From: Okeania sp. SIO2C9
Lineage (GTDB): Bacteria > Cyanobacteriota > Cyanobacteriia > Cyanobacteriales > Microcoleaceae
Reading direction: 5' to 3'
DNA: 64,000 nucleotides
Assembly (NCBI RefSeq): GCF_010672455.1
Contig: NZ_JAAHGO010000022.1
Coordinates: forward strand, 62,001 to 126,000
The position numbers were made by a program, and so were the translations under genes. Below the pieces are notes generated by a model. The model was not told the DNA's origin and made no database searches. It was given only the letters and a program-made list of their open reading frames with translations. Position 1 is the first letter of the stretch; each line of letters opens with the position of its first letter. Positions 1-64,000 of this stretch are shown piece by piece.

Positions 1-1
1 A

Positions 2-112
2 TTGCTAGAAAAAATAAATGCTGCTTATGAGGATGTTTCTGATACAGAAGCATCAACATCGATAAATAGTATTAGTGGACACCATAGGAGTATAATAGAG
101 GACGAGTGCTAA
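2..112 (+). CDS. C-terminal end of a probable antitoxin (partial)
   Basis: An open frame enters from the left edge and stops at TAA 110-112. It encodes about 36 residues rich in Glu, Ser and Ile, ending IIEDEC. Its stop overlaps the GTG start of the following MazF-like toxin by 7 bases, the usual arrangement in a translationally coupled antitoxin-toxin pair. The DNA-binding part lies outside the window, so the family (MazE or ribbon-helix-helix type) cannot be read. The antitoxin assignment rests on position only. Confidence 0.55.
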   Translation: MLEKINAAYEDVSDTEASTSINSISGHHRSIIEDEC

Positions 113-462
113 TTAATCAAGGTGATATATTCTGGATTGAATTAGATGAACCATCCGGTTCTCAAGGTACTTACAGACATCCTCATGTTGTAATTCAGAA
201 CAATGTTTTTAATTTTAGTTTGATTAAGACTGTGGTTGTTTGTAGTTTAAGTTCTAATCTCAAGCTTGCTGCTGTTCCTGGTAATATTGTTTTGGCAGTA
301 GGTGAGGCAAATTTACCAGATCAAACAGTTGTGAATATATCCCAGATTTTCACAGTAGAAAAAACAAAATTGACAGATAAAATAGGTACTCTTTCGCCGG
401 AGAGAGTAGAAAAAATATTAGAGGGAGTAGAGTTACTACTTAAACCAACAGAAATGGAATAG
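106..462 (+). CDS. MazF/PemK-type mRNA interferase toxin
   Basis: This 118-residue protein starts at GTG 106 and overlaps the end of the upstream antitoxin frame. It has the PemK/MazF layout: an N-terminal GDIFWIEL strand, then G-T-Y-R-H-P-H-VVIQN, then a V-V-CSLSSN strand, and a C-terminal Leu-rich helix. Enzymes of this family cut mRNA at short sites in the cytoplasm and are held inactive by the antitoxin. Length is normal (about 110-120) and no frameshift is seen. The overlap suggests one transcript, probably autoregulated by the complex. Confidence 0.85.
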   Translation: MLINQGDIFWIELDEPSGSQGTYRHPHVVIQNNVFNFSLIKTVVVCSLSSNLKLAAVPGNIVLAVGEANLPDQTVVNISQIFTVEKTKLTDKIGTLSPERVEKILEGVELLLKPTEME

Positions 463-660
463 CGATGGGATTTTTGCCTGTTTTGCTCCTCACCTTAAGT
501 TTTTTATAGGCAATTTTTGTATCAAAAAATTTTAATTTTTGCTGTATCTACTATATTTTTTTACAAAGAAAAATTAGTTTCCGCTACACAATAAATATTA
601 GCTGAATCGCTGAGAAGCCTCACGCCATAATTTTTAAGAGGAGCGTGAGATGAATCGGCG

Positions 661-695
661 GCAAATTGAATGGGTTCGATGCCCATTCAATTTGC
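661..695 (+). repeat. Left-end subterminal hairpin of element A1
   Basis: A perfect 14-bp inverted repeat, GCAAATTGAATGGG (661-674) and its complement (682-695), encloses a 7-base loop TTCGATG. The second copy has the same structure with two changes. It is probably the structured left end recognised by a Y1 transposase. Confidence 0.6.
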
Positions 696-774
696 ATACT
701 ATCCCCGCAGAAGCTTTTGCCCTAGTTGAAAAACTTGTATTATTATGTTGCTATAACCCCGGAAATTTTCCACC

Positions 775-2004
775 ATGCGCACTGCCTACCAATATAAATT
801 AAGGCCCGACAAAGAACAAATAGCCACAATAGAAATGTGGTTAGAATTATTGCGTCGGCAGTACAATTATCGGTTAGGTGAGCGGTTCTCGTGGTGGTCA
901 GAAAACCGTTGTCCAGTTAACGCCTGCCCCTTAGTAACGCCCATTCCTCAACTAAGAGATAATCCAGATTATTACTCTCAAAAACGAGATTTGGTTAATA
1001 CCAAAGACAAATTTCGGGAGTACAAACTAATTCATTCTCAGGTCTTGCAGGATTGCATAAAACGGGTAAAACTTGCTTTTGATAGATGGTTTAAGGCAGA
1101 TAAAAAAGGAACTAGATTAGGAAAACCAAGATTTAAAGGAATTAGACGTTATCGCAGTTTTACTTATCCTCAAATCAAGCAAGACTGCATTGAAGACAAT
1201 CAAATTAATTTGCCAAAAATAGGCAATATCAAGTTGATTAAACATCGACCGCTACCTGATGGTTTTCAAATTAAAACAGTGACAATTAGTCGTAAAGCAG
1301 ATGGTTATTATGTGACTTTATCCCTAGAAGACAAATCAGTTCCAGCTTTGAGTTGTGAAATTGAACCTACATTAAAAAATACTTTGGGAATTGATATGGG
1401 ATTGAAGGAGTTCTTAGTAACAAGTGAAGGAGAATCTATCCCCATCCCTCAATACTACCGCTCTTCTCAGCAGCGATTAAAGACTCTACAAAAACGCTTA
1501 TCCCGTAAAAAGAAAGGAAGTAAAAGATGGTTAAAAGCTGTTAAAGCTGTAGCTAAACAACATAAAAAAGTAGCCGATAAACGTAAAGACTTTCATTTCA
1601 AAACAGCCCATGAATTGTTATTAAAAGCTGAAATTATCGCCCATGAAAACTTAAACATTAAAGGACTAGCAAAGACTCGTTTGAGTAAATCAATTAATGA
1701 TGCAGGATGGGGAAATTTCCTGTCTATTTTGACTGTCAAAGCTGAAAATGCTGGACAGAAAACCATAGCAGTGAACCCCAGAAATACCAGCCAAGATTGC
1801 TCAAATTGTGGGGAAAAAGTCCCCAAAGAATTAAACATACGAACTCATTCTTGCCCACATTGCGGCATAGTAATGGACCGCGACTTAAATGCGGCGATAA
1901 ATATCAAAAATAGGGCGGTAGGGCATTCCGTCTTTAAAGCTCGTGGAGCCCGATGCAATAGCAGGGCTGGGAAACGAGAAGCTCACACTAAGCTGGCGCT
2001 ATAG
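775..2004 (+). CDS. tnpB: TnpB RNA-guided endonuclease (intact)
   Basis: This 409-residue protein starts at ATG 775 (MRTAYQYKLRP). It has the TnpB order: an N-terminal helix-turn-helix (about 1-100), a wedge region, then a split RuvC domain with Asp in LGIDMG (about 210), Glu in HENLN (about 290) and Asp in DRDLNAA (about 365). A zinc ribbon (C-x2-C ... C-x2-C, 340-362) lies between the last two. All catalytic residues are present, so it is probably active. Known TnpB proteins use an omega RNA from the element's right end to cut DNA next to a TAM, which favours element retention. The sister copy at 5926-7155 carries a nonsense codon. Confidence 0.93.
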   Translation: MRTAYQYKLRPDKEQIATIEMWLELLRRQYNYRLGERFSWWSENRCPVNACPLVTPIPQLRDNPDYYSQKRDLVNTKDKFREYKLIHSQVLQDCIKRVKLAFDRWFKADKKGTRLGKPRFKGIRRYRSFTYPQIKQDCIEDNQINLPKIGNIKLIKHRPLPDGFQIKTVTISRKADGYYVTLSLEDKSVPALSCEIEPTLKNTLGIDMGLKEFLVTSEGESIPIPQYYRSSQQRLKTLQKRLSRKKKGSKRWLKAVKAVAKQHKKVADKRKDFHFKTAHELLLKAEIIAHENLNIKGLAKTRLSKSINDAGWGNFLSILTVKAENAGQKTIAVNPRNTSQDCSNCGEKVPKELNIRTHSCPHCGIVMDRDLNAAINIKNRAVGHSVFKARGARCNSRAGKREAHTKLAL

Positions 2005-2035
2005 TGTGGGAGATGTCACTCTAGATTGATTTTCC
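1900..2035 (+). ncRNA. Predicted omega (right-end) RNA of element A1
   Basis: In IS200/IS605 elements the guide RNA covers the 3' end of tnpB and the right end, and its guide is the flanking genomic DNA. Here a hairpin CACACTA (1984-1990) / TAGTGTG (2002-2008) sits at the tnpB stop. The element ends near 2019, so the guide would begin about 2020 (TCTAGATTGATTTTCC). The sister copy has the same stem with a changed loop. Extent and expression are inferred from the family. Confidence 0.4.
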
Positions 2036-2183
2036 TTTTCTACAACCCGATGGATATACTTGCCACACTTGCTCCGCTAACGGGTTTGCGTAGCATTATG
2101 TAGGAAAGCGAAACAGATTTCTATCGCTGTAAAACTATCCTATTCGACGATCTTTGAGGAGGATTTATGTTGAATAAGTTAAA

Positions 2184-2338
2184 TATAGCAATATGATTTG
2201 AGTTGTGAGATATTGAAAACTTTTAGGGAATAGGGAATAGAGAAGAAGAAAAAAATGTATCATCTGAATATAATAATTACTATATTCTATACTTTTAAGG
2301 AACATCTCAATTCTCACAACTGATTCCTGATTGCTATA
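2184..2338. repeat. MITE-like element with TATAGCAAT termini
   Basis: A 155-bp segment has imperfect terminal inverted repeats of about 26 bp: TATAGCAAT..GTTGTGAG on the left and its near-complement CTCACAAC..ATTGCTATA on the right. The interior is AT-rich with a GGGAATA run and no ORF. The rest of the gap 2020-2346 holds only the right flank of the tnpB element. Confidence 0.6.
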
Positions 2339-2346
2339 ACACTAAA

Positions 2347-3504
2347 CTACCCAATATCTTCATAAAAAGATTTCAGTAATTTTGTATTTTCCTCCCAGTT
2401 AAGGTGAGTTTTGGCAAAATTAATTGCACCTTGACCTAACTTTTCAGATAGAGAGTTATCCTCAAACAACTTACCCACCGATTCAACAATATTCACTGCA
2501 TCAACCACAGGCAAAACCAAAGCATCTTTTTGATTTTCCATGACCAAACCAATATTAGTCCCAGGCAAAATTACAGGTTTACCCATTGCTAAAAATTCTG
2601 GTAATTTACAGGGGAAACGATAATCATTAAATTTATCTGGTCTACCTGGTTGAATTAACACATCTGCCAAAGCTAAAATTTCTGGCATTAAACTCCGGTC
2701 TACATATCCTAATTCAATGGCATATTTCCGCGCCCAATTATCATCATCCCCCAAAAAATTACAGAAATCTCTACCTGTTCTAACTAACACCGCAGGTTTA
2801 CCTTCTCGGTTCAACATTGCTACAGCTAAATACAAACTTCTCACTTCATGAGTATTAGCAGCATGAACATTTCCGGTGTAGGAGAAAACTAAAGTATTTT
2901 CAGGAATATTAAACCTTTTTACTATTTCTGGATTGGGATTTCTGGGATAAAAATACTCGGTTTCTACACCAGGCCATAAAACTAAACTCGGTACATTATT
3001 CGGCACAAATTCTTTTAACCTTTCAATAATTACTGTCACTCCATCTGCACTTGCTAGAAACTCCCGATATTTCTGGGGATGAGAAACATTATCTGGAATT
3101 GCGAGAGACCCATTAGCATTAGCTATTTCTTTAAAAGGTTTGTTTAAATATTTTTCCAGGACATATTCCTCATTATCTTCTAAGTGAATTACTAATTTAA
3201 AATCATAAGCTTTCCGGAGTTTATGACAATAATTTCGCGTAACTTCTCTCGGAGTCCAAACATGAACCACATCCGGACCTTTCTGATTTTTAAATAATTG
3301 ATTCAGCCGATAAAATTCACCATATTCTGTCACATTATATAAATGTGTTAAATGTTCTCCCACCTGAGAAACAGTCTGTTTATTTCTAGGAACAGCCACA
3401 ACACAATCAAAGCCCAATTTAACTAAATTATTAGCAAAATGATGTACATGAAGGGCACTATTAGAATGAAAATCTTCGTACAGAACAAATAAAATATTTT
3501 TCAT
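2347..3504 (-). CDS. Glycosyltransferase family 4 (GT-B fold)
   Basis: This 385-residue protein starts at ATG 3504. It shows a GT-B layout: an N-terminal domain beginning NILFVLYEDFHSNSALHVHHFAN, a linker, and a C-terminal nucleotide-sugar domain with VFSYTGNVHAAN, DVLIQPGRPDKFNDYRFPCKLPEFLAMGKPV and a conserved E in KLPEF. These features fit the GT4 (retaining) class. No signal peptide is seen, so it acts in the cytoplasm or at the inner face of the membrane. Donor and acceptor cannot be read. It lies near several other glycan enzymes on the same strand, which suggests a role in the same extracellular polysaccharide. Confidence 0.82.
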   Translation of the reverse strand: MKNILFVLYEDFHSNSALHVHHFANNLVKLGFDCVVAVPRNKQTVSQVGEHLTHLYNVTEYGEFYRLNQLFKNQKGPDVVHVWTPREVTRNYCHKLRKAYDFKLVIHLEDNEEYVLEKYLNKPFKEIANANGSLAIPDNVSHPQKYREFLASADGVTVIIERLKEFVPNNVPSLVLWPGVETEYFYPRNPNPEIVKRFNIPENTLVFSYTGNVHAANTHEVRSLYLAVAMLNREGKPAVLVRTGRDFCNFLGDDDNWARKYAIELGYVDRSLMPEILALADVLIQPGRPDKFNDYRFPCKLPEFLAMGKPVILPGTNIGLVMENQKDALVLPVVDAVNIVESVGKLFEDNSLSEKLGQGAINFAKTHLNWEENTKLLKSFYEDIG

Positions 3505-3898
3505 TAAAACTATATCTTTGAATATCTGATTTTTTAATAATTGTAAGTCAATAAGCTAATTAGCTATGAGCCGTCAGCTTTTGTTGTTTGCCCTACTGAA
3601 GTAAACATAATATACTACTCATCCTTAAAAAAAGGGGGGTCATTTCAGTTATCAGTTATCAGTTATCAGTTATCAGTACCGACCACTAAAGCCGGAGGCT
3701 TGAAAATACTGGATTGAATATTCTCTTGGTCGATTGGATATGGCGAGGAAACCTCGCCATCCCTCGACCGCTTTTTCATCCCCTTAAAAGGGGAGGCTTT
3801 GGACCTCATTTTTTGGTAAGGAGAGAGAGCCTGATAAAAATATTTTAGGTAAACGAGAGGCGATCGCTAAACTTGCCTGACTTATCATACTGACAAAT
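3505..3898. other. Gene-free spacer with short repeats
   Basis: This spacer holds a TTATCAG tandem run at 3650-3677, then a palindromic block near 3779-3822 (CCCCTTAAAAGGGGAGGC and a TTTTTTGGTAA tail). The same tail occurs in the repeat insertions near 35.4 and 35.7 kb. One HIP1 site lies at about 3863. No coding frame is convincing. Confidence 0.6.
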
Positions 3899-4432
3899 TT
3901 ATTCCATTAGTTGTTGTACTTCATTTAATGGTAAATCTACCGCTTCAGCAACTTGCTCTGCTGTTAAACCGAGTTTGATTAATTTAGAAACAGTGTTTAA
4001 TTTAGTTTTGTATAAGACATTTTCAACGATGGGTTGGCAAGAGGTTGTCTTTTTGTAATTTGATTGAGTATTTGCAGTATTACTATTTTCTAATTCTGCT
4101 GTTTCGGAATTAGGGAAAAGATTGAGATTACCAATTTGTACTGGATTAACAATAATTTGATGTTGAGAATTTGCAAATCCTAAACGTTCGACTGTAGCGA
4201 CAAAATTTGATTTATTTAACCTCTCTCCAAAAATCTCTGATAAAAGTTGCCAGAGTTCGTATCCTTCATCTTTAACATGACCATTAGAACATTTATATTG
4301 TTCTGCAATTTCTCTATATTTTTCGTTATTCAGAACACCTTTCAAAATTCCCATTTGTAGATTATTGAGGTGTTTTCCCGTTTGCTGAAAGACCAACTCA
4401 TCAATTGAGTTTAAAACTGCTTGCCAGTCCAT
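3899..4432 (-). CDS. HTH-domain protein, vMAP/STAND N-terminal type, standing alone
   Basis: This 177-residue protein starts at ATG 4432. Residues 1-85 resemble the helix-turn-helix domain found at the N terminus of many cyanobacterial vWA-MoxR-associated and STAND/WD40 proteins (FQQTGKHLNNLQMGILKGVL, REIAEQYKCSNGHVKDEGYEL). A low-complexity Asn/Ser/Thr linker follows, then a C-terminal helix pair (VSKLIKLGLTAEQVAEAVDL) like the tail of Rpn/PD-(D/E)XK proteins. No NTPase or effector domain is present. It is transcribed divergently from the secreted protein at 4624 and shares with it a promoter region holding two arrays of 10-bp repeats. A regulatory role is an inference. Confidence 0.6.
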   Translation of the reverse strand: MDWQAVLNSIDELVFQQTGKHLNNLQMGILKGVLNNEKYREIAEQYKCSNGHVKDEGYELWQLLSEIFGERLNKSNFVATVERLGFANSQHQIIVNPVQIGNLNLFPNSETAELENSNTANTQSNYKKTTSCQPIVENVLYKTKLNTVSKLIKLGLTAEQVAEAVDLPLNEVQQLME

Positions 4433-4460
4433 TTTTTTAGAATTAATTCTTCTGAATAGC

Positions 4461-4540
4461 TTATCCGCTCTTATCCTTCTTTATCCGTCCTTTTAATATT
4501 TTTTTAATAAAACCTCCGTTTTTATCCGTCCTTTTCCGGC
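4461..4540. promoter_or_regulatory. Two arrays of 10-bp-phased TATCCG repeats (candidate operator)
   Basis: TATCCG, TATCCT and TATCCG start at 4462, 4472 and 4482. CTCCG, ATCCG and TTCCG have their CCG at 4516, 4526 and 4536. Each array is three hexamer-like units at exact 10-bp spacing, and the arrays are about five helical turns apart. Direct repeats on one helix face are typical of response-regulator sites such as Pho boxes. They lie between divergent genes (starts 4432 and 4624). Single TTATCCG copies recur at 5104 and 5152, before the gene at 5190. Confidence 0.5.
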
Positions 4541-4623
4541 TTGTAGATATGAAAATGAGGGAATTAGAATTGCATTAGATGCCTAATTATAGGGTAAAAA
4601 GATTCAATAAATAAGGTAATAAA

Positions 4624-5058
4624 ATGTCAAAAGTAGTTACAGAATTTATCAATTCAACAAAAAAAAGCTTGGTTCGTTCTCTAACTTTAACTGTTGCTGC
4701 TACATCTGCTGTAACTTTCTTATCAGCAATTTCTGCTTATGCTGGAGGTCCTTTGAAAGCAAGAGTAATTTCTATCGATATTTGTACAGAAAACTATGGT
4801 GTTTTGAAAGGTCATGACTTAGCAGTTGCTAGAGTATTTGATGATAAAACTGGTAAAGCACCAAGCACTTTTGTTGTTTACTCTACTTATCCTGGTCATG
4901 GTCTTAACCGACCAGAATTTTTACAAATGGCTAGAGAGAGCGAAGCTAGTGGAAGATATCTAGACTTTTACTGGAGTGATAATAAAGGTAGTAATATTTG
5001 TGGAGTTACATCACCTTCTCGTTATCATTTCTTGCAAGATATGCGCTATATACGCTGA
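4624..5058 (+). CDS. Small secreted protein of unknown function
   Basis: This 144-residue protein starts at ATG 4624, preceded by AAATAAGGTAATAAA, a Shine-Dalgarno-like stretch repeated almost exactly before the gene at 5190. Residues 1-40 form a Sec signal peptide (KKSLVRSLTLTVAATSAV..) with a likely cut after AYA. The mature part of about 104 residues has two cysteines (ICTENY and NICGV), possibly disulfide-bonded outside the membrane. No family was recognised. The divergent HTH gene and the repeat array suggest that its expression is controlled. Confidence 0.6.
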   Translation: MSKVVTEFINSTKKSLVRSLTLTVAATSAVTFLSAISAYAGGPLKARVISIDICTENYGVLKGHDLAVARVFDDKTGKAPSTFVVYSTYPGHGLNRPEFLQMARESEASGRYLDFYWSDNKGSNICGVTSPSRYHFLQDMRYIR

Positions 5059-5189
5059 AGTTTTGAAGGTTATAGGTTGGGTTGAGGTAACGCTCTTCAT
5101 AGCTTATCCGTAGGACAAACTCAACATAACTAATACCAATTAATTATATGCTTATCCGCGTAAAAATGGTAAACAAATAAGGTAATAAT

Positions 5190-5828
5190 ATGACAAAAAA
5201 ATTGAGAATTTTCTTGAAACTAATTCCAAGTTTTATACTATTTGGAGTTTCCCTATTATCTTCTGAAACAGCTCTTGCTCGACAAACTTGTACCGAAGTT
5301 TTTTATTCAGGAAATACCTCTAAACTATCTGTTGGTGGTAAGACTTATACTATATCTAACTCTCGTTCTGTTCGTGGTTGGAGCTACAAAGGTGGAACAA
5401 TCGCTAGTTATGTCATCTTTAATGGTCAAGTATCACAAGTAATTGTAGAGAAATTTACTCCAGAAAGAGGATTTGAGAGAAAATTACATACTGTTAAAAT
5501 TTCAAATAGTGACAGTATTCTTGGTTGGGACTGGGACGAAAAAACAAACAGAGCATCATATATGTTCTACGATGGTCAAAAAACCGTTGTTAGAGTGCAG
5601 GATTTTTTTGGCGATAGATTTGGTGGTGTACGTAGCACAACAACGGTTTCAAATAGCCGTCTCGACAAATACTCTTCTTCTTGGACTTTATATAATGGTG
5701 TTGCTGAATATACTTTGCGTCAACAGACTTTGAAAAGGGAAGAATTTTCAAATGGAACTTTTGGTTCTGTTCTTGAGACAATATCTTACAATTCTGGCGA
5801 CAGCATAGCAGGAAGAAGTTGTTATTAA
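5190..5828 (+). CDS. Secreted beta-repeat protein of unknown function
   Basis: This 212-residue protein starts at ATG 5190 with an AAGGTAATAAT ribosome-binding stretch like that of the previous gene. The signal peptide is cut near ETALA (residue 30). The mature protein has about three related segments of about 55 residues: SNSRSVRGWSYKGG, SNSDSILGWDWDEK and SNSRLDKYSSSWTLYNG. Each is followed by a tyrosine-rich strand and a G-x-v or F-G-S turn. One cysteine sits at the mature N terminus (RQTC) and one at the end (RSCY), which could close the fold. No enzyme motif is seen. It resembles a small beta-propeller or lectin-like domain, but this is a guess. Confidence 0.55.
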   Translation: MTKKLRIFLKLIPSFILFGVSLLSSETALARQTCTEVFYSGNTSKLSVGGKTYTISNSRSVRGWSYKGGTIASYVIFNGQVSQVIVEKFTPERGFERKLHTVKISNSDSILGWDWDEKTNRASYMFYDGQKTVVRVQDFFGDRFGGVRSTTTVSNSRLDKYSSSWTLYNGVAEYTLRQQTLKREEFSNGTFGSVLETISYNSGDSIAGRSCY

Positions 5829-5853
5829 TAGCCCAGTCATGGACTGACAAACT

Positions 5854-5909
5854 TTAAATAGTGTAATCGTTACGTTGAATATCAAAATTGAGATTATAAT
5901 ATGGGTCGC
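5854..5909 (-). pseudogene. Fragment of the 3' end of a glycosyltransferase gene
   Basis: The minus strand reads DPYYNLNFDIQRNDYTI and a stop (5854-5856), nearly the same as the last residues of the large protein at 7975-13764. At the DNA level the block matches 7982-8033 with few changes. It abuts the right end of tnpB element A2. It is therefore a duplicated gene end whose upstream part is missing. Confidence 0.75.
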
Positions 5910-7282
5910 GTGACATACTCCCACACTAAGCTAATGCTATAGTGTGAGCTTCTCGTTTCGCAGTCCTGCTACTGCATCGGACTCCACGAGCTTTAAGGAC
6001 GGGATGCCCCACCGCCCTATTTTTTATATTTATTGCTGCATTCAAGTCACGGTCTATGACGATACCGCAGTGTGGGCAAGAATGAGTTCGTATGTTTAAT
6101 TCTTTATCGACTTTTTCACCACAATTTGAGCAATCTTGGCTGGTATTTTTGGGGTTAACTCCTATGGTTTTCTGTCCAGCATTTTCGGCTTTGACAGTTA
6201 AAATAGACAAGAATTGGCCCCATCAAGCATCGTTAATTGATTTACTCAAATGAGTCTTTGCTAGCCCTTTAATGTTTAAGTTTTCATGGGCGATAACATT
6301 CGCTTTTGATAACAATTCATTAGCTGTTTTAAAATGAAAATCTTTACGTTTATCGGCTACCTTTTTATGTTGTTTGGCTACAGCTTTAACAGCTTTTAGC
6401 CTCCTTTTACTTCCTTTTTTCTTTCGAGATAAACGTTTTTGTAGAGTCTTTAATCGCTTCTGAGATTTTCTATAATATTGAGGTATGGGGACAGATTCTC
6501 CTTCACTTGTTACTAAGAATTCCTTCAGTCCCATATCGATTCCCAGAGTGTTTTTTAATGTAGGTTCAACATTAAAAGTCAAAGCTGGAACTGATTTGTC
6601 TTCTAGGGATAAAGTCACATAATAACCATCAGCTTTACGACTAATCGTCACTGTTTTAATTATAAAACCTTCTGGTATTGGACGATGCTGAATTAACTTT
6701 ACCTTTCCTATTTTGGGCAAATTAATGTGATTTTCTTCTATGCAGTCAAGTTTGATTTGAGGATAAGTAAAACTACGATAACGCCCTTTTCCTTTAAACC
6801 TTGGTTTTCCTAATTTCTGTCCACTCTTGTCTGCTTTAAACCATCTATCAAAGGCAAGTTTTACCCGTTTTATGCAATCCTGTAAAACCTGAGAATGAAT
6901 TAGCTTGTATTCCGGAAACTTGTCTTTGGTATTGACCAAATCTCGTTTTTGAGAGTAATAGTCTGGATTATCTCTGAGTTGAGGAATGGGCATCACCAAG
7001 GGACAAGCATTAACCGGACAGCGATTTTCTGACCACCACGAGAACCGCTCGCCTAACCGATAGTTGTACTGCCGACGCAACAATTCCAACCACATTTCTA
7101 TTGTGGCTAACTGTTCTTTATTTGGCCTTAATTTATATTGGTAGGCAGTGCGCATGGTGGAAAATTTCCGGGGTTATTGCAAGATAATCATACAAGTTTT
7201 TCAACTAGGGCGAAAGCTTCTGCTGGGATGGCATGCAAATTTAATGGGCATCGAACTCATTCAATTTGCTGCCGATTCATCT
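5910..7282 (-). mobile_element. IS200/IS605-type tnpB-only element, copy A2 (inverted)
   Basis: This copy lies opposite to A1 (648-2019) and is about the same length. It has the same left hairpin (near 7234-7268), the same right-end hairpin near 5921-5947, and homologous tnpB. Outside the ends the two copies share nothing. Its right flank is the gene-end fragment 5854-5909. Its tnpB has one in-frame TGA. Confidence 0.75.
5926..7155 (-). pseudogene. tnpB: TnpB with one in-frame TGA
   Basis: The frame starts at ATG 7155 and reads as TnpB through RuvC Asp (LGIDMG) and Glu (HENLNIKG) up to NDA. It meets TGA at 6223-6225 where the sister copy has GGA (Gly). It then resumes in the same frame ([10 protein letters not shown]..) with the zinc ribbon and DRDLNAA to the stop at 5926. 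No frameshift is present, so a single base change explains the break. The N-terminal 310 residues lack the last catalytic Asp and would be inactive. An internal start at 6210 could give only the C-terminal 94 residues. Confidence 0.85.
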
Positions 7283-7450
7283 GACACCAAATCAAATCAA
7301 ACTACTCTCTATTCTATCATCTACCTTGGGCCACAGATTTTAAGCTGCGAGTATCTATAATCTATCTGGAAAATCATTTTCTCATTTTTCACACTCCCAT
7401 ATCTCCAGTAAATTTCTTCCCACTAACTACAATTTTAGCTCTATAGTCTA

Positions 7451-7471
7451 CTATTGCTACAGTCGCAATAG
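7451..7471. promoter_or_regulatory. Inverted repeat before the HTH gene at 7480
   Basis: CTATTGC (7451-7457) and GCAATAG (7465-7471) form a perfect 7-7-7 inverted repeat ending 8 bases before ATG 7480. It could be an operator for autoregulation or a small hairpin over the ribosome-binding region. Function is inferred from position only. Confidence 0.35.
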
Positions 7472-7479
7472 AAAAAATC

Positions 7480-7959
7480 ATGTTTGTAAGCACCACAGAA
7501 GCAGCAAGTCTTTTAAGTATATCTACTCAAAGAGTACGAGTGTTGCTTAAGGAAGGCCGCATACAAGGGGCCAGAAAAATCAATAATCGAGTTTGGATAA
7601 TTCCCTTGCATGAAGGAATGCCCAGAATACACAGCCGAAGAAAAGGTCCCAAACCGCGTTGGAGTTCCCATCAGCGCTGTGGCAAGAACACAGTTCACTT
7701 CAACCGCAACCACATTGGAATTAATACAACCAAGAAAAATACTGATTTAACCATTCTTTCGGTCAAAGAAGGCAGCAGCAATTTAGCGACTGGCCATGAA
7801 GCTGAAATTCACGGCCCCTGTCGGATTGTCTACCAACCAAAGAAACCTCATAGTTGTGGTGCCACTGTATGGATTGAAACTCTGGCAGCAGTCACAATGA
7901 TTGATTATCAAGAGGGGATTTTCAAAATAGATAACAAATGGGTTTTGAGTGATGAATAA
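7480..7959 (+). CDS. Small MerR/excisionase-type HTH protein
   Basis: This 159-residue protein starts at ATG 7480. Residues 1-45 are a helix-turn-helix of the excisionase type (TTEAASLLSISTQRVRVLLKEGRIQGARKINNRVWIIP). A basic stretch with RRKGPKPRW follows, then a region not recognised with two cysteines. It is convergent with the giant glycan gene: 15 bases separate the two stops. The left border of tnpB element A2 is 200 bases upstream. A role in DNA binding is likely; whether it belongs to a mobile element or regulates the locus cannot be told. Confidence 0.6.
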   Translation: MFVSTTEAASLLSISTQRVRVLLKEGRIQGARKINNRVWIIPLHEGMPRIHSRRKGPKPRWSSHQRCGKNTVHFNRNHIGINTTKKNTDLTILSVKEGSSNLATGHEAEIHGPCRIVYQPKKPHSCGATVWIETLAAVTMIDYQEGIFKIDNKWVLSDE

Positions 7960-7974
7960 AAAGTAGGTTTACAA

Positions 7975-10900
7975 CTACAAAACGACAGTGTAATTGTTAC
8001 GTTGAATATCAAAATTTAGATTGTAATATGGGTCGCCCAAATCCATACAAATTTGCCATTGGTCTAATAGCAACATATAGTCAACCACATCATAATTTTT
8101 TTGTCTGTGTTTCTCTGATCGATGGTTAATTAAAACACTACGGGGGGTAAAGACTATTCGCTTGCCATTTTTCTTCAACTTCAAACACAAATCAACATCT
8201 TGATAATCGGAGAAAAAATGTTCATTAAAGCCTCCAACCATTTCAAAATTTTGCCTACTCACCATCAAACAATCTCGACTTACAGCAGATACTTCTCTTG
8301 CACAAACTAAAGAACCTGCATAACCATCATGGTTAGTGGGAAAACCTCGCATTACATAATCAACTTTTCCAGATTTTCCTAATACAATGCCTGCGTGTTC
8401 AACAGTTCCATCTGGGAAAATTAATAGTCCTCCCACGGCACCAATATCAGATTGTTCGGCGTAATATAAAAGATGTCGTTGCCAATCTTCAGTAACAACT
8501 TCCAAATTAGTATTGAGGAAAATAAAATATTCTCCTTTGGCAGTTTTGGCAGCTAGATTATAAGCACGAGAATAATTAAATTGCCCTGATAGATTTAAAA
8601 CTTTCACCGCAGAATTTTCGATAATATTTTCTGTTTTTTCCCCACCAACTAAAATCACTTCATTTTTGGGATAAGTTGAAACAGACAAAAGATTTTTCGA
8701 CCATTGATCGATATTTTCTGAAATATCAGGAGCAGCAATAATCAGACTAATCAAAGGATGATTATTTCTAGGTAAAGGATTAATATTTATCCGATGTTTA
8801 CCTACCCCTGGTTCTGCTTTTGCTGCCAAACCAATTCTTTGTAAATGAGAGTTAACAGCAGCTTGTTGTACTACTTCAATACCTGCTTTAGCATCGGCAT
8901 CTCCCGAAATACTTCCTTTAACTTGTCGCCAATGATAAAGGTGTCGAGAAATATGAGCAATTTTATTAGTTTGTTCGGAAACTCGTAACATAAACTCATA
9001 GTCTTGTACTCCATCAAATTCGCTTTTAAAACCACCAGCAGTTAAAGCTATTTCTCGGCGGACGCATAATAAATGACCGACATACATTACACCACGAAAA
9101 TATTCAGGAGACCAGTCAGGTTTAAAGAATGGAACGATATAATTTAACCCAGAAAAATCAATTTTATCTTCATCGGAATAAACCACATCAAATCCTTCTG
9201 CCAGTTTATTGAGACTATCTTCTAATGCTGTGGGAGCCAGAGTATCATCATGGTCTAATAAACAAATATATTCTCCTGTAGCCATATTTAGAGCTTTATT
9301 TGTAGCAGCACTAATTCCACCATTGTCTTCTGAAAGTAGAACTTTAATTCTCGGTTCTTTTTCAGCTAAACCTGCAAGAACATTTCTAATTTCTGGTTGT
9401 TTCGAGCCATCATCAACAATACACCATTCCCAGTTAGGGATAGATTGGTTAAGAACACTTAAAACAGTTTCCACAAACCAATCTAAAGATGAATTCCAGG
9501 TTGGAGTAAGAATACTAATAGAAGGTTTACAGTCATCTATTCTTCCTTGTATCAAAGATTCAGAAAAATCCCTTTTTCCTTCTTCCTTCTTACTCCTTCC
9601 TTCTATATCAGAAAAATCCCTTCTTCCTTCTTCCTTCTTATTCCTTCCTTCTACTAAAGATTCAGAAAAATTCCCTCTTCCTTCTTCCTTCTTCCTTCTT
9701 CCTTCTATATCAGAAAAATCCCCTCTTCCTTCTTCCTTCTTACTTCTTCCTTCTACTAAAGATTCAGAAAAATCCCCTCTTCCTTCTTGCTTCTTACTTC
9801 TTCCTTCTATATCAGAAAAATCCCTTCTTGCTTCTTGCTTCTTCCTTCTTCCTTCTATATCAGAAAAATACCTCCTTCCTTCTTCCTTCTTACTTCTTCC
9901 TTCTACTAAAATAATTTCCCAGAATTTATCAACTGTTACTCCGGATAAACCCAATAATTCCTGTTTTTCTTTCGGTGGGAGAGTAGGAATTTTTGACTTT
10001 TGAGTAACTTCTTCTAAGGGTTTAGTTAGAAGTTTTTTTTTAGCCGTAGTTGAGGTATCTGGTTCTACAGGAAATAGACTCTTGACAGGAATATCTTCCT
10101 TTTGAGATTTGAACTTTTCTAAATCTGCTTGAATTTCTTGGATTTCTGTTTGCGATTTCTCCAAATCTGCCATTATTTCCGCTAGTAAAGGAGAGACAGA
10201 AGACTTAGATTCAGGAGTAATTTTTAAAGTAGATTCTGATGGTAAATTATTCTGCAACACCTCAGAGCGATCGCTATCCATTTTTTCCAAGTCTTGTAAA
10301 TTTTCTGACTGCTTATTTCCTGGTTCTTCTTTAAGCAAACTCTCAATTTTTTCCTGATTTACTCTGAGTTGTTCGGAGGAGCGAGCACTATCCATTTTTT
10401 CCAAGTCTTGTAAATTTTCTGACTGCTTATTTCCTGGTTCTTCTTTAAGCAAACTCTCAATTTTTTCCTGATTTACTCTGAGTTGTTCGGAGGAGCGAGC
10501 ACTATCCATTTTTTCCAAGTCTTGTAAATTTTCTGACTGCTTATTTCCTGCTTCTTCTCTAACCAAACTCTCAATTTTTTCCTGATTTACTCTGAGTTTT
10601 TCGGAGGAGCGATCGCTATCTATTTTTTCCAAGTCTTGTAAATTTTCTGACTGCTTACTTCCTACTTCTTCTCTAAGCAAACTCTCAATTTTTTCCTTCC
10701 TTACTCTGACTTCTTCCTTCTCAATAATTACCATATCTGGATAACTTCTCTTACCCACTCGTCCACACCAAGAACCATAATATTTTCCTAATACATTGAA
10801 ACCAGCATTAATCACCCACTCCAACAATAAAGACTCCAGAAAACCCATTCCTTTTTCTGGTGAATTTAGGTTTTTAGTAAAACCTTCCTTAACTCTATGA

Positions 10901-13764
10901 ATAAGAGGTTGAGAACTCTTGCCTTCAGATATTAATTGTTCTGACTCGTGGTTAACTAAGAAACATTGGAATAAGAGACGACCCTCTGGTTTTAAAACTC
11001 GATAAACTTCATCTAAATAATCGCGAATCTTACTCCCACCTACCTGAGTAAATCTGGAACCGATAAAGACAAAATCAAAACTTTTGTCGTCGTAGGGAAG
11101 TTTCAAATCAGAGTCTATCTGACGGAAATTGAAATGTGGTTTGTGACTGCTAATATTCTGTTGTGCCCAAGATATTAATTCTTCAGAAAAGTCATTCCCC
11201 TCATAACGACCTGGAGATTTTAAATAATAGGCTAGACCATAAGCAATATTCCCGACTCCACAACCAATTTCCAAAACTTCAGCAGTGGGTTGAAGACCTA
11301 CTCTGTGGATAAAGTCACCTAAAAATTTGCAGCTTCTTTGAATAAAGTTAATTGCTTTTCCTTCTATATATTTATCGTCAGGAATTGGCAGGGATGGATT
11401 AAAGAGTTGAAACAAAATTTCTCCCTCTTTTCCTTGAAATATTGGAGTCAGAGTAATTAGAGTATTTTGACAGTTTTGAATTTCTGCTTTTGTCAGAGGT
11501 ATTTCCAGACTAAATCTAGCATTTTCAGCATTATTAAGCTTAGTCCGAACTTTTGCGACATCTGGGCTAGGTAAACCTAATTTTTGTTCAAAAGAAGTAT
11601 ATTCTTGACTGCCGATGAAAACTTTAAAGCTTTCTACAGAACCAAAATTCTCAGAACCTACCCATCCAGATATGATTAATTTTTGATTGGCTTTCTCTAC
11701 TTGATCTAGATGACCCGTTGTTGTAATTGGTTCAATTGGCAGGATGAATCTTGGTTGTTCTTGAGCTATAGGTGCTTCAGAAAAAGTTAATGGTTTTGTT
11801 TTTTCTGGCACTGTATATGGCTCCAAATCAACTACATTTTTTTCAGGTAAATCAATTGCACTTTTGCCTTCTTCCTCACTTCTAACTTCTTGTTCGCTTC
11901 TAACTTTTGACTTTTTACTTTTGACTTTTTCCTCCTCACTTCTAACTTCTTGTTCACTTCTGACTTCATTACTTCTTCCTTCTTCCTCTCTTGGTGCGCA
12001 TTCCCTCTCTTGGTCGGCGTTCCCTTGCGCCTGTCGGCGGCGCGGGGTCCGACCGCTTGCGTCTTTCGCCGACGCGGGGTCGCACCGCTTCTTCTCTCTT
12101 CCTTCCTTTACTTTAGACAAAACCTGACCTTTGCCGTCTTTAAATATAGGAGTTAAAGCAATCTCAGTATTTTGGAATTGTGAAATTTGTTCGGAGTTAA
12201 GAAATGCCTTAATACGAAACCTTGCTTTGTCAGAATGATTGAGATTGGGGTGTAATTTTCTCACATCTGGACTTGGTAAATTTAAGGCAGTTTCAAAATT
12301 TTCTATTTCAGTATCTGCAATAGTTAATTGAAAGCTTTTGACTGCTCCTAAATTACGAGAAACTACCCAACCTATTAGTAATAATTCTTGGCGGTCAAAC
12401 TCTACCTTATCCAGAGAACCCAATGTTGCTAATATTTTTGTTTTTTCTGGCACTGTATATAGCTCAAAATCAACTACATTTTTTTCAGGTAAATTAATTG
12501 CACTTTTTCCTTCCTCCTTCTTAACTATATTTTGTCCTGACAAATTCATGCCATTTCTAACTTCTTGTTCACTTCTAACTTCTGACTTCTGGCTTTTGCC
12601 TTCCTCCTTCTCCCTTCTTCCTTGATTATTAACTATATTTTCTGCTGGTAAATTAATGTCACTTCTTCCTTCTTTTTGTTCACTTCTAACTTCATTCCTT
12701 CTTCCTTCTTCCTTCTTCCTTCTTCCTTCAGCTCGTAATTTTAAAGCTGCTGCATAAAGTTCCATATCTTGACTATTAGCATTTGCCAATTCATCCATTA
12801 ATTTTTTGTCTGATAAAACCTCTTTCTGAAAGTCAAGATATTCAGGATAAGGATTTCTATTTTGATAAATAACTTGATAATCTGACCAACCAAGAAGATT
12901 TTTTAGTGCCAGTAAATCCTCTTCAAAATATTCTGTAATTCCGACAAAATCAAAATAATCCAGAGAGTTACCATTCACACAATAAGCCATAAGATTACTG
13001 TTACTTTGAGCAAACTTCAGTAAACCTTGTTTATTTAGATAATCTTTTGTAGGATTCGATATGTGGCGAAAACAATAATCAGAAATTAATCTGTGGATAG
13101 GTTCTCTTAACCATGTAATTCTCTTAGTCTCAGGAAATAATTTATCGTACTTACCCGCGGGAAAATGACCCTCAATAACTTTAGTCTGCCAATGAATAGT
13201 AGCTGGCATATTATCTTCAAACATATTAGTTTTATCTGTCAAAACTCCCTGAGTTCCATAAACTTGTAATAAAACTTGTCTGAAAGCTGTTCCGGCTGCT
13301 TTTGGCACATGAACAGAAATAAGTTCTACTTGAGGAGTTTGGATTGGTAAATTATTTGCTTCTGGTGTTTTAACTAAAGCAGATAAAGCAGGATTAACTG
13401 CATTTAATAAAGGTTCTCCTTCACGGTCAGCAACAAGAGGAATTAAAATAATCAGAGCATCCTTAAATTGTTGTTGCTGCTGTTTATTCATTGGCAATCT
13501 AATAATAAACCGAGCGTTATTAGCAGCAGAAATATTTGGATGTGCTCTTTTCACTCCAGGGCTAGGAAGACCTTGAGTTAATTCAAATCCTATTAATTGT
13601 TGACTGCCAAATAAAACCTTAAAAGTAGTTACAGATTCAGGCTCGAACGAGAGAACCCATCCACTCAAACAAACAGTTTCATTTTCGATTGCTACTTGGT
13701 CTAAAAATCCTGTAGTTGCTGCTAGTTGTGTAGGTTCTTTCTGTACTATTTCAACTTTTTCCAT
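7975..13764 (-). CDS. Giant modular enzyme: sulfotransferase, methyltransferase and two GT2 domains
   Basis: This 1929-residue protein starts at ATG 13764. Approximate order: SGW module (15-125); sulfotransferase-like domain with P-loop HVPKAAGTAF and LREPIHRLISDYCF (145-300); repeat linker; second SGW module (450-555); linker with a GC-rich insertion (565-600); third SGW module (690-790); SAM methyltransferase with LEIGCGVGNIA (810-1000); four 38-residue repeats (1015-1166); about seven charged repeats ending FSDIEGR or FSESL (1287-1408); GT2 domain with TPTWNSS, VDDGS and LDHDDT (1411-1650); a second GT2-like domain (1665-1910). It probably adds, methylates and sulfates sugars of an extracellular polysaccharide. 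There is no signal peptide, so it acts inside the cell. It heads a minus-strand group of four similar genes. Confidence 0.85.
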   Translation of the reverse strand: MEKVEIVQKEPTQLAATTGFLDQVAIENETVCLSGWVLSFEPESVTTFKVLFGSQQLIGFELTQGLPSPGVKRAHPNISAANNARFIIRLPMNKQQQQQFKDALIILIPLVADREGEPLLNAVNPALSALVKTPEANNLPIQTPQVELISVHVPKAAGTAFRQVLLQVYGTQGVLTDKTNMFEDNMPATIHWQTKVIEGHFPAGKYDKLFPETKRITWLREPIHRLISDYCFRHISNPTKDYLNKQGLLKFAQSNSNLMAYCVNGNSLDYFDFVGITEYFEEDLLALKNLLGWSDYQVIYQNRNPYPEYLDFQKEVLSDKKLMDELANANSQDMELYAAALKLRAEGRRKKEEGRRNEVRSEQKEGRSDINLPAENIVNNQGRREKEEGKSQKSEVRSEQEVRNGMNLSGQNIVKKEEGKSAINLPEKNVVDFELYTVPEKTKILATLGSLDKVEFDRQELLLIGWVVSRNLGAVKSFQLTIADTEIENFETALNLPSPDVRKLHPNLNHSDKARFRIKAFLNSEQISQFQNTEIALTPIFKDGKGQVLSKVKEGREKKRCDPASAKDASGRTPRRRQAQGNADQERECAPREEEGRSNEVRSEQEVRSEEEKVKSKKSKVRSEQEVRSEEEGKSAIDLPEKNVVDLEPYTVPEKTKPLTFSEAPIAQEQPRFILPIEPITTTGHLDQVEKANQKLIISGWVGSENFGSVESFKVFIGSQEYTSFEQKLGLPSPDVAKVRTKLNNAENARFSLEIPLTKAEIQNCQNTLITLTPIFQGKEGEILFQLFNPSLPIPDDKYIEGKAINFIQRSCKFLGDFIHRVGLQPTAEVLEIGCGVGNIAYGLAYYLKSPGRYEGNDFSEELISWAQQNISSHKPHFNFRQIDSDLKLPYDDKSFDFVFIGSRFTQVGGSKIRDYLDEVYRVLKPEGRLLFQCFLVNHESEQLISEGKSSQPLIHRVKEGFTKNLNSPEKGMGFLESLLLEWVINAGFNVLGKYYGSWCGRVGKRSYPDMVIIEKEEVRVRKEKIESLLREEVGSKQSENLQDLEKIDSDRSSEKLRVNQEKIESLVREEAGNKQSENLQDLEKMDSARSSEQLRVNQEKIESLLKEEPGNKQSENLQDLEKMDSARSSEQLRVNQEKIESLLKEEPGNKQSENLQDLEKMDSDRSEVLQNNLPSESTLKITPESKSSVSPLLAEIMADLEKSQTEIQEIQADLEKFKSQKEDIPVKSLFPVEPDTSTTAKKKLLTKPLEEVTQKSKIPTLPPKEKQELLGLSGVTVDKFWEIILVEGRSKKEEGRRYFSDIEGRRKKQEARRDFSDIEGRSKKQEGRGDFSESLVEGRSKKEEGRGDFSDIEGRRKKEEGRGNFSESLVEGRNKKEEGRRDFSDIEGRSKKEEGKRDFSESLIQGRIDDCKPSISILTPTWNSSLDWFVETVLSVLNQSIPNWEWCIVDDGSKQPEIRNVLAGLAEKEPRIKVLLSEDNGGISAATNKALNMATGEYICLLDHDDTLAPTALEDSLNKLAEGFDVVYSDEDKIDFSGLNYIVPFFKPDWSPEYFRGVMYVGHLLCVRREIALTAGGFKSEFDGVQDYEFMLRVSEQTNKIAHISRHLYHWRQVKGSISGDADAKAGIEVVQQAAVNSHLQRIGLAAKAEPGVGKHRININPLPRNNHPLISLIIAAPDISENIDQWSKNLLSVSTYPKNEVILVGGEKTENIIENSAVKVLNLSGQFNYSRAYNLAAKTAKGEYFIFLNTNLEVVTEDWQRHLLYYAEQSDIGAVGGLLIFPDGTVEHAGIVLGKSGKVDYVMRGFPTNHDGYAGSLVCAREVSAVSRDCLMVSRQNFEMVGGFNEHFFSDYQDVDLCLKLKKNGKRIVFTPRSVLINHRSEKHRQKNYDVVDYMLLLDQWQICMDLGDPYYNLNFDIQRNNYTVVL
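9538..9907 (-). repeat. Polypurine tandem repeats inside the giant glycan gene
   Basis: The coding strand repeats units such as GAAGGAAGAAGGAAGAAG followed by a segment encoding FSDIEGR or FSESLVEGR, about seven to eight times. The unit is roughly 45-60 bp and stays in frame. The sequence resembles the intergenic short tandem repeats common in this genome. It encodes a flexible, highly charged linker before the GT2 domain. Confidence 0.75.
10267..10722 (-). repeat. Four tandem 114-bp coding repeats
   Basis: Units start at 10267, 10381, 10495 and 10609, exactly 114 bp (38 codons) apart. They encode copies of a helical segment containing KQSENLQDLEK, RVNQEKIESL and an acidic stretch, so a coiled-coil spacer is likely. 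The first and last units carry a HIP1 site (GCGATCGC) where the middle ones have GCGAGCAC. Confidence 0.85.
11993..12089 (-). repeat. GC-rich palindromic repeat inserted in frame in a coding linker
   Basis: About 97 bp of very GC-rich DNA sits inside an AT-rich polypurine linker. It begins GGTGCG and ends CGCACC, with inner GGTCGGCG and CGCCGAC arms, so it can fold on itself. It keeps the reading frame and encodes CDPASAKDASGRTPRRR and neighbouring residues, unlike the Lys/Glu-rich linker around it. This fits insertion of a short mobile repeat. Confidence 0.65.
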
Positions 13765-14148
13765 ATTGATAAGATTCTGCTAAATTATTTTTTGTAAACC
13801 CTCAATAGTACGATAAACTGAGCAAATTTTAGTTCATTTATTAGTTTGATTATAGGTAAGATTTTTCTCTATAATGCTGCAAAAACAGCAGTCAAATAGC
13901 CTCATAAGGTCATAACTGCGGACTTCAGCGATCGGAAATCAACTTATTATTGTATAAGGATAATTCCGCATAAAAGAAACAAATAACTAGCTATCGACCA
14001 AGAGAAAATGAAAGTTCAATATTTCAATCCCAATACTTTAGGCAGAGGTACTGATAACTGATAACTGAAATAACTCCTGACTTCTAAGTAGTTAAGATTA
14101 ATATCATACAATAATTCAGCAACGCCAAATATTTTTTTCCAACCTGAT
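13765..14148. other. Upstream spacer of the giant gene with a TGCTG/CAGCA motif
   Basis: No gene was seen. A motif at 13864-13893 (CTCTATAATGCTGCAAAAACAGCAG) recurs with changes at 17868-17894 and 17960-17988, before the gene that starts at 17805. Read on the genes' strand it is a TGCTG..CAGCA inverted repeat. A short TTATCAG run lies at about 14049-14069. The 74-residue frame at 14016-14240 is the complement of the IS605 left end and is not regarded as a gene. Confidence 0.4.
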
Positions 14149-14203
14149 TCGGCAAGGGGTCTCCCGTTATAATCGAGCCATTTAACGGGAGGGGAATTGC
14201 CGA
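14149..14203 (+). repeat. Left-end hairpin of the IS605-type element
   Basis: An outer stem TCGGCAA (14149-14155) / TTGCCGA (14197-14203) encloses an inner stem CTCCCGTTA (14161-14169) / TAACGGGAG (14183-14191). It lies just beyond the tnpA stop. The same inner stem occurs in the right end, as expected for Y1-transposase substrates. Confidence 0.65.
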
Positions 14204-14211
14204 CAGCAAGG

Positions 14212-14622
14212 TTATGTAGGTTTCGATTGATGTTCAACATATTCCTTTAATTGCTCAATAGTTACACCTCCGCAGCTAGCAACAAAATAAGAACCATTCC
14301 ACAGTACAGGTTTCCTGTAAAACCTAGCTAAGTAATCAGCAAAGTCTCTCCGGATCAACCTACTAGAAACAGTTTTGAGATTGGCTATAAATTTGCTCAG
14401 TTGAACTTTTGGGTTAAATGTGATTAACAAATGTACATGGTCAACTTCACCATTAAACTCTACTAACTCACATTCCCACTTTTGGCAGGTTTCATCAAAT
14501 ATTTTATGTAACTGCGGGAGTATTTCAGAGGTAATTACCTTTTTTCGGTACTTGGTGACAAATACTATATGAACAGTAAGAGAATAAACAGACCTAAAAC
14601 CTTTGTTATAGTTGCTTGACAT
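14212..14622 (-). CDS. tnpA: IS200-type Y1 transposase TnpA
   Basis: About 136 residues from ATG 14622 (MSSNYNKGF); an upstream TTG frame exists, but ATG matches the family start. The HUH motif is HVHLL in the middle, and the catalytic tyrosine is in the C-terminal helix KEYVEHQ. The motif NGSYFVASCGG is typical of IS200/IS605 TnpA. The enzyme cuts and joins single-stranded element ends at their hairpins as a dimer. Length is normal and all key residues are present, so it looks active and may also move tnpB-only elements in the genome. It starts 28 bases from the divergent tnpB. Confidence 0.92.
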   Translation of the reverse strand: MSSNYNKGFRSVYSLTVHIVFVTKYRKKVITSEILPQLHKIFDETCQKWECELVEFNGEVDHVHLLITFNPKVQLSKFIANLKTVSSRLIRRDFADYLARFYRKPVLWNGSYFVASCGGVTIEQLKEYVEHQSKPT

Positions 14623-14650
14623 AATATAGCAGTAAATGTACAATCAAAAT

Positions 14651-15930
14651 ATGATAATTACTTATTGCTATAAAATCAAGCCCACTTCTGAACAGTCAGT
14701 CAAAATTGATTATTGGCTAGAGTTGCTCAGGAGGCATTGGAATTACGCTAATGGTCAAAGACTAGACTGGTTAAATAGAACTAGGTGTCAATTAGACCGA
14801 TGCTCAATAGTGTCATGTCCTATCGGCGAGATTTCTGGCAAGCCTGATTATTATTTTCAACAATCAGCACTTAAACAAACAAAAATTCTCTTTCCAGAAT
14901 ACAAAGAAATCTCCATACGAAGTTCAACAAATTAACTTACAAAGGTTGGATAAAGCCTGGAAACGTTGGTTAGTTCCAGATAAAACAGGCAAGAGATTTG
15001 GTAGACCAAGATTTAAGAAGGCTGGCAAATTAAGATCATTCTGTTTTAGTAGAGTTAATCATCCTAAAGCAGCAGTTAAATTTAATGGTAAGCAAATTAT
15101 TATTAGCAGGTTTGGCGCTATTCCAGTAATAGTTCATAGACATATTCCAGATGGGTTTACGATCAAAACTGCAACTATAACCAAAAAAGCTGATGGTTAT
15201 TATGTAAGTTTTAGTTTAGAAGACAAGTCAGTTCCTAGTCTAATTCCTACAGACAATATCAAAACTACTGTAGGTATTGATGTAGGATTAAAAGAGTTTT
15301 TAACTACTAATACTGGCGAGACTGTTCCTGTTCCTAAATTTTATAGACAATCTCAATCTAATTTAGCCAGAAAGCAAGGTCAAGCAGATAGGAAAAAAAT
15401 TGGTTCTAATAACTGGAAAAAGGCTCAAAACAAAATAGCTAAATTACATCAACATATTGCTAGGCAAAGAGAAGATTTTCATTACAAAACTGCTCATAGA
15501 TTAGTTAAAGAGTATGATTTAATTGCAGTTGAAAACCTTAACATCAAAGGTTTAGCCAGAAATAGCAAATTATCAAAATCAATTTATGATGTAGCCTGGG
15601 GTACTTTTATTGAAAAGTTGAATGCAGTAGCGGTTAAACGCGGTGTTCATGTAGGTAGGGGCGAATGGCCATTCGCCCGTACATCCTCACAATACATCAC
15701 AAAATTGTTCAAATTGTGGTCATAAAGTACCTAAAACTTTATCGGTTAGAACTCATTCTTGTCCTAAATGTGGAATAGTTTTAGATAGAGATGAGAATGC
15801 AGCAATTAACATTTTAAATAAAGCATTAAGCGAGGTGGGTATCATCTGGCCTGCTTGTGGAGGCTTAGACGTTGGTCAGCCTGAGAAGCAAGAAACTTTT
15901 GAAACTTGGGTTCAATTATCTCTGTTTTAG
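14651..15930 (+). pseudogene. tnpB: TnpB broken by a frameshift and a palindrome insertion
   Basis: The protein starts at ATG 14651 (MIITYCYKIK). It reads as TnpB to PEYKEI, where a one-base insertion near 14910 shifts the frame; PYEVQQINLQRLDKAW continues in the next frame. RuvC Asp (IGIDVGLKEF) and Glu (VENLNIKG) follow. Near 15655 a palindromic repeat of about 28 bp interrupts the gene just before the zinc ribbon. The ribbon and final catalytic segment (CSNCGHKVP, CPKCGIVLDRDENAA) lie in another frame up to the stop at 15928-15930. No functional TnpB is expected, although tnpA is intact. Confidence 0.85.
15655..15682. repeat. GGGGCGAATGGCCATTCGCC palindrome inside tnpB
   Basis: A near-perfect palindrome of about 28 bp starting GTAGGGGCGAATGG sits between codons for GVHV and NTSQNCSNCG. 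Related copies lie at 36820-36847 (same place in another tnpB), 36963-36990, 44419-44445 and 44525-44551, with a diverged copy near 54258. It behaves like a small dispersed repeat. Confidence 0.75.
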
Positions 15931-15933
15931 AAG

Positions 15934-15963
15934 CTCCCGTTATAATCTTTGATTTAACGGGAG
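15934..15963 (+). repeat. Right-end hairpin of the IS605-type element
   Basis: CTCCCGTTA (15934-15942) and TAACGGGAG (15955-15963) form a perfect 9-bp stem. On the minus strand it encodes the last residues (LPLNQRL) and the stop codon of the neighbouring gene 15940-17805. Confidence 0.7.
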
Positions 15964-17805
15964 AGACTTCACAACTAACAAATCTTCTTTAAAAGATGAG
16001 GTACGACCACACCAAGAACCATAAGATTTTTCTAGAACACTAAACCCTCGTTCATTGATCCACTGTAATAGTAGATTTTCTCTAAAACCAATTCCTTTCT
16101 CTGGCAAATTAATATCTTTAGTAAAACCATCTTCTGTTTCATAAATAAGCTGTTGAGAACTTTTGCCTTTAGCTATCAACTGTTCTGATTCTGAGTTGAT
16201 TAAAAAGCAGATTAATAAGCACCTCCCTCCAGGTTTCAAAACTCGATATATTTCATCAAGATAGTGGATAACTTCCAGACTTTGTAAATGAGTTAATAAA
16301 TGAGGAATACAGACACAGTTAAAACTTTCATCAGGATAAGGAAAAGTGAAGTTAATTGCTGATATTGTGCCAGTGGGGTTATACAGAGGATGATGAATAT
16401 TATGCCAGTTAAAATTAAAGTTAGGTTTGCGTATTGTAATTTCTTTTTGTAGCCAATAAATCGAATTTTTTACCATATCAAAACCTTCGTAACGACCAGA
16501 AGGATGTAAATAATGAACTAAGGCATAAGCAACAGTACCAATATTACAACCAACATCCAGAATATGGTCTGTGGGTTGTACACCTAATCTCTGAATTAAA
16601 TCTCCTAGTAACTTGAAGGAAGTACGAATAAATTGACCGCTTCCATCAACCTCAGTTATTTTTATATCTTTCTCTTCAGGCAGTAGTAAAAGTGGTACTA
16701 ATGCCTTTAATAAAATTATCCCCTCACCACGTTTAAATTGAGGAGTTAAAGCAATTAATGAATGCTTTAATTGGTTAATTTGTTGTTGATTTAAAAGTAT
16801 TTTGAGACGGAATCTAGCATGACTTGCGCTATCTAAACTAGGATGATTTTTTTCTACATCTGGACTGGGTATATTGAGAGTTTGTTCAAAAAAACTAAAC
16901 ACTTGATTACCAATAAAAACTTTAAATCCTTCCACCATACCAGCATCAAGGGAAGCAACCCAACCAGATAAGTACAACACTTGATTTTGAATAACTGCTC
17001 TGTCTATAGAACCCCAAGTAAGTAGAGGATTAATTTTTGTTGTTTTCTGGGAAATTTGTTGTTTTCCAAATGATAAATTTTCGAGATTTTCTTGAGTGTA
17101 GTATTGTATTTTTGATGTTTTTCTCCGGTTCTCCCGCAAACTTAGCGCTTCTCGATAAAGTTCTATATCTTCCTGATTTATCGCCGATATTTTATTGACT
17201 ATTTTTTGATTAGATAAGACTTCTTCTAATAATGACTTATATTCTGGATAGGGATTAGTATTTTGGGTTTCAAGTTTATAGTCTGGCCAGTTTAGTATTA
17301 ATTTTAGTTCATGTAAATCTTCAGGAAAAAATTCTTGAATTCCGACAAAGTCAAATTCTGTTAATTTTTGCTCTTGAACAAATTTTGATTTAATTACATT
17401 CTGCATCTCTGGTTTTTCGGCGAATTCTATAAATGTCAAATTAGACTCTTTGACTGGTGATAAATTTTGTTCATCACTTTCTACTAAAATTTGCCAAGTC
17501 TTCCAAAAAAAGTAAAGAGAAATCAACCGTTTTATCGGGTCTCTTAGCCAAATAATTTTTCTAAACTCTGGAAATTTATAATCATATTTATTACTAGAGA
17601 AATGACCATGAATTACTTTGATTACTGGGTTGGGATTGGTTAACATTTTATTGCGTAAACCACCCTTGTGAGGATAGTCGAAGAAAATCTCTTCTGGATA
17701 ATATATTTGCTTCAAAACTTGTTTAAATGTTGTACCAGCAGTTTTTGGTACATGAATTGAAATAACTTTTGCCTTTACTTCTTCTAATTGATTGATTTGG
17801 CTCAT
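15940..17805 (-). CDS. Sulfotransferase, SGW module and methyltransferase fusion
   Basis: This 621-residue protein starts at ATG 17805. Residues 10-230 form a sulfotransferase-like domain: P-loop SIHVPKTAGTTFKQVL for PAPS and a second motif WLRDPIKRLISLYFFW. Residues 265-370 are one SGW module (YLSGWVASLDAGMVEGFKVFIG ... LNIPSPDVEK). Residues 385-605 are a SAM methyltransferase with LDVGCNIGTVAYAL and EIYRVLKPGGR. Its order matches part of the 1929-residue protein at 7975-13764. The last eight or so codons and the stop are supplied by the IS605-type right end, so the C terminus is probably truncated; a further domain may have been lost. It likely modifies a cell-surface glycan in the cytoplasm. 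Confidence 0.83.
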   Translation of the reverse strand: MSQINQLEEVKAKVISIHVPKTAGTTFKQVLKQIYYPEEIFFDYPHKGGLRNKMLTNPNPVIKVIHGHFSSNKYDYKFPEFRKIIWLRDPIKRLISLYFFWKTWQILVESDEQNLSPVKESNLTFIEFAEKPEMQNVIKSKFVQEQKLTEFDFVGIQEFFPEDLHELKLILNWPDYKLETQNTNPYPEYKSLLEEVLSNQKIVNKISAINQEDIELYREALSLRENRRKTSKIQYYTQENLENLSFGKQQISQKTTKINPLLTWGSIDRAVIQNQVLYLSGWVASLDAGMVEGFKVFIGNQVFSFFEQTLNIPSPDVEKNHPSLDSASHARFRLKILLNQQQINQLKHSLIALTPQFKRGEGIILLKALVPLLLLPEEKDIKITEVDGSGQFIRTSFKLLGDLIQRLGVQPTDHILDVGCNIGTVAYALVHYLHPSGRYEGFDMVKNSIYWLQKEITIRKPNFNFNWHNIHHPLYNPTGTISAINFTFPYPDESFNCVCIPHLLTHLQSLEVIHYLDEIYRVLKPGGRCLLICFLINSESEQLIAKGKSSQQLIYETEDGFTKDINLPEKGIGFRENLLLQWINERGFSVLEKSYGSWCGRTSSFKEDLLVVKSLPLNQRL

Positions 17806-18147
17806 TTTTGTGTTGAATATTGAAGACTAATTTTTGCTTTCCCTGGTTAATTATATGTAAGTATTTCCTGTAGAATGCTGCGCAAACAGCCATTAGTATT
17901 CAGCAAACAGATGCATGAACGCATAGGACTTACTAAAGTTAGCTTGTGATCTTTTTTTTCTCTGGGGAATGCTGCATAAACATAATTTTGAATACTCCTT
18001 CTAAGATAATTAAGTTAATAACTGAAGTCTGTACTTCCTATCTTATGAAGCTAGCTGATAACCTAGTTTCTCCCATAGGAGGCTAACTGACTACTTGAAT
18101 GCTGAATACTTACGATTATATGAGTATATTTTTAGCAGAATAGAACT
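17806..18147. other. Spacer with two copies of an upstream motif
   Basis: No gene was seen. Copies of the AATGCTGC..AAACA motif lie at 17868-17894 and 17960-17988. GAGGCTAACTGA near 18077 recurs at 20340 upstream of the next gene. These could be promoter or leader elements shared by the modular glycan genes, or dispersed repeats. Confidence 0.35.
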
Positions 18148-20154
18148 CTACTTTCCTAATTCTCTTTGAATCTTTTGTAATCTAAGGTTGTATTGTTTTA
18201 AGACTGTTTGATAGTTATTCAATTTTGATTGAACTTCAGTTTTTTTTTGCAGAATTAGCAAATCTTGATGAGTAAAAGATTTACGCCCACACCATGAACC
18301 ATAATATTTCCCTACAACAGTTAAACCACTTTCTTTTATCCAATCAATTATTAGGGATTCTTGAAAGCCTATTGTTTTTTCTGGCAGTTCTGGATCTAAA
18401 CAAAAACAACCTTCTATTTCATAGACTAAATGCTGAGAACTCTTGCCATCAGCAATCAATTGTTGAGATTCATAATTAATTAAAAAGCAGGCAAATAAAC
18501 ACTTTCCTCCTACTTTTAAAATTCGCTGAATTTGCTGGAGATAATGACCAACATCAAAGCTAGATAAATGATGAAAAAGATTGCTAATACAAACCACATC
18601 AAAACTTGCTTCTGCATATGGAAAGACAAATTTTTCCACAGGCAAAGTTCCCTTTGAGTTATAAATAGGATGATAAATATCCTGGTATTGAAAATTAAAG
18701 TTAGACTTTCTAGAAGTAATTTCTTGATTTGCCCAATCAATTACTTTTTCTGAAAAGTCAATACCTTCATAACGTGCTTTAGGTGTTAAATAATAAGCCA
18801 AACTATGAGCAATTTCACCCATTCCACAGCCAATATCAAGAATACTATCTGTTGGTTTGAAACCTATTCTTTGAATTAAATATCCTAACCATTTAAAAGC
18901 ATTAGACTGAAAGTCAACAGAACTATTTCTATCAATCTGACTAATGTATTCTTCAGAAGGAATCTTTCCAGAAGGATTAAAGACATTGATCAAAACAGAC
19001 CCCTCAAAATTTCCCAACATAGGGATTAAAATAATTAGGATATCTTGATAGCTTTCTCTATGAATTTTATTGAGAGGTATTTCTAGACAAAATCTTGCCT
19101 TTTCTGCCCCTTTTAATCTAGGGCGTGCTTTTTTTATTCTCGGGCTTTTTATTCCTAGAGTTTGTTTAAAGTCTTTATACTCTTGACCTCCAATCCAAAC
19201 CTTAAAACCACTAACAGGAATTAGATTTAGAGAAACTATCCATCCAGTTAGTCTTAATTGTTCATCGTTGATTACTACTTTACCTAAATTACCAATTGTT
19301 AGTAATGAGTTTGATTCTTTTAAGGCAGATTCTACCTGTTCTTTCTCCAAGGAAAATGCTGCTAGTGATTTTCTCAGTAGAGGAATATATCTGTGAATAG
19401 TCAAATCTTCTACATCATTACGGTCGTGATAGTTTATTTCTGCTATTTTTCTATTTTTATTAACAGTCGCCCTACCTCTTTTTATTTTATTTAAACTTTC
19501 TTCCATAGACCGAGTGAAGTAGTGATTAATTCTCAATTTATTCACTGAATGTTGAGGAGAAACTTTTGCCGATAATTTTTCATAGTTTTCGCTAACTGCT
19601 ACTCCATCATTAACATAGACAAAATGATGAGGAGTAGTACATTCAAGAGTAAACTCACTACGAACAATACATTTGAAATTTAGATTGGCTTTAAAATCCT
19701 CTTTACCTCGTTTAGTAAAATTTTCTATTTGTAATCCTTCCGGTTTTTTCTCATATCCTGATGTGCCAAAAATCAACCAATTAACCCCTATAGCTGGAAC
19801 ATCTGGGAATTCTTCTAATATTTCTCTTAAATCATTTTTTTCTGTAGGGAATAAAAATTCATCTAAGTCTATAAATGCTATCCATTTCGATTCATTTTTA
19901 TACTTTTGTAGGAAATGATTATATGCCTTCATTTGTTGACCATTTTGCACAGGCCAATTTGTCAGAACTACTTCATGATTTTCTCTATACGGACGAACAA
20001 TATCAAGAGTACGATCGGCACTATTGTTGTTGTATAAATAAAATCTTTCCACACCAACTAACTTATGAAATTCTAGCCATTCTCTCAAATAAGGTCCTTC
20101 ATTTTTCATAATTGCACACACACTTAAAGTGGCTTTTTTTCTTACCTGATTCAA
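18148..20154 (-). CDS. Glycosyltransferase (GT92/GT2-like), SGW module and methyltransferase fusion
   Basis: This 668-residue protein has a TTG start at 20154, chosen because GGAG lies about 9 bases upstream and no ATG precedes the conserved first strand (SVCAIMKNEGPYLREWLEFH). Residues 5-280 are a GT-A glycosyltransferase with ERFYLYNNNSADRT and a DxD-type FIDLDEFLFP. Residues 290-400 are the SGW module (RLTGWIVSLNLIPVSGFKVWIGG). Residues 415-630 are a SAM methyltransferase (ILDIGCGMGEIAHSL). A short coiled tail follows. It is the third of four minus-strand modular glycan enzymes and may be co-transcribed with the gene at 15940, with a gap of about 340 bases. Confidence 0.82.
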   Translation of the reverse strand: MNQVRKKATLSVCAIMKNEGPYLREWLEFHKLVGVERFYLYNNNSADRTLDIVRPYRENHEVVLTNWPVQNGQQMKAYNHFLQKYKNESKWIAFIDLDEFLFPTEKNDLREILEEFPDVPAIGVNWLIFGTSGYEKKPEGLQIENFTKRGKEDFKANLNFKCIVRSEFTLECTTPHHFVYVNDGVAVSENYEKLSAKVSPQHSVNKLRINHYFTRSMEESLNKIKRGRATVNKNRKIAEINYHDRNDVEDLTIHRYIPLLRKSLAAFSLEKEQVESALKESNSLLTIGNLGKVVINDEQLRLTGWIVSLNLIPVSGFKVWIGGQEYKDFKQTLGIKSPRIKKARPRLKGAEKARFCLEIPLNKIHRESYQDILIILIPMLGNFEGSVLINVFNPSGKIPSEEYISQIDRNSSVDFQSNAFKWLGYLIQRIGFKPTDSILDIGCGMGEIAHSLAYYLTPKARYEGIDFSEKVIDWANQEITSRKSNFNFQYQDIYHPIYNSKGTLPVEKFVFPYAEASFDVVCISNLFHHLSSFDVGHYLQQIQRILKVGGKCLFACFLINYESQQLIADGKSSQHLVYEIEGCFCLDPELPEKTIGFQESLIIDWIKESGLTVVGKYYGSWCGRKSFTHQDLLILQKKTEVQSKLNNYQTVLKQYNLRLQKIQRELGK

Positions 20155-20372
20155 AGAAATCTCTCCTCAGTTACAAACTACTTCTAGAGCGACATTAATT
20201 TTTTTTTGCTGTGCAGAATATCGAATATAAAAATATTTATCATCGCTTCATTCCGAAGGGGATAGGGAAATGGGGAAGTTTTCTCCAATTTTTTTCTTGA
20301 GTACATCTTTAAGCATAGGTGAACGCAGTTCCTCCGGAGGAGGCTAACTGAAATGACCCTAATACCCAAACC

Positions 20373-20507
20373 TTACCGAATAATTAATAATTAAATAATT
20401 CGCGCCTTGAAGCCTCCCCTTTCAAGGGGAAAATAAAGAAATAATATTTCCTTACATTCAATTCCGTAACGGTTAAAACCTGAGGTAATTATCCATTATC
20501 AATTAAT
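20373..20507. repeat. R-family MITE-like repeat, copy 1
   Basis: This is an AT-rich repeat bounded by TTACCGAATAATTAAT and TTATCCATTATC..ATTAAT. It has a central CCCCTTTCAAGGGG palindrome and a CAATTCCGTAACGGTT block. Matching copies are at 23541-23689 (inverted) and 36151-36310. The rest of the gap 20155-20620 holds no gene. Confidence 0.7.
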
Positions 20508-20620
20508 GAACCCCTAACCCCTAGTAGTCCACCATAGAAATTATGACAGGTAATTAGATTCTAATATCTAAGTATTTTCAGAAAGCTAACTTCTCAAAAT
20601 CATAGTGGTGGGCTACGAGT

Positions 20621-23350
20621 TCAAAGCCAGGCAGGATCATAAATAGCATCTGAAGATCCATTAATCTCAGTGGCATAAAATTCATCAATAAATTTTTCTC
20701 CCTCTTTCTGATACTGCTTGTAACGTTCTTGCCAAAAGCCACCATGTTTTTGTGATATATCTTGGCTTACTTCGTAAGCTTTTCCTCCATTCACAATTTT
20801 TTGTTTTATCTGTTCTCTAGAACGATATCTGTATTGTCTGAGAATGAGTCCATGATTTTTTCCAAGTGCTGTGACAGGTAACTTCTTTCCCTCAAACTTT
20901 ACATGATGATGTCCCTGAGCTATTTCCATACCTAATTGCCAACGAACTATAACCTTACTGTAACCCTGACTGCGAAAAAGAGAAGTATCTTCCTTCTTTC
21001 TGTGAGTCATTCTTTTGAGAGGATTAGGTTCAGACGAATCGTAGAATGAGCGTGGCAAATAATTTCTGTGCTGGAGACCTAGACAAAAGTGTTTTGGCCC
21101 CAATTGACTGAGAATATTTCGTAGAGGTTTGTCCAATGAAGCAATCACTTCATCAGCGTCAAATGGAAATATCCATTTTGCTCCCCACATTCTGTGAGCA
21201 AACTCAGCAGCAGCAGACATTTTTCTAAACTTATGAAATAAAGGGTCTCTATCTTCAATTAGATAAACCATTGCTTCTGGATAATCATCAGCAAAACGTC
21301 TAATTTCATCTGTCGTTTTATCTGAGGATAAATGATCTAAGACTACGAATTTTGTGATGCCTTGTTGATAATTTCCAGCTAAAGTGTAGTAGATAATATC
21401 TTCTTCATCTTTCACCATTGAAACACCAGCAATAATTACACTTTCTTCCGATTTATGAGATATTTGCTTTTGATTTTTTAGTGATTGGTTTGGCTCTATA
21501 TTTGTGATTTTTTGCAGTGTTTTTTGCCACCAATAAGTATGACGATTTTTGCTAACAGTTTTTGTGAATTGCCAATCTCTTAACAAATCTTGAGCTTGTT
21601 TATATTTTTCTCTTTGTGCATCATCCAACATCAATATTCCACCTGGTTTTAAAAGTTTAATTGATGCTTCAAAGCATTTCATTCGATCGCGACCATCTAC
21701 AAGAATTAAATCGAAAGATTCTTCAGGAATTTTTTCACATATTTTATGATATGGTCTTGCTAATAGTTTAATATCTACTGGATGACAATTTTTCTGTTTC
21801 TGAATCTGATTTTTTACTTGCTGAAACCACCTACCGTCATGCTCAATAGAAGTCAGATTTTTAGTTAACTTAGATAGCCATATAGTAGAACCTCCACTAC
21901 CAAATTCCAATACTTTAGCATGAGGCTTTTGCTTCAAGAAATTTTCTAAAAATTTGATAGCTTCTTCTGTCAATAAAGGTGTAGATTTAATGTTTAGTGA
22001 TTTAGTATTATTAGTCCGGATACAACCTATTGGCATTCGAGTTTTATCAGCAAATACTGCTTGTATTAGCCAATTAAATTTGGGTCGTAATTTATTGACT
22101 TGGAAGTCTATACTAAAACCAATTTCTTCTACTTGGGGTGCTTCTGGATAACGTTTAGCTATATCAGGGTATAGCTGATTAACAGATACTTTTTTCAGTA
22201 TGCTACTTAATTCTACTATTTCTATAGCAACTACAGGACTGTTTTTTCCTAATACCCATCCAGAAATATTAATGGTATCTTGATTGTTAGTTTTTTCCTG
22301 AATTTCTGTAATTTCATATCCCCAAAATAATTCATCATATATTGGGTGAGAGTCTGCATCATAATTTTCAACAACTATTGTTGATGTTGTTGATGATTGA
22401 ACAAAAGAGTTAATTACATTCTCTTCAACTTCCTGAAAAGTTTGCCTTGATTTGGAAATTGATTTTGAATCCATTTTTGACTTAATTTGCTCTAACTCAG
22501 ACTGATAGTTATGTAATTTTTCTTTGACTTGAGACAGGGATATATGTTGTTTTTGTTCTTTGTTACCATTCATTTCCCAATTAAATTTTCTACCTAAATA
22601 TTCTTCTAATTTTTGATTATAAGGTTGAAAGTATTCAGCAAGATTTGAGCGGATTTTTGGATTTATTGGCTGATAATAAATTTCATTATATTTCTTTTTA
22701 TTAGTTACTTGATAATTGGGCAAACCCAAAAATTCAAAAACTTCTTTTAGTGTGACATCTGGACGAGCATAAAAATCTTCACTTTTCAGAATTAAGAACT
22801 GTTCTCTGGGAAAAATACTCATCCATTTTTCTAATTGTTCAATGTAAATTCCTCTTTCTAAATAACTATAGTTTCTATGAAATAAACTTCTGTAATTTTC
22901 ATCAGAGATGAGTTTTTCTTTTTCTATATTCAATCTTTCTGACTCTTTTTCAATTGCTTTTATGAAAGGTAAAGGTTCTCGTTTTTTACTAATTCCTCGA
23001 TTATGATGATAATGAGATACTGCTCTATCTATAGGATTTCTTAAAAGCACAATTAATTTAACATCTGGTAATAAATTAAACATCCTCTGGGGAGTATGTG
23101 GATCGACCAGATAATCTGGTGTAGCTTCCCCAGTTATGAGATTTTTTCCATTAGGAATTGTGGGAAACTGAGATAAATACCAATCTACTCCTTCTACAGT
23201 TTTTCTGTTTCCCGGTTTAGAACGCCAGTTAAAAAAATGCAATTCTTTCATTGATGCTGGCAAAATTTGTGGATGCTCAATCACATAGTTATACAAGGAA
23301 GTTGTACCACACTTTTGAGCGCCTATGATGATAAAACTAGGTAAAGTCAT
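20621..23350 (-). CDS. Sulfotransferase, SGW-like module, methyltransferase and glycosyltransferase fusion
   Basis: This 909-residue protein starts at ATG 23350. Residues 1-260 are a sulfotransferase with the PAPS loop IIGAQKCGTTSLYNY and the second motif VLLRNPIDRAVSHYHH. Residues 345-430 hold a divergent Gly-Trp module (ISGWVLGKNSPVVAIEIVEL), closest to that in the gene at 41154. Residues 440-600 are a class I methyltransferase-like fold (VLEFGSGGSTIWLS, LILVDGRDR). Residues 635-909 are a GT2/GT92-like glycosyltransferase (VSMVKDEEDIIYY, IFPFDADEV). Sulfation and glycosyl transfer in one chain point to sulfated polysaccharide assembly. It is the outermost gene of the minus-strand group, and the neighbouring TPR genes run in the opposite direction. 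Confidence 0.82.
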   Translation of the reverse strand: MTLPSFIIIGAQKCGTTSLYNYVIEHPQILPASMKELHFFNWRSKPGNRKTVEGVDWYLSQFPTIPNGKNLITGEATPDYLVDPHTPQRMFNLLPDVKLIVLLRNPIDRAVSHYHHNRGISKKREPLPFIKAIEKESERLNIEKEKLISDENYRSLFHRNYSYLERGIYIEQLEKWMSIFPREQFLILKSEDFYARPDVTLKEVFEFLGLPNYQVTNKKKYNEIYYQPINPKIRSNLAEYFQPYNQKLEEYLGRKFNWEMNGNKEQKQHISLSQVKEKLHNYQSELEQIKSKMDSKSISKSRQTFQEVEENVINSFVQSSTTSTIVVENYDADSHPIYDELFWGYEITEIQEKTNNQDTINISGWVLGKNSPVVAIEIVELSSILKKVSVNQLYPDIAKRYPEAPQVEEIGFSIDFQVNKLRPKFNWLIQAVFADKTRMPIGCIRTNNTKSLNIKSTPLLTEEAIKFLENFLKQKPHAKVLEFGSGGSTIWLSKLTKNLTSIEHDGRWFQQVKNQIQKQKNCHPVDIKLLARPYHKICEKIPEESFDLILVDGRDRMKCFEASIKLLKPGGILMLDDAQREKYKQAQDLLRDWQFTKTVSKNRHTYWWQKTLQKITNIEPNQSLKNQKQISHKSEESVIIAGVSMVKDEEDIIYYTLAGNYQQGITKFVVLDHLSSDKTTDEIRRFADDYPEAMVYLIEDRDPLFHKFRKMSAAAEFAHRMWGAKWIFPFDADEVIASLDKPLRNILSQLGPKHFCLGLQHRNYLPRSFYDSSEPNPLKRMTHRKKEDTSLFRSQGYSKVIVRWQLGMEIAQGHHHVKFEGKKLPVTALGKNHGLILRQYRYRSREQIKQKIVNGGKAYEVSQDISQKHGGFWQERYKQYQKEGEKFIDEFYATEINGSSDAIYDPAWL

Positions 23351-23540
23351 CTTGATATTATGAAACCTCTCTATATTTTTAGATATGATCTTTAATTGAA
23401 TTGAAAAATTTATATTTGATATACAGTGTCATAAAAAGTTGATAATATTTCTGGAATTGATACTCAAAATTAGATCGAGTTTACTTTTTATTTAATTAGG
23501 GATTGCTGATTAAATCTTAAAGCATTTACAGATAAAGTTC

Positions 23541-23689
23541 ATTAATGGATAATGGATAATTACCTCTGGTTAAAACCGTTACGGAATTGAACATAAGGAA
23601 ATATTATTTCTTTATTTTCCCCTTGAAAGGGGAGACGGAATTAGCTGAATTATTTAATTAATAATGATTAATGATTAATTATTCGGTAA
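23541..23689. repeat. R-family MITE-like repeat, copy 2 (inverted)
   Basis: This is the reverse-oriented match to 20373-20507, from ATTAATGGATAATGG to TTATTCGGTAA, with the CCCCTTGAAAGGGG core and CCGTTACGGAATTGAA. The remaining spacer 23351-24017 has a CCCCTACTCCCCTACTCC tandem run near 23785-23818 and no gene. Confidence 0.7.
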
Positions 23690-24017
23690 GTGCTTTTTAG
23701 GTCTGTAATACCTTGGTTTTCAGCTGTTGATGCTCATGCATGGAGCGCATTTCTGGCGGATAGTTGGGCAAAACAAATTATTCCCCTACTCCCCTACTCC
23801 CCCGCTCCCCTACTCCTTAAAAAAGACTTTTTCAGCAAACCCTAATTACTAAGGTGGCTGACACTAGAACTACGTCCTAAGAATCATTTATTTATTATAG
23901 AAGACCCTCAAAATTAAATATGAGCTAGCCCAAAATAATCAAATACAGCTACCTATAGTATCTTAAATTTGCCACCTAATGTTCTACCTAGTTAGTAATT
24001 TCAAATCAAGACAAGTA

Positions 24018-24345
24018 TGATTAACTCGTTGCTAATAACTCCGAAAACTACAGCCCAATACTTTCTCAACAACCTCACCATGCTCTAACGCAAAAAAGAC
24101 AGACGAAGCGATCGCCCTCTACCAAAAGGCCATTGAATCTCACCCCAACTTGGCCTTATATTACGAAAATCTAGGGGATGTTCTAGCTCACGTAGGGAAA
24201 TGGAAAGAAGCAGCGACATTATATCAAAAGGCCATAGAAATTAAATCAACTTCTGCATTGTCTGATCATAATTTGGGAAAGTCCTAGTTAATCAAGGTAA
24301 TTTGGAACAAGCGATCGCTTTTTATTCCCATTACCCACCTCACAA
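24018..24345 (+). pseudogene. TPR-protein N-terminal remnant
   Basis: The start MINSLLITPKTTAQYFL resembles the intact TPR protein at 28827. The frame then shifts. TPR units (DEAIALYQKAIESHPNLALYYENLG, KEAATLYQKAIEIK) continue to a stop, and a further shift gives VLVNQGNLEQAIAFY. At least two frame changes occur in about 330 bases. This is the first of three TPR loci in tandem. Confidence 0.75.
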
Positions 24346-24386
24346 GTTTTATTGTATGTTGATGAAAAATTTCTCCTTATATAGCT

Positions 24387-25121
24387 ATGTCAGGAATGTC
24401 TGATGAAGAAAAATTTAAGTTTATGCTAAAAAATAATTTTTTATCCTTAAGAATAACAGATACTTTCATTAAACAAAGTATCGGTAGTAGAATTTATCAA
24501 GCTGCATATAATCTATGTTATCAAGAGTTTATAGAAGAAGTGAAAAAAGCCAAATAAAATAATGATTTACTAATTTGGATAAATGTGAGAATTCATAATA
24601 AGGTTTGGATAGATCAGGATAAAAATTATGCCAAAATCATTGATAAATTGAGCAATTAATTTTCTCATTTAAGTATAGGAATTGTTTTTGATGGAACTCC
24701 AGATGCTAGTGATTGTGTAAAAAGTATAATAGAAAAAACTAAATCAAAGGTAAATTTTTATAATACTAATTTAAAAATTAAACTATATGAAAGTATAGTT
24801 TGGGCTAATTATATTGATGCTTATATTGCAGTGGTAGGTTCTGGGTTAGTAATAACATCTTGGTTAAATGATAAACCAGGTGTCGCTCATGCTGACCGCG
24901 CTCATTTAGGACAAAAATGTTTTTGGTCGGAAGTGAAAGAATCTGGTATTGAGCCAACGTTTTTAAATCACCAAGAAGTTAAACAATTACAGCAAGGAGT
25001 CTATAAAAATTATCAAATTGATTGGCAAATTATATATCAAAAAATATTGAGAATTATCAAAAATATTGAACAGGAAAAACAAATGACTGAAGACAAAACC
25101 GGAGAAAGAGTTACTTTATAA
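24387..25121 (+). pseudogene. Glycosyltransferase-like C-terminal domain with two in-frame TAA codons
   Basis: One frame of 245 codons runs from ATG 24387 to the stop at 25119-25121 with TAA at 24555-24557 and 24657-24659, and no frameshift. It is homologous to codons 27620-28444 downstream: LLIWINVRIHNK, SIGIVFDGTPD, ESIVWANYIDAYIAVVGSGL, ITSWLNDKPGVAH. The first TAA replaces the Glu of QENN in the homologue. The domain resembles a GT-B-like C-terminal half attached to TPR proteins. It is a paralogue in decay, unless stops are read through. Confidence 0.75.
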
Positions 25122-25150
25122 TAATCGCAGCTGATCAGGTCATTTATTAG

Positions 25151-28100
25151 TTGCAAACAGAGAATGAAACGGAGAAAAAGAATATGTGTTCGCAGTTGAA
25201 TCAACAAACCACAGCAGTTGAACACCAGCAACAAGCAGAAACATATTTGGCCCAAGGAAAATTAGATTTAGCCCAGGCAGCTTGTCAAAAAGCCTTAGTC
25301 CAATTACCAGACTTTGCCCCTGCATACAAAACACTAGGAAATATTAGTCTGGCTATGGGTCAAAAAGAAGAAGCTATGAGTTGGTACACAAAAGCTCTTA
25401 CTGCTCAACCTGACTGGGCAGAAGTCTATGCCAATATGGGCAGTCTATATGCCATGCAAAAGCAGTGGCACTTAGCCATCGCCTCTTATCAAAAAGCTAT
25501 CACTCTCGAGCCAAACATTGCTGGATTTTACCGAAACTTGGCAAAAGTTTGGCAGGTGGTAGGTCAGCCACAGTTAGCTGCTGAGTGTTCTTATCAGGTA
25601 TTAACTTTAGAGCCAGAGTCGGTAACAGCATTAGAATGTTTAAGTCTGGGTAAAGCTCTTTTTGACCATCAGAAGTTAACTGAAGCGATCGTTTGTTATG
25701 GCCGAGCAATTGAGTTAAATCCTCATTTATTTAGAGCTTATCATTTATTAGGAGATGCTTTGGCAAGTCAGGGTAGTTTGGATGAAGCAATTAGTTATTA
25801 TCAAAAAGCTGTAAAGCTCCAACCAAATACATGGATAGCTTACCAAAAACTAGGGAAAACTTTACTAGAAAAAGGTGATTTTTCTGCAGCAATTATTGCT
25901 TTTGAGCAGGCAATAGAAATCAATCCTAATTCTCTATGGTCTTACCAAAAATTAGGTGTGACTTGGATGAAACTAAAGAATTGGGATGCAGTAATTAATG
26001 CTTACCGTCAGGCGATATAATTTAATTCTCAAAATGGTTTTTTTTACAACAATTTGGGATTAGCTTTATCTGAAAAAAAGCAATGGTCAGAAGCAGTTGA
26101 TGCCTACAAAAGTGCCATTGAATTGCAGCCAAATAATTCTGGATTTTATGATAATTTAGCTAAAGTTTTATCAAAACAAGGTAAGAAAGAAGAAGCGATC
26201 GCCTGCTACTCAAAGGTAATTGAATTGAATCCAACTCATGGTGATGCTTATTATTCATGGGGAAAAATCTTGCCAGAAATAGAGAGGTTTAGTGAAGCTT
26301 TAGATATTTACCAAAAAGGGCTAGAAAATTTACCTACAGAATCTCAATTTTTCGCCAAACTTGAGTCTCTATTGTCACAGCAAAAGCAAAGTCTAATAGA
26401 AGACTATCGTCGTTGTGGAAAAAACCACAAAAAAACTGGAAATTTAACACAAGCAATTGAGACTTATCAGAAAGTTACTGAACTTCAGCCTCAAAGTTCA
26501 GACTATTATGAACTAGGGATGTTGTGGATGGAAAAACAGGATTGGGAGGCGACACTTTTGTGCTATGAAAAAATTTTATATCTAGAGAAAAAGTCTGGCA
26601 AATATAGTCAAATATCCACAGATAAACTGTTAGGAGTGTATTTAGTAAAACAGGGAAAAATTCAACAGATTATTGATTGTTATCATCGAGTTTTTCAGAA
26701 AGATTTACAGAATTTATGGTGGTATTATTGGTTAAGTATTAGTTTGTCAGAATCAGGGTTAATTCCAGAAGCAGTTAGTTTATTTAAGGAATGGCCTAAG
26801 CCACAATATTCCTCATTACCAAAGCCAAAAATAGCTCGTAATTATTCAGATTCAATCTACGATCGAATTTGGAATTGGTTTAATCAAAAAAATACCAAAG
26901 AATTCGATTTAGAGCTAGAAAATATAAATTCTGATAATTTGGAAACAGAAGCAAATCAAATTCAAAATTATTTTGCTAAAAATGAATTCCTAATATTGGA
27001 TATAAACAAACTCACAGAATCAGAGCAAGAGCATCTTCAACTATTAGGAATATCTTTAGAGTATCTGCAAATTATTGCTCTAGAAAATAATCAGCTAGAA
27101 AATATTTATATCAATTATTTTAATCAAGAATTACCAGCTCATCCTCTCAAAAGAACACAACATTATCCCCATCGTAAACTAGCTACTCCCGATCGCCGTT
27201 TGAATAATGGAGTAGAGTTTAGCCAGACCATAGCAGAATTTCAATATATGTATGCTATAGATCCAATCGCTGGGAATCTAATTAGAACTAATGAATCTTT
27301 TTATCTTCAAGACCTCACAATTATTTATCGTTTCGTAGGTGTGGAAGTATTCTACATATTAACAGGTAGTTTTGGCGGCTGGAAATTATCTTTGTATATT
27401 CCTAAATTTGAGATAGTGCTAATATTATCAGACAAAGATCCTTATATTACTAAAAAAACTCAAAGTAATTATAATAGCTTGAAGGCTTATTTCGTTACTT
27501 ATTTTAGCGAAGTTCAAGAATATATTCATTCCCAGCAGCCAAGATTGTTAACATCAATTGTTGGCTTTCGACGAAATTTAGGACACTTTTTTTGGCAATA
27601 ACTTAATGGCATATATTACTTGTACAAAAATCTTTTGTTACACCGAATAGATTGTTTGGCAGTAGGAAATTATCAACACCTAGAAGTTACAAAATTGTTT
27701 CCCGAACTCAAAAATAAAAAACAGTTAATTCTGGGAGATTGCTCAGATATCAAAAAGTTTCAGTTATTGTTAAAAAATAACTGCTTATGTTTGAAGGTGG
27801 CAGAACATTTCATCACTCAAGAATATGTTTCTAGAATATATAATGTTGCTTGGTATAAATGCAGTGAAAATTTCAGAAAAGCATTACCAAATCAAGAAAA
27901 TAATCTAGAGTTTTTCCCTCTGTTATGGGTTAACCTTCGGACGCACAATAAAAGTTGGAAATCACAAGGACAAGGATATGCAAATATCATTAACAAATTA
28001 AGTGAAGATTTTCCCAATATCGGGATAGTTTTTGATGGCTGGATTGATTGTAATAAAGTAGTAGAAAGTATTGTTAAACTACTAAAACCGCAGGTCAAAA

Positions 28101-28444
28101 TATATAATACCCTGGGTTGTCCTTTACATGAAAGTATAGTTTGGGCGCACCAAATTGATGCTTATATCTGTGTAGTGGGTTCGGGATTAGTTATTACATC
28201 ATGGTTAAGTGATAAACCAGGCGTAGCTCATGGCGATCGTGGTCATCTTAATCAACAAAAATTTTGGTCGCGTGTGAAAGAAAATTCGATCGCTCCCTTA
28301 TTTTTGAAACGCAAAGAAATTAAACCATTACAGAATAGAGCTTATGGAAATTATCAAGTTGATTGGCAAATTATATATCAAAAAATATTTCAGATTATCA
28401 AAAAAGTTGAAAAGGAAAAACTAATGGCTAAAGACAAAAACTAA
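25151..28444 (+). pseudogene. TPR protein with glycosyltransferase-like C terminus, two in-frame TAA codons
   Basis: A single frame of 1098 codons starts at TTG 25151 or, more likely, ATG 25184. It is interrupted only by TAA at 26018-26020 and at 27599-27601, and ends at 28444. Residues 20-470 are about a dozen TPR units (for example EEAMSWYTKALTAQPDWAEVYANMG). A region with RIWNWFNQKNTKEFDLELEN and FYILTGSFGGWKLSLY follows, then the domain ESIVWAHQIDAYICVVGSGL that is also in the paralogue upstream. Conventional calling would give three separate genes (25151-26020, 26054-27601 and 27620-28444). Both TAA codons fall where GAA (Glu) is expected. TPRs probably bind partner proteins; the glycan role is inferred from neighbours. 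Confidence 0.75.
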
Positions 28445-28512
28445 AAATAAGTAGAAGATATTATAGTCCTTGCTAGCAAACTTTGATTGAAGAAGGAAGG
28501 AAGAAAAAGTGG

Positions 28513-28785
28513 ATGGGGACTCAAAACCCAAGGGGTCTTGATCAAGAGCATTATATTCATAATCTAATGCAAGATTTTGAACAAGAGATTCCCAGTTATC
28601 TCCACAATGAAAAAATAGCAAAATTATGATCTGAGGTTAAACTGATAACCGGAAAAAATGAAATATTAGATAACCTCAGAAAATGCTACGATACTCTCAT
28701 TAAAAATTAAATTTTTCCAGAAAAAGAAGGTGATTTACTAAACGCTTGGCTCAAAAATATTAATTTATTAATCAAAAATAAATAG
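28513..28785 (+). pseudogene. Decayed ORF of unknown function
   Basis: One frame of 91 codons starts at ATG 28513 (MGTQNPRGLDQEHYIHNLMQ) and carries TGA at 28627-28629 and TAA at 28708-28710. It otherwise reads as a plausible helical protein (SEVKLITGKNEILDNLRKCYDTLIKN, GDLLNAWLKNINLLIKN) to TAG 28783-28785. No family was recognised. It sits 41 bases before the large TPR-glycosyltransferase gene and may be the tail of a lost neighbour. Confidence 0.4.
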
Positions 28786-28826
28786 CCTCTAAATCAAACA
28801 GTTCTTAACATTAGCAGAAAAAATCA

Positions 28827-35252
<6,426 letters not shown>

Positions 35253-35369
35253 GAAACAGAAATCTAGAATTTCTGCTGATTAGTGAAACAGAAATAACAA
35301 CCTTAAAAAAACTCACTGATGTCTATCCATGCAAAAATATTCTTGCCCAAATAAATGCCAACTTTTAAG

Positions 35370-35498
35370 AATTAAGAATTTAGAATTAAGAATTTAGAAT
35401 TACCTCTCCTTTAAAACGGATAGGATTGACTCAAAGGAAATTTTTTCTTTTGACTCCCTTAAAGGGGGAGGCTTTATACCACAATTTTTTGGTAATTA
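35370..35498. repeat. AT-rich repeat insertion 1 in the heparinase gene
   Basis: It starts with an AAGAATTTAGAATT run and ends CCCTTAAAGGGGGAGGC..TTTTTTGGTAA. It resembles insertion 2 (GGATTGACT, central purine block, GGTAA end). The lyase frame stops before it and resumes after it. Confidence 0.6.
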
Positions 35499-35634
35499 TG
35501 CGAAAAAATTAGGCTCCAAAGCTATTTTACAAACACCTGAATCTGCCAGCTTATTTGTTATTTATAATGTTTTGATGGAATTATGTTTAGCCTATAAGTT
35601 GGCAGAAGATAAAGAAGCTGTTCCACAATTAATA

Positions 35635-35774
35635 ATTAATAATTAATAATTAATAATTAATAATTAATAATTAATAATTACATCTCCTTGAAAAGAAGAG
35701 GATTGACTTGGTAGGGAAAATTTTTTATTGTTTATCCTTTAAAGGAGAGGTTTTAAACCTTAATTATTCGGTAA
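35635..35774. repeat. AT-rich repeat insertion 2 in the heparinase gene
   Basis: A TAATTAATAATTAA tandem run is followed by CTCCTTGAAAAG, GGATTGACTTGG, CCTTTAAAGGAGAGG and the end TTATTCGGTAA. The lyase reads AVPQL before it and LAKNIVNK after it. Confidence 0.65.
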
Positions 35775-36150
35775 ATTAGCCAAAAATATAGTCAATAAAA
35801 TTAGCCAAAATTATTCTAGGTATCCTAACTTGTTTAGTGAGGAAATTCACAGAGCTTTTGTGTTAACTGCAATTATCTTGTTTAGAGATATAGCTCCCGA
35901 ATTATTTACTGTAGAAGAACATCTTTGTCTAGTAGAATTTATCGAGAAAAAAACCAGAGAAACTTGGCAAGAATCTCACAGTAAACTTTGGGGTAGAAAA
36001 GAAAAACAACTTAATGCTTGGAATCATCGAATAATCGCTTTTTCCGGTTTAGCGATCGCTACTATTAGTCTGCTTAATTATCTACCCGAAGCGCAAGAAT
36101 GGCTAAATGTAGCAATGAGTCGCGTGGAAGACTTTTTTATTGATGGTATA

Positions 36151-36310
36151 ACCGAATAATTAATAATTAATAATTAATAATTATTAATTAAATAATTCAG
36201 CTTATTCTGCCGACCCTTTCAAAGGGAAAAAAAGTGCTAGGATATTTCCTTATATTCAATTCCGTAACGGTTTTAACCAGAGGTAATTATCCATTATCCA
36301 TTATCCATTA
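36151..36310. repeat. R-family repeat insertion 3 in the heparinase gene
   Basis: This is the third copy of the repeat at 20373-20507 and 23541-23689: ACCGAATAATTAAT, CCCTTTCAAAGGG, CAATTCCGTAACGGTT and ATTATCCATTATCC. It separates FFIDGIT from DQGMTREG in the lyase. Confidence 0.75.
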
Positions 36311-36819
36311 ATGAACGACCAAGGAATGACTAGGGAAGGTCTTTGGTATTGTGGATTTTTTTCTAAAATATTAAGAATTTTACTTCGCATTTGTCGCCAG
36401 AAAAATATTAAAGTTAATGGAGAATTTTTAGATGATAAATATAGTGATAAATTAGACCGTTTAGCTGAATGGTATTTGTATGAATCATTACCCCGTGGAA
36501 AGTGTCTAAATAACTGGAATGATTCATAGTGAAGTTCTCTCCCGTTAAATCGGAGATTATAACGGGAGCTTCTAAAACAAAGATAATTGAACCCAAGTTT
36601 CAGAAGTTTCTTGTCTCACAGGCTGACTAATGCCTAAGCCTCCACAAGCAGACAAGATGATACCCACCTCGTTTAACGCTTTATTTAATATGCTAATTGC
36701 TGCATTCTCATCTCTATCTAAAACTGTTTTACATTTAGGACAAGAATGAGTTCTAACTGACAAAGCTAATGGTACTTTTTGACCACAATTACTACAATTT
36801 TGTGATGTATTATGAGGGT

Positions 36820-36847
36820 GTAGGGGCGAATGGCCATTCGCCGCTAC
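36820..36847. repeat. GGGGCGAATGGCCATTCGCC palindrome inside the tnpB remnant
   Basis: It is at the same position relative to the zinc-ribbon codons as the palindrome at 15655-15682, with small differences at both ends. Confidence 0.75.
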
Positions 36848-36962
36848 TTACATGAACACCTTAAATAATTAATAATTAATAATTAATAATTAATAATTAA
36901 AGAATCATATCAAATCCGGTAGCATCGGTGTTATCTAATCTTTAAAGATAAGAGTCTATATT

Positions 36963-36990
36963 GTAGGGGCGAATTGCCATTTACCCTTAC
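36963..36990. repeat. Diverged copy of the GGGGCGAAT palindrome
   Basis: GTAGGGGCGAATTGCC followed by ATTTACCCTTAC is a degenerate member of the palindrome family, within the AT-rich filler of the tnpB remnant. TAATTAA (36860-36900) and TCATTATTCAT (37043-37070) tandem runs flank it. Confidence 0.6.
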
Positions 36991-38259
36991 CGATTGTATG
37001 ACGATCAACAGAATTATACTACTCCGAAGCAAACGTATTTGATATCATTCATTATTCATTATTCATTATTCATTGTTAATTATTTACCTACATCATAAAT
37101 TGATTTTGAGAATTTTGTGTTTCTAGCTAAACCTTTAATATTCAGGTCTTCTACAGCAATTAAATCATACTCTTTAACTAACTTATGAGCAGTTTTATAA
37201 TTAAAATATTCTCTTTGTCTAGCAATATGTTGATGCAATCTAGCTATTTTATTCTGTGCTTTTTGCCAGTTATGAGACCCAATTTATTTTCTAGCTGCTT
37301 TACTTTGCTTTCTAGCTAAATTAGATTGTGCTTTTCTATAGAAATTCGGATCAGAAGCAACAATTGTTAGTTTTAATTGTGGTAAATATATTGAAGGTAT
37401 TCACGACCAATCAGATAACAATTCTTTTACATTAATATTTGAAGGTCAACCTCTAATTATTGACTCTGGTGCTGCTAATGATATAAGGGAAAATTCTCCA
37501 TCATCCTCCCTCGGTCATAACTTAGTTTTAATTGATGGTAAAGGTCAAAGATTTTCAGGAAGAGGAAATGGTGTATCAGGGAAAATAATAAAATATGATT
37601 ATTCTGAAGTGTTTGATTATATTCTAGGAGATGCAACTGAATCATATAATTTACAGAATTATAATCCTGCTAATTTTGCCATTAGACATTTATGTTTTGT
37701 GAGAAAACCTTTTCCTTATGTAGTGACATTTGATGATATTGATCCATCTTATTTTTCAGATAAAAAAAATCATTTATATGAGTATTTATTGCATATCCCT
37801 AACAGCTTCAGTGTAGAAAAAGTTAATCACAATCAATTTAGACTAAAGCTGGTAGAAACAGGAAATACTTGCTCATTTATTTTGCAATTTTTTAACCAAG
37901 AAAAACTAGAGCTTAAAATCGAACAATTTCAATCAAAACATCACCATGACTTTGCAAATCATAATTTATTGCGATTTAGCATCAGAGCCATAAATCCTAA
38001 TTTTTTAGCTGTGTTTACATCAGAAAAAAAATTAGAAAATCTGAGTCTGAAAAGTAATGTAAATATTGATAATAGTAGAATTGTACTGGATATTTTATCG
38101 CCAGAATGGTCAGATAATCTAGAATGAAAATTATATAGAAGAAAGGAAACTACTTTAAAAGATAAATGGTTTAAATTTCAACGAACTGGATCGCCTCCCA
38201 AGTCAAGTAAATAAACCTAATAATTGCAATAATAAAAATTTATTTATAATGCCAAAACC

Positions 38260-38586
38260 ATGACAGCTATAACCATCAACTTTAACAATATCCTCAAACG
38301 TACCGACGACCAATTCTATCAACTATCCCGAGATAATCCCGAAATTAAATTTGAACGTAACATCAGAGGAAAATAACAATAATGCCACCTAATGGAGGAG
38401 AAACAGGAAAATATTATAATGCTTCTGTTATTGCTGATTTTGTAATATGGAATCGTCAAACAAAACTAGGAATAGTTATTCGACTCCTCAACCTGTTTCA
38501 AACTTCCCAATGGTTCAAACCGTTCTCCCGATGTATCATGGATTAAAGTAGAAAGGATGATATATTTATTACTGGATAAAAATTAG
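38260..38586 (+). pseudogene. Uma2-family (PD-(D/E)XK) nuclease, decayed
   Basis: ATG 38260 gives MTAITINFNNILKRTDDQFY, QLSRDNPEIKFERN, then stops. Other frames continue MPPNGGETGKYYNASVIADF, VIWNRQTKLGIVI, STCFKLPNGSNRSPDVSWI and KVERMIYLLLDKN. The order matches the cyanobacterial Uma2 family (DUF820), with the SPD..WI catalytic strand near the end. At least three frame changes occur in about 330 bases, so it is dead. Confidence 0.75.
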
Positions 38587-38601
38587 TTGGATATTTTAAC
38601 C

Positions 38602-39279
38602 ATGAACGAGCGCAATAATGACAATGATTTATTAAAGTATTTTGAAAATAATCCCGGTCGATTAATTCACAAGTGGATGCATTACTTTGAAATCTATGAG
38701 CGCCATTTATCTCGATTCAGAAACCAGGAGATTCATGTAGTAGAAATAGGAGTGAATTATGGTGGATCTCTACAAATGTGGAAGAAATATTTTGGTGATA
38801 ATGCCTACATATATGGAGTAGATATAAAGAAGCAGTGCAAACAATTAGAAGAAGAAAGAATCAAAATAATTATTGGCAACCAAGAAAATCGAAACTTCCT
38901 CAAACAGATGAAGAATCTATGTCCTAGAATTGATATTTTAATAGATGATGGAGGCCATCGGATGTTGCAGCAGATTAATACCTTTGAGGAATTATTTCCT
39001 CATATATCTGAAAACGGAGTTTACATTTGTGAAGACTTACATACTAGCTACTGGGCTAACTTTGGCGGAGGTTATAGAAATCCCAATAGTTTTATTGAGT
39101 ACAGCAAAACTCTAATCGACAAATTAAATGCTTGGCACAGTAAAGATACAGAAAGTTTTCAGGTGACAGATTTCACTCGCTCTGCTTATTCAATGCATTA
39201 TTACGATAGTGTTTTGGTAATAGAAAAACGTAAAATGGAGAATCCTGTTGTCAGAAAGACAGGTAATAAATTATTTTAA
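38602..39279 (+). CDS. Class I SAM-dependent methyltransferase
   Basis: About 225 residues from ATG 38602 (MNERNNDNDLLKYF); the TTG at 38587 would begin inside the preceding Uma2 remnant. The SAM-binding strand is HVVEIGVNYGGSLQMWKKYF (about 45-65), followed by YIYGVDIKKQ and IDILIDDGGHRM, the IDDGGH being typical of CmcI/TylF-like and Methyltransf_24 enzymes. YICEDLHTSYW follows. Members methylate sugars or small molecules. No signal peptide. It begins a plus-strand run with the genes at 39375 and 40122, consistent with glycan methylation. Confidence 0.8.
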   Translation: MNERNNDNDLLKYFENNPGRLIHKWMHYFEIYERHLSRFRNQEIHVVEIGVNYGGSLQMWKKYFGDNAYIYGVDIKKQCKQLEEERIKIIIGNQENRNFLKQMKNLCPRIDILIDDGGHRMLQQINTFEELFPHISENGVYICEDLHTSYWANFGGGYRNPNSFIEYSKTLIDKLNAWHSKDTESFQVTDFTRSAYSMHYYDSVLVIEKRKMENPVVRKTGNKLF

Positions 39280-39374
39280 AATTACTGTATAAATAATCTC
39301 TAAACTAGGGTTTTTAATATTTAAAATACAAAATCATAGAAGAATAAGAAGTTAAAATTATTAGGGAAAGTAGG

Positions 39375-40049
39375 ATGTTATCAAGTAATAAAAATTCTCC
39401 ACAACGTTTAGCTCCAAATCATCCTAACGGGATTAAAAAAGTACAAGTGGGTTGTGGCCCCCATAATATTATGGCTGATTGGTGGAATGTGGATATTCGA
39501 GCTTTTCCTGGTATTGACCAAGCGATGGATGTAACTAAACCTTGGCCTTTTAATGGTTTAGAATATGTATATGGGGAACATTTTCTCGAACATTTAAGTC
39601 TAGAAGGAGCGATCGCTTTTCTCAATAATGTTTGGAAAAGTCTTAAACCTGGTGGGGTAGTTCGACTTTCTACTCCCTCTCTAGAGTGGGTAGTTTCTAC
39701 TCACTTTAATCTGTCGGAAACTAACCCACAAAAGCGAATTGATTCTACATTTTCTATGAATCGCGCCTTTCATGGATGGGGTCATCAATTTCTTTATTCC
39801 AAAGATTTTTTGCAATCTCTACTCGAGAATTTGGCATGGGAAAAAGTAGTATTTTGTGAATATGGAAAAAGTCAGCATTCAAATTTGATAGGTATCGAAC
39901 GTCATGGTAATTATCGGATTGATAATGGATATCCGAATGTTTGGATTGTTGAAGCTAAACGCGGTGAAAGTCGTTCTGAATCTAGTGTTTTATCTTATCA
40001 AAAATTACTGGATAAATCGTATGTCAGTTATGTTAGGTCTGGTCATTAA
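39375..40049 (+). CDS. SAM-dependent methyltransferase, type 11-like
   Basis: This 224-residue protein starts at ATG 39375. The SAM motif is VQVGCGPHNIMADWWNVDI (about 25-43), then AMDVTKPWPF, YGEHFLEHLS and VWKSLKPGGVVRLSTPSLE, the pattern of the predicted SAM methyltransferases found in polysaccharide clusters. NRAFHGWGHQFLYSKDFL follows. No membrane or export signal. It lies 96 bases after the previous methyltransferase and 73 before a glycosyltransferase, so a small operon is plausible. The acceptor is unknown; a sugar is inferred from context. Confidence 0.82.
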   Translation: MLSSNKNSPQRLAPNHPNGIKKVQVGCGPHNIMADWWNVDIRAFPGIDQAMDVTKPWPFNGLEYVYGEHFLEHLSLEGAIAFLNNVWKSLKPGGVVRLSTPSLEWVVSTHFNLSETNPQKRIDSTFSMNRAFHGWGHQFLYSKDFLQSLLENLAWEKVVFCEYGKSQHSNLIGIERHGNYRIDNGYPNVWIVEAKRGESRSESSVLSYQKLLDKSYVSYVRSGH

Positions 40050-40121
40050 TTAATGTTTGCCTGGATGTTCTAGAGATTAATTACTCTTATTTGTTGTTAT
40101 TAATATTTAGCAAAATTAGAT

Positions 40122-41105
40122 ATGTCAAACGAAATATTACCACCCCATCTCGAAAAAATTAGATTAGAATTGGAAGGTTATTCTCAATCTCTACACTATC
40201 ATCGAAAGTCTTTACAACAAATAGAGGCAAAGTTAAAACACTTATCATGTTTTCCAGTTAAGCAAACTCAACTAGAAATACCTAGAAATAAGAAATTAGT
40301 TCATTGTGTACTACTAAGTTTTTATTTTCATGAAATATTAGAACGGTGTTTAGAGGGGTTGTTGCCAGAAAAAGAAAGAATAGACGTAAGTGTGATAGAA
40401 AATAATAGTGTGAATTCTGATGCGATTAGAAAAGTTGTAGATTCATATAGGGATAAAGGTTTAGTTAAAAATCATTTTATTTTTGAAGAAAATATAGGTA
40501 CTAATGCTTTTGAAATTGCTTTTGATAGTAATTTACTAGACCTAGATTATGAGTATATAACTGTTACTGATGGGGATTTAATTCCAGATTCGGGTTGGTT
40601 GGATGAGCAAATTACTATTCTAGAAAAATTTCCAGAGGTATTTTCTGTGAGTACACCACTGCACTACAATAATGCACCTCCTAACCTCAAGAAACAAGCT
40701 ATGAAAGTTCCTATAGAATCTGAAAATAATTTCTATAAAGAACGCATTGCAGGGTGGGTTTTTAAGACATTCAGAACCTCAGATTGGAAAAAATTTATAG
40801 CTTTTAGGAAAAAACATAAAATCTTTTTTCATGACAGTTCATCATATATATATGCCAAAGAAAAAAAAAATATGAAGTCAGTACTAACTATCAAGGCAAA
40901 ATCATATCATTTAACTTGGGACTATTCTAATTCTGAATATCTGCAGTTAAAAAATTCTCTAGGAAAACAAAGTAATAAAGTATGGTATCACAATCAATAC
41001 TCAGGATTTTTCTTTGTTCAAGAAAGTAGTGAAGATTTGTACTTTCCAGCTCCTCTAGAAGTAGTACATCAAAGATTATCTACTAAGTTAATTAACACTC
41101 CTTAG
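40122..41105 (+). CDS. GT2-like glycosyltransferase
   Basis: This 327-residue protein starts at ATG 40122. Residues 1-50 are a short helical N-terminal region. The catalytic GT-A region begins VHCVLLSFYFHEILERCLEG (about 66). It has SVIENNSVNSDAIRK and a D-x-D in YITVTDGDLIPDSGWLDEQ, expected to bind the metal and nucleotide sugar. A C-terminal region with SYHLTWDYSNSEYLQLK follows. It ends the small plus-strand run with two methyltransferases and is convergent with the sulfotransferase at 41154. Exact sugar specificity cannot be read. Confidence 0.75.
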   Translation: MSNEILPPHLEKIRLELEGYSQSLHYHRKSLQQIEAKLKHLSCFPVKQTQLEIPRNKKLVHCVLLSFYFHEILERCLEGLLPEKERIDVSVIENNSVNSDAIRKVVDSYRDKGLVKNHFIFEENIGTNAFEIAFDSNLLDLDYEYITVTDGDLIPDSGWLDEQITILEKFPEVFSVSTPLHYNNAPPNLKKQAMKVPIESENNFYKERIAGWVFKTFRTSDWKKFIAFRKKHKIFFHDSSSYIYAKEKKNMKSVLTIKAKSYHLTWDYSNSEYLQLKNSLGKQSNKVWYHNQYSGFFFVQESSEDLYFPAPLEVVHQRLSTKLINTP

Positions 41106-41153
41106 TTACAAGTAAAAATATTAAACTACTTTTTAAATTATCAAAGTTAATAC

Positions 41154-42668
41154 TTAAGATTTCTCTAAAGATTCTTTAATATTTTGAATCTTAGACTTCA
41201 TTTGTTCTAATTTATTTCGTGCTGATTCTGTAGATTTTACCAAATTAGAATTAGTTGGTTTCAATGATGGTTCAGATTTAACTTCAGGTTTAGTAATTTT
41301 TGGTAAAGGAGATAGTTTTTCTTCACCAGTAAGACTATAACCAAATTCTTGTAAAGCTTCTTTGCATACTTCAGTAGATAGAGCTTGTAGAGAAGGTTCT
41401 AAATCTTTTTGCCAACGTCCTATAGATTCTTCAGGACTATCAGTTGTTCTATGACGTTTCAACTTTGGCGTATCTTTGGATGCTTTTTCCAAAATTTTAG
41501 AAATAGTTGAACTGCTATTATCTAAATTCAAATATACAAAAATATCACTTAAAGTTTGTTCAGGAGCTAAGATTAAATCTTCATAGCGTACTAGGTGTGC
41601 TTCTTCTTTTCTTTCTCGCCATATCTCTAGTAGATTTGCAGCAGTATTTTTAATTGTAGTTTTGATATAGTCGATATCATTATCTACTCGTTGACGACCA
41701 AAAGACATATATCCTCTCTTAGTATTGAAAGCAAGTGCCGAACAACAAATGTCACGAAAATCACGAACTAGAACAATTTCTTTAGCTTGGGGATACACTT
41801 CCAATAAAAGTTTTCGGTGGGGGTTTGGCAGAAACTTCTCCACAAAGTAGAATTGCTGATGCTGACTATCTGTATTGTGAGAAAGTTCGGAGACTATTTT
41901 TCCTTGATTGCGCCCCATGTATTCATATAAATTATCTATGCTGTGTCGGCAAAAATCTGCAAACTGTTCTGGATAATCACGTCCTAGCCAATCATGGGCA
42001 GCATGGCCATTAAGTTTCCCATGATAAGGATTAGGTCCAATGGATTGAAATTCTTGATAAAAGTAAGTCCCCTGAAATTTATCAGGATTGCGTGGCTGTG
42101 AGAGAATATTCAACATCTGTATCCAATATTGTGATACTCGGAACTCATAAGGATAAAATTCACTAGCAATAATGGATGGATGTTCTGAAAAGATTCGCAT
42201 CAACCATGTAGTTCCCGATCGCCCTGAAGATGTAAATACTAGAGGTTGTAACTTAGCTTGATAATTAGAATGTAGAGGTTGGCGATGATAGTGGATTATT
42301 CCCAATAGTACAGTGCTTCTATTTTCAAGAACTGCTCTAATACGAACTTCACCCTGTAATGGCAATCCTATGACTCCAACTTCTATATTGAAACCACACC
42401 TTTTAGCCCATGAAACTTCTGGATAAAGTTTAGATACACCTAGACGTTCAATATTTACAGGAACTTGTCCTAAAACTCTGCCTTCACTGAGAACCTCAAC
42501 TGCTACCACTTTTGATTTCTTACCTAATACCCACCCAGAAATTTCTATGGTATAGGTTTTAGCTTGATTTCCCTTTTTTGGATGATCTATAGCAAAACCC
42601 CATAATGCTTCTTTATCAATTTCTGCACGAGTAACATTTAAAAAATCAATTACAGTACTTTTATTCAT
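41154..42668 (-). CDS. Sulfotransferase with N-terminal Gly-Trp module
   Basis: This 504-residue protein starts at ATG 42668. Residues 25-120 form a module (EISGWVLGKKSKVVAVEVLS, VNIERLGVSKLYPEV) nearly the same in pattern as that inside the gene at 20621. Residues 130-430 are the sulfotransferase: 5'-PAPS loop TSSGRSGTTWLMRIFSEHP and 3'-phosphate motif VLVRDFRDICCSALAF. A low-complexity, probably coiled tail ends the protein. It likely transfers sulfate from PAPS to a polysaccharide in the cytoplasm or at the membrane. It is convergent with the gene at 40122. Confidence 0.83.
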   Translation of the reverse strand: MNKSTVIDFLNVTRAEIDKEALWGFAIDHPKKGNQAKTYTIEISGWVLGKKSKVVAVEVLSEGRVLGQVPVNIERLGVSKLYPEVSWAKRCGFNIEVGVIGLPLQGEVRIRAVLENRSTVLLGIIHYHRQPLHSNYQAKLQPLVFTSSGRSGTTWLMRIFSEHPSIIASEFYPYEFRVSQYWIQMLNILSQPRNPDKFQGTYFYQEFQSIGPNPYHGKLNGHAAHDWLGRDYPEQFADFCRHSIDNLYEYMGRNQGKIVSELSHNTDSQHQQFYFVEKFLPNPHRKLLLEVYPQAKEIVLVRDFRDICCSALAFNTKRGYMSFGRQRVDNDIDYIKTTIKNTAANLLEIWRERKEEAHLVRYEDLILAPEQTLSDIFVYLNLDNSSSTISKILEKASKDTPKLKRHRTTDSPEESIGRWQKDLEPSLQALSTEVCKEALQEFGYSLTGEEKLSPLPKITKPEVKSEPSLKPTNSNLVKSTESARNKLEQMKSKIQNIKESLEKS

Positions 42669-42776
42669 ATAATATTTTTAGATTTTAATTATGGATAATG
42701 CTAACATTTCTTTAAGTCTATTACAACTAACTTAAACATTGTTCAAAGACCAAAAATATTTACTGTATATTATTAT

Positions 42777-42921
42777 GACTATTAATACAAAATATTTTTT
42801 AGAAGCGAATCAACTCAAACGCCAAGGAAAGCTAGAGCAAGCCATCGCTCTGTACTATCAAGCAATTGAGTTGAATCCTAATTTTTCTTGGTCAGGACTT
42901 ACGCAAAGATACTATATATAG
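42777..42921 (+). pseudogene. TPR-protein start, cut by a repeat
   Basis: ATG 42777 gives MTINTKYFLEANQLKRQGKL and EQAIALYYQAIELNPNFSW, one TPR unit like the starts of the TPR proteins at 25151 and 28827. At about 42892 the DNA becomes CAGGACTTACGCA, the end of the MITE family at 43347-43436, and the frame soon stops. A full gene was probably interrupted here and the rest lost. Confidence 0.6.
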
Positions 42922-43597
42922 TGCATACCCTTAAAGGTTTATCTATAATTGGCAATTGCTTGAAAAACAAAATATAAAAAACTTAAAAATCGAACTTAAA
43001 TTACTTTAGTTGTTATAGTAGATTAGTATGAAGCAAACTATTTGTCAACACTTTGAGAATGAACTTTAATTATATAAAATATTGTCATTATTTAATAAGT
43101 AGTCAGAAAAATTACACTCTCACAAACCTTGCTTACCATCTAGAAAAAGTGAGCCACGATAGCGTAGCTTTGCGTCAGCAATCAAATTAATCGTTACTTA
43201 AAAAATATTGATTTAGCAGCAGAAAATTTGTGGCAAATAGAGTTTGTGTCAGTATTCAGCTTAAATCAGTCAGTTTTTTAAAATTCAGAAAACAGTCTGA
43301 TTTAAGCTGAAAATTATCTATAATAAAAGATGATAATAAAAAGAAGAGGACTTACGCATTTTCATGACAAAAATACTATATATACCATAGTGCTATAGTT
43401 TTAATTTACTATATGTAGTGGCTTTGCGTAAGTCCTGGAGAAATTAAGAAGGTTAGAGAATTAAGATAATTTTCAGCAAGAATATAATATAGACCGCAAG
43501 AATTAGCAAGACAAAAAAATATTTAGCTCCTATTATCTAATTTAAGCTCTCATCCGAAACTTAACGGAGAGATAAATAATTGTATTGGGAAAAAATA
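42922..43597. other. Spacer with MITE ends; promoter region of the PEP-CTERM gene
   Basis: No gene was seen. It holds the continuation of a MITE end (42892-42930), a fragment with GATAGCGTAGCTTTGCGT near 43157, and the complete MITE at 43347-43436. The last 150 bases must contain the promoter for the secreted protein at 43598; GGAGAG lies about 30 bases before the start. Confidence 0.4.
43347..43436. repeat. MITE with AGGACTTACGCA termini
   Basis: This 90-bp element has perfect 12-bp terminal inverted repeats, AGGACTTACGCA (43347-43358) and TGCGTAAGTCCT (43425-43436), and a palindromic interior of ATACTATATATAC type. Single ends of the family occur at about 42892 and 44490. Confidence 0.75.
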
Positions 43598-44419
43598 ATG
43601 AATATAAATAGTAAGACTTGGCTAAATATTCGTGGAGCGATCGCTACAGCAATAGCGGTAACTTCCACCTTTGCTATGACATCTACAGCAACAGCAGCAA
43701 GATTAAAAGTTACAGTAGAAAATGTTGCCCCCACTAATGGTTTCTTTTTCTCTCCATTATGGGTAGGTTTTCACGATGGCAACTTCGACATTTTTGACTT
43801 AAACCAACCAGCACCCGCATATCTCGAAGCATTAGCAGAAGATGCTAATACAGGACCTATCAGCACTGCTTTTGCTAATAGTGGCGCAGGGGATACTCAA
43901 GCTACAATATTAGGCCCAACCGGCCCATTTCAGGTACTTACTGCTGGCGATCGCGCTTCTATGACATTTACTCTAGATGGTAGTCTAGCTAGCAGTCGTT
44001 ATTTCAGTTATGGAGCAATGGGTTTACCAAGTAACGATGCTTTTATTGCTAACGAAAACCCACTAGGGATAAGAATTTTTGATGAAGATGGCAACTTCTT
44101 GGGTGCTGATTTTATTGTTACAGGCGATCGAGTGTGGGATGCAGGTACAGAGGTCAACGACGAAATTCCAGGCAATACTGCAGCTCTCGCTCAAGCCGCT
44201 CCTAACACAGGTGTTGATGAAAATGGAGTTGTCACCTTTCATCCTGGTTTTCTCGAAGGTGGTAATATTCTAGCAGCAGCACCTAATGGTGATTTCACCG
44301 CTCCAGGTTATCAGATCGCACGGATAACTATTGAATCAGTACCCGAACCTACAACTACTTTAGGATTATTTGCTTTTGGTGGATTTTTATTACTAGGCAA
44401 TTTTTTCCATAAATCTTAG
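43598..44419 (+). CDS. Secreted spondin-domain protein with PEP-CTERM sorting signal
   Basis: About 273 residues from ATG 43598 (MNINSKTW); the TTG at 43580 is less likely. A signal peptide is cut after STATAA (about residue 32). The mature domain matches the bacterial Spondin_N pattern: RLKVTVENVAPTNGFFFSPLWVGFHDG, a Thr/Gly-rich core, and YFSYGAMGLPSNDAFI. The C terminus is a PEP-CTERM signal, VPEPTTTLGLFAFGGFLLLGN, with VPEP followed by a membrane segment. Such proteins are exported and then processed at the outer surface, often in strains making exopolysaccharide. A palindromic repeat begins at the last base of the stop codon and could act as a terminator. Confidence 0.88.
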   Translation: MNINSKTWLNIRGAIATAIAVTSTFAMTSTATAARLKVTVENVAPTNGFFFSPLWVGFHDGNFDIFDLNQPAPAYLEALAEDANTGPISTAFANSGAGDTQATILGPTGPFQVLTAGDRASMTFTLDGSLASSRYFSYGAMGLPSNDAFIANENPLGIRIFDEDGNFLGADFIVTGDRVWDAGTEVNDEIPGNTAALAQAAPNTGVDENGVVTFHPGFLEGGNILAAAPNGDFTAPGYQIARITIESVPEPTTTLGLFAFGGFLLLGNFFHKS

Positions 44420-44445
44420 TAGGGGCGAATGGCATTCGCCCTCAC
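44419..44445. repeat. GGGGCGAATG palindrome directly after a stop codon
   Basis: GTAGGGGCGAATG then GCATTCGCCCTCAC: a short-stem member of the palindrome family whose first base is the last base of the TAG of the spondin-domain gene. It can form a stem and may end transcription, although no T-run follows. Confidence 0.6.
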
Positions 44446-44524
44446 TTGATTTAGTGTCCGTACACAAGTCCTGGTAATATAATATCATCAGGACTTACGC
44501 AAATCCACCTTGAAAACGCCATAT

Positions 44525-44551
44525 GTAGGGGCGAATGGCATTCGCCCTCAC
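44525..44551. repeat. Second GGGGCGAATG palindrome
   Basis: This is the same sequence as 44419-44445, followed by CTTTTTCTC. Between the two lie AAGTCCTG (44465) and CAGGACTTACGCA (44490), which match the MITE end at 43347. Confidence 0.6.
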
Positions 44552-44612
44552 TTTTTCTCACATCAATGAACTTTCAAATAGCTTGCCAGTCTTCTATATT
44601 TAATTTAGTAAT

Positions 44613-44847
44613 TATAGCGCTGTGCGCAGGCAACAGCTCATCTGGCAACAGGGGGAATAAAAAACCGATAGTATAAGACTTTTAGCTATTAGACATCTCC
44701 AATAATAAAAAATAAAATCAATTATCCCACAGAAATTATCAATTCTTTCCGCCTACTCCCTACTCCCTACTCCCTACTCCCTCTTTTCTGGAGATGTCTA
44801 TTGGACAGTTCTTGTAATTTGTAAATATGCCAGCGCACATTGCTATA
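44613..44847. repeat. MITE-2 copy A (TATAGCGCTGTGCGC termini), hosting another MITE
   Basis: The left end TATAGCGCTGTGCGCAGGCA and right end TGCCAGCGCACATTGCTATA are imperfect 20-bp inverted repeats. The element is interrupted at 44691-44799 by a different MITE. Without that insert it matches 45528-45657. Confidence 0.78.
44691..44799. repeat. MITE-1 copy A (AGACATCTCCA termini) nested in MITE-2
   Basis: This 109-bp element has perfect 11-bp terminal inverted repeats, AGACATCTCCA and TGGAGATGTCT, flanked by ATT on both sides (44688-44690 and 44800-44802). The uninterrupted host at 45528-45657 has a single ATT at this point, which proves a 3-bp target duplication. The interior contains a CTACTCC tandem run. 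Confidence 0.82.
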
Positions 44848-45028
44848 TTTGAAATTCAGCAGCATTATGAGTAACTAATATTAAATTATTAGCTATTAGC
44901 GATCGCTATTGAAGCTATTTGTAAGTCATAATGTCCCGGTTTTCCTGTCATGTTCAGTCCTCTCCCTCTTCCAAGATAATGAGTTAATAATTCATAGCTG
45001 ATAGCTGATAGCTGACGGCTGAATGCTT

Positions 45029-45108
45029 ACAAAAATTTGGGGCAATAAATCAAGATGTTTAACCTTAGCTAGCTCACTAATTGGTGTAGTATCAGAAACA
45101 ATAATCAT
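45029..45108 (-). pseudogene. Truncated PIN-domain (DUF3368-type) toxin
   Basis: ATG 45106-45108 follows the antitoxin stop directly. The frame reads MIIVSDTTPISELAKV, KHLDLLPQIF, the start of DUF3368/PIN toxins that pair with UPF0175. After about 27 residues (near 45029) it runs into repeat DNA (GCTGATAGCTGA). The catalytic remainder is missing, so the antitoxin is an orphan. Confidence 0.75.
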
Positions 45109-45393
45109 TTAAGAAACCTGCTGATTTAAAATTAATTCGGCTTCTTCCAATTCTTGACGTAATTCCTCCAAATCTTGCGAATCATCAAAAATAGAAATCC
45201 CCCATTTATTCATCATTTCAATAATTTCAAAACGATTTACACCAAGAATTTGTGCAGCTCGGCCACTACTAATTTCTCCTACTTCTAATAAAGCCATTAC
45301 ATACCTCTCTTTCGCTTTTTGTAAAGCTTTTTCTCGAACTTCAGCTGAAACCTGAATATTTTCCAACCCTTCATCGGAAATTGTTAAAGCCAT
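45109..45393 (-). CDS. UPF0175-family antitoxin
   Basis: About 94 residues from ATG 45393 (MALTISDEG); a TTG two codons upstream is less likely. The pattern VSAEVREKALQKAKERYVMALLEVGEIS, SGRAAQILGVNRFEIIEMMNKWGI is that of UPF0175, with an HTH for DNA binding in the second half and a variable acidic C-terminal tail. Members usually sit just upstream of a DUF3368/PIN-type toxin and are thought to neutralise it. Here the toxin start codon follows the stop directly, but that gene is cut short. The antitoxin may persist as a regulator or be on its way out. Confidence 0.85.
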   Translation of the reverse strand: MALTISDEGLENIQVSAEVREKALQKAKERYVMALLEVGEISSGRAAQILGVNRFEIIEMMNKWGISIFDDSQDLEELRQELEEAELILNQQVS

Positions 45394-45463
45394 CTTCAAA
45401 CTCTACTAATTCTACAGTTTGATTTTATCCTTAAACCACTTAACTCAACATCACCATAGTATT

Positions 45464-45679
45464 AGACATCTCCAGAACAAAGGGAACAGGGAGAAATAAT
45501 TGATAATTTATAGATAAAAATTGATTTTATAGCGCTGTGCGCAGGCAACAGGCAACAGGCAACAGCTCATCTGGAGGAATAAAAAACAGATAATATAAGA
45601 CTTTTAGCTATTGGACAGTTTTTGTAATTTGTAAATATGCCAGCGCACATTGCTATATTTTTGATTTTTGGAGATGTCT
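45464..45679. repeat. MITE-1 copy B, hosting MITE-2
   Basis: This 216-bp element bounded by AGACATCTCCA and TGGAGATGTCT has ATT flanks (45461-45463 and 45680-45682). Its interior holds a complete MITE-2 at 45528-45657, the reverse nesting of 44613-44847. Confidence 0.8.
45528..45657. repeat. MITE-2 copy B inside MITE-1
   Basis: This 130-bp element runs from TATAGCGCTGTGCGCAGGCA to TGCCAGCGCACATTGCTATA and is not interrupted. It has an expanded GGCAACA run relative to copy A. Confidence 0.78.
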
Positions 45680-45763
45680 ATTAGTGACAAAAAAACTCCC
45701 TCTTCTTCCCTCCTGACTCCTCTATTATTTAAACTATTCAACCGGATATGATATAAGGTCTAA

Positions 45764-46193
45764 TTATTTCAAATGCTTTACTTGAGCTGAAATTAATTTA
45801 TTCAAACAATTCGCAACTTCAACTCGATGACATCTAACATCTAGCTGGATCTAGTTCAGCACATAGTAATAAAATATTTCCTTGAGCAACAATTTCTGCA
45901 ATTTCAGACAAATCTGCATCTACTTTTTCAGGAGTAGGTGAGACCCAGTTTGCCTTACCTGATGTATTTCCTAAAGAAACTTTGGATATATATTGAATAT
46001 TTTTGGAGTGGCAAAGATTTTCTATTTTGTCTCCATACCACCTACGACTCCAAGCACGAGGACTTTTCCTTGCATCAATCACACACTTAACATCAAAATT
46101 TTGTAGATATTCTAAAAATTCACTGTAATCTTTACGATTTCCGTAGCCAAATGTCAGTATATATTTATTTGAAAATGTCTCTGAAATATTCAT
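45764..46193 (-). pseudogene. DUF488-family protein with a 7-bp duplication frameshift
   Basis: ATG 46193 gives MNISETFSNKYILTFGYGNR, IDARKSPRAWSRRWYG, and LLLCAELDPARC, the DUF488 pattern with the expected C-H-R at the end. A tandem ACATCTA duplication (45830-45836 and 45837-45843, plus strand) breaks the frame between C and H. Removing one unit restores CHRVEVANCLNKLISAQVKHL and the stop at 45764-45766. DUF488 proteins have uncertain roles. The gene follows the 46208-46989 gene by about 14 bases, suggesting one transcript. Confidence 0.8.
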
Positions 46194-46207
46194 TATTTTT
46201 TCTCTAT

Positions 46208-46989
46208 TTAGAACAAACTTAATTGAGTAATCATAGGAGGATAAACTACGCCTAGAATCATAAAAGAATTTTTGTAGTTTTTTAAATTACCTACTATAAA
46301 GTATAGGTCTTTCTTGTTCATAAATTCAACCTCTAACTTTTTCTACAGCCTCTTTTTCCTTTCCTATTTGAGTCGAACTTAAAGATTATATCTCGACATT
46401 TTCGATAAAGCTCTTGAATTTCCCAGTCACTAATACTATAGCGATGTTTATCTCCATCTTCATCAATAAATTCATATCCAAACTTATAAGGTATTTTCTC
46501 AAGTTATACTGTTGCTTCAAACAAATCTAACTGATCTAATACAGCTTGCTGTTTTGGTTTCCAATTACGTTCAGTTTCCTGACAAAAATATTTTTTAATT
46601 ATCTTCGGCTTGATTATTCCTAATGATTTATCTTGATTTTTTATTTCTTTAATTGACTTAAATTGTAGTGGCAGTAAAAGTTTTTTTCGTTCCTCCCAAT
46701 TATTACTTGTTTTAATTTTTCTCAAAACCTCTATAGAAGAATCATCTATACGAAAACTTTCTGGTCTATAATCTTTATCATTTTTTTCAATTAAAGCCCT
46801 AATAATAGACCATCTAGGATAGCGCCGATCAAAATCTAATTGTCGAAAGCGAATAGGATAAATTCTAATCCACTCAAGAGGCTTTTCATCTTCACTCAGC
46901 AATACTCCTGCTGTACAGACAGTTTCTTGATATTTTTGACTAATTGAAGGGTATGTTTTAGTAGCAATTAATATTTTTTTTGATTCCAT
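46208..46989 (-). pseudogene. DUF488-partner hypothetical protein, decayed
   Basis: ATG 46989 gives MESKKILIATKTYPSISQKY, GVLLSEDEKPLEWIRIYPIRFRQL and on to DQLDLFEATV, then TAA at 46504-46506. The same frame continues LEKIPYKFGYEFIDEDGDKH, ISDWEIQELYRKCRD. After a further shift another frame gives FMNKKDLYFIVGNLKNYKNS and ends MITQLSLF at 46208-46210. The intact protein would be about 260 residues. No enzyme motif is recognised. Its tight coupling to the DUF488 gene suggests a two-gene system, both members of which are broken here. Confidence 0.7.
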
Positions 46990-47038
46990 ATCATACAATC
47001 TTGATTTATTCCGAATAATTAAAATTTAAAGTCTCTTC

Positions 47039-47098
47039 TTTTCAAGGAGAGGTAATAATTAATTATTAATTATTAATTATTAATTATTAATTGTTGAA
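47039..47098. repeat. TAATTATTAAT tandem run (R-family part)
   Basis: CTCTTCTTTTCAAGGAGAGG followed by repeated TAATTATTAATTATTAAT lies between the decayed gene at 46208-46989 and the giant WD40 gene. The preceding CCGAATAATTAAAA matches the end of the R-family repeats. Confidence 0.55.
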
Positions 47099-47101
47099 TA
47101 A

Positions 47102-50100
47102 CTATCTCCCTTCACAAAGAAGCTGATCGCTTTCTTTAACATCGGGACTATTCTGCAAATAGTCGTGAACAATATCGCAACCCCGCGCCAATAAATTATC
47201 TAAATCAAAGTTCCACAATATTGCTACCCGGTCTCTACCAACTGCACCGAGTATTTTACCATCAGGACTAAAGCTAACATCCATTACCCCTTCTCGAATA
47301 CCTGCTAGACTCGCCAACTCTTCACCATCAAGAGTCCAAATTTTTACCGTGCCGTCATCACTACCACTAGCGATGATTTTGCCATCAGGCATAAAGCTCA
47401 GACTATTCACTTGACCTTGATGTCCTCTGAGAGTAGCGATCGCTTGACCTTCAGGAGTTAATAATTTAACTGTATTATCAGAACAAGCTACAGCAAGAAT
47501 TTTTCCATTTGCACTAAAACTAACCTTCTTCACAACACTACACAACCCTTCAAACTTTGCTAGTTCCTCACCTTCTATGCTCCATATTTTCAGCACAACC
47601 TTGCTCTCTTCTCCAACACCACCAGCAGCGATCGCCTTCCCATCTGGTCTAAAAGTCACAGTTCTCAGGTCATCAATACCCCCTGGAATAGTCAATAGTT
47701 GTTGACCGCGAATATTCCACAATTTAATTGTTTTATCTAAGCTAGCAGTTGCCAACATTTTACCATCCGAACTATAGCTAATACTATAAACCCGGTCTTT
47801 ATGTCCGAAAAGAGTCGCATTTCCTAAACCTGCTAAATTCCAAACTATTCCTATGCCATCAGCACTTGCAGAAGCCACAGTTTGACTATCCGGACTAAAG
47901 CTCAAGCTATAAATACCACGTTTATGCCCTTGTAAACTTGCTAACTCCTCTCCATCTCGACTCCAAATTTTCACATTCCGGTCGTAACCCCCAGTAGCGA
48001 TCATCTCAGCATCTGGGCTAAAACTAATAGCTGTGATATAACTGGTGTGTCCTTTGAGAGTAGGCAATTTCCGTTCTTGAAGATTCCAAAGTTTGATTGT
48101 GTTGTCAGCACTAGCAGAAACAAGAGTTAATCTATCATTGCTCAAACTGAGACTACTAACCAAAGTACCATGACCTTTGAGAGTTGCTATTTCTCGACCA
48201 TAATGAGTCCAGAGTTTAATCGTTCCATCAGAACTTCCAGAAGCGATAGTTTTGCCATCGGCACTAAAGTTAACGCTGACAACTGGACTTTTATGACCTT
48301 TGAGAGTACCTAGTTTTTGACCATCTATACCCCATACTCTCACAGTATGATCCCAACTAGCAGTGGCAATAGTTTTACCATCCTGACTCACACTCACGCT
48401 CAAAACTCTGTCTTGAAAACCTTGGAGAGTAGCCAATTGTTTGCCTTGAGAGTTCCATAATTTCACCGTCTTGTCTTCACTAGCAGAGGCTAATACTTTA
48501 CCATAGCTGACGCTGTATATTTTATCCTGATGTGCTTGAATAGACTTCAATAGTTTCCCTTGAAGATTCCATAATTTAATCGTTCCATCTACCCCACCAG
48601 AAGCGATCGCTTTTCCATCTGGACTAAAACTAACACTATTAACTGCTCCTTTATGTCCTTTCATGGTTACTAATATTTTACCATTCTGACTCCAGAGTTT
48701 TACAGTACCATCATCACCAGCAGAAGCTAACATTTTACTGTTAGGACTAAAGTCAACACTGTAAACAGCACCTTGATGTCCTCTTAAGGTGGCTAATTCC
48801 TTACCAGAGTTAGTCCAGAGTTTCACAGTACCATCATCACTAGCAGAAGCAATTATTTTTCTATCTTTACTCACGCTGATGCTATTAACAGGTTGTGTAT
48901 GTTCTGCAAGAGTTCTGCGCGTACTCACACCATAAACAGTTTTGCGCAAAGCAATTAAAACTCGCATTCTGACATCTGCTGATACTTCTGAGGTATTGTG
49001 TAACTTTGTGCCAGCTTTTATAGCAGTAAGTAAAGCATCAAACCGTTGGTTAGCAGTAAACTGATTTTCTGCGGATAAGCTCAAAGCATTAAGTTGGGAA
49101 TTTAATTTATCCTTTTCTGCCACTTGCCAATTAATCAAGGAAAATCCACTTAACCCACCTAAAATTAAAATTAATCCTATTATACTCCCGAACCGAAAAT
49201 TGTTTTGAAAACGTTTGCGGTTGATACTTTTTTCGAGAAATTCTTTGGCTAATACAGATACAAAAGCACTATCAGCATCACTTTCTAATAAACTTTCAGC
49301 TAAACTTAACTTGCGCCCACTTAGTAAGTATTTGTCTGATTTATCTTTTTTCAGCCACCTTTGAGCATCAGCTTCCATACCAGGTTTTTGTTTAATTGCC
49401 TCCCTGTTTGACTCTACCCAAAAACTTAACTGAGACCAATGATGAATAATAGTATTATGGGCTAATTCTACTAATGTTACTGTTTGATTAGTGTTTTGAT
49501 AGTTTGTGAATTTAGTAGTTATAATTAATCTGGCTTTTGCTAATTTTTTCAGTATCTTACTCACAACTGCTAATGATTGTTGAGGGGTAATTAAATCAGT
49601 TTTTAATACTCGTTTGCAGCTTACTACTGTATCTTCATTAATTTGTACAAGTTTGAGAAATATCTGCTTGGCCACCTGACGCTCTCTAGCATTGAGGGAG
49701 TGATAAGTTGCATAAGCTTGTTTTTCTAGACAACCTTTTACACCACCTAAGTTAATATATTGATTCAGAGTAAATTGGTCTATTCGTCGCTGTCGCCATA
49801 GTTCCGTTAGAGTATATTGTAATAATGGTAAATTACCGTAACTTTCTGTATCTACAATCATTTGCTCCACTAATTCTGGCTGAATTTCTATACCTACTTG
49901 TTTGACTGGATCGGCGATCGCTTGTTGTAACTCCAGTCTAGTCATCGGTGTTACTGTAACTAAATGAGATTGAATTTGCCTAGCTAACCCAGAATATTCC
50001 TGCTCAAAGCATTTACCTAAAAATTCTGCCCCCATAGTAATAATTAACAGAAATTTACTAGCATGAGAGTTATCTTGATAATTTTTGTCTATTGCTCCCA

Positions 50101-51646
50101 TCAAACATTCAAAAAATTGCTGTCTCTCTATTTTGTCTAAACACAGGGTAAAAACTTCCTCAAACTGGTCTACTACCATTACTATTCTGGGTGCTTGAGT
50201 ATTTTGCAATACTTGTCTAAACCCACTAGCACCCCGATCTATTAATTCTTCAATTTCTATGGGCGAATAAATTATACGTTCAATTTCCCCCTTTTTTATC
50301 TCTTGCTCTAGGTTTTCATGGTGAGAATTTTTGATTTTAGGAGGTAATGTAGCACCGGACTTTCTTTTTTCTGGCGATCGCCTACGAGTTCCTCTTATTT
50401 CTGGTGCTGGTGGTGGAGGTGGATAAGGAATAGATGATTTTGGCGGTTGCTTTTTTTGTTCATGCTGCGGAGAAGTTGATGATAATTCTTGAGTAGTGTA
50501 AAGTTGTAATGATTCTTCCTCTGGAGTTGTTGTTTCTTCTGTTGTCGGCGTTAACAATGTCTGTAGTTGATAATCTACAAACGCTGCTGCTAAATTTTTT
50601 AAAGGATGTTCTCCTGGTCTAATAATTAATATTGGCCAAGTGTTACTCCCAGACAATCTTTGTCCTAGTTTAAGTTGATATAATAACCCTGCTTTTACTA
50701 CACTTGATTTACCAATTCCACTGGCTCCAACCACTGCTAAAAAATTCCGAGAACGAACCTTTTCTAAAAGTACATTTGTCAAAGTTTTCCGACCATAAAA
50801 ATATTTAGAATCTTTATCGTTAAACTCAAATGCAGCTAATCCTTTATAAGGGCAAACTCCGGCTGTAAAATCTGGATTTGCTGTAGCTTCTTTTTCCCCT
50901 GTCAAAATAATTTCATTACCAGAATTATTAAATACTGGATGTAGATTAGAAAGACTTAGTTGTCGATTGATATAGTCTATTAAATTATAATTTGTGACAC
51001 AAACATTTGAATAATTTTCTGGTTCTAATGCTTCTAATAAACAATTTGTGAGAAAGCTATGCTCTGAATTTATTTGTGTTGTATAAACTTCTGCTTCTTG
51101 AGAAACAAAAATATAACACCTATCATTATAAGTTGATTCTATATTACTAAGATTTGTTTGTAAGAAATCAATTTGTTTTTCCTGATGGTAACAGTCTAAC
51201 CATACTATTTGTTGTTTGACAGGAGATTTTTGTAATAGTTGACTTAACCAATGTAGTGAAATTCCCCATTTTCCTTTTTGAGGGTTCGTATCACTGGTTG
51301 CTAAAAATCCTTCTTGTACCCCTCCTTGTTCATCTAATAAACTATTTCCCACAAAAAACAATAAAGCAGTTTCAGGAACATTATCTAGAGGATTAAATAA
51401 TTTAGAAATAGCCTCTTTCAAAGCATTTATTTCACAGTTTTTAATCTTAGGATGAGGATCTACTTGCCAAGAACCTTGTATATTAGCTCCTGGAAAGCGC
51501 TGCACTTGAAAATTGCCATAGGTTTCTAATAGTTGAGCGATCGCCTCTGCATCTGCTGCTGGTTTAATCAAATTTCGGGGTTGAGCAGAGCTATCTTTCA
51601 GCAAAGGATAATGATTGATACCCACTACTAACGCTTTTCGGTTCAT
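47102..51646 (-). CDS. Caspase-like / STAND NTPase / TM / WD40 protein with altered protease dyad
   Basis: This 1514-residue protein starts at ATG 51646. Residues 1-250 form a caspase-like (C14) domain (KALVVGINHYPLL). The usual F-S-G-H-G is FVGNS (His replaced by Asn 101) and the usual D-x-C-H-S-G is DCYHQE (Tyr 153 at the Cys site), so it is probably a pseudo-protease. Residues 265-800 are a STAND NTPase: P-loop GASGIGKSSVVK (306-317), a Pro-rich insert with PYPPPPPAP, and Walker B VMVVDQFEEVF. A membrane segment (IIGLILILGGLSGFSLI) lies near 825. Residues 890-1490 contain about 14 WD40 repeats, enough for two seven-bladed propellers. Such proteins sense ligands or invaders and signal by assembly; here a membrane-bound scaffold is inferred. 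Confidence 0.87.
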   Translation of the reverse strand: MNRKALVVGINHYPLLKDSSAQPRNLIKPAADAEAIAQLLETYGNFQVQRFPGANIQGSWQVDPHPKIKNCEINALKEAISKLFNPLDNVPETALLFFVGNSLLDEQGGVQEGFLATSDTNPQKGKWGISLHWLSQLLQKSPVKQQIVWLDCYHQEKQIDFLQTNLSNIESTYNDRCYIFVSQEAEVYTTQINSEHSFLTNCLLEALEPENYSNVCVTNYNLIDYINRQLSLSNLHPVFNNSGNEIILTGEKEATANPDFTAGVCPYKGLAAFEFNDKDSKYFYGRKTLTNVLLEKVRSRNFLAVVGASGIGKSSVVKAGLLYQLKLGQRLSGSNTWPILIIRPGEHPLKNLAAAFVDYQLQTLLTPTTEETTTPEEESLQLYTTQELSSTSPQHEQKKQPPKSSIPYPPPPPAPEIRGTRRRSPEKRKSGATLPPKIKNSHHENLEQEIKKGEIERIIYSPIEIEELIDRGASGFRQVLQNTQAPRIVMVVDQFEEVFTLCLDKIERQQFFECLMGAIDKNYQDNSHASKFLLIITMGAEFLGKCFEQEYSGLARQIQSHLVTVTPMTRLELQQAIADPVKQVGIEIQPELVEQMIVDTESYGNLPLLQYTLTELWRQRRIDQFTLNQYINLGGVKGCLEKQAYATYHSLNARERQVAKQIFLKLVQINEDTVVSCKRVLKTDLITPQQSLAVVSKILKKLAKARLIITTKFTNYQNTNQTVTLVELAHNTIIHHWSQLSFWVESNREAIKQKPGMEADAQRWLKKDKSDKYLLSGRKLSLAESLLESDADSAFVSVLAKEFLEKSINRKRFQNNFRFGSIIGLILILGGLSGFSLINWQVAEKDKLNSQLNALSLSAENQFTANQRFDALLTAIKAGTKLHNTSEVSADVRMRVLIALRKTVYGVSTRRTLAEHTQPVNSISVSKDRKIIASASDDGTVKLWTNSGKELATLRGHQGAVYSVDFSPNSKMLASAGDDGTVKLWSQNGKILVTMKGHKGAVNSVSFSPDGKAIASGGVDGTIKLWNLQGKLLKSIQAHQDKIYSVSYGKVLASASEDKTVKLWNSQGKQLATLQGFQDRVLSVSVSQDGKTIATASWDHTVRVWGIDGQKLGTLKGHKSPVVSVNFSADGKTIASGSSDGTIKLWTHYGREIATLKGHGTLVSSLSLSNDRLTLVSASADNTIKLWNLQERKLPTLKGHTSYITAISFSPDAEMIATGGYDRNVKIWSRDGEELASLQGHKRGIYSLSFSPDSQTVASASADGIGIVWNLAGLGNATLFGHKDRVYSISYSSDGKMLATASLDKTIKLWNIRGQQLLTIPGGIDDLRTVTFRPDGKAIAAGGVGEESKVVLKIWSIEGEELAKFEGLCSVVKKVSFSANGKILAVACSDNTVKLLTPEGQAIATLRGHQGQVNSLSFMPDGKIIASGSDDGTVKIWTLDGEELASLAGIREGVMDVSFSPDGKILGAVGRDRVAILWNFDLDNLLARGCDIVHDYLQNSPDVKESDQLLCEGR

Positions 51647-52156
51647 GCACGGTAGCCCATTTTAGTCAATAACTAGCCAATTTATTATAATATCATGTCT
51701 CTTTAAACATCGACAATGAAAATTTTAGGGAACTAGGGAATAGGGAATAGGGAATAGGGAGAAATTTATCAGAGAACACATTTTTATTATCTCTAATTAA
51801 TGAGACTTTATATAATACCAATTTTATATGTGAGGCTGTACTGAATTATCAAATTCACCATTGGCACTCTAGTTCCTTTGTTTTAAGATTTAAGATAATG
51901 TTAAAACAAATGATTTTGTTCGTGACTTTTACAACTCTAGCTTACAGAAGTTTTTCTTATTGGACTTCACGAGTATCTACTAATTTGTACTATTCTTGAT
52001 GCTATTTATACCGTCTCATCCTCTTTTGTGTAACAAAGTCCCGCCAATAAATAAAATTATCAAATTATCAAAACGTCTCAGCCTTAACCAATTCGACCCG
52101 TTTGGGGCTAGTAACTGTTGGCTATAATCTGGTATAATCTATGATAATCTCTATCT
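51647..52156. other. Spacer upstream of the caspase-like/WD40 gene
   Basis: No gene was seen. It contains a GGGAATAGGGAATAGGG run near 51728-51757 and scattered repeat fragments (TAATACCAATTTTATATG near 51816). The 5' part must hold the promoter for the gene starting at 51646. Confidence 0.4.
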
Positions 52157-52279
52157 ATGCTACTTGGATTCAAAACGGAACTACATCCAAATAACCAGCA
52201 AAAAACGCTGCTAGCTAAACACGCAGGTGTAGTTTGCTGGCGCAAAGCTTTCCTATGGTCATGCTATCGCAAACGCTAA
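52157..52279 (+). pseudogene. tnpB N-terminal fragment (third family)
   Basis: ATG 52157 gives MLLGFKTELHPNNQQKTLLA, KHAGVVCWRKAFLWSC and a stop at 52277-52279. The first 30 residues are the typical start of another TnpB family. The rest of the gene is absent; downstream lies the sulfotransferase start. Confidence 0.6.
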
Positions 52280-52352
52280 CGTCACGGTAAGATTAGTTAT
52301 ATCAACTACCCAAAGTTGTTGGGATTTGGTAACAAGTAGTAGGATTTAACAC

Positions 52353-52721
52353 ATGGCACAATATAAGCAAGCACTGGTTAAGGATGGTAAAAACCCAGAA
52401 GGTCTAATTGTCTTTCCTGCGTTCATTACCCAGAAGGAAATGGATGCGCTTAAGGATTTTAGAGTCGGCGTTCAGGATACGTTTGTAGTAGCCTATCCTA
52501 AATCTGGTACGACATGGATGGAGCAAATTGTTCACTTGCTTGCTAGCAATGGAGAGCAAGGTGAGAAAGTATTGAGTGAAGCAGTTCCTTGGCTAGAAGG
52601 TGCTGCAACTCGTTATGGAGGTTTAGATAATTTGATCGTAAATAGTGGCGATCGCCGTTATTTTCATAGTCATTTACCGTACGAAAAAAACTGTAGAAAA
52701 ATGAAACAGCTTTTATCTTGA
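52353..52721 (+). pseudogene. Sulfotransferase N-terminal part, cut by a tnpB element
   Basis: ATG 52353 (MAQYKQALVKDGKNPEG) opens a Sulfotransfer_1 protein with PAPS loop FVVAYPKSGTTWMEQIVHLL (about 48-67) and SGDRRYFHSHLPYEK (about 98-112). The family then continues for about 180 residues, including the 3'-phosphate motif and dimer region. Here the frame leaves the family at about 52690 and ends at 52721 within the right end of the tnpB element. No downstream half was found in the next kilobase. The product should be inactive. It is a cytosolic-type enzyme, distinct from the glycan-type sulfotransferases upstream. Confidence 0.8.
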
Positions 52722-53938
52722 TATTGGATTGACCAATACTGGCTGTACGGCACAGCTCACTATTCCCTCGGCAGTAAATGCCTCTGGGAATTTCTTTCTA
52801 ATAATTTGAAGACTGCCATTAACATCAGCATTAATGACTATACCAGTTCCACTCCTGAATAAACCACGTTTGACTCGTTTACCTACATAGTTTTCATGTT
52901 TAATTGGTTTTTCTAGGTCAATAGCAGATGTTTTACTGGTGTAACAATCTTGCTGTTTCAATGACTTTTACCCCAACCAGTTGACACTTATAAGTTATCT
53001 GTTGAATTAACTTAGCATGAGGTATTTGAGTAAAATTTTGGTTGTTTTTTTTGCCGATATTTGCACCTTGTTTCCAATTATCATTTTTTCCTATGACTAC
53101 AGTACCAATATTATTTGTGGTTAAATATTCAACCACTAACTTACTGGTGTTATGCAGATAATTGGAAACAAAACGATTTCGGTGATAGGTTAATGCTTCA
53201 ATATATCCGGCTAGTTTTTCTGTTGCCTTTGAGATGACTTTGGTACTTAGCTTTACGCTTGTTATATAGTTGATTGACGCTTTTTAGTGGCTTCCCGTTA
53301 ATCAGCAGTGGTTTGACACCAGGCTTATTTGTAGATAGAGCTACCTTACGGTCAATCCCTAAGTCTATTCCTGCTATATATGTAGACTGTATCCGTGGTT
53401 GTTCAGTTTTTTCATACACAACTTCAATTACATAGCAGCCGGTCGCAGGTACTATCCTGACTTCAACTACAGTATCCACAACTACAGGTATTTTGATCTC
53501 ACTCATCGATAAGTGACAAATACCATCTTTGAGAGGGGCTTTATAGACTGATTCTTTGGAATATATAACTACATTCCTACCTTGAGTTTTATTCTTATAC
53601 TTTGGTATTTTGGGTTTACCTAAAAACTTCCCAGGATATTTTGACCATTCTTTTATAGCTTGAAAATAGCCACGCCAAGTTGCAACCAAGCATTTTATTA
53701 TTTGTTTTGATACTTTAGTTGGTAATGCTCTGTAAGCATCGCTATCTTTGGTGGCGTGGTACAGTTTAGTTAGATCCAGACTGTTACCAGTACAGAAAAA
53801 ATGCTGACGACAGTGATAGTTAGCCAAGTTATACAGGTTTTTTGACTTAAAAGCTAACTCATCACACACCTGCCAAAAGTTATGTGTTCGTCTAATTATA
53901 TGTCTGTCAACAACTTTCAATTGTGCGCTAACCCTCAA
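52690..53938 (-). pseudogene. tnpB: TnpB (third family) with two frameshifts
   Basis: The frame begins near 53938 (RVSAQLKVVDRHIIRRTHNF). It contains YIAGIDLGIDRKVALST (RuvC Asp) and shifts near 53205 (RKTSR to KLAGYIEALTYHRN). It then reads TTNNIGTVVIGKNDNWKQG and shifts again near 52955, continuing CYTSKTSAIDLEKPI and INADVNGSLQIIRKKF (last Asp) to the stop at 52713. Both shifts are small indels. With two shifts the enzyme is dead. Its insertion removed the end of the sulfotransferase at 52353. Confidence 0.8.
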
Positions 53939-54463
53939 ATTTTGCTGTACTCACCTGTAACTACTATCATGGTCAAAATCATTCATTGCCTAAATTTTCG
54001 CTTTCTATTAACTATTTAATATTACAATACTTTTCTACATTTGACAACTATTTTCTACAGTTTAAGTTTAACAGTTAATTACCCCCTTATGGTTGTTTAA
54101 TTTGTTGGCTCAAATTCTGATGATGATTCATGTATCTTGTTGTGCTACAAATTGAAGTGCGGAATGTGGGATTATATCAAATCCGTTTAATTCATAAAAA
54201 AATCTTCAATCGTCATGACTACCCTCATCTTTGTAATTCTTTCTCCTCCTGACTCCTGTAGGGCGAACGGCCGTTTGTTTCGCATAACTATCGTTAACGC
54301 CCCTACTACCTGACTCCTCCTAACTTAACCATTCTATGGCTGTTTAACCGGATTTGAGATGAGATTGCTTCCTATCGTCGATAGGGACCATTGTTCAAGA
54401 GGATTCTATATTAGAACTTATTTAGGATTGCTATATCTAGTGGACAATATTAGCGATTGCCTC
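53939..54463. other. Spacer beyond the tnpB element
   Basis: No gene was seen. The first part (to about 54080) is probably the left end of the tnpB element. A diverged GTAGGGCGAACGGCC palindrome lies near 54258-54303, with CTCCTGACTCC runs on either side. Confidence 0.4.
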
Positions 54464-55480
54464 CTATGTCTTCTTTCCCAACGTCTCTGAAGGTAACTCC
54501 CCAAACATAGCTTTGTAATCTTTAGTAAAATGACTTTGATGGTAGAACCCAAATTTACTGGCGAGGGTGGCTATAACACAACTTTCAGGTTCGCTTGCCT
54601 TCAGGTGTTGTCGTACTGCATTGAGTCGTCGCACCTTGAGGTATCGCATCGGACTCATGCCAAATAAATCCTGAAAACCATAGGATAAGGCAGAACTGCT
54701 AGACTCTAAATTTTCAGCTAGCTGTTTTAAGGTTAGGGGTTGATCTAAGTACCCTAACATTTTTTTCTCTGCTTGAGTAATCAACTTTGCTCTTCGAGAA
54801 GGTTTGAGAAAACCCTTGGAATTGCACTTAATGGGAATCTGACTAATTAACAAAGGAACGAAATCATCAGCAACGAGTTTCTCAATATGAGGTTTTTGTA
54901 ACCAATTTGGTTTGTGTACTGCTAACCAAAATAGTTGTTTCAGGTAATCTTTAATTTCTTTCATCCCAGTTGGGAGCAAATTCACATGATTTTTACTCAG
55001 GAAATTATCGTCTATATCGTGGCGTTGTAGTTTGTCTGCATAAGTATCAAAAGTTTTGACAGGGATATGAATCTCTATTATCGCTCCACCTTGAGAAACT
55101 AATAAGTCTGCTTCCATATTATTGAAACCAAAAAGAGTCCTTTGAGGATTGACAAGGTGACGGTAGGAGTAAATTTCTCCTTCATTCTCAAACCAGGCGA
55201 TAGAAAAACAAAAGTATTCTTTCAATTCCTCACCAAAAGATTGAGTCCCTTGATTTGTCTGACAATATATGAAATATATCTCACCAACCTGAATTGAGAA
55301 AAAACTAGCTTGAAGAGAGCCAGGAGTAAGTTGTATTATTTCCAGTCCAGAATAGGCAACAAACTCTTGGAAACCATCCACATCTGTAAATGATTTGGAG
55401 ACAATATTATGATTGCTTGTCTCAGAATTATCTTGAGTTTGGGTAATTTTACTTTTGTCTAAATCTATAATGTTACTCAT
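54464..55480 (-). CDS. AraC-family transcriptional regulator, paralogue 1
   Basis: About 338 residues from ATG 55480 (MSNIIDLDKSK); the frame could extend to a TTG at 55507. The N-terminal part (1-210) is a sensing domain with SLQASFFSIQVGEIYFIYCQ. The C-terminal 90 residues are the double HTH: PLTLKQLAENLESSSSALSYGFQDLFGMSPMRYLKVRRLNAVRQHL and a second helix pair FGFYHQSHFTKDYKAMFGELPSE. It is about 80 per cent alike by eye to the gene at 55765. The two flank a remnant of a formylglycine-generating enzyme, and sulfatases follow; control of sulfatases is an inference from that setting. Confidence 0.88.
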   Translation of the reverse strand: MSNIIDLDKSKITQTQDNSETSNHNIVSKSFTDVDGFQEFVAYSGLEIIQLTPGSLQASFFSIQVGEIYFIYCQTNQGTQSFGEELKEYFCFSIAWFENEGEIYSYRHLVNPQRTLFGFNNMEADLLVSQGGAIIEIHIPVKTFDTYADKLQRHDIDDNFLSKNHVNLLPTGMKEIKDYLKQLFWLAVHKPNWLQKPHIEKLVADDFVPLLISQIPIKCNSKGFLKPSRRAKLITQAEKKMLGYLDQPLTLKQLAENLESSSSALSYGFQDLFGMSPMRYLKVRRLNAVRQHLKASEPESCVIATLASKFGFYHQSHFTKDYKAMFGELPSETLGKKT

Positions 55481-55508
55481 TTTTGCAGCACTTCTTCTAA
55501 ATGCCAAA

Positions 55509-55758
55509 ACAGATAGCTACTTGGGAACTGCTCCTGTTGGTTCCTTCTCAGCGAATGGTTACGGTATGTATGACATGACGGTAACGTTTGGGAATGGACT
55601 GCCAACTGGTATCGGGTTGAATGAAAGGATATGGCTTATAGCGTTAATCCAGAAGGTCTCAGGCAAGCCGAAAGTTTTGATCCAAAAAAACCGCCGAGGG
55701 TGCAGTAGCAGTACACGTCATTAAGGGTGATTCTTACCTCTGTGCACCCAACTATTGC
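55509..55758 (+). pseudogene. Remnant of a formylglycine-generating sulfatase-maturing enzyme
   Basis: Between the two AraC genes the plus strand reads TDSYLGTAPVGSFSANGYGM and YDMT. In a shifted frame it continues GNVWEWTANWYRVE, a TGA, and KDMAYSVNPEGLRQAESFDP. A further shift gives AVAVHVIKGDSYLCAPNYC. This is the C-terminal region of the FGE/SUMF1 family, including both active-site cysteines (LC and YC, four residues apart). Two shifts and one stop leave it dead. FGE converts sulfatase Cys to formylglycine. Confidence 0.8.
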
Positions 55759-55764
55759 AGTTCT

Positions 55765-56769
55765 TTATGCCTTCTTTCCCAATGTCTCTGAAGGCAACTC
55801 CCCAAACATGGTTTTGTAATCTTTAGTAAAATGACTTTGATGGTAGAACCCAAATTGACTGGCGAGGGTAGCTATAACACAACTTTCTGGATCGCTTGCT
55901 TTCAGGTGTTGTCGTACTGCATTGAGTCGTCGCACTTTGAGATAACGCATGGGACTCATGCCAAATAAGTCCTGAAAACCATAGGATAAGGCAGAACTGC
56001 TAGACTTTAAATTTTCAGCTAGCTGTTTTAACGTTAGGGGTTGATCTAAGTGCCCTAAGATTTTTTTCTCTGCTTGAGTAATCAACTTTCCTCTTCGAGA
56101 AGGTTTCATGAAATTCTTGGAATTGCACTTAATGGGAATATGACTAATTAACAAAGGCACGAAATCATCAGCAACGAGTTTCTCAATATCAGGTTTTTGT
56201 AACCAATTTGGTTTGTGTACTGCTAACCAAAATAGTTGTTTCAGGTAATCTTTAATTTCTTTCATCCCCGTTGGGAGCAAATTCACATGATTTTTACTCA
56301 GAAAATTATGGTCTAGATCGTGGCGTTGTAGTTTGTCTGCATAAGTATGAAAAGTTTTCCAAGGGATATTAATGTGTATGATCCCTCCACCTTTAGAAGC
56401 TATAAAGTCAGCTTCTGTTCCTTTGAAAGAAAAAAGAGTCCTTTGAGGATCGATAAGGTGACGGTAGGAGTAGAATGCTCCTTCATTCTCAAACCAGACT
56501 ATGGAGAAATAGCAGTATTCTTTCAATTTATCACCAAAAGCTTGGGTTCCTTGACTTGCGTGAATATAGGTGAAAGATATATTACCAACCTGAATTGAGA
56601 AAAAACCAGCTTCAAGAGAACCAGATGTGAGTTGTATGATTTCGTACCGTTGATAGGCAAGAAACTCTTGGAAACCATCTACATCTGTAAAGAATTTGGA
56701 GACAATATTATGATTGCTTCTCCCAGAATTATTTTTAGTTTGGGTAATTTTACTCTTATTTATATCCAT
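55765..56769 (-). CDS. AraC-family transcriptional regulator, paralogue 2
   Basis: About 334 residues from ATG 56769 (MDINKSKITQ); an in-frame TTG lies at 56796. Same layout as the gene at 54464: an N-terminal sensing part with SLEAGFFSIQVGNISFTY, then the AraC double HTH (LTLKQLAENLKSSSSALSYG, FGFYHQSHFTKDYKTMFG). Differences are concentrated in the first 200 residues, which suggests different signals with similar DNA sites. The last residues ETLGKKA differ from the paralogue by one. Tandem duplication with capture of the FGE remnant between them is the simplest history. Confidence 0.88.
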   Translation of the reverse strand: MDINKSKITQTKNNSGRSNHNIVSKFFTDVDGFQEFLAYQRYEIIQLTSGSLEAGFFSIQVGNISFTYIHASQGTQAFGDKLKEYCYFSIVWFENEGAFYSYRHLIDPQRTLFSFKGTEADFIASKGGGIIHINIPWKTFHTYADKLQRHDLDHNFLSKNHVNLLPTGMKEIKDYLKQLFWLAVHKPNWLQKPDIEKLVADDFVPLLISHIPIKCNSKNFMKPSRRGKLITQAEKKILGHLDQPLTLKQLAENLKSSSSALSYGFQDLFGMSPMRYLKVRRLNAVRQHLKASDPESCVIATLASQFGFYHQSHFTKDYKTMFGELPSETLGKKA

Positions 56770-56796
56770 CAACACATTCCTTTTTGCATAAATCAA

Positions 56797-57220
56797 TTAA
56801 TAGAAAACAATCAAATAAATTATAAGTAAAACTTATTTTTTTTTTGAATTAATTTATCAATTTCTATAACTCAAAAAGTTGGAATTTTCGGTTATTCAAA
56901 GTGATACATTACCATTAAACTAATCCTCAAGTCTTCAGATAACTCTGTTGTGCTACGGAGTGGGTATGACCCATCCTAATTCGACAGATCAATTCAAGGG
57001 TGTCCAACTGATAAAGTTCCGATCGCTTACTTGGAACTCTAAAGTCCATCTCACGAAATAATCAATGGCCATCAAACTTCTTTCATTGCAGCTTTTTGTC
57101 CCTGTTTAACTAGCTATCAGCAAAGCTGATTGCTGAACTGGTGAAAGCTTTTTAAGTGTGAGATAAGTTTTTGAAGCTATATGAAAATTAATTAAGGAGA
57201 TCATTTTTGTGATTCTTTGC
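56797..57220. other. Spacer between AraC 2 and the sulfatases
   Basis: No gene was seen. It must contain promoters for the divergent regulator and for the sulfatase to the right. AATTAAGGAGATC near 57189 is a good ribosome-binding site in front of the sulfatase remnant at 57221. Confidence 0.4.
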
Positions 57221-57412
57221 ATGAAAATGGGTGTTGCTATGGCGATCTCCCTATTGCTTGTGGTGTCAGGCATTTTGCCTTAGTTCCCAACAGCCGCAGC
57301 TTTAGCCCAAAAAACTACAACCTGACCCAACATTCTTTGGATCATGGGTGATTACATCGACTGGTTTAACATTAGTGAATACAACCTGAGCATAAGAGGT
57401 TTCTATGTTGAA
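57221..57412 (+). pseudogene. N-terminal remnant of a secreted sulfatase
   Basis: One frame reads MKMGVAMAISLLLVVSGILP, TAG, FPTAAALAQKTTT, TGA, PNILWIMGDYIDWFNISEYN and on. That is a signal peptide and the first metal-binding segment of an arylsulfatase (PNILxIxGDDxGW), with Asp changed to Tyr. It stops at the start of the intact sulfatase at 57405 and overlaps its ATG. Confidence 0.7.
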
Positions 57413-59162
57413 ATATAGGCGCAACAGCGCCAAAATATTGCGTTTACTGCCAACGCAAAAAACGATCCGACAAGGATTTAAGGCCGTTACATTGTGTCTC
57501 CTAATCACTGTTTTTTCGATCTGCGGTTTCTTGCCTAGTTCAGCACTAGCACAATCGCAATTGATAGACACAGAGACAGCAAAATCTCATCCTAATATTC
57601 TCGTGATTTGGGGAGATGACATTGGTTGGGAGAACGTATCTTCTTACGGTATGGGGACGATGGGGTATACCACGCCAAATATCGATCGGATTGGTTTCGA
57701 GGGGATTCGCTTCACCGATCACTACGCCCAGCCAAGCTGCACAGCCGGACGAGCAGCATTTATTACAGGCCAGTATCCCATCCGCTCCGGTATGACTACC
57801 GTGGGACAACCTGGAGATACCCTGGGACTGAAAGCAGAATCACCCTCTCTAGCGGAAGTTATGAAGGAGCAGGGTTACAGAACAGGTCATTTTGGTAAAA
57901 ACCACCTTGGCGATCGTAATGAACATCTGCCCACTGTCCACGGATTTGATGAATTTTTTGGTAATCTCTACCACCTCAATACCCAAGAAGAAGCTGAACA
58001 GCGAGACTATCAAAACTTCGGTGAGAAGTATTCGGGTAGCCTAGAAGCCTACGAAAATAAGTTTGGCACACGAGGTGTAATCCACTCCTTTGCCACAGAT
58101 ACTTTTGATAATGCCGTAGATCCTCGTTTTGGAGTCGTGGGTTATCAAACTATCGTGGATACTGGTGCTCTTACCCAAGAGCGAATGAAGGATTTTGATG
58201 GAGGGGAAGTAATTCCAAGAGCACTCCAATTCATGCAAGATTCCAAAGATCAGGATAAACCGTTTTTTGTCTGGCTGAATACCAGCCGTATGCACCTTTA
58301 CAGTCGGCTAAATGACCAATGGCGCTACGCAGCCGAAGACTATACCAGTGAAGCTGATTATCACGGTAGCGGGATGCTTCAGCATGATCACGATATCGGC
58401 GTTGTCCTGGATGCCCTTAAAGACATGGGTGTAGATGATAACACCATCATTTGGTATTCCACAGACAATGGCCCTGAACATTCTTCCTGGCCTCATGGGG
58501 CAACCACACCCTTCCGAGGTGAAAAAATGACGACTTACGAAGGCGGAATTCGTGTAATTTCCATGCTCCGATGGCCGGAGATGATCGAGCCTGGTCAGAT
58601 ACTCAATGGAATTCAGGCTCACCAAGATATGTTCACCTCCCTTGCTGCTGCGGCTGGTGTACCTGATGTAGTACAGAAGATGGACTATGAAAAACATCAG
58701 TACATTGATGGGATTAACAATCTTGATTACTGGACTGGCAAGACGGACAAGTCGAACCGCAACTTACTGTTCAACTATTACGAAAGTATCTTGACTGGAG
58801 TGCGAATGGGGCCGTGGAAGTTCCACTTTTCCACCAAAGAAGACTACTACGCCAATCTTGTTCCTCGTACTGCGCCTCTATTGTTTAATCTGCGGATGGA
58901 CCCATTTGAAAGCTATGACACGTCAGATGCTTACGGACACCTTCTGCAAAAAGTGTCATGGCTTTTACAACCGATGAGCGAAAAGTTAGGCGAACATCTT
59001 CAAAGCTTGATTCAATATCCTCCAGTACAAAGTGGAAAATCCTTTAATTTGTCGAATGTGATTGACGATACCGTTGAGGGTATCAAGGATCAACAAACCA
59101 AGCAGGCCCTCAAGAATATGGCCGAGCAACTTGATGCGTTGACGAATCAGGGTTTGCAATAG
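57405..59162 (+). CDS. Secreted arylsulfatase, formylglycine type (sulfatase 1)
   Basis: This 585-residue protein starts at ATG 57405. The signal peptide ([20 protein letters not shown]) is cut near residue 50. The sulfatase fold starts [20 protein letters not shown] with the paired Asp metal ligands. The activation motif is [16 protein letters not shown] (C-x-A-G-R type), whose Cys becomes formylglycine. [11 protein letters not shown] and [23 protein letters not shown] give the other active-site Asp, Asn and Lys residues. Length is normal. It removes sulfate esters from an extracellular or periplasmic substrate that the sequence does not identify. It needs an FGE; only a broken one is present nearby. 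Confidence 0.9.
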
Positions 59163-59510
59163 TCTATTTAGATCCGATTTTGACAAAATTATTGACGTGA
59201 GTATGGCTGACTAGCTCTGAAACCGATCATCTGTAGGTTATCTGTAGTGCCGTGTCAAGACTAAAATTGTGGGTTAGGAGTGAGTAACCTAGAAGACCTC
59301 TCCCCCCTGCCCCTCCCCCTCTCCTGCAAGGAGAGGGGAGAATATTCTCCCCCTTCCCTCCTCCCCCCTTTCAAAGGGGGGCAAGGGGGGATAGGAAGGG
59401 TGTTGGGGGGTTAGGTTTTTCATTCACATTTTCAAGCTAGACGCGCCAGTAGGGTGGGTAATACTCACCCTCATAGGATTCCTGGAAAACAGATGACAAC
59501 AAATTGATTG
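59163..59510. other. Spacer with two strong palindromes after sulfatase 1
   Basis: CCCCTCTCCT (59316-59325) and AGGAGAGGGG (59329-59338) form a perfect 10-bp stem with a 3-base loop. CCCCCCTTT (59363-59371) and AAAGGGGGG (59373-59381) form a second stem. These C/G-rich palindromes are common intergenic repeats in cyanobacteria and could end transcription of sulfatase 1. No gene was seen. Confidence 0.55.
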
Positions 59511-59654
59511 ATGAACTATTGCGTCTCTAATTCAGCCAAGGCTGTAGGGTTCCGATGGATTTATCGGGACTCTACAACCCATCCCAAGGCTATCCAAATT
59601 GTGTTTTAGGATGCGGCCTGAGATTTTGTTAACCCCTTTTACGAGGTTTTATCT
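59511..59654 (+). promoter_or_regulatory. Sulfatase leader with conserved hairpin, copy 1
   Basis: This 144-bp region directly before sulfatase 2 is nearly repeated before sulfatase 3 (62311-62449). A hairpin TGTAGGGTTCCGA (59543-59555) / TCGGGACTCTACA (59564-59576) has a stem kept in both copies, while its loop differs (TGGATTTA here). CCATCCCAAGGCTATCC and TGTTAACCCCTTTTA are also shared. It may be an RNA leader or protein site that co-regulates both genes. Confidence 0.5.
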
Positions 59655-62156
59655 ATGTTTTTTAACGGTCTTTTGCACCGGATGGTGAGAGGGATTGTGG
59701 TGTTTACGATCGCCACTTCTCTCCTCCTCACAACAACTGTTCCACCAGTAATGGCACAGCAAATTCTACCCCATCCCGACGCCCCATTTTCGGGTAAAAT
59801 CGGGCTAACCGTTCCCGACTCTGTACCCGATATACCAGAACTGAAACTGCCTTCTACCTTTGGGATCGAAAATGCTCCCAATATCCTGGTAGTGATGTTG
59901 GATGATGTAGGTTATGGACAATTTAGTACCTTTGGTAGCCCGATTATTCAAACCCCGAGGATGGATGAGGTGGCAGCCAATGGCTTGCGCTACACCCAAT
60001 TCCACACTACTGCACTCTGTTCCCCCACACGCGCTGCCCTACTTACTGGACGAAATCACCACTCCGTCGCCACTGGGGCATTGAGTAATGGCTCAACGGG
60101 ATATCCTGGATATAACAGCATTATTCCCCAAAATGCCGCCACCTTTGCCAAAGTCCTTCAGGCTTATGGTTATGGCACCGCCTGGTTTGGCAAAAACCAT
60201 AACGTTCCGGAATGGGAAGCCACGGAAGCTGGACCCTTTGATCATTGGCCTACAGGCTTAGGGTTTGACTACTTCTATGGGTTTGTCGGAGGCGATGTTG
60301 ACCAATACAGCCCTCCCCTAATTGAAAATACAACCCGCGTCCAACCCCCGGCAACCAACGCCGATGGTTCCCCTTATCACTTCAATACCGATTTAGCTGA
60401 TCATGCGATTAACTACATCAAGACTCAAAAAGCCCTGATACCGGACAAACCCTTCCTGGCTTATTTTGCTACTGGCGCTACCCACTCCCCTCACCAAGTT
60501 CCCCAGGAATGGATTGACAAATATAAAGGTGAGTTCAATATGGGGTGGGATAAATACCGCGAACAAACCTTTGCTAAACAGCAAGAGTTGGGAGTTATTC
60601 CCCAAGATGCTAAACTCACTCCTCGTCCTGATTCTTTGCCTGCCTGGGATTCCTTGACGACAGAAGAGCAGGAATTATATGCCCGGATGATGGAAGTTTG
60701 TGCTGCTTTTACCGAGCAAACCGACCATGAGATCGGTCGAGTTATTGATGCGATCAAGGAGATAGGTGAATCAGATAACACGATGATTATCTACATCGCT
60801 GGCGATAACGGCTCCAGTGCTGAAGGAGGTCTTGAAGGACTTATCAATGAAGTCACCTTTTTCAATGGCTTGGAAGAATCCCTTGATAGCAAACTAGCCG
60901 CCATGGATACCCTCGGTGGGCAGATGCACTATAATCACTTCCCCTCTGCTTGGGCTTGGGCAATGGATACACCCTTCCAGTGGACAAAACAGATTGCTTC
61001 CCACTTTGGCGGTACTCGCAACGGCATGGCAATTTCTTGGCCAGATCGGATTAAGGACATTGGTACTACCCGCTACCAGTTCAGTCACATCATTGATATT
61101 TTCCCGACTATTTTAGAAGCCGTGGGTATTCCGGCTCCAGTTAAAGTTAATGGCGTTGATCAAAAGCCCATCGAAGGCACAAGTTTGGTGTATACTTTTG
61201 ATGATGCGGATGCTGAGACTCTTCATACCACCCAATATTTTGAGATGCTGGGCAACCAGGGGATCTACGATCATGGCTGGATGGCTAGTGCCATGCGGGG
61301 TGAGCCTTGGCTTGACCAAAACGACGACTCCATTGATGTGCTGCACATGAACTGGGAACTTTACAACATTAATGAAGACTTTTCCCAGGCCAACGATCTA
61401 GCTGCTGACCCTGAGAATGCAGATAAGCTAGATGAAATGATTAAGCTGTTCTATGCTGAAGCCTCTAAATACAACGTCTTTCCCCTGGATGACAGCAAAA
61501 CCGAACGATTTGATGAATCCAATCGCCCGACTCTTACTGGCCGTCGCACCAACACCTATCCCGATCATTTCCGCACCAGGGAAACGGCAGCACCTGACAT
61601 GAAAGGCAAGAGCCACACTATTACAGCAGATGTTGTCTTTAACACAGGTGATAAAGGGATACTACTCACTATAGGGGGACGTTTTGGCGGTTTTGGACTA
61701 TTCATCAAGGATGATCAACTGGTTTACCACTACAATTTTGCCGGGATAGAGCGCTATGATATCAAGTCCACTAGCCCTTTACCGACAGGCAAAGTTACCT
61801 TTAAGGCAGAGTATATTACCGATAGTGAGGAACCTGAAGCTGGAGCAACAGTTACTCTATATGCTAAGGAAACTGATACTCCAGATACTGAGTACACTGA
61901 GATTGGTCAAGGTCGCGTTGAGAAAAGTCTCCCAGTTAAATTCAGCCAGGACGAAACCTTCGATGTGGGCTTTGATACAGGGACACCTGTAATTGAAGAC
62001 TATTTTGATGAAATGCCCTTTGACTTCACTGGAACCTTGAATAAGGTTGTGGTGGAGGATAAATCTGATTCCCAGCAACCAGAAATCACAGTGGGGAATC
62101 AAGAATTTTGGGAATCAATCATTCAGCAGGTTGAGAAACGTTATTCCAGCAAATAG
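59655..62156 (+). CDS. Secreted sulfatase with C-terminal extension (sulfatase 2)
   Basis: This 833-residue protein starts at ATG 59655. The signal peptide is cut after PPVMA (about 34). The catalytic domain begins NAPNILVVMLDDVGYGQFST. The activation motif is TTALCSPTRAALLTGRNHH (C-x-P-x-R), typical of type I sulfatases. FGKNHNVPEWE, ATGATHSPHQVP and IAGDNGSSAEGG supply further active-site residues. Residues 620-833 are an added beta-rich domain (GKSHTITADVVFNTGDKGIL, GGRFGGFGLF) seen in longer arylsulfatases. Probably exported and active on sulfated polysaccharide or sulfate esters; substrate unknown. Its leader and signal region are duplicated before the next gene. Confidence 0.9.
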   Translation: MFFNGLLHRMVRGIVVFTIATSLLLTTTVPPVMAQQILPHPDAPFSGKIGLTVPDSVPDIPELKLPSTFGIENAPNILVVMLDDVGYGQFSTFGSPIIQTPRMDEVAANGLRYTQFHTTALCSPTRAALLTGRNHHSVATGALSNGSTGYPGYNSIIPQNAATFAKVLQAYGYGTAWFGKNHNVPEWEATEAGPFDHWPTGLGFDYFYGFVGGDVDQYSPPLIENTTRVQPPATNADGSPYHFNTDLADHAINYIKTQKALIPDKPFLAYFATGATHSPHQVPQEWIDKYKGEFNMGWDKYREQTFAKQQELGVIPQDAKLTPRPDSLPAWDSLTTEEQELYARMMEVCAAFTEQTDHEIGRVIDAIKEIGESDNTMIIYIAGDNGSSAEGGLEGLINEVTFFNGLEESLDSKLAAMDTLGGQMHYNHFPSAWAWAMDTPFQWTKQIASHFGGTRNGMAISWPDRIKDIGTTRYQFSHIIDIFPTILEAVGIPAPVKVNGVDQKPIEGTSLVYTFDDADAETLHTTQYFEMLGNQGIYDHGWMASAMRGEPWLDQNDDSIDVLHMNWELYNINEDFSQANDLAADPENADKLDEMIKLFYAEASKYNVFPLDDSKTERFDESNRPTLTGRRTNTYPDHFRTRETAAPDMKGKSHTITADVVFNTGDKGILLTIGGRFGGFGLFIKDDQLVYHYNFAGIERYDIKSTSPLPTGKVTFKAEYITDSEEPEAGATVTLYAKETDTPDTEYTEIGQGRVEKSLPVKFSQDETFDVGFDTGTPVIEDYFDEMPFDFTGTLNKVVVEDKSDSQQPEITVGNQEFWESIIQQVEKRYSSK

Positions 62157-62310
62157 CGATCGCTATTCGATATTCAGAGTGTAGTTTGGGTTTCGTTCCT
62201 CAACCCAACCTACGGTTTTAACTCAACATTCCGGCTATAGTCAGCCGGGATATTTCCCTCTTTATCATGTTCGCTAAACTCAAATCAAACCTATTACAAA
62301 CCATTGATTT

Positions 62311-62449
62311 ATGAACTATTGCGTCTCTAATTCAGCCTGTAGGGTTCCGAGCAAGCGATCGGGACTCTACAGGCCATCCCAAGGCTATCCATATTGTGTT
62401 TTGGGATGCAGCCTGAGATTGTGTTAACCCCTTTTATGAGGTTTTCTCT
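62311..62449 (+). promoter_or_regulatory. Sulfatase leader with conserved hairpin, copy 2
   Basis: This is the second copy of 59511-59654. The hairpin TGTAGGGTTCCGA (62338-62350) / TCGGGACTCTACA (62359-62371) has the same stem as copy 1, but its loop is GCAAGCGA. CCATCCCAAGGCTATCC follows and CCCCTTTTATGAGGTTT lies just before ATG 62450. Confidence 0.5.
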
Positions 62450-64000
62450 ATGTTTTTCAACGGTCTTTTGCACCGAATGTTGAGAGGCTTTGTGGCGTTT
62501 ACGATCGCCACCTCTCTCCTGTGGGGGACTATCGCTCCCCCTGTCTTGGCAGTTTCTGTCGATGACATTCCGCTACCTTCCCTTCCCTGGCGTTCCGATC
62601 CTCCTGTTGATGGCACTTCCCTACCCTTTCCTCCCGTGCCTTCCGCAAGTGAGGCCAATGAGACTCTAGAAGAGTCCAAGCCTATGATTCGACGGGAAGA
62701 ACCGAACTATCTACCCGAAGATGCTCCCAATATCTTAGTTATTCTCCTGGATGATGTGGGATTTGGGCAAGCCGAAGCCTTTGGTGGTAAGATTGAAGCC
62801 CCCACCATTAAACGCTTGTGGGATGAAGGAATTGCCTACAATACCTTCCATACCACTTCCATCTGCTCTCCCACTCGTGCCGCCCTGTTGACAGGACGCA
62901 ATCACCACCGAGTCCACTCCGGCACTATTGCAGAACGAGCAACAGATTGGGATGGTTACTTGGGCATCATTCCCAAAACTACGGCCACACTGCCGGAAGT
63001 ATTGCGGGAATATGGTTACAAGACCGCAGCCTTTGGTAAGTGGCACAACACACCAGCAAATGAAACCACCGCAATGGGACCCTTCGATCGCTGGCCAACC
63101 GGACATGGCTTTGACTATTTCTACGGCTTTGTGGCTGGAGAAACCTCCCAGTATGAGCCACGGCTGTTTGAAAATACAAACCCGATTGAACCCCCCCACT
63201 ACTTCGACAAAGAGGAAAAACAGCCTTATCACTTGAGTAAAGATCTGGCGAATCAAGCAGTGACTTGGTTGCGCCAACGCCAAGCGTATACTCCTGATAA
63301 GCCCTTCTTTCTCTACTGGGCTCCTGGTGCTGCCCACGGGCCTCATCACATCTTCAGCGAGTTAGCCGAGAAATATGAAGATAAGTTTGACGATGGTTGG
63401 AAAGCTTTGCGCGATAGCACATTTGAGCGCCAGAAACAATTAGACTGGCTTCCCCTGGCAGCGGATGCCGTAGATAGCGAGCAACCTGAAGATATGGATA
63501 TTTGGGATGAAATTCCAGAAAATCAAAAGGAGTTTCAAACCCGCTTGATGGAGCTTTATGCTGCCTTTGTAGAAGATGTAGATACCCAAGCAGGCAAGAT
63601 AGTTGATGAACTCGAGGCCGAAGGCATTCGAGACAATACCCTGATCTTTTATATTTGGGGTGACAACGGTGCCAGTGCCGAAGGCCAAAATGGCAGTATC
63701 AGCGAACTGCTAGCCCAGAACCAGATTCCAAATACTATAAATGACCAACTCGATGCCCTCAAGCGTGATTTTGGCACCGACGAAGATCCCGATGGTCTTG
63801 CTGCCTTGGGGACTGCTAAAACCGACAATATGTACAATGCTGCTTGGGCTTGGGCTGGCGATGCACCGTTCCGCTATACTAAGCTGATTGCCTCTCACTT
63901 CGGTGGGACTCGCAATCCCCTAGTGGTTTCTTGGCCCGCTAAGATTACCCCCGACTCCACCGCCCGTTCCCAGTTCCATCACGTCAACGACATCGCCCCT
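62450..64000 (+). CDS. Secreted sulfatase, partial at window end (sulfatase 3)
   Basis: ATG 62450 (MFFNGLLHRMLRGFVAFTIA) opens a frame that runs off the right edge after 517 codons without a stop. The signal peptide is cut near PVLA (about 34), and a Pro/Ser-rich stretch follows. The catalytic domain has APNILVILLDDVGFGQAEAF, TTSICSPTRAALLTGRNHH for formylglycine, FGKWHNTPANETT, WAPGAAHGPHH and IWGDNGASAEGQN. It is a paralogue of sulfatase 2, with the most similar DNA in the leader and first 25 codons. It probably has the same long C-terminal domain outside the window. Confidence 0.9.
   Translation, partial: MFFNGLLHRMLRGFVAFTIATSLLWGTIAPPVLAVSVDDIPLPSLPWRSDPPVDGTSLPFPPVPSASEANETLEESKPMIRREEPNYLPEDAPNILVILLDDVGFGQAEAFGGKIEAPTIKRLWDEGIAYNTFHTTSICSPTRAALLTGRNHHRVHSGTIAERATDWDGYLGIIPKTTATLPEVLREYGYKTAAFGKWHNTPANETTAMGPFDRWPTGHGFDYFYGFVAGETSQYEPRLFENTNPIEPPHYFDKEEKQPYHLSKDLANQAVTWLRQRQAYTPDKPFFLYWAPGAAHGPHHIFSELAEKYEDKFDDGWKALRDSTFERQKQLDWLPLAADAVDSEQPEDMDIWDEIPENQKEFQTRLMELYAAFVEDVDTQAGKIVDELEAEGIRDNTLIFYIWGDNGASAEGQNGSISELLAQNQIPNTINDQLDALKRDFGTDEDPDGLAALGTAKTDNMYNAAWAWAGDAPFRYTKLIASHFGGTRNPLVVSWPAKITPDSTARSQFHHVNDIAP

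Follow-up and report, generated by a model that had tools for sequence, protein, structure and literature searches.

The locus examined here raises the question of what a recurring Gly-Trp (SGW) module does in a set of fused sulfotransferase (ST), methyltransferase (MT) and glycosyltransferase (GT) enzymes. It lies in a 64,000-nt stretch of DNA, referred to as the window, that covers positions 62,001-126,000 of the forward strand of contig NZ_JAAHGO010000022.1 (assembly GCF_010672455.1) from Okeania sp. SIO2C9, a marine filamentous cyanobacterium. To our knowledge, the genes for O-methylation and sulfation of cyanobacterial polysaccharides are poorly known. In the domain orders given below, m denotes the module and MT' a second MT family.

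Module copies in the window

Five close copies of the module (~110 residues), designated type I, are present in three proteins encoded on the minus strand. P0001 (1929 aa, 7975..13764) has the order m1-ST2-m2-(repeat linker)-m3-MT-(repeat linker)-GT2-GT2, in which m1 (aa 17-127, 13384..13716) directly precedes a Sulfotransfer_2 domain identified with Pfam (aa 144-337, 12754..13335), m3 (aa 682-792, 11389..11721) directly precedes a SAM methyltransferase domain (aa 808-1017, 10714..11343), and m2 (aa 447-555, 12100..12426) has, in Okeania, no enzyme of its own immediately downstream. The two GT2 domains of this protein span aa 1411-1660 and 1681-1929 (7978..9534). The remaining copies are those of P0002 (621 aa, 15940..17805; ST2-m-MT), at aa 263-373 (16687..17019), and of P0003 (668 aa, 18148..20154; GT92-m-MT), at about aa 286-396 (18970..19299).

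Pairwise identity among the five copies is 34-47%, and 18 of the 111 alignment columns are invariant. When HMMs built from four copies were run against the 49 ORFs of the window, the hidden fifth copy was retrieved at E values of 2e-39 to 3e-32, and the best non-copy match (E 0.009-0.014) was, in all five runs, P0004 at 20621, a carrier of a diverged module. Strong matches to the five-copy profile in the 10.9-Mb genome were limited to these five, with the next at E 0.27. The alignment and the leave-one-out HMMs thus bear out the original prediction of three copies at 7975-13764 and one each at 15940 and 18148; the SGW repeats are real and conserved.

Diverged forms had also been proposed, from the sequence, for the proteins at 20621, 28827 and 41154. 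The modules of P0004 (909 aa, 20621..23350, minus strand; ST1-type II module-MT24-GT2_4), at about aa 342-448 (22010..22327), and of P0006 (504 aa, 41154..42668, minus strand; type II module-Sulfotransfer_3), at about aa 22-129 (42285..42605), have the pattern IxGWVLGKxSPAVAVEI...RPGVAKxYP...GF and were designated type II. Types I and II aligned over 88 columns in hhalign (probability 93.7, E 1.9e-7), and an HMM built from seven type II rows and no type I rows matched type I modules in place, with a best E value of 6.7e-6 in a relative. The same HMM was weak on the five type I copies of the window (E 0.011 to 1.4), and control searches of reversed and shuffled ORFs gave E values of 1.1 or higher. 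As judged by these profiles, types I and II are homologous. The module of P0005 (2141 aa, 28827..35252, plus strand; TPR array-type III module-GT2-GT1-like domains, with repeat linkers), at about aa 658-759 (30798..31103), was designated type III. It matched type II in a profile-profile comparison that covered just 45 columns (probability 94.2, E 1.1e-7), and a type III HMM retrieved its own relatives first and then type II modules at E 3e-3 and weaker, while direct profile comparison of type III with type I was insignificant (E 0.085). Type III is a probable, though not a proven, weaker relative that would be joined to the family via type II. Diverged forms can therefore be accepted at 20621 and 41154, given the homology of type II, and are only probable at 28827; to the same extent, the homology of the forms agrees with the claim that these enzymes are linked by a single family of modules.

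When all 46 type II candidates in the Okeania genome were scored, three clear and two weak places were found. Two of the clear places are those in the window, and the third belongs to a different contig, where the frame is 1569 aa long; one of the weak places (E 0.0019) is in a 2456-aa frame in which a sulfotransferase match was obtained as well. Between P0005 and P0006, the plus strand encodes a Methyltransf_24 methyltransferase (38587..39279) without a type I module (best E 1.6), a methyltransferase-like protein that scores under the Pfam cut-off (39375..40049), and a GT2 (40122..41105).

Predicted fold and distribution of the module

The module is predicted to be a compact Ig-/FnIII-like beta-sandwich of about 100 residues, with two sheets and approximately seven strands. 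Mean pLDDT was 93.5 for type I and 91.0 for type II, and strands and main helix follow one another in the same order in the two models. A difference in fold between copies had been named beforehand as evidence against a common module; since types I and II share one predicted fold, no such difference was found between them.

The eight modules searched alone against Pfam at E values up to 10 gave best values of 0.06-0.12, and NCBIfam gave a best value of 0.062, all far short of the cut-offs. No family covered the module among the matches listed in whole-protein domain scans, and sequence searches of the PDB returned either no relative or chance-like RNase HII matches at E 1.3-1.5; this negative result for sequence relatives extends to the families listed by VIA-align. 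Likewise, no description of the module, or of fused ST/MT/GT enzymes in cyanobacteria, was found in titles or abstract openings in the literature. Hence, within the scope of that literature search and of Pfam, NCBIfam and the PDB, the suspicion that the module is undescribed was supported: the SGW module is a new domain family within a known, predicted fold class and is missing from the domain libraries searched. A Foldseek search of BFVD at E ≤ 1e-3 returned two uncharacterised viral proteins (323 and 371 aa; 20% and 17% identity), and two scans of viral contigs found no sequence relative. Rfam gave no match within the window.

Searching cyanobacterial genomes with module HMMs, as the original prediction had proposed, found relatives, with type I narrowly and type II sparsely distributed. 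Among close relatives, type I was present in 28 of 59 genomes, Okeania sp. SIO2C9 included, at E ≤ 0.01 (24 strong), and across the phylum in at least eight of 386 genomes at E ≤ 1e-3 (six strong; best 12 candidates per genome). Single type I modules occur in genomes G013 and G018 (loci L028, L030 and L052). The range of type I is narrow, comprising the taxonomic family of the source organism and two more. Type II was found in at least 14 of 292 sampled cyanobacterial genomes, including that of the source organism (best 16 candidates per genome), and outside the cyanobacteria in one Thioploca MAG, which was itself the only positive among 299 genomes of its phylum. A wider scan of genome contigs gave six loci only. 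These counts for the two phyla do not support type II as a widespread bacterial family.

Position beside enzyme domains and exchange of cassettes

The placement of type I was assessed for 69 modules from the window and 20 stretches of relatives, which were chosen for holding the module. An enzyme domain lies directly downstream, within 60 residues, of 52 of the 69, at a gap of 12-30 residues. The next domain within this distance is an MT of one family in 35 cases (gap 13-19), Sulfotransfer_2 in 12 (gap 12-27) and an MT of the second family in five (gap 24-30), and in eight it is another module. For the rest, another module lies farther away in five cases and a GT2 in one, and nothing was recognised up to the end of the ORF in three. 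Upstream, within 60 residues, are ST2 (18 of the 69), GT92 (7), the second MT (5) or a module (8); 19 modules open their protein. For proteins that begin with an enzyme, the original prediction placed the module between enzyme domains, and this is correct for the three such proteins (ST-m-MT, GT92-m-MT and ST-m-MT-GT). A place between enzymes is often seen in the wider set too, as for 30 of the 69 there is in addition an enzyme no more than 60 residues upstream. With 52 of the 69 directly before an enzyme, the type I module is mainly a prefix. Type I precedes Sulfotransfer_2 and two MT families and type II precedes ST2 and ST3, so that the families downstream differ; types II and III are also found next to TPR arrays and glycosyltransferases, on either side of the enzyme.

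Whether the module always lies beside sulfotransferase, methyltransferase or GT domains had been proposed as a check. A Pfam search of 35 module ORFs (a selection, counted raw) found such a domain in 31; of the other four, one has TPR only and three have no Pfam domain. P0001, P0003 and P0004 each have at least two GT/MT domains on one chain according to Pfam, and a stand-alone protein of module plus MT (357-392 aa) is present in several genera. When 194 genomes were searched starting from the MT (best 15 candidates each, E ≤ 1e-40), at least six matches were obtained. All four at E < 1e-90, three of them in the window, have the module in the ORF, and the weaker two (E 5.8e-49 and 3.0e-47; 288 and 295 aa) are without it. 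The reverse rule fails, as most sulfotransferase matches of the Okeania genome are without types I and II. Of the four places with Sulfotransfer PF03567, two belong to proteins that carry a clear module of type I or II, as does one of at least 25 places with PF13469, a count that is a lower bound since the sulfotransferase of P0004 is missing from it; one further place is in the 2456-aa frame with the weak type II match.

In a tree of the 69 type I modules, clusters follow position in the protein and not the genome, and the 12 modules that precede the sulfotransferase fall into a single group (support 100/98). With 111 columns, 18 of the 65 inner branches of this tree are unsettled. The labelling of downstream MTs in the tree missed some of them, and it was therefore read for its clades and for the ST2 group alone, the neighbour counts given above being the better ones. 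Clustering by position across genera suggests that the paralogues are older than the split between the genera. Distances between modules and between the MT domains that accompany them were correlated over 35 units (Mantel r 0.93; the largest of 999 permutations was 0.25), with a correlation of 0.51 among deep pairs. In P0002, the sole protein compared in this way, conservation of the module equals that of the catalytic domains: mean pairwise identity among 12 orthologues is 0.71 for the module, 0.71 for ST2 and 0.72 for the MT, as against 0.45 and 0.49 for the linkers.

Orthologues of P0001 gain or lose whole module-enzyme units, referred to here as cassettes. The order m-ST2-m-m-MT-GT2-GT2 is found in the window and at L037, L038, L039 and L041, and at L036 the protein is represented by two ORFs with two additional modules. 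L044 and L047 have m-ST2-m-MT'-m-m-MT-GT2-GT2, and L049 has m-m-MT'-m-GT2-GT2, without a sulfotransferase. At L045 the ORF ends after m-ST2-m-m-MT, and at L042 and L043 it ends after m-ST2-m-m-MT'-m at the contig edge. Such domain architectures across loci show that enzyme parts are swapped around the module, as predicted. Copies without an immediately following enzyme are retained over genera.

Possible role of the module

Bacterial PAPS sulfotransferase, SAM methyltransferase and GT2/GT92 domains are expected to have a cytosolic intermediate as substrate. Given the variety of enzyme families, the short fixed spacing, and the joint inheritance and loss, the module is best explained by something that the enzymes share, and this common element is plausibly the acceptor glycan or its carrier. 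The reading preferred here, to which we give about an even chance, is that the module is an Ig-/FnIII-like prefix on glycan-modifying transferases that holds the acceptor glycan or carrier near the active site. The prefix would hold or orient the glycan chain as it grows, or the lipid that carries it, and a glycan held next to the active site would permit multiple steps on the same chain, with several modifying steps on one polypeptide acting together. A sulfated, methylated product is plausible, and it may be a sulfated, O-methylated surface glycan, in line with the surface polysaccharide supposed in the original prediction. No export genes were recognised by eye in the listed ORFs of the window or the contig flanks, where ORFs of at least 200 aa were viewed over their first 110 residues.

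The short constant gap to the MT (13-19 aa) and the strong co-divergence of the module with that domain would equally be expected if an Ig-like domain packed on, stabilised or dimerised the enzyme and spaced its catalytic domains, binding no glycan. The conserved residues could all be structural, and the matches to the module are generic Ig-like ones. Such a role is possible, if somewhat improbable, as the same module before different enzyme families is unexpected for a tailor-made interface, and copies persist over genera without an enzyme right after them. Holding of the acceptor glycan is favoured over this purely structural role only modestly, the latter being nearly as good an explanation. 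A stronger version of glycan holding, in which the prefixes are docking units of a covalent assembly line on which a tethered chain is sulfated, methylated and extended in order, with species swapping cassettes, is rather doubtful; it likens the insertion and deletion of cassettes to modular synthases.

The presence of several module proteins in one locus, of tandem modules, and of type II and III modules in proteins with TPR arrays could also mean that the modules bind one another or a partner, for example the TPR arrays, and so gather separate enzymes into a complex. Against this, some genomes that have just one type I match encode stand-alone module-MT proteins, and we consider such a scaffold unlikely. 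The linkers around the modules are rich in short DNA repeats, as would follow from a recent, functionless expansion of internal repeats, but that explanation is contradicted by the clustering of copies by position across genera, as seen for the pre-sulfotransferase group, and by the conservation of the P0002 module, and is highly improbable.

The module and its fused enzymes can be set beside several known systems. Small beta-sandwich accessory domains are found in glycoside hydrolases, namely chitinase A, GH157, beta-glucuronidase, CbhA (FnIII) and TVA II. The chlorovirus PBCV-1 protein A064R, described as GT-GT-O-methyltransferase on one chain that adds two rhamnoses and a methyl group, resembles the module proteins in having several glycan transferase domains, including an MT, on one polypeptide, and its domains act in turn on one glycan, the MT methylating rhamnose. 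It differs in consisting of two rhamnosyltransferases and an MT without a sulfotransferase, and the available part of that report does not mention a repeated prefix module of ~110 aa (PMC9614988). The xss cluster for synechan, a sulfated polysaccharide of the cyanobacterium Synechocystis, shares sulfotransferases and GTs with the locus in the window but has Wzx/Wzy-type polymerisation genes; in the part of the account available, no module is described, and the word "methyltransferase" is absent from the main text (PMC8205485). The same source records abundant sulfotransferases in Trichodesmium, and its abstract states that "very little" is known on the subject (PMC8205485). Calcium spirulan of Arthrospira platensis is sulfated and contains 3-O-methyl- and 2,3-di-O-methylrhamnose (PMC8146687), chemistry that fused ST/MT/GT enzymes could give; an ABC-type cluster has only been suggested for it (PMC8205485).

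The module provides a sequence handle that marks ST-MT-GT fusions in Okeania, in Trichodesmium and among relatives. Species with and without the m-MT' cassette are suited to asking whether cassette content predicts the decoration of sugars. If the prefix binds glycan, the module would also be a portable acceptor-targeting domain. The module family seems to be gained and lost with its enzymes, and together they are possibly a set of parts from which sulfated and methylated sugar chains are made.

Tandem repeats in the interdomain linkers

Tandem repeats lie in frame in the interdomain linkers of two large multidomain proteins, P0001 (type I modules with sulfotransferase, methyltransferase and GT2 domains; repeats at window positions 9540-9912, 11868-12090 and 12521-12730) and P0005 (a TPR array, a type III module and glycosyltransferase domains; 31176-31827 and 33148-33757), and are translated as repeated peptides. 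Many have a 7-base unit, with units of 14-32 bases at 11868-12090. In the P0001 linker leading from the methyltransferase to the GT2 domains, a 114-base unit is repeated four times with 94% matching (10265-10716). The linker between the Sulfotransfer_2 domain and the second module of P0001 is 101 aa long in the window and 36 aa in the related locus L041, and that between the second and third modules is 126 aa versus 24 aa. As these lengths differ, such in-frame repeats may have grown into interdomain linkers.

Further modules and viral structural matches

In 10 of the 13 other genomes with a match, the probable type III module of P0005 (30798-31103) has an identity of 92-99%, which is above the 38-93% found across orthologues for the module of P0002, a sulfotransferase-methyltransferase protein. 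A third clear type II module of the genome is on a separate contig (G000:C57:35896-36210), close to the C-terminal end of a protein of 1560 aa. A Thioploca MAG also encodes a protein in which a type II module is joined to a sulfotransferase (L066). Among viral structures, the type I model was matched best by BFVD entries A0A7S9SU02 (E 3.6e-4) and A0A5B8IE80 (E 8.2e-4), uncharacterised proteins of 323 aa from Virus NIOZ-UU157 and 371 aa from Mimiviridae sp. ChoanoV1, respectively, the lengths of which would be compatible with a prefix joined to an enzyme.

Direct repeats and transposases near the module genes

Around the module genes lie IS605 OrfB-type transposase genes (775-2004, 6223-7155 and 14946-15725). 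For those at 6223-7155 and 14946-15725, a Pfam scan gave no hit to the TNB domain expected at the C-terminus. TAACTGA direct repeats, with at most 2 mismatches in 21 bases, are found at 3645-3679 (minus strand) and 14048-14068 (plus strand). Such repeats are known in Beggiatoaceae, some cyanobacteria and Bacteroidetes, where they were read as a possible sign of horizontal transfer (PMC4679880).

Sulfotransferases and sulfatases

Across the whole genome, Sulfotransfer_3 matched at 25 places or more and Sulfotransfer_2 at 4, several sulfotransferase matches falling within open frames of 640-2456 aa and the majority lacking a clear module of either type I or type II. A truncated Sulfotransfer_1 gene (52353-52721; 122 aa) matched the profile over its first third only. 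Two sulfatase genes (PF00884; 57405-59162 and 59655-62156) are followed just past the window by a gene for a sulfatase-modifying FGE-type protein (PF03781; L122:1467-2474), and the GC content around these genes is higher, at 0.47-0.49 versus 0.31-0.39. The sulfatases and FGE-type protein could serve the turnover of sulfated glycans close to the site of their synthesis.
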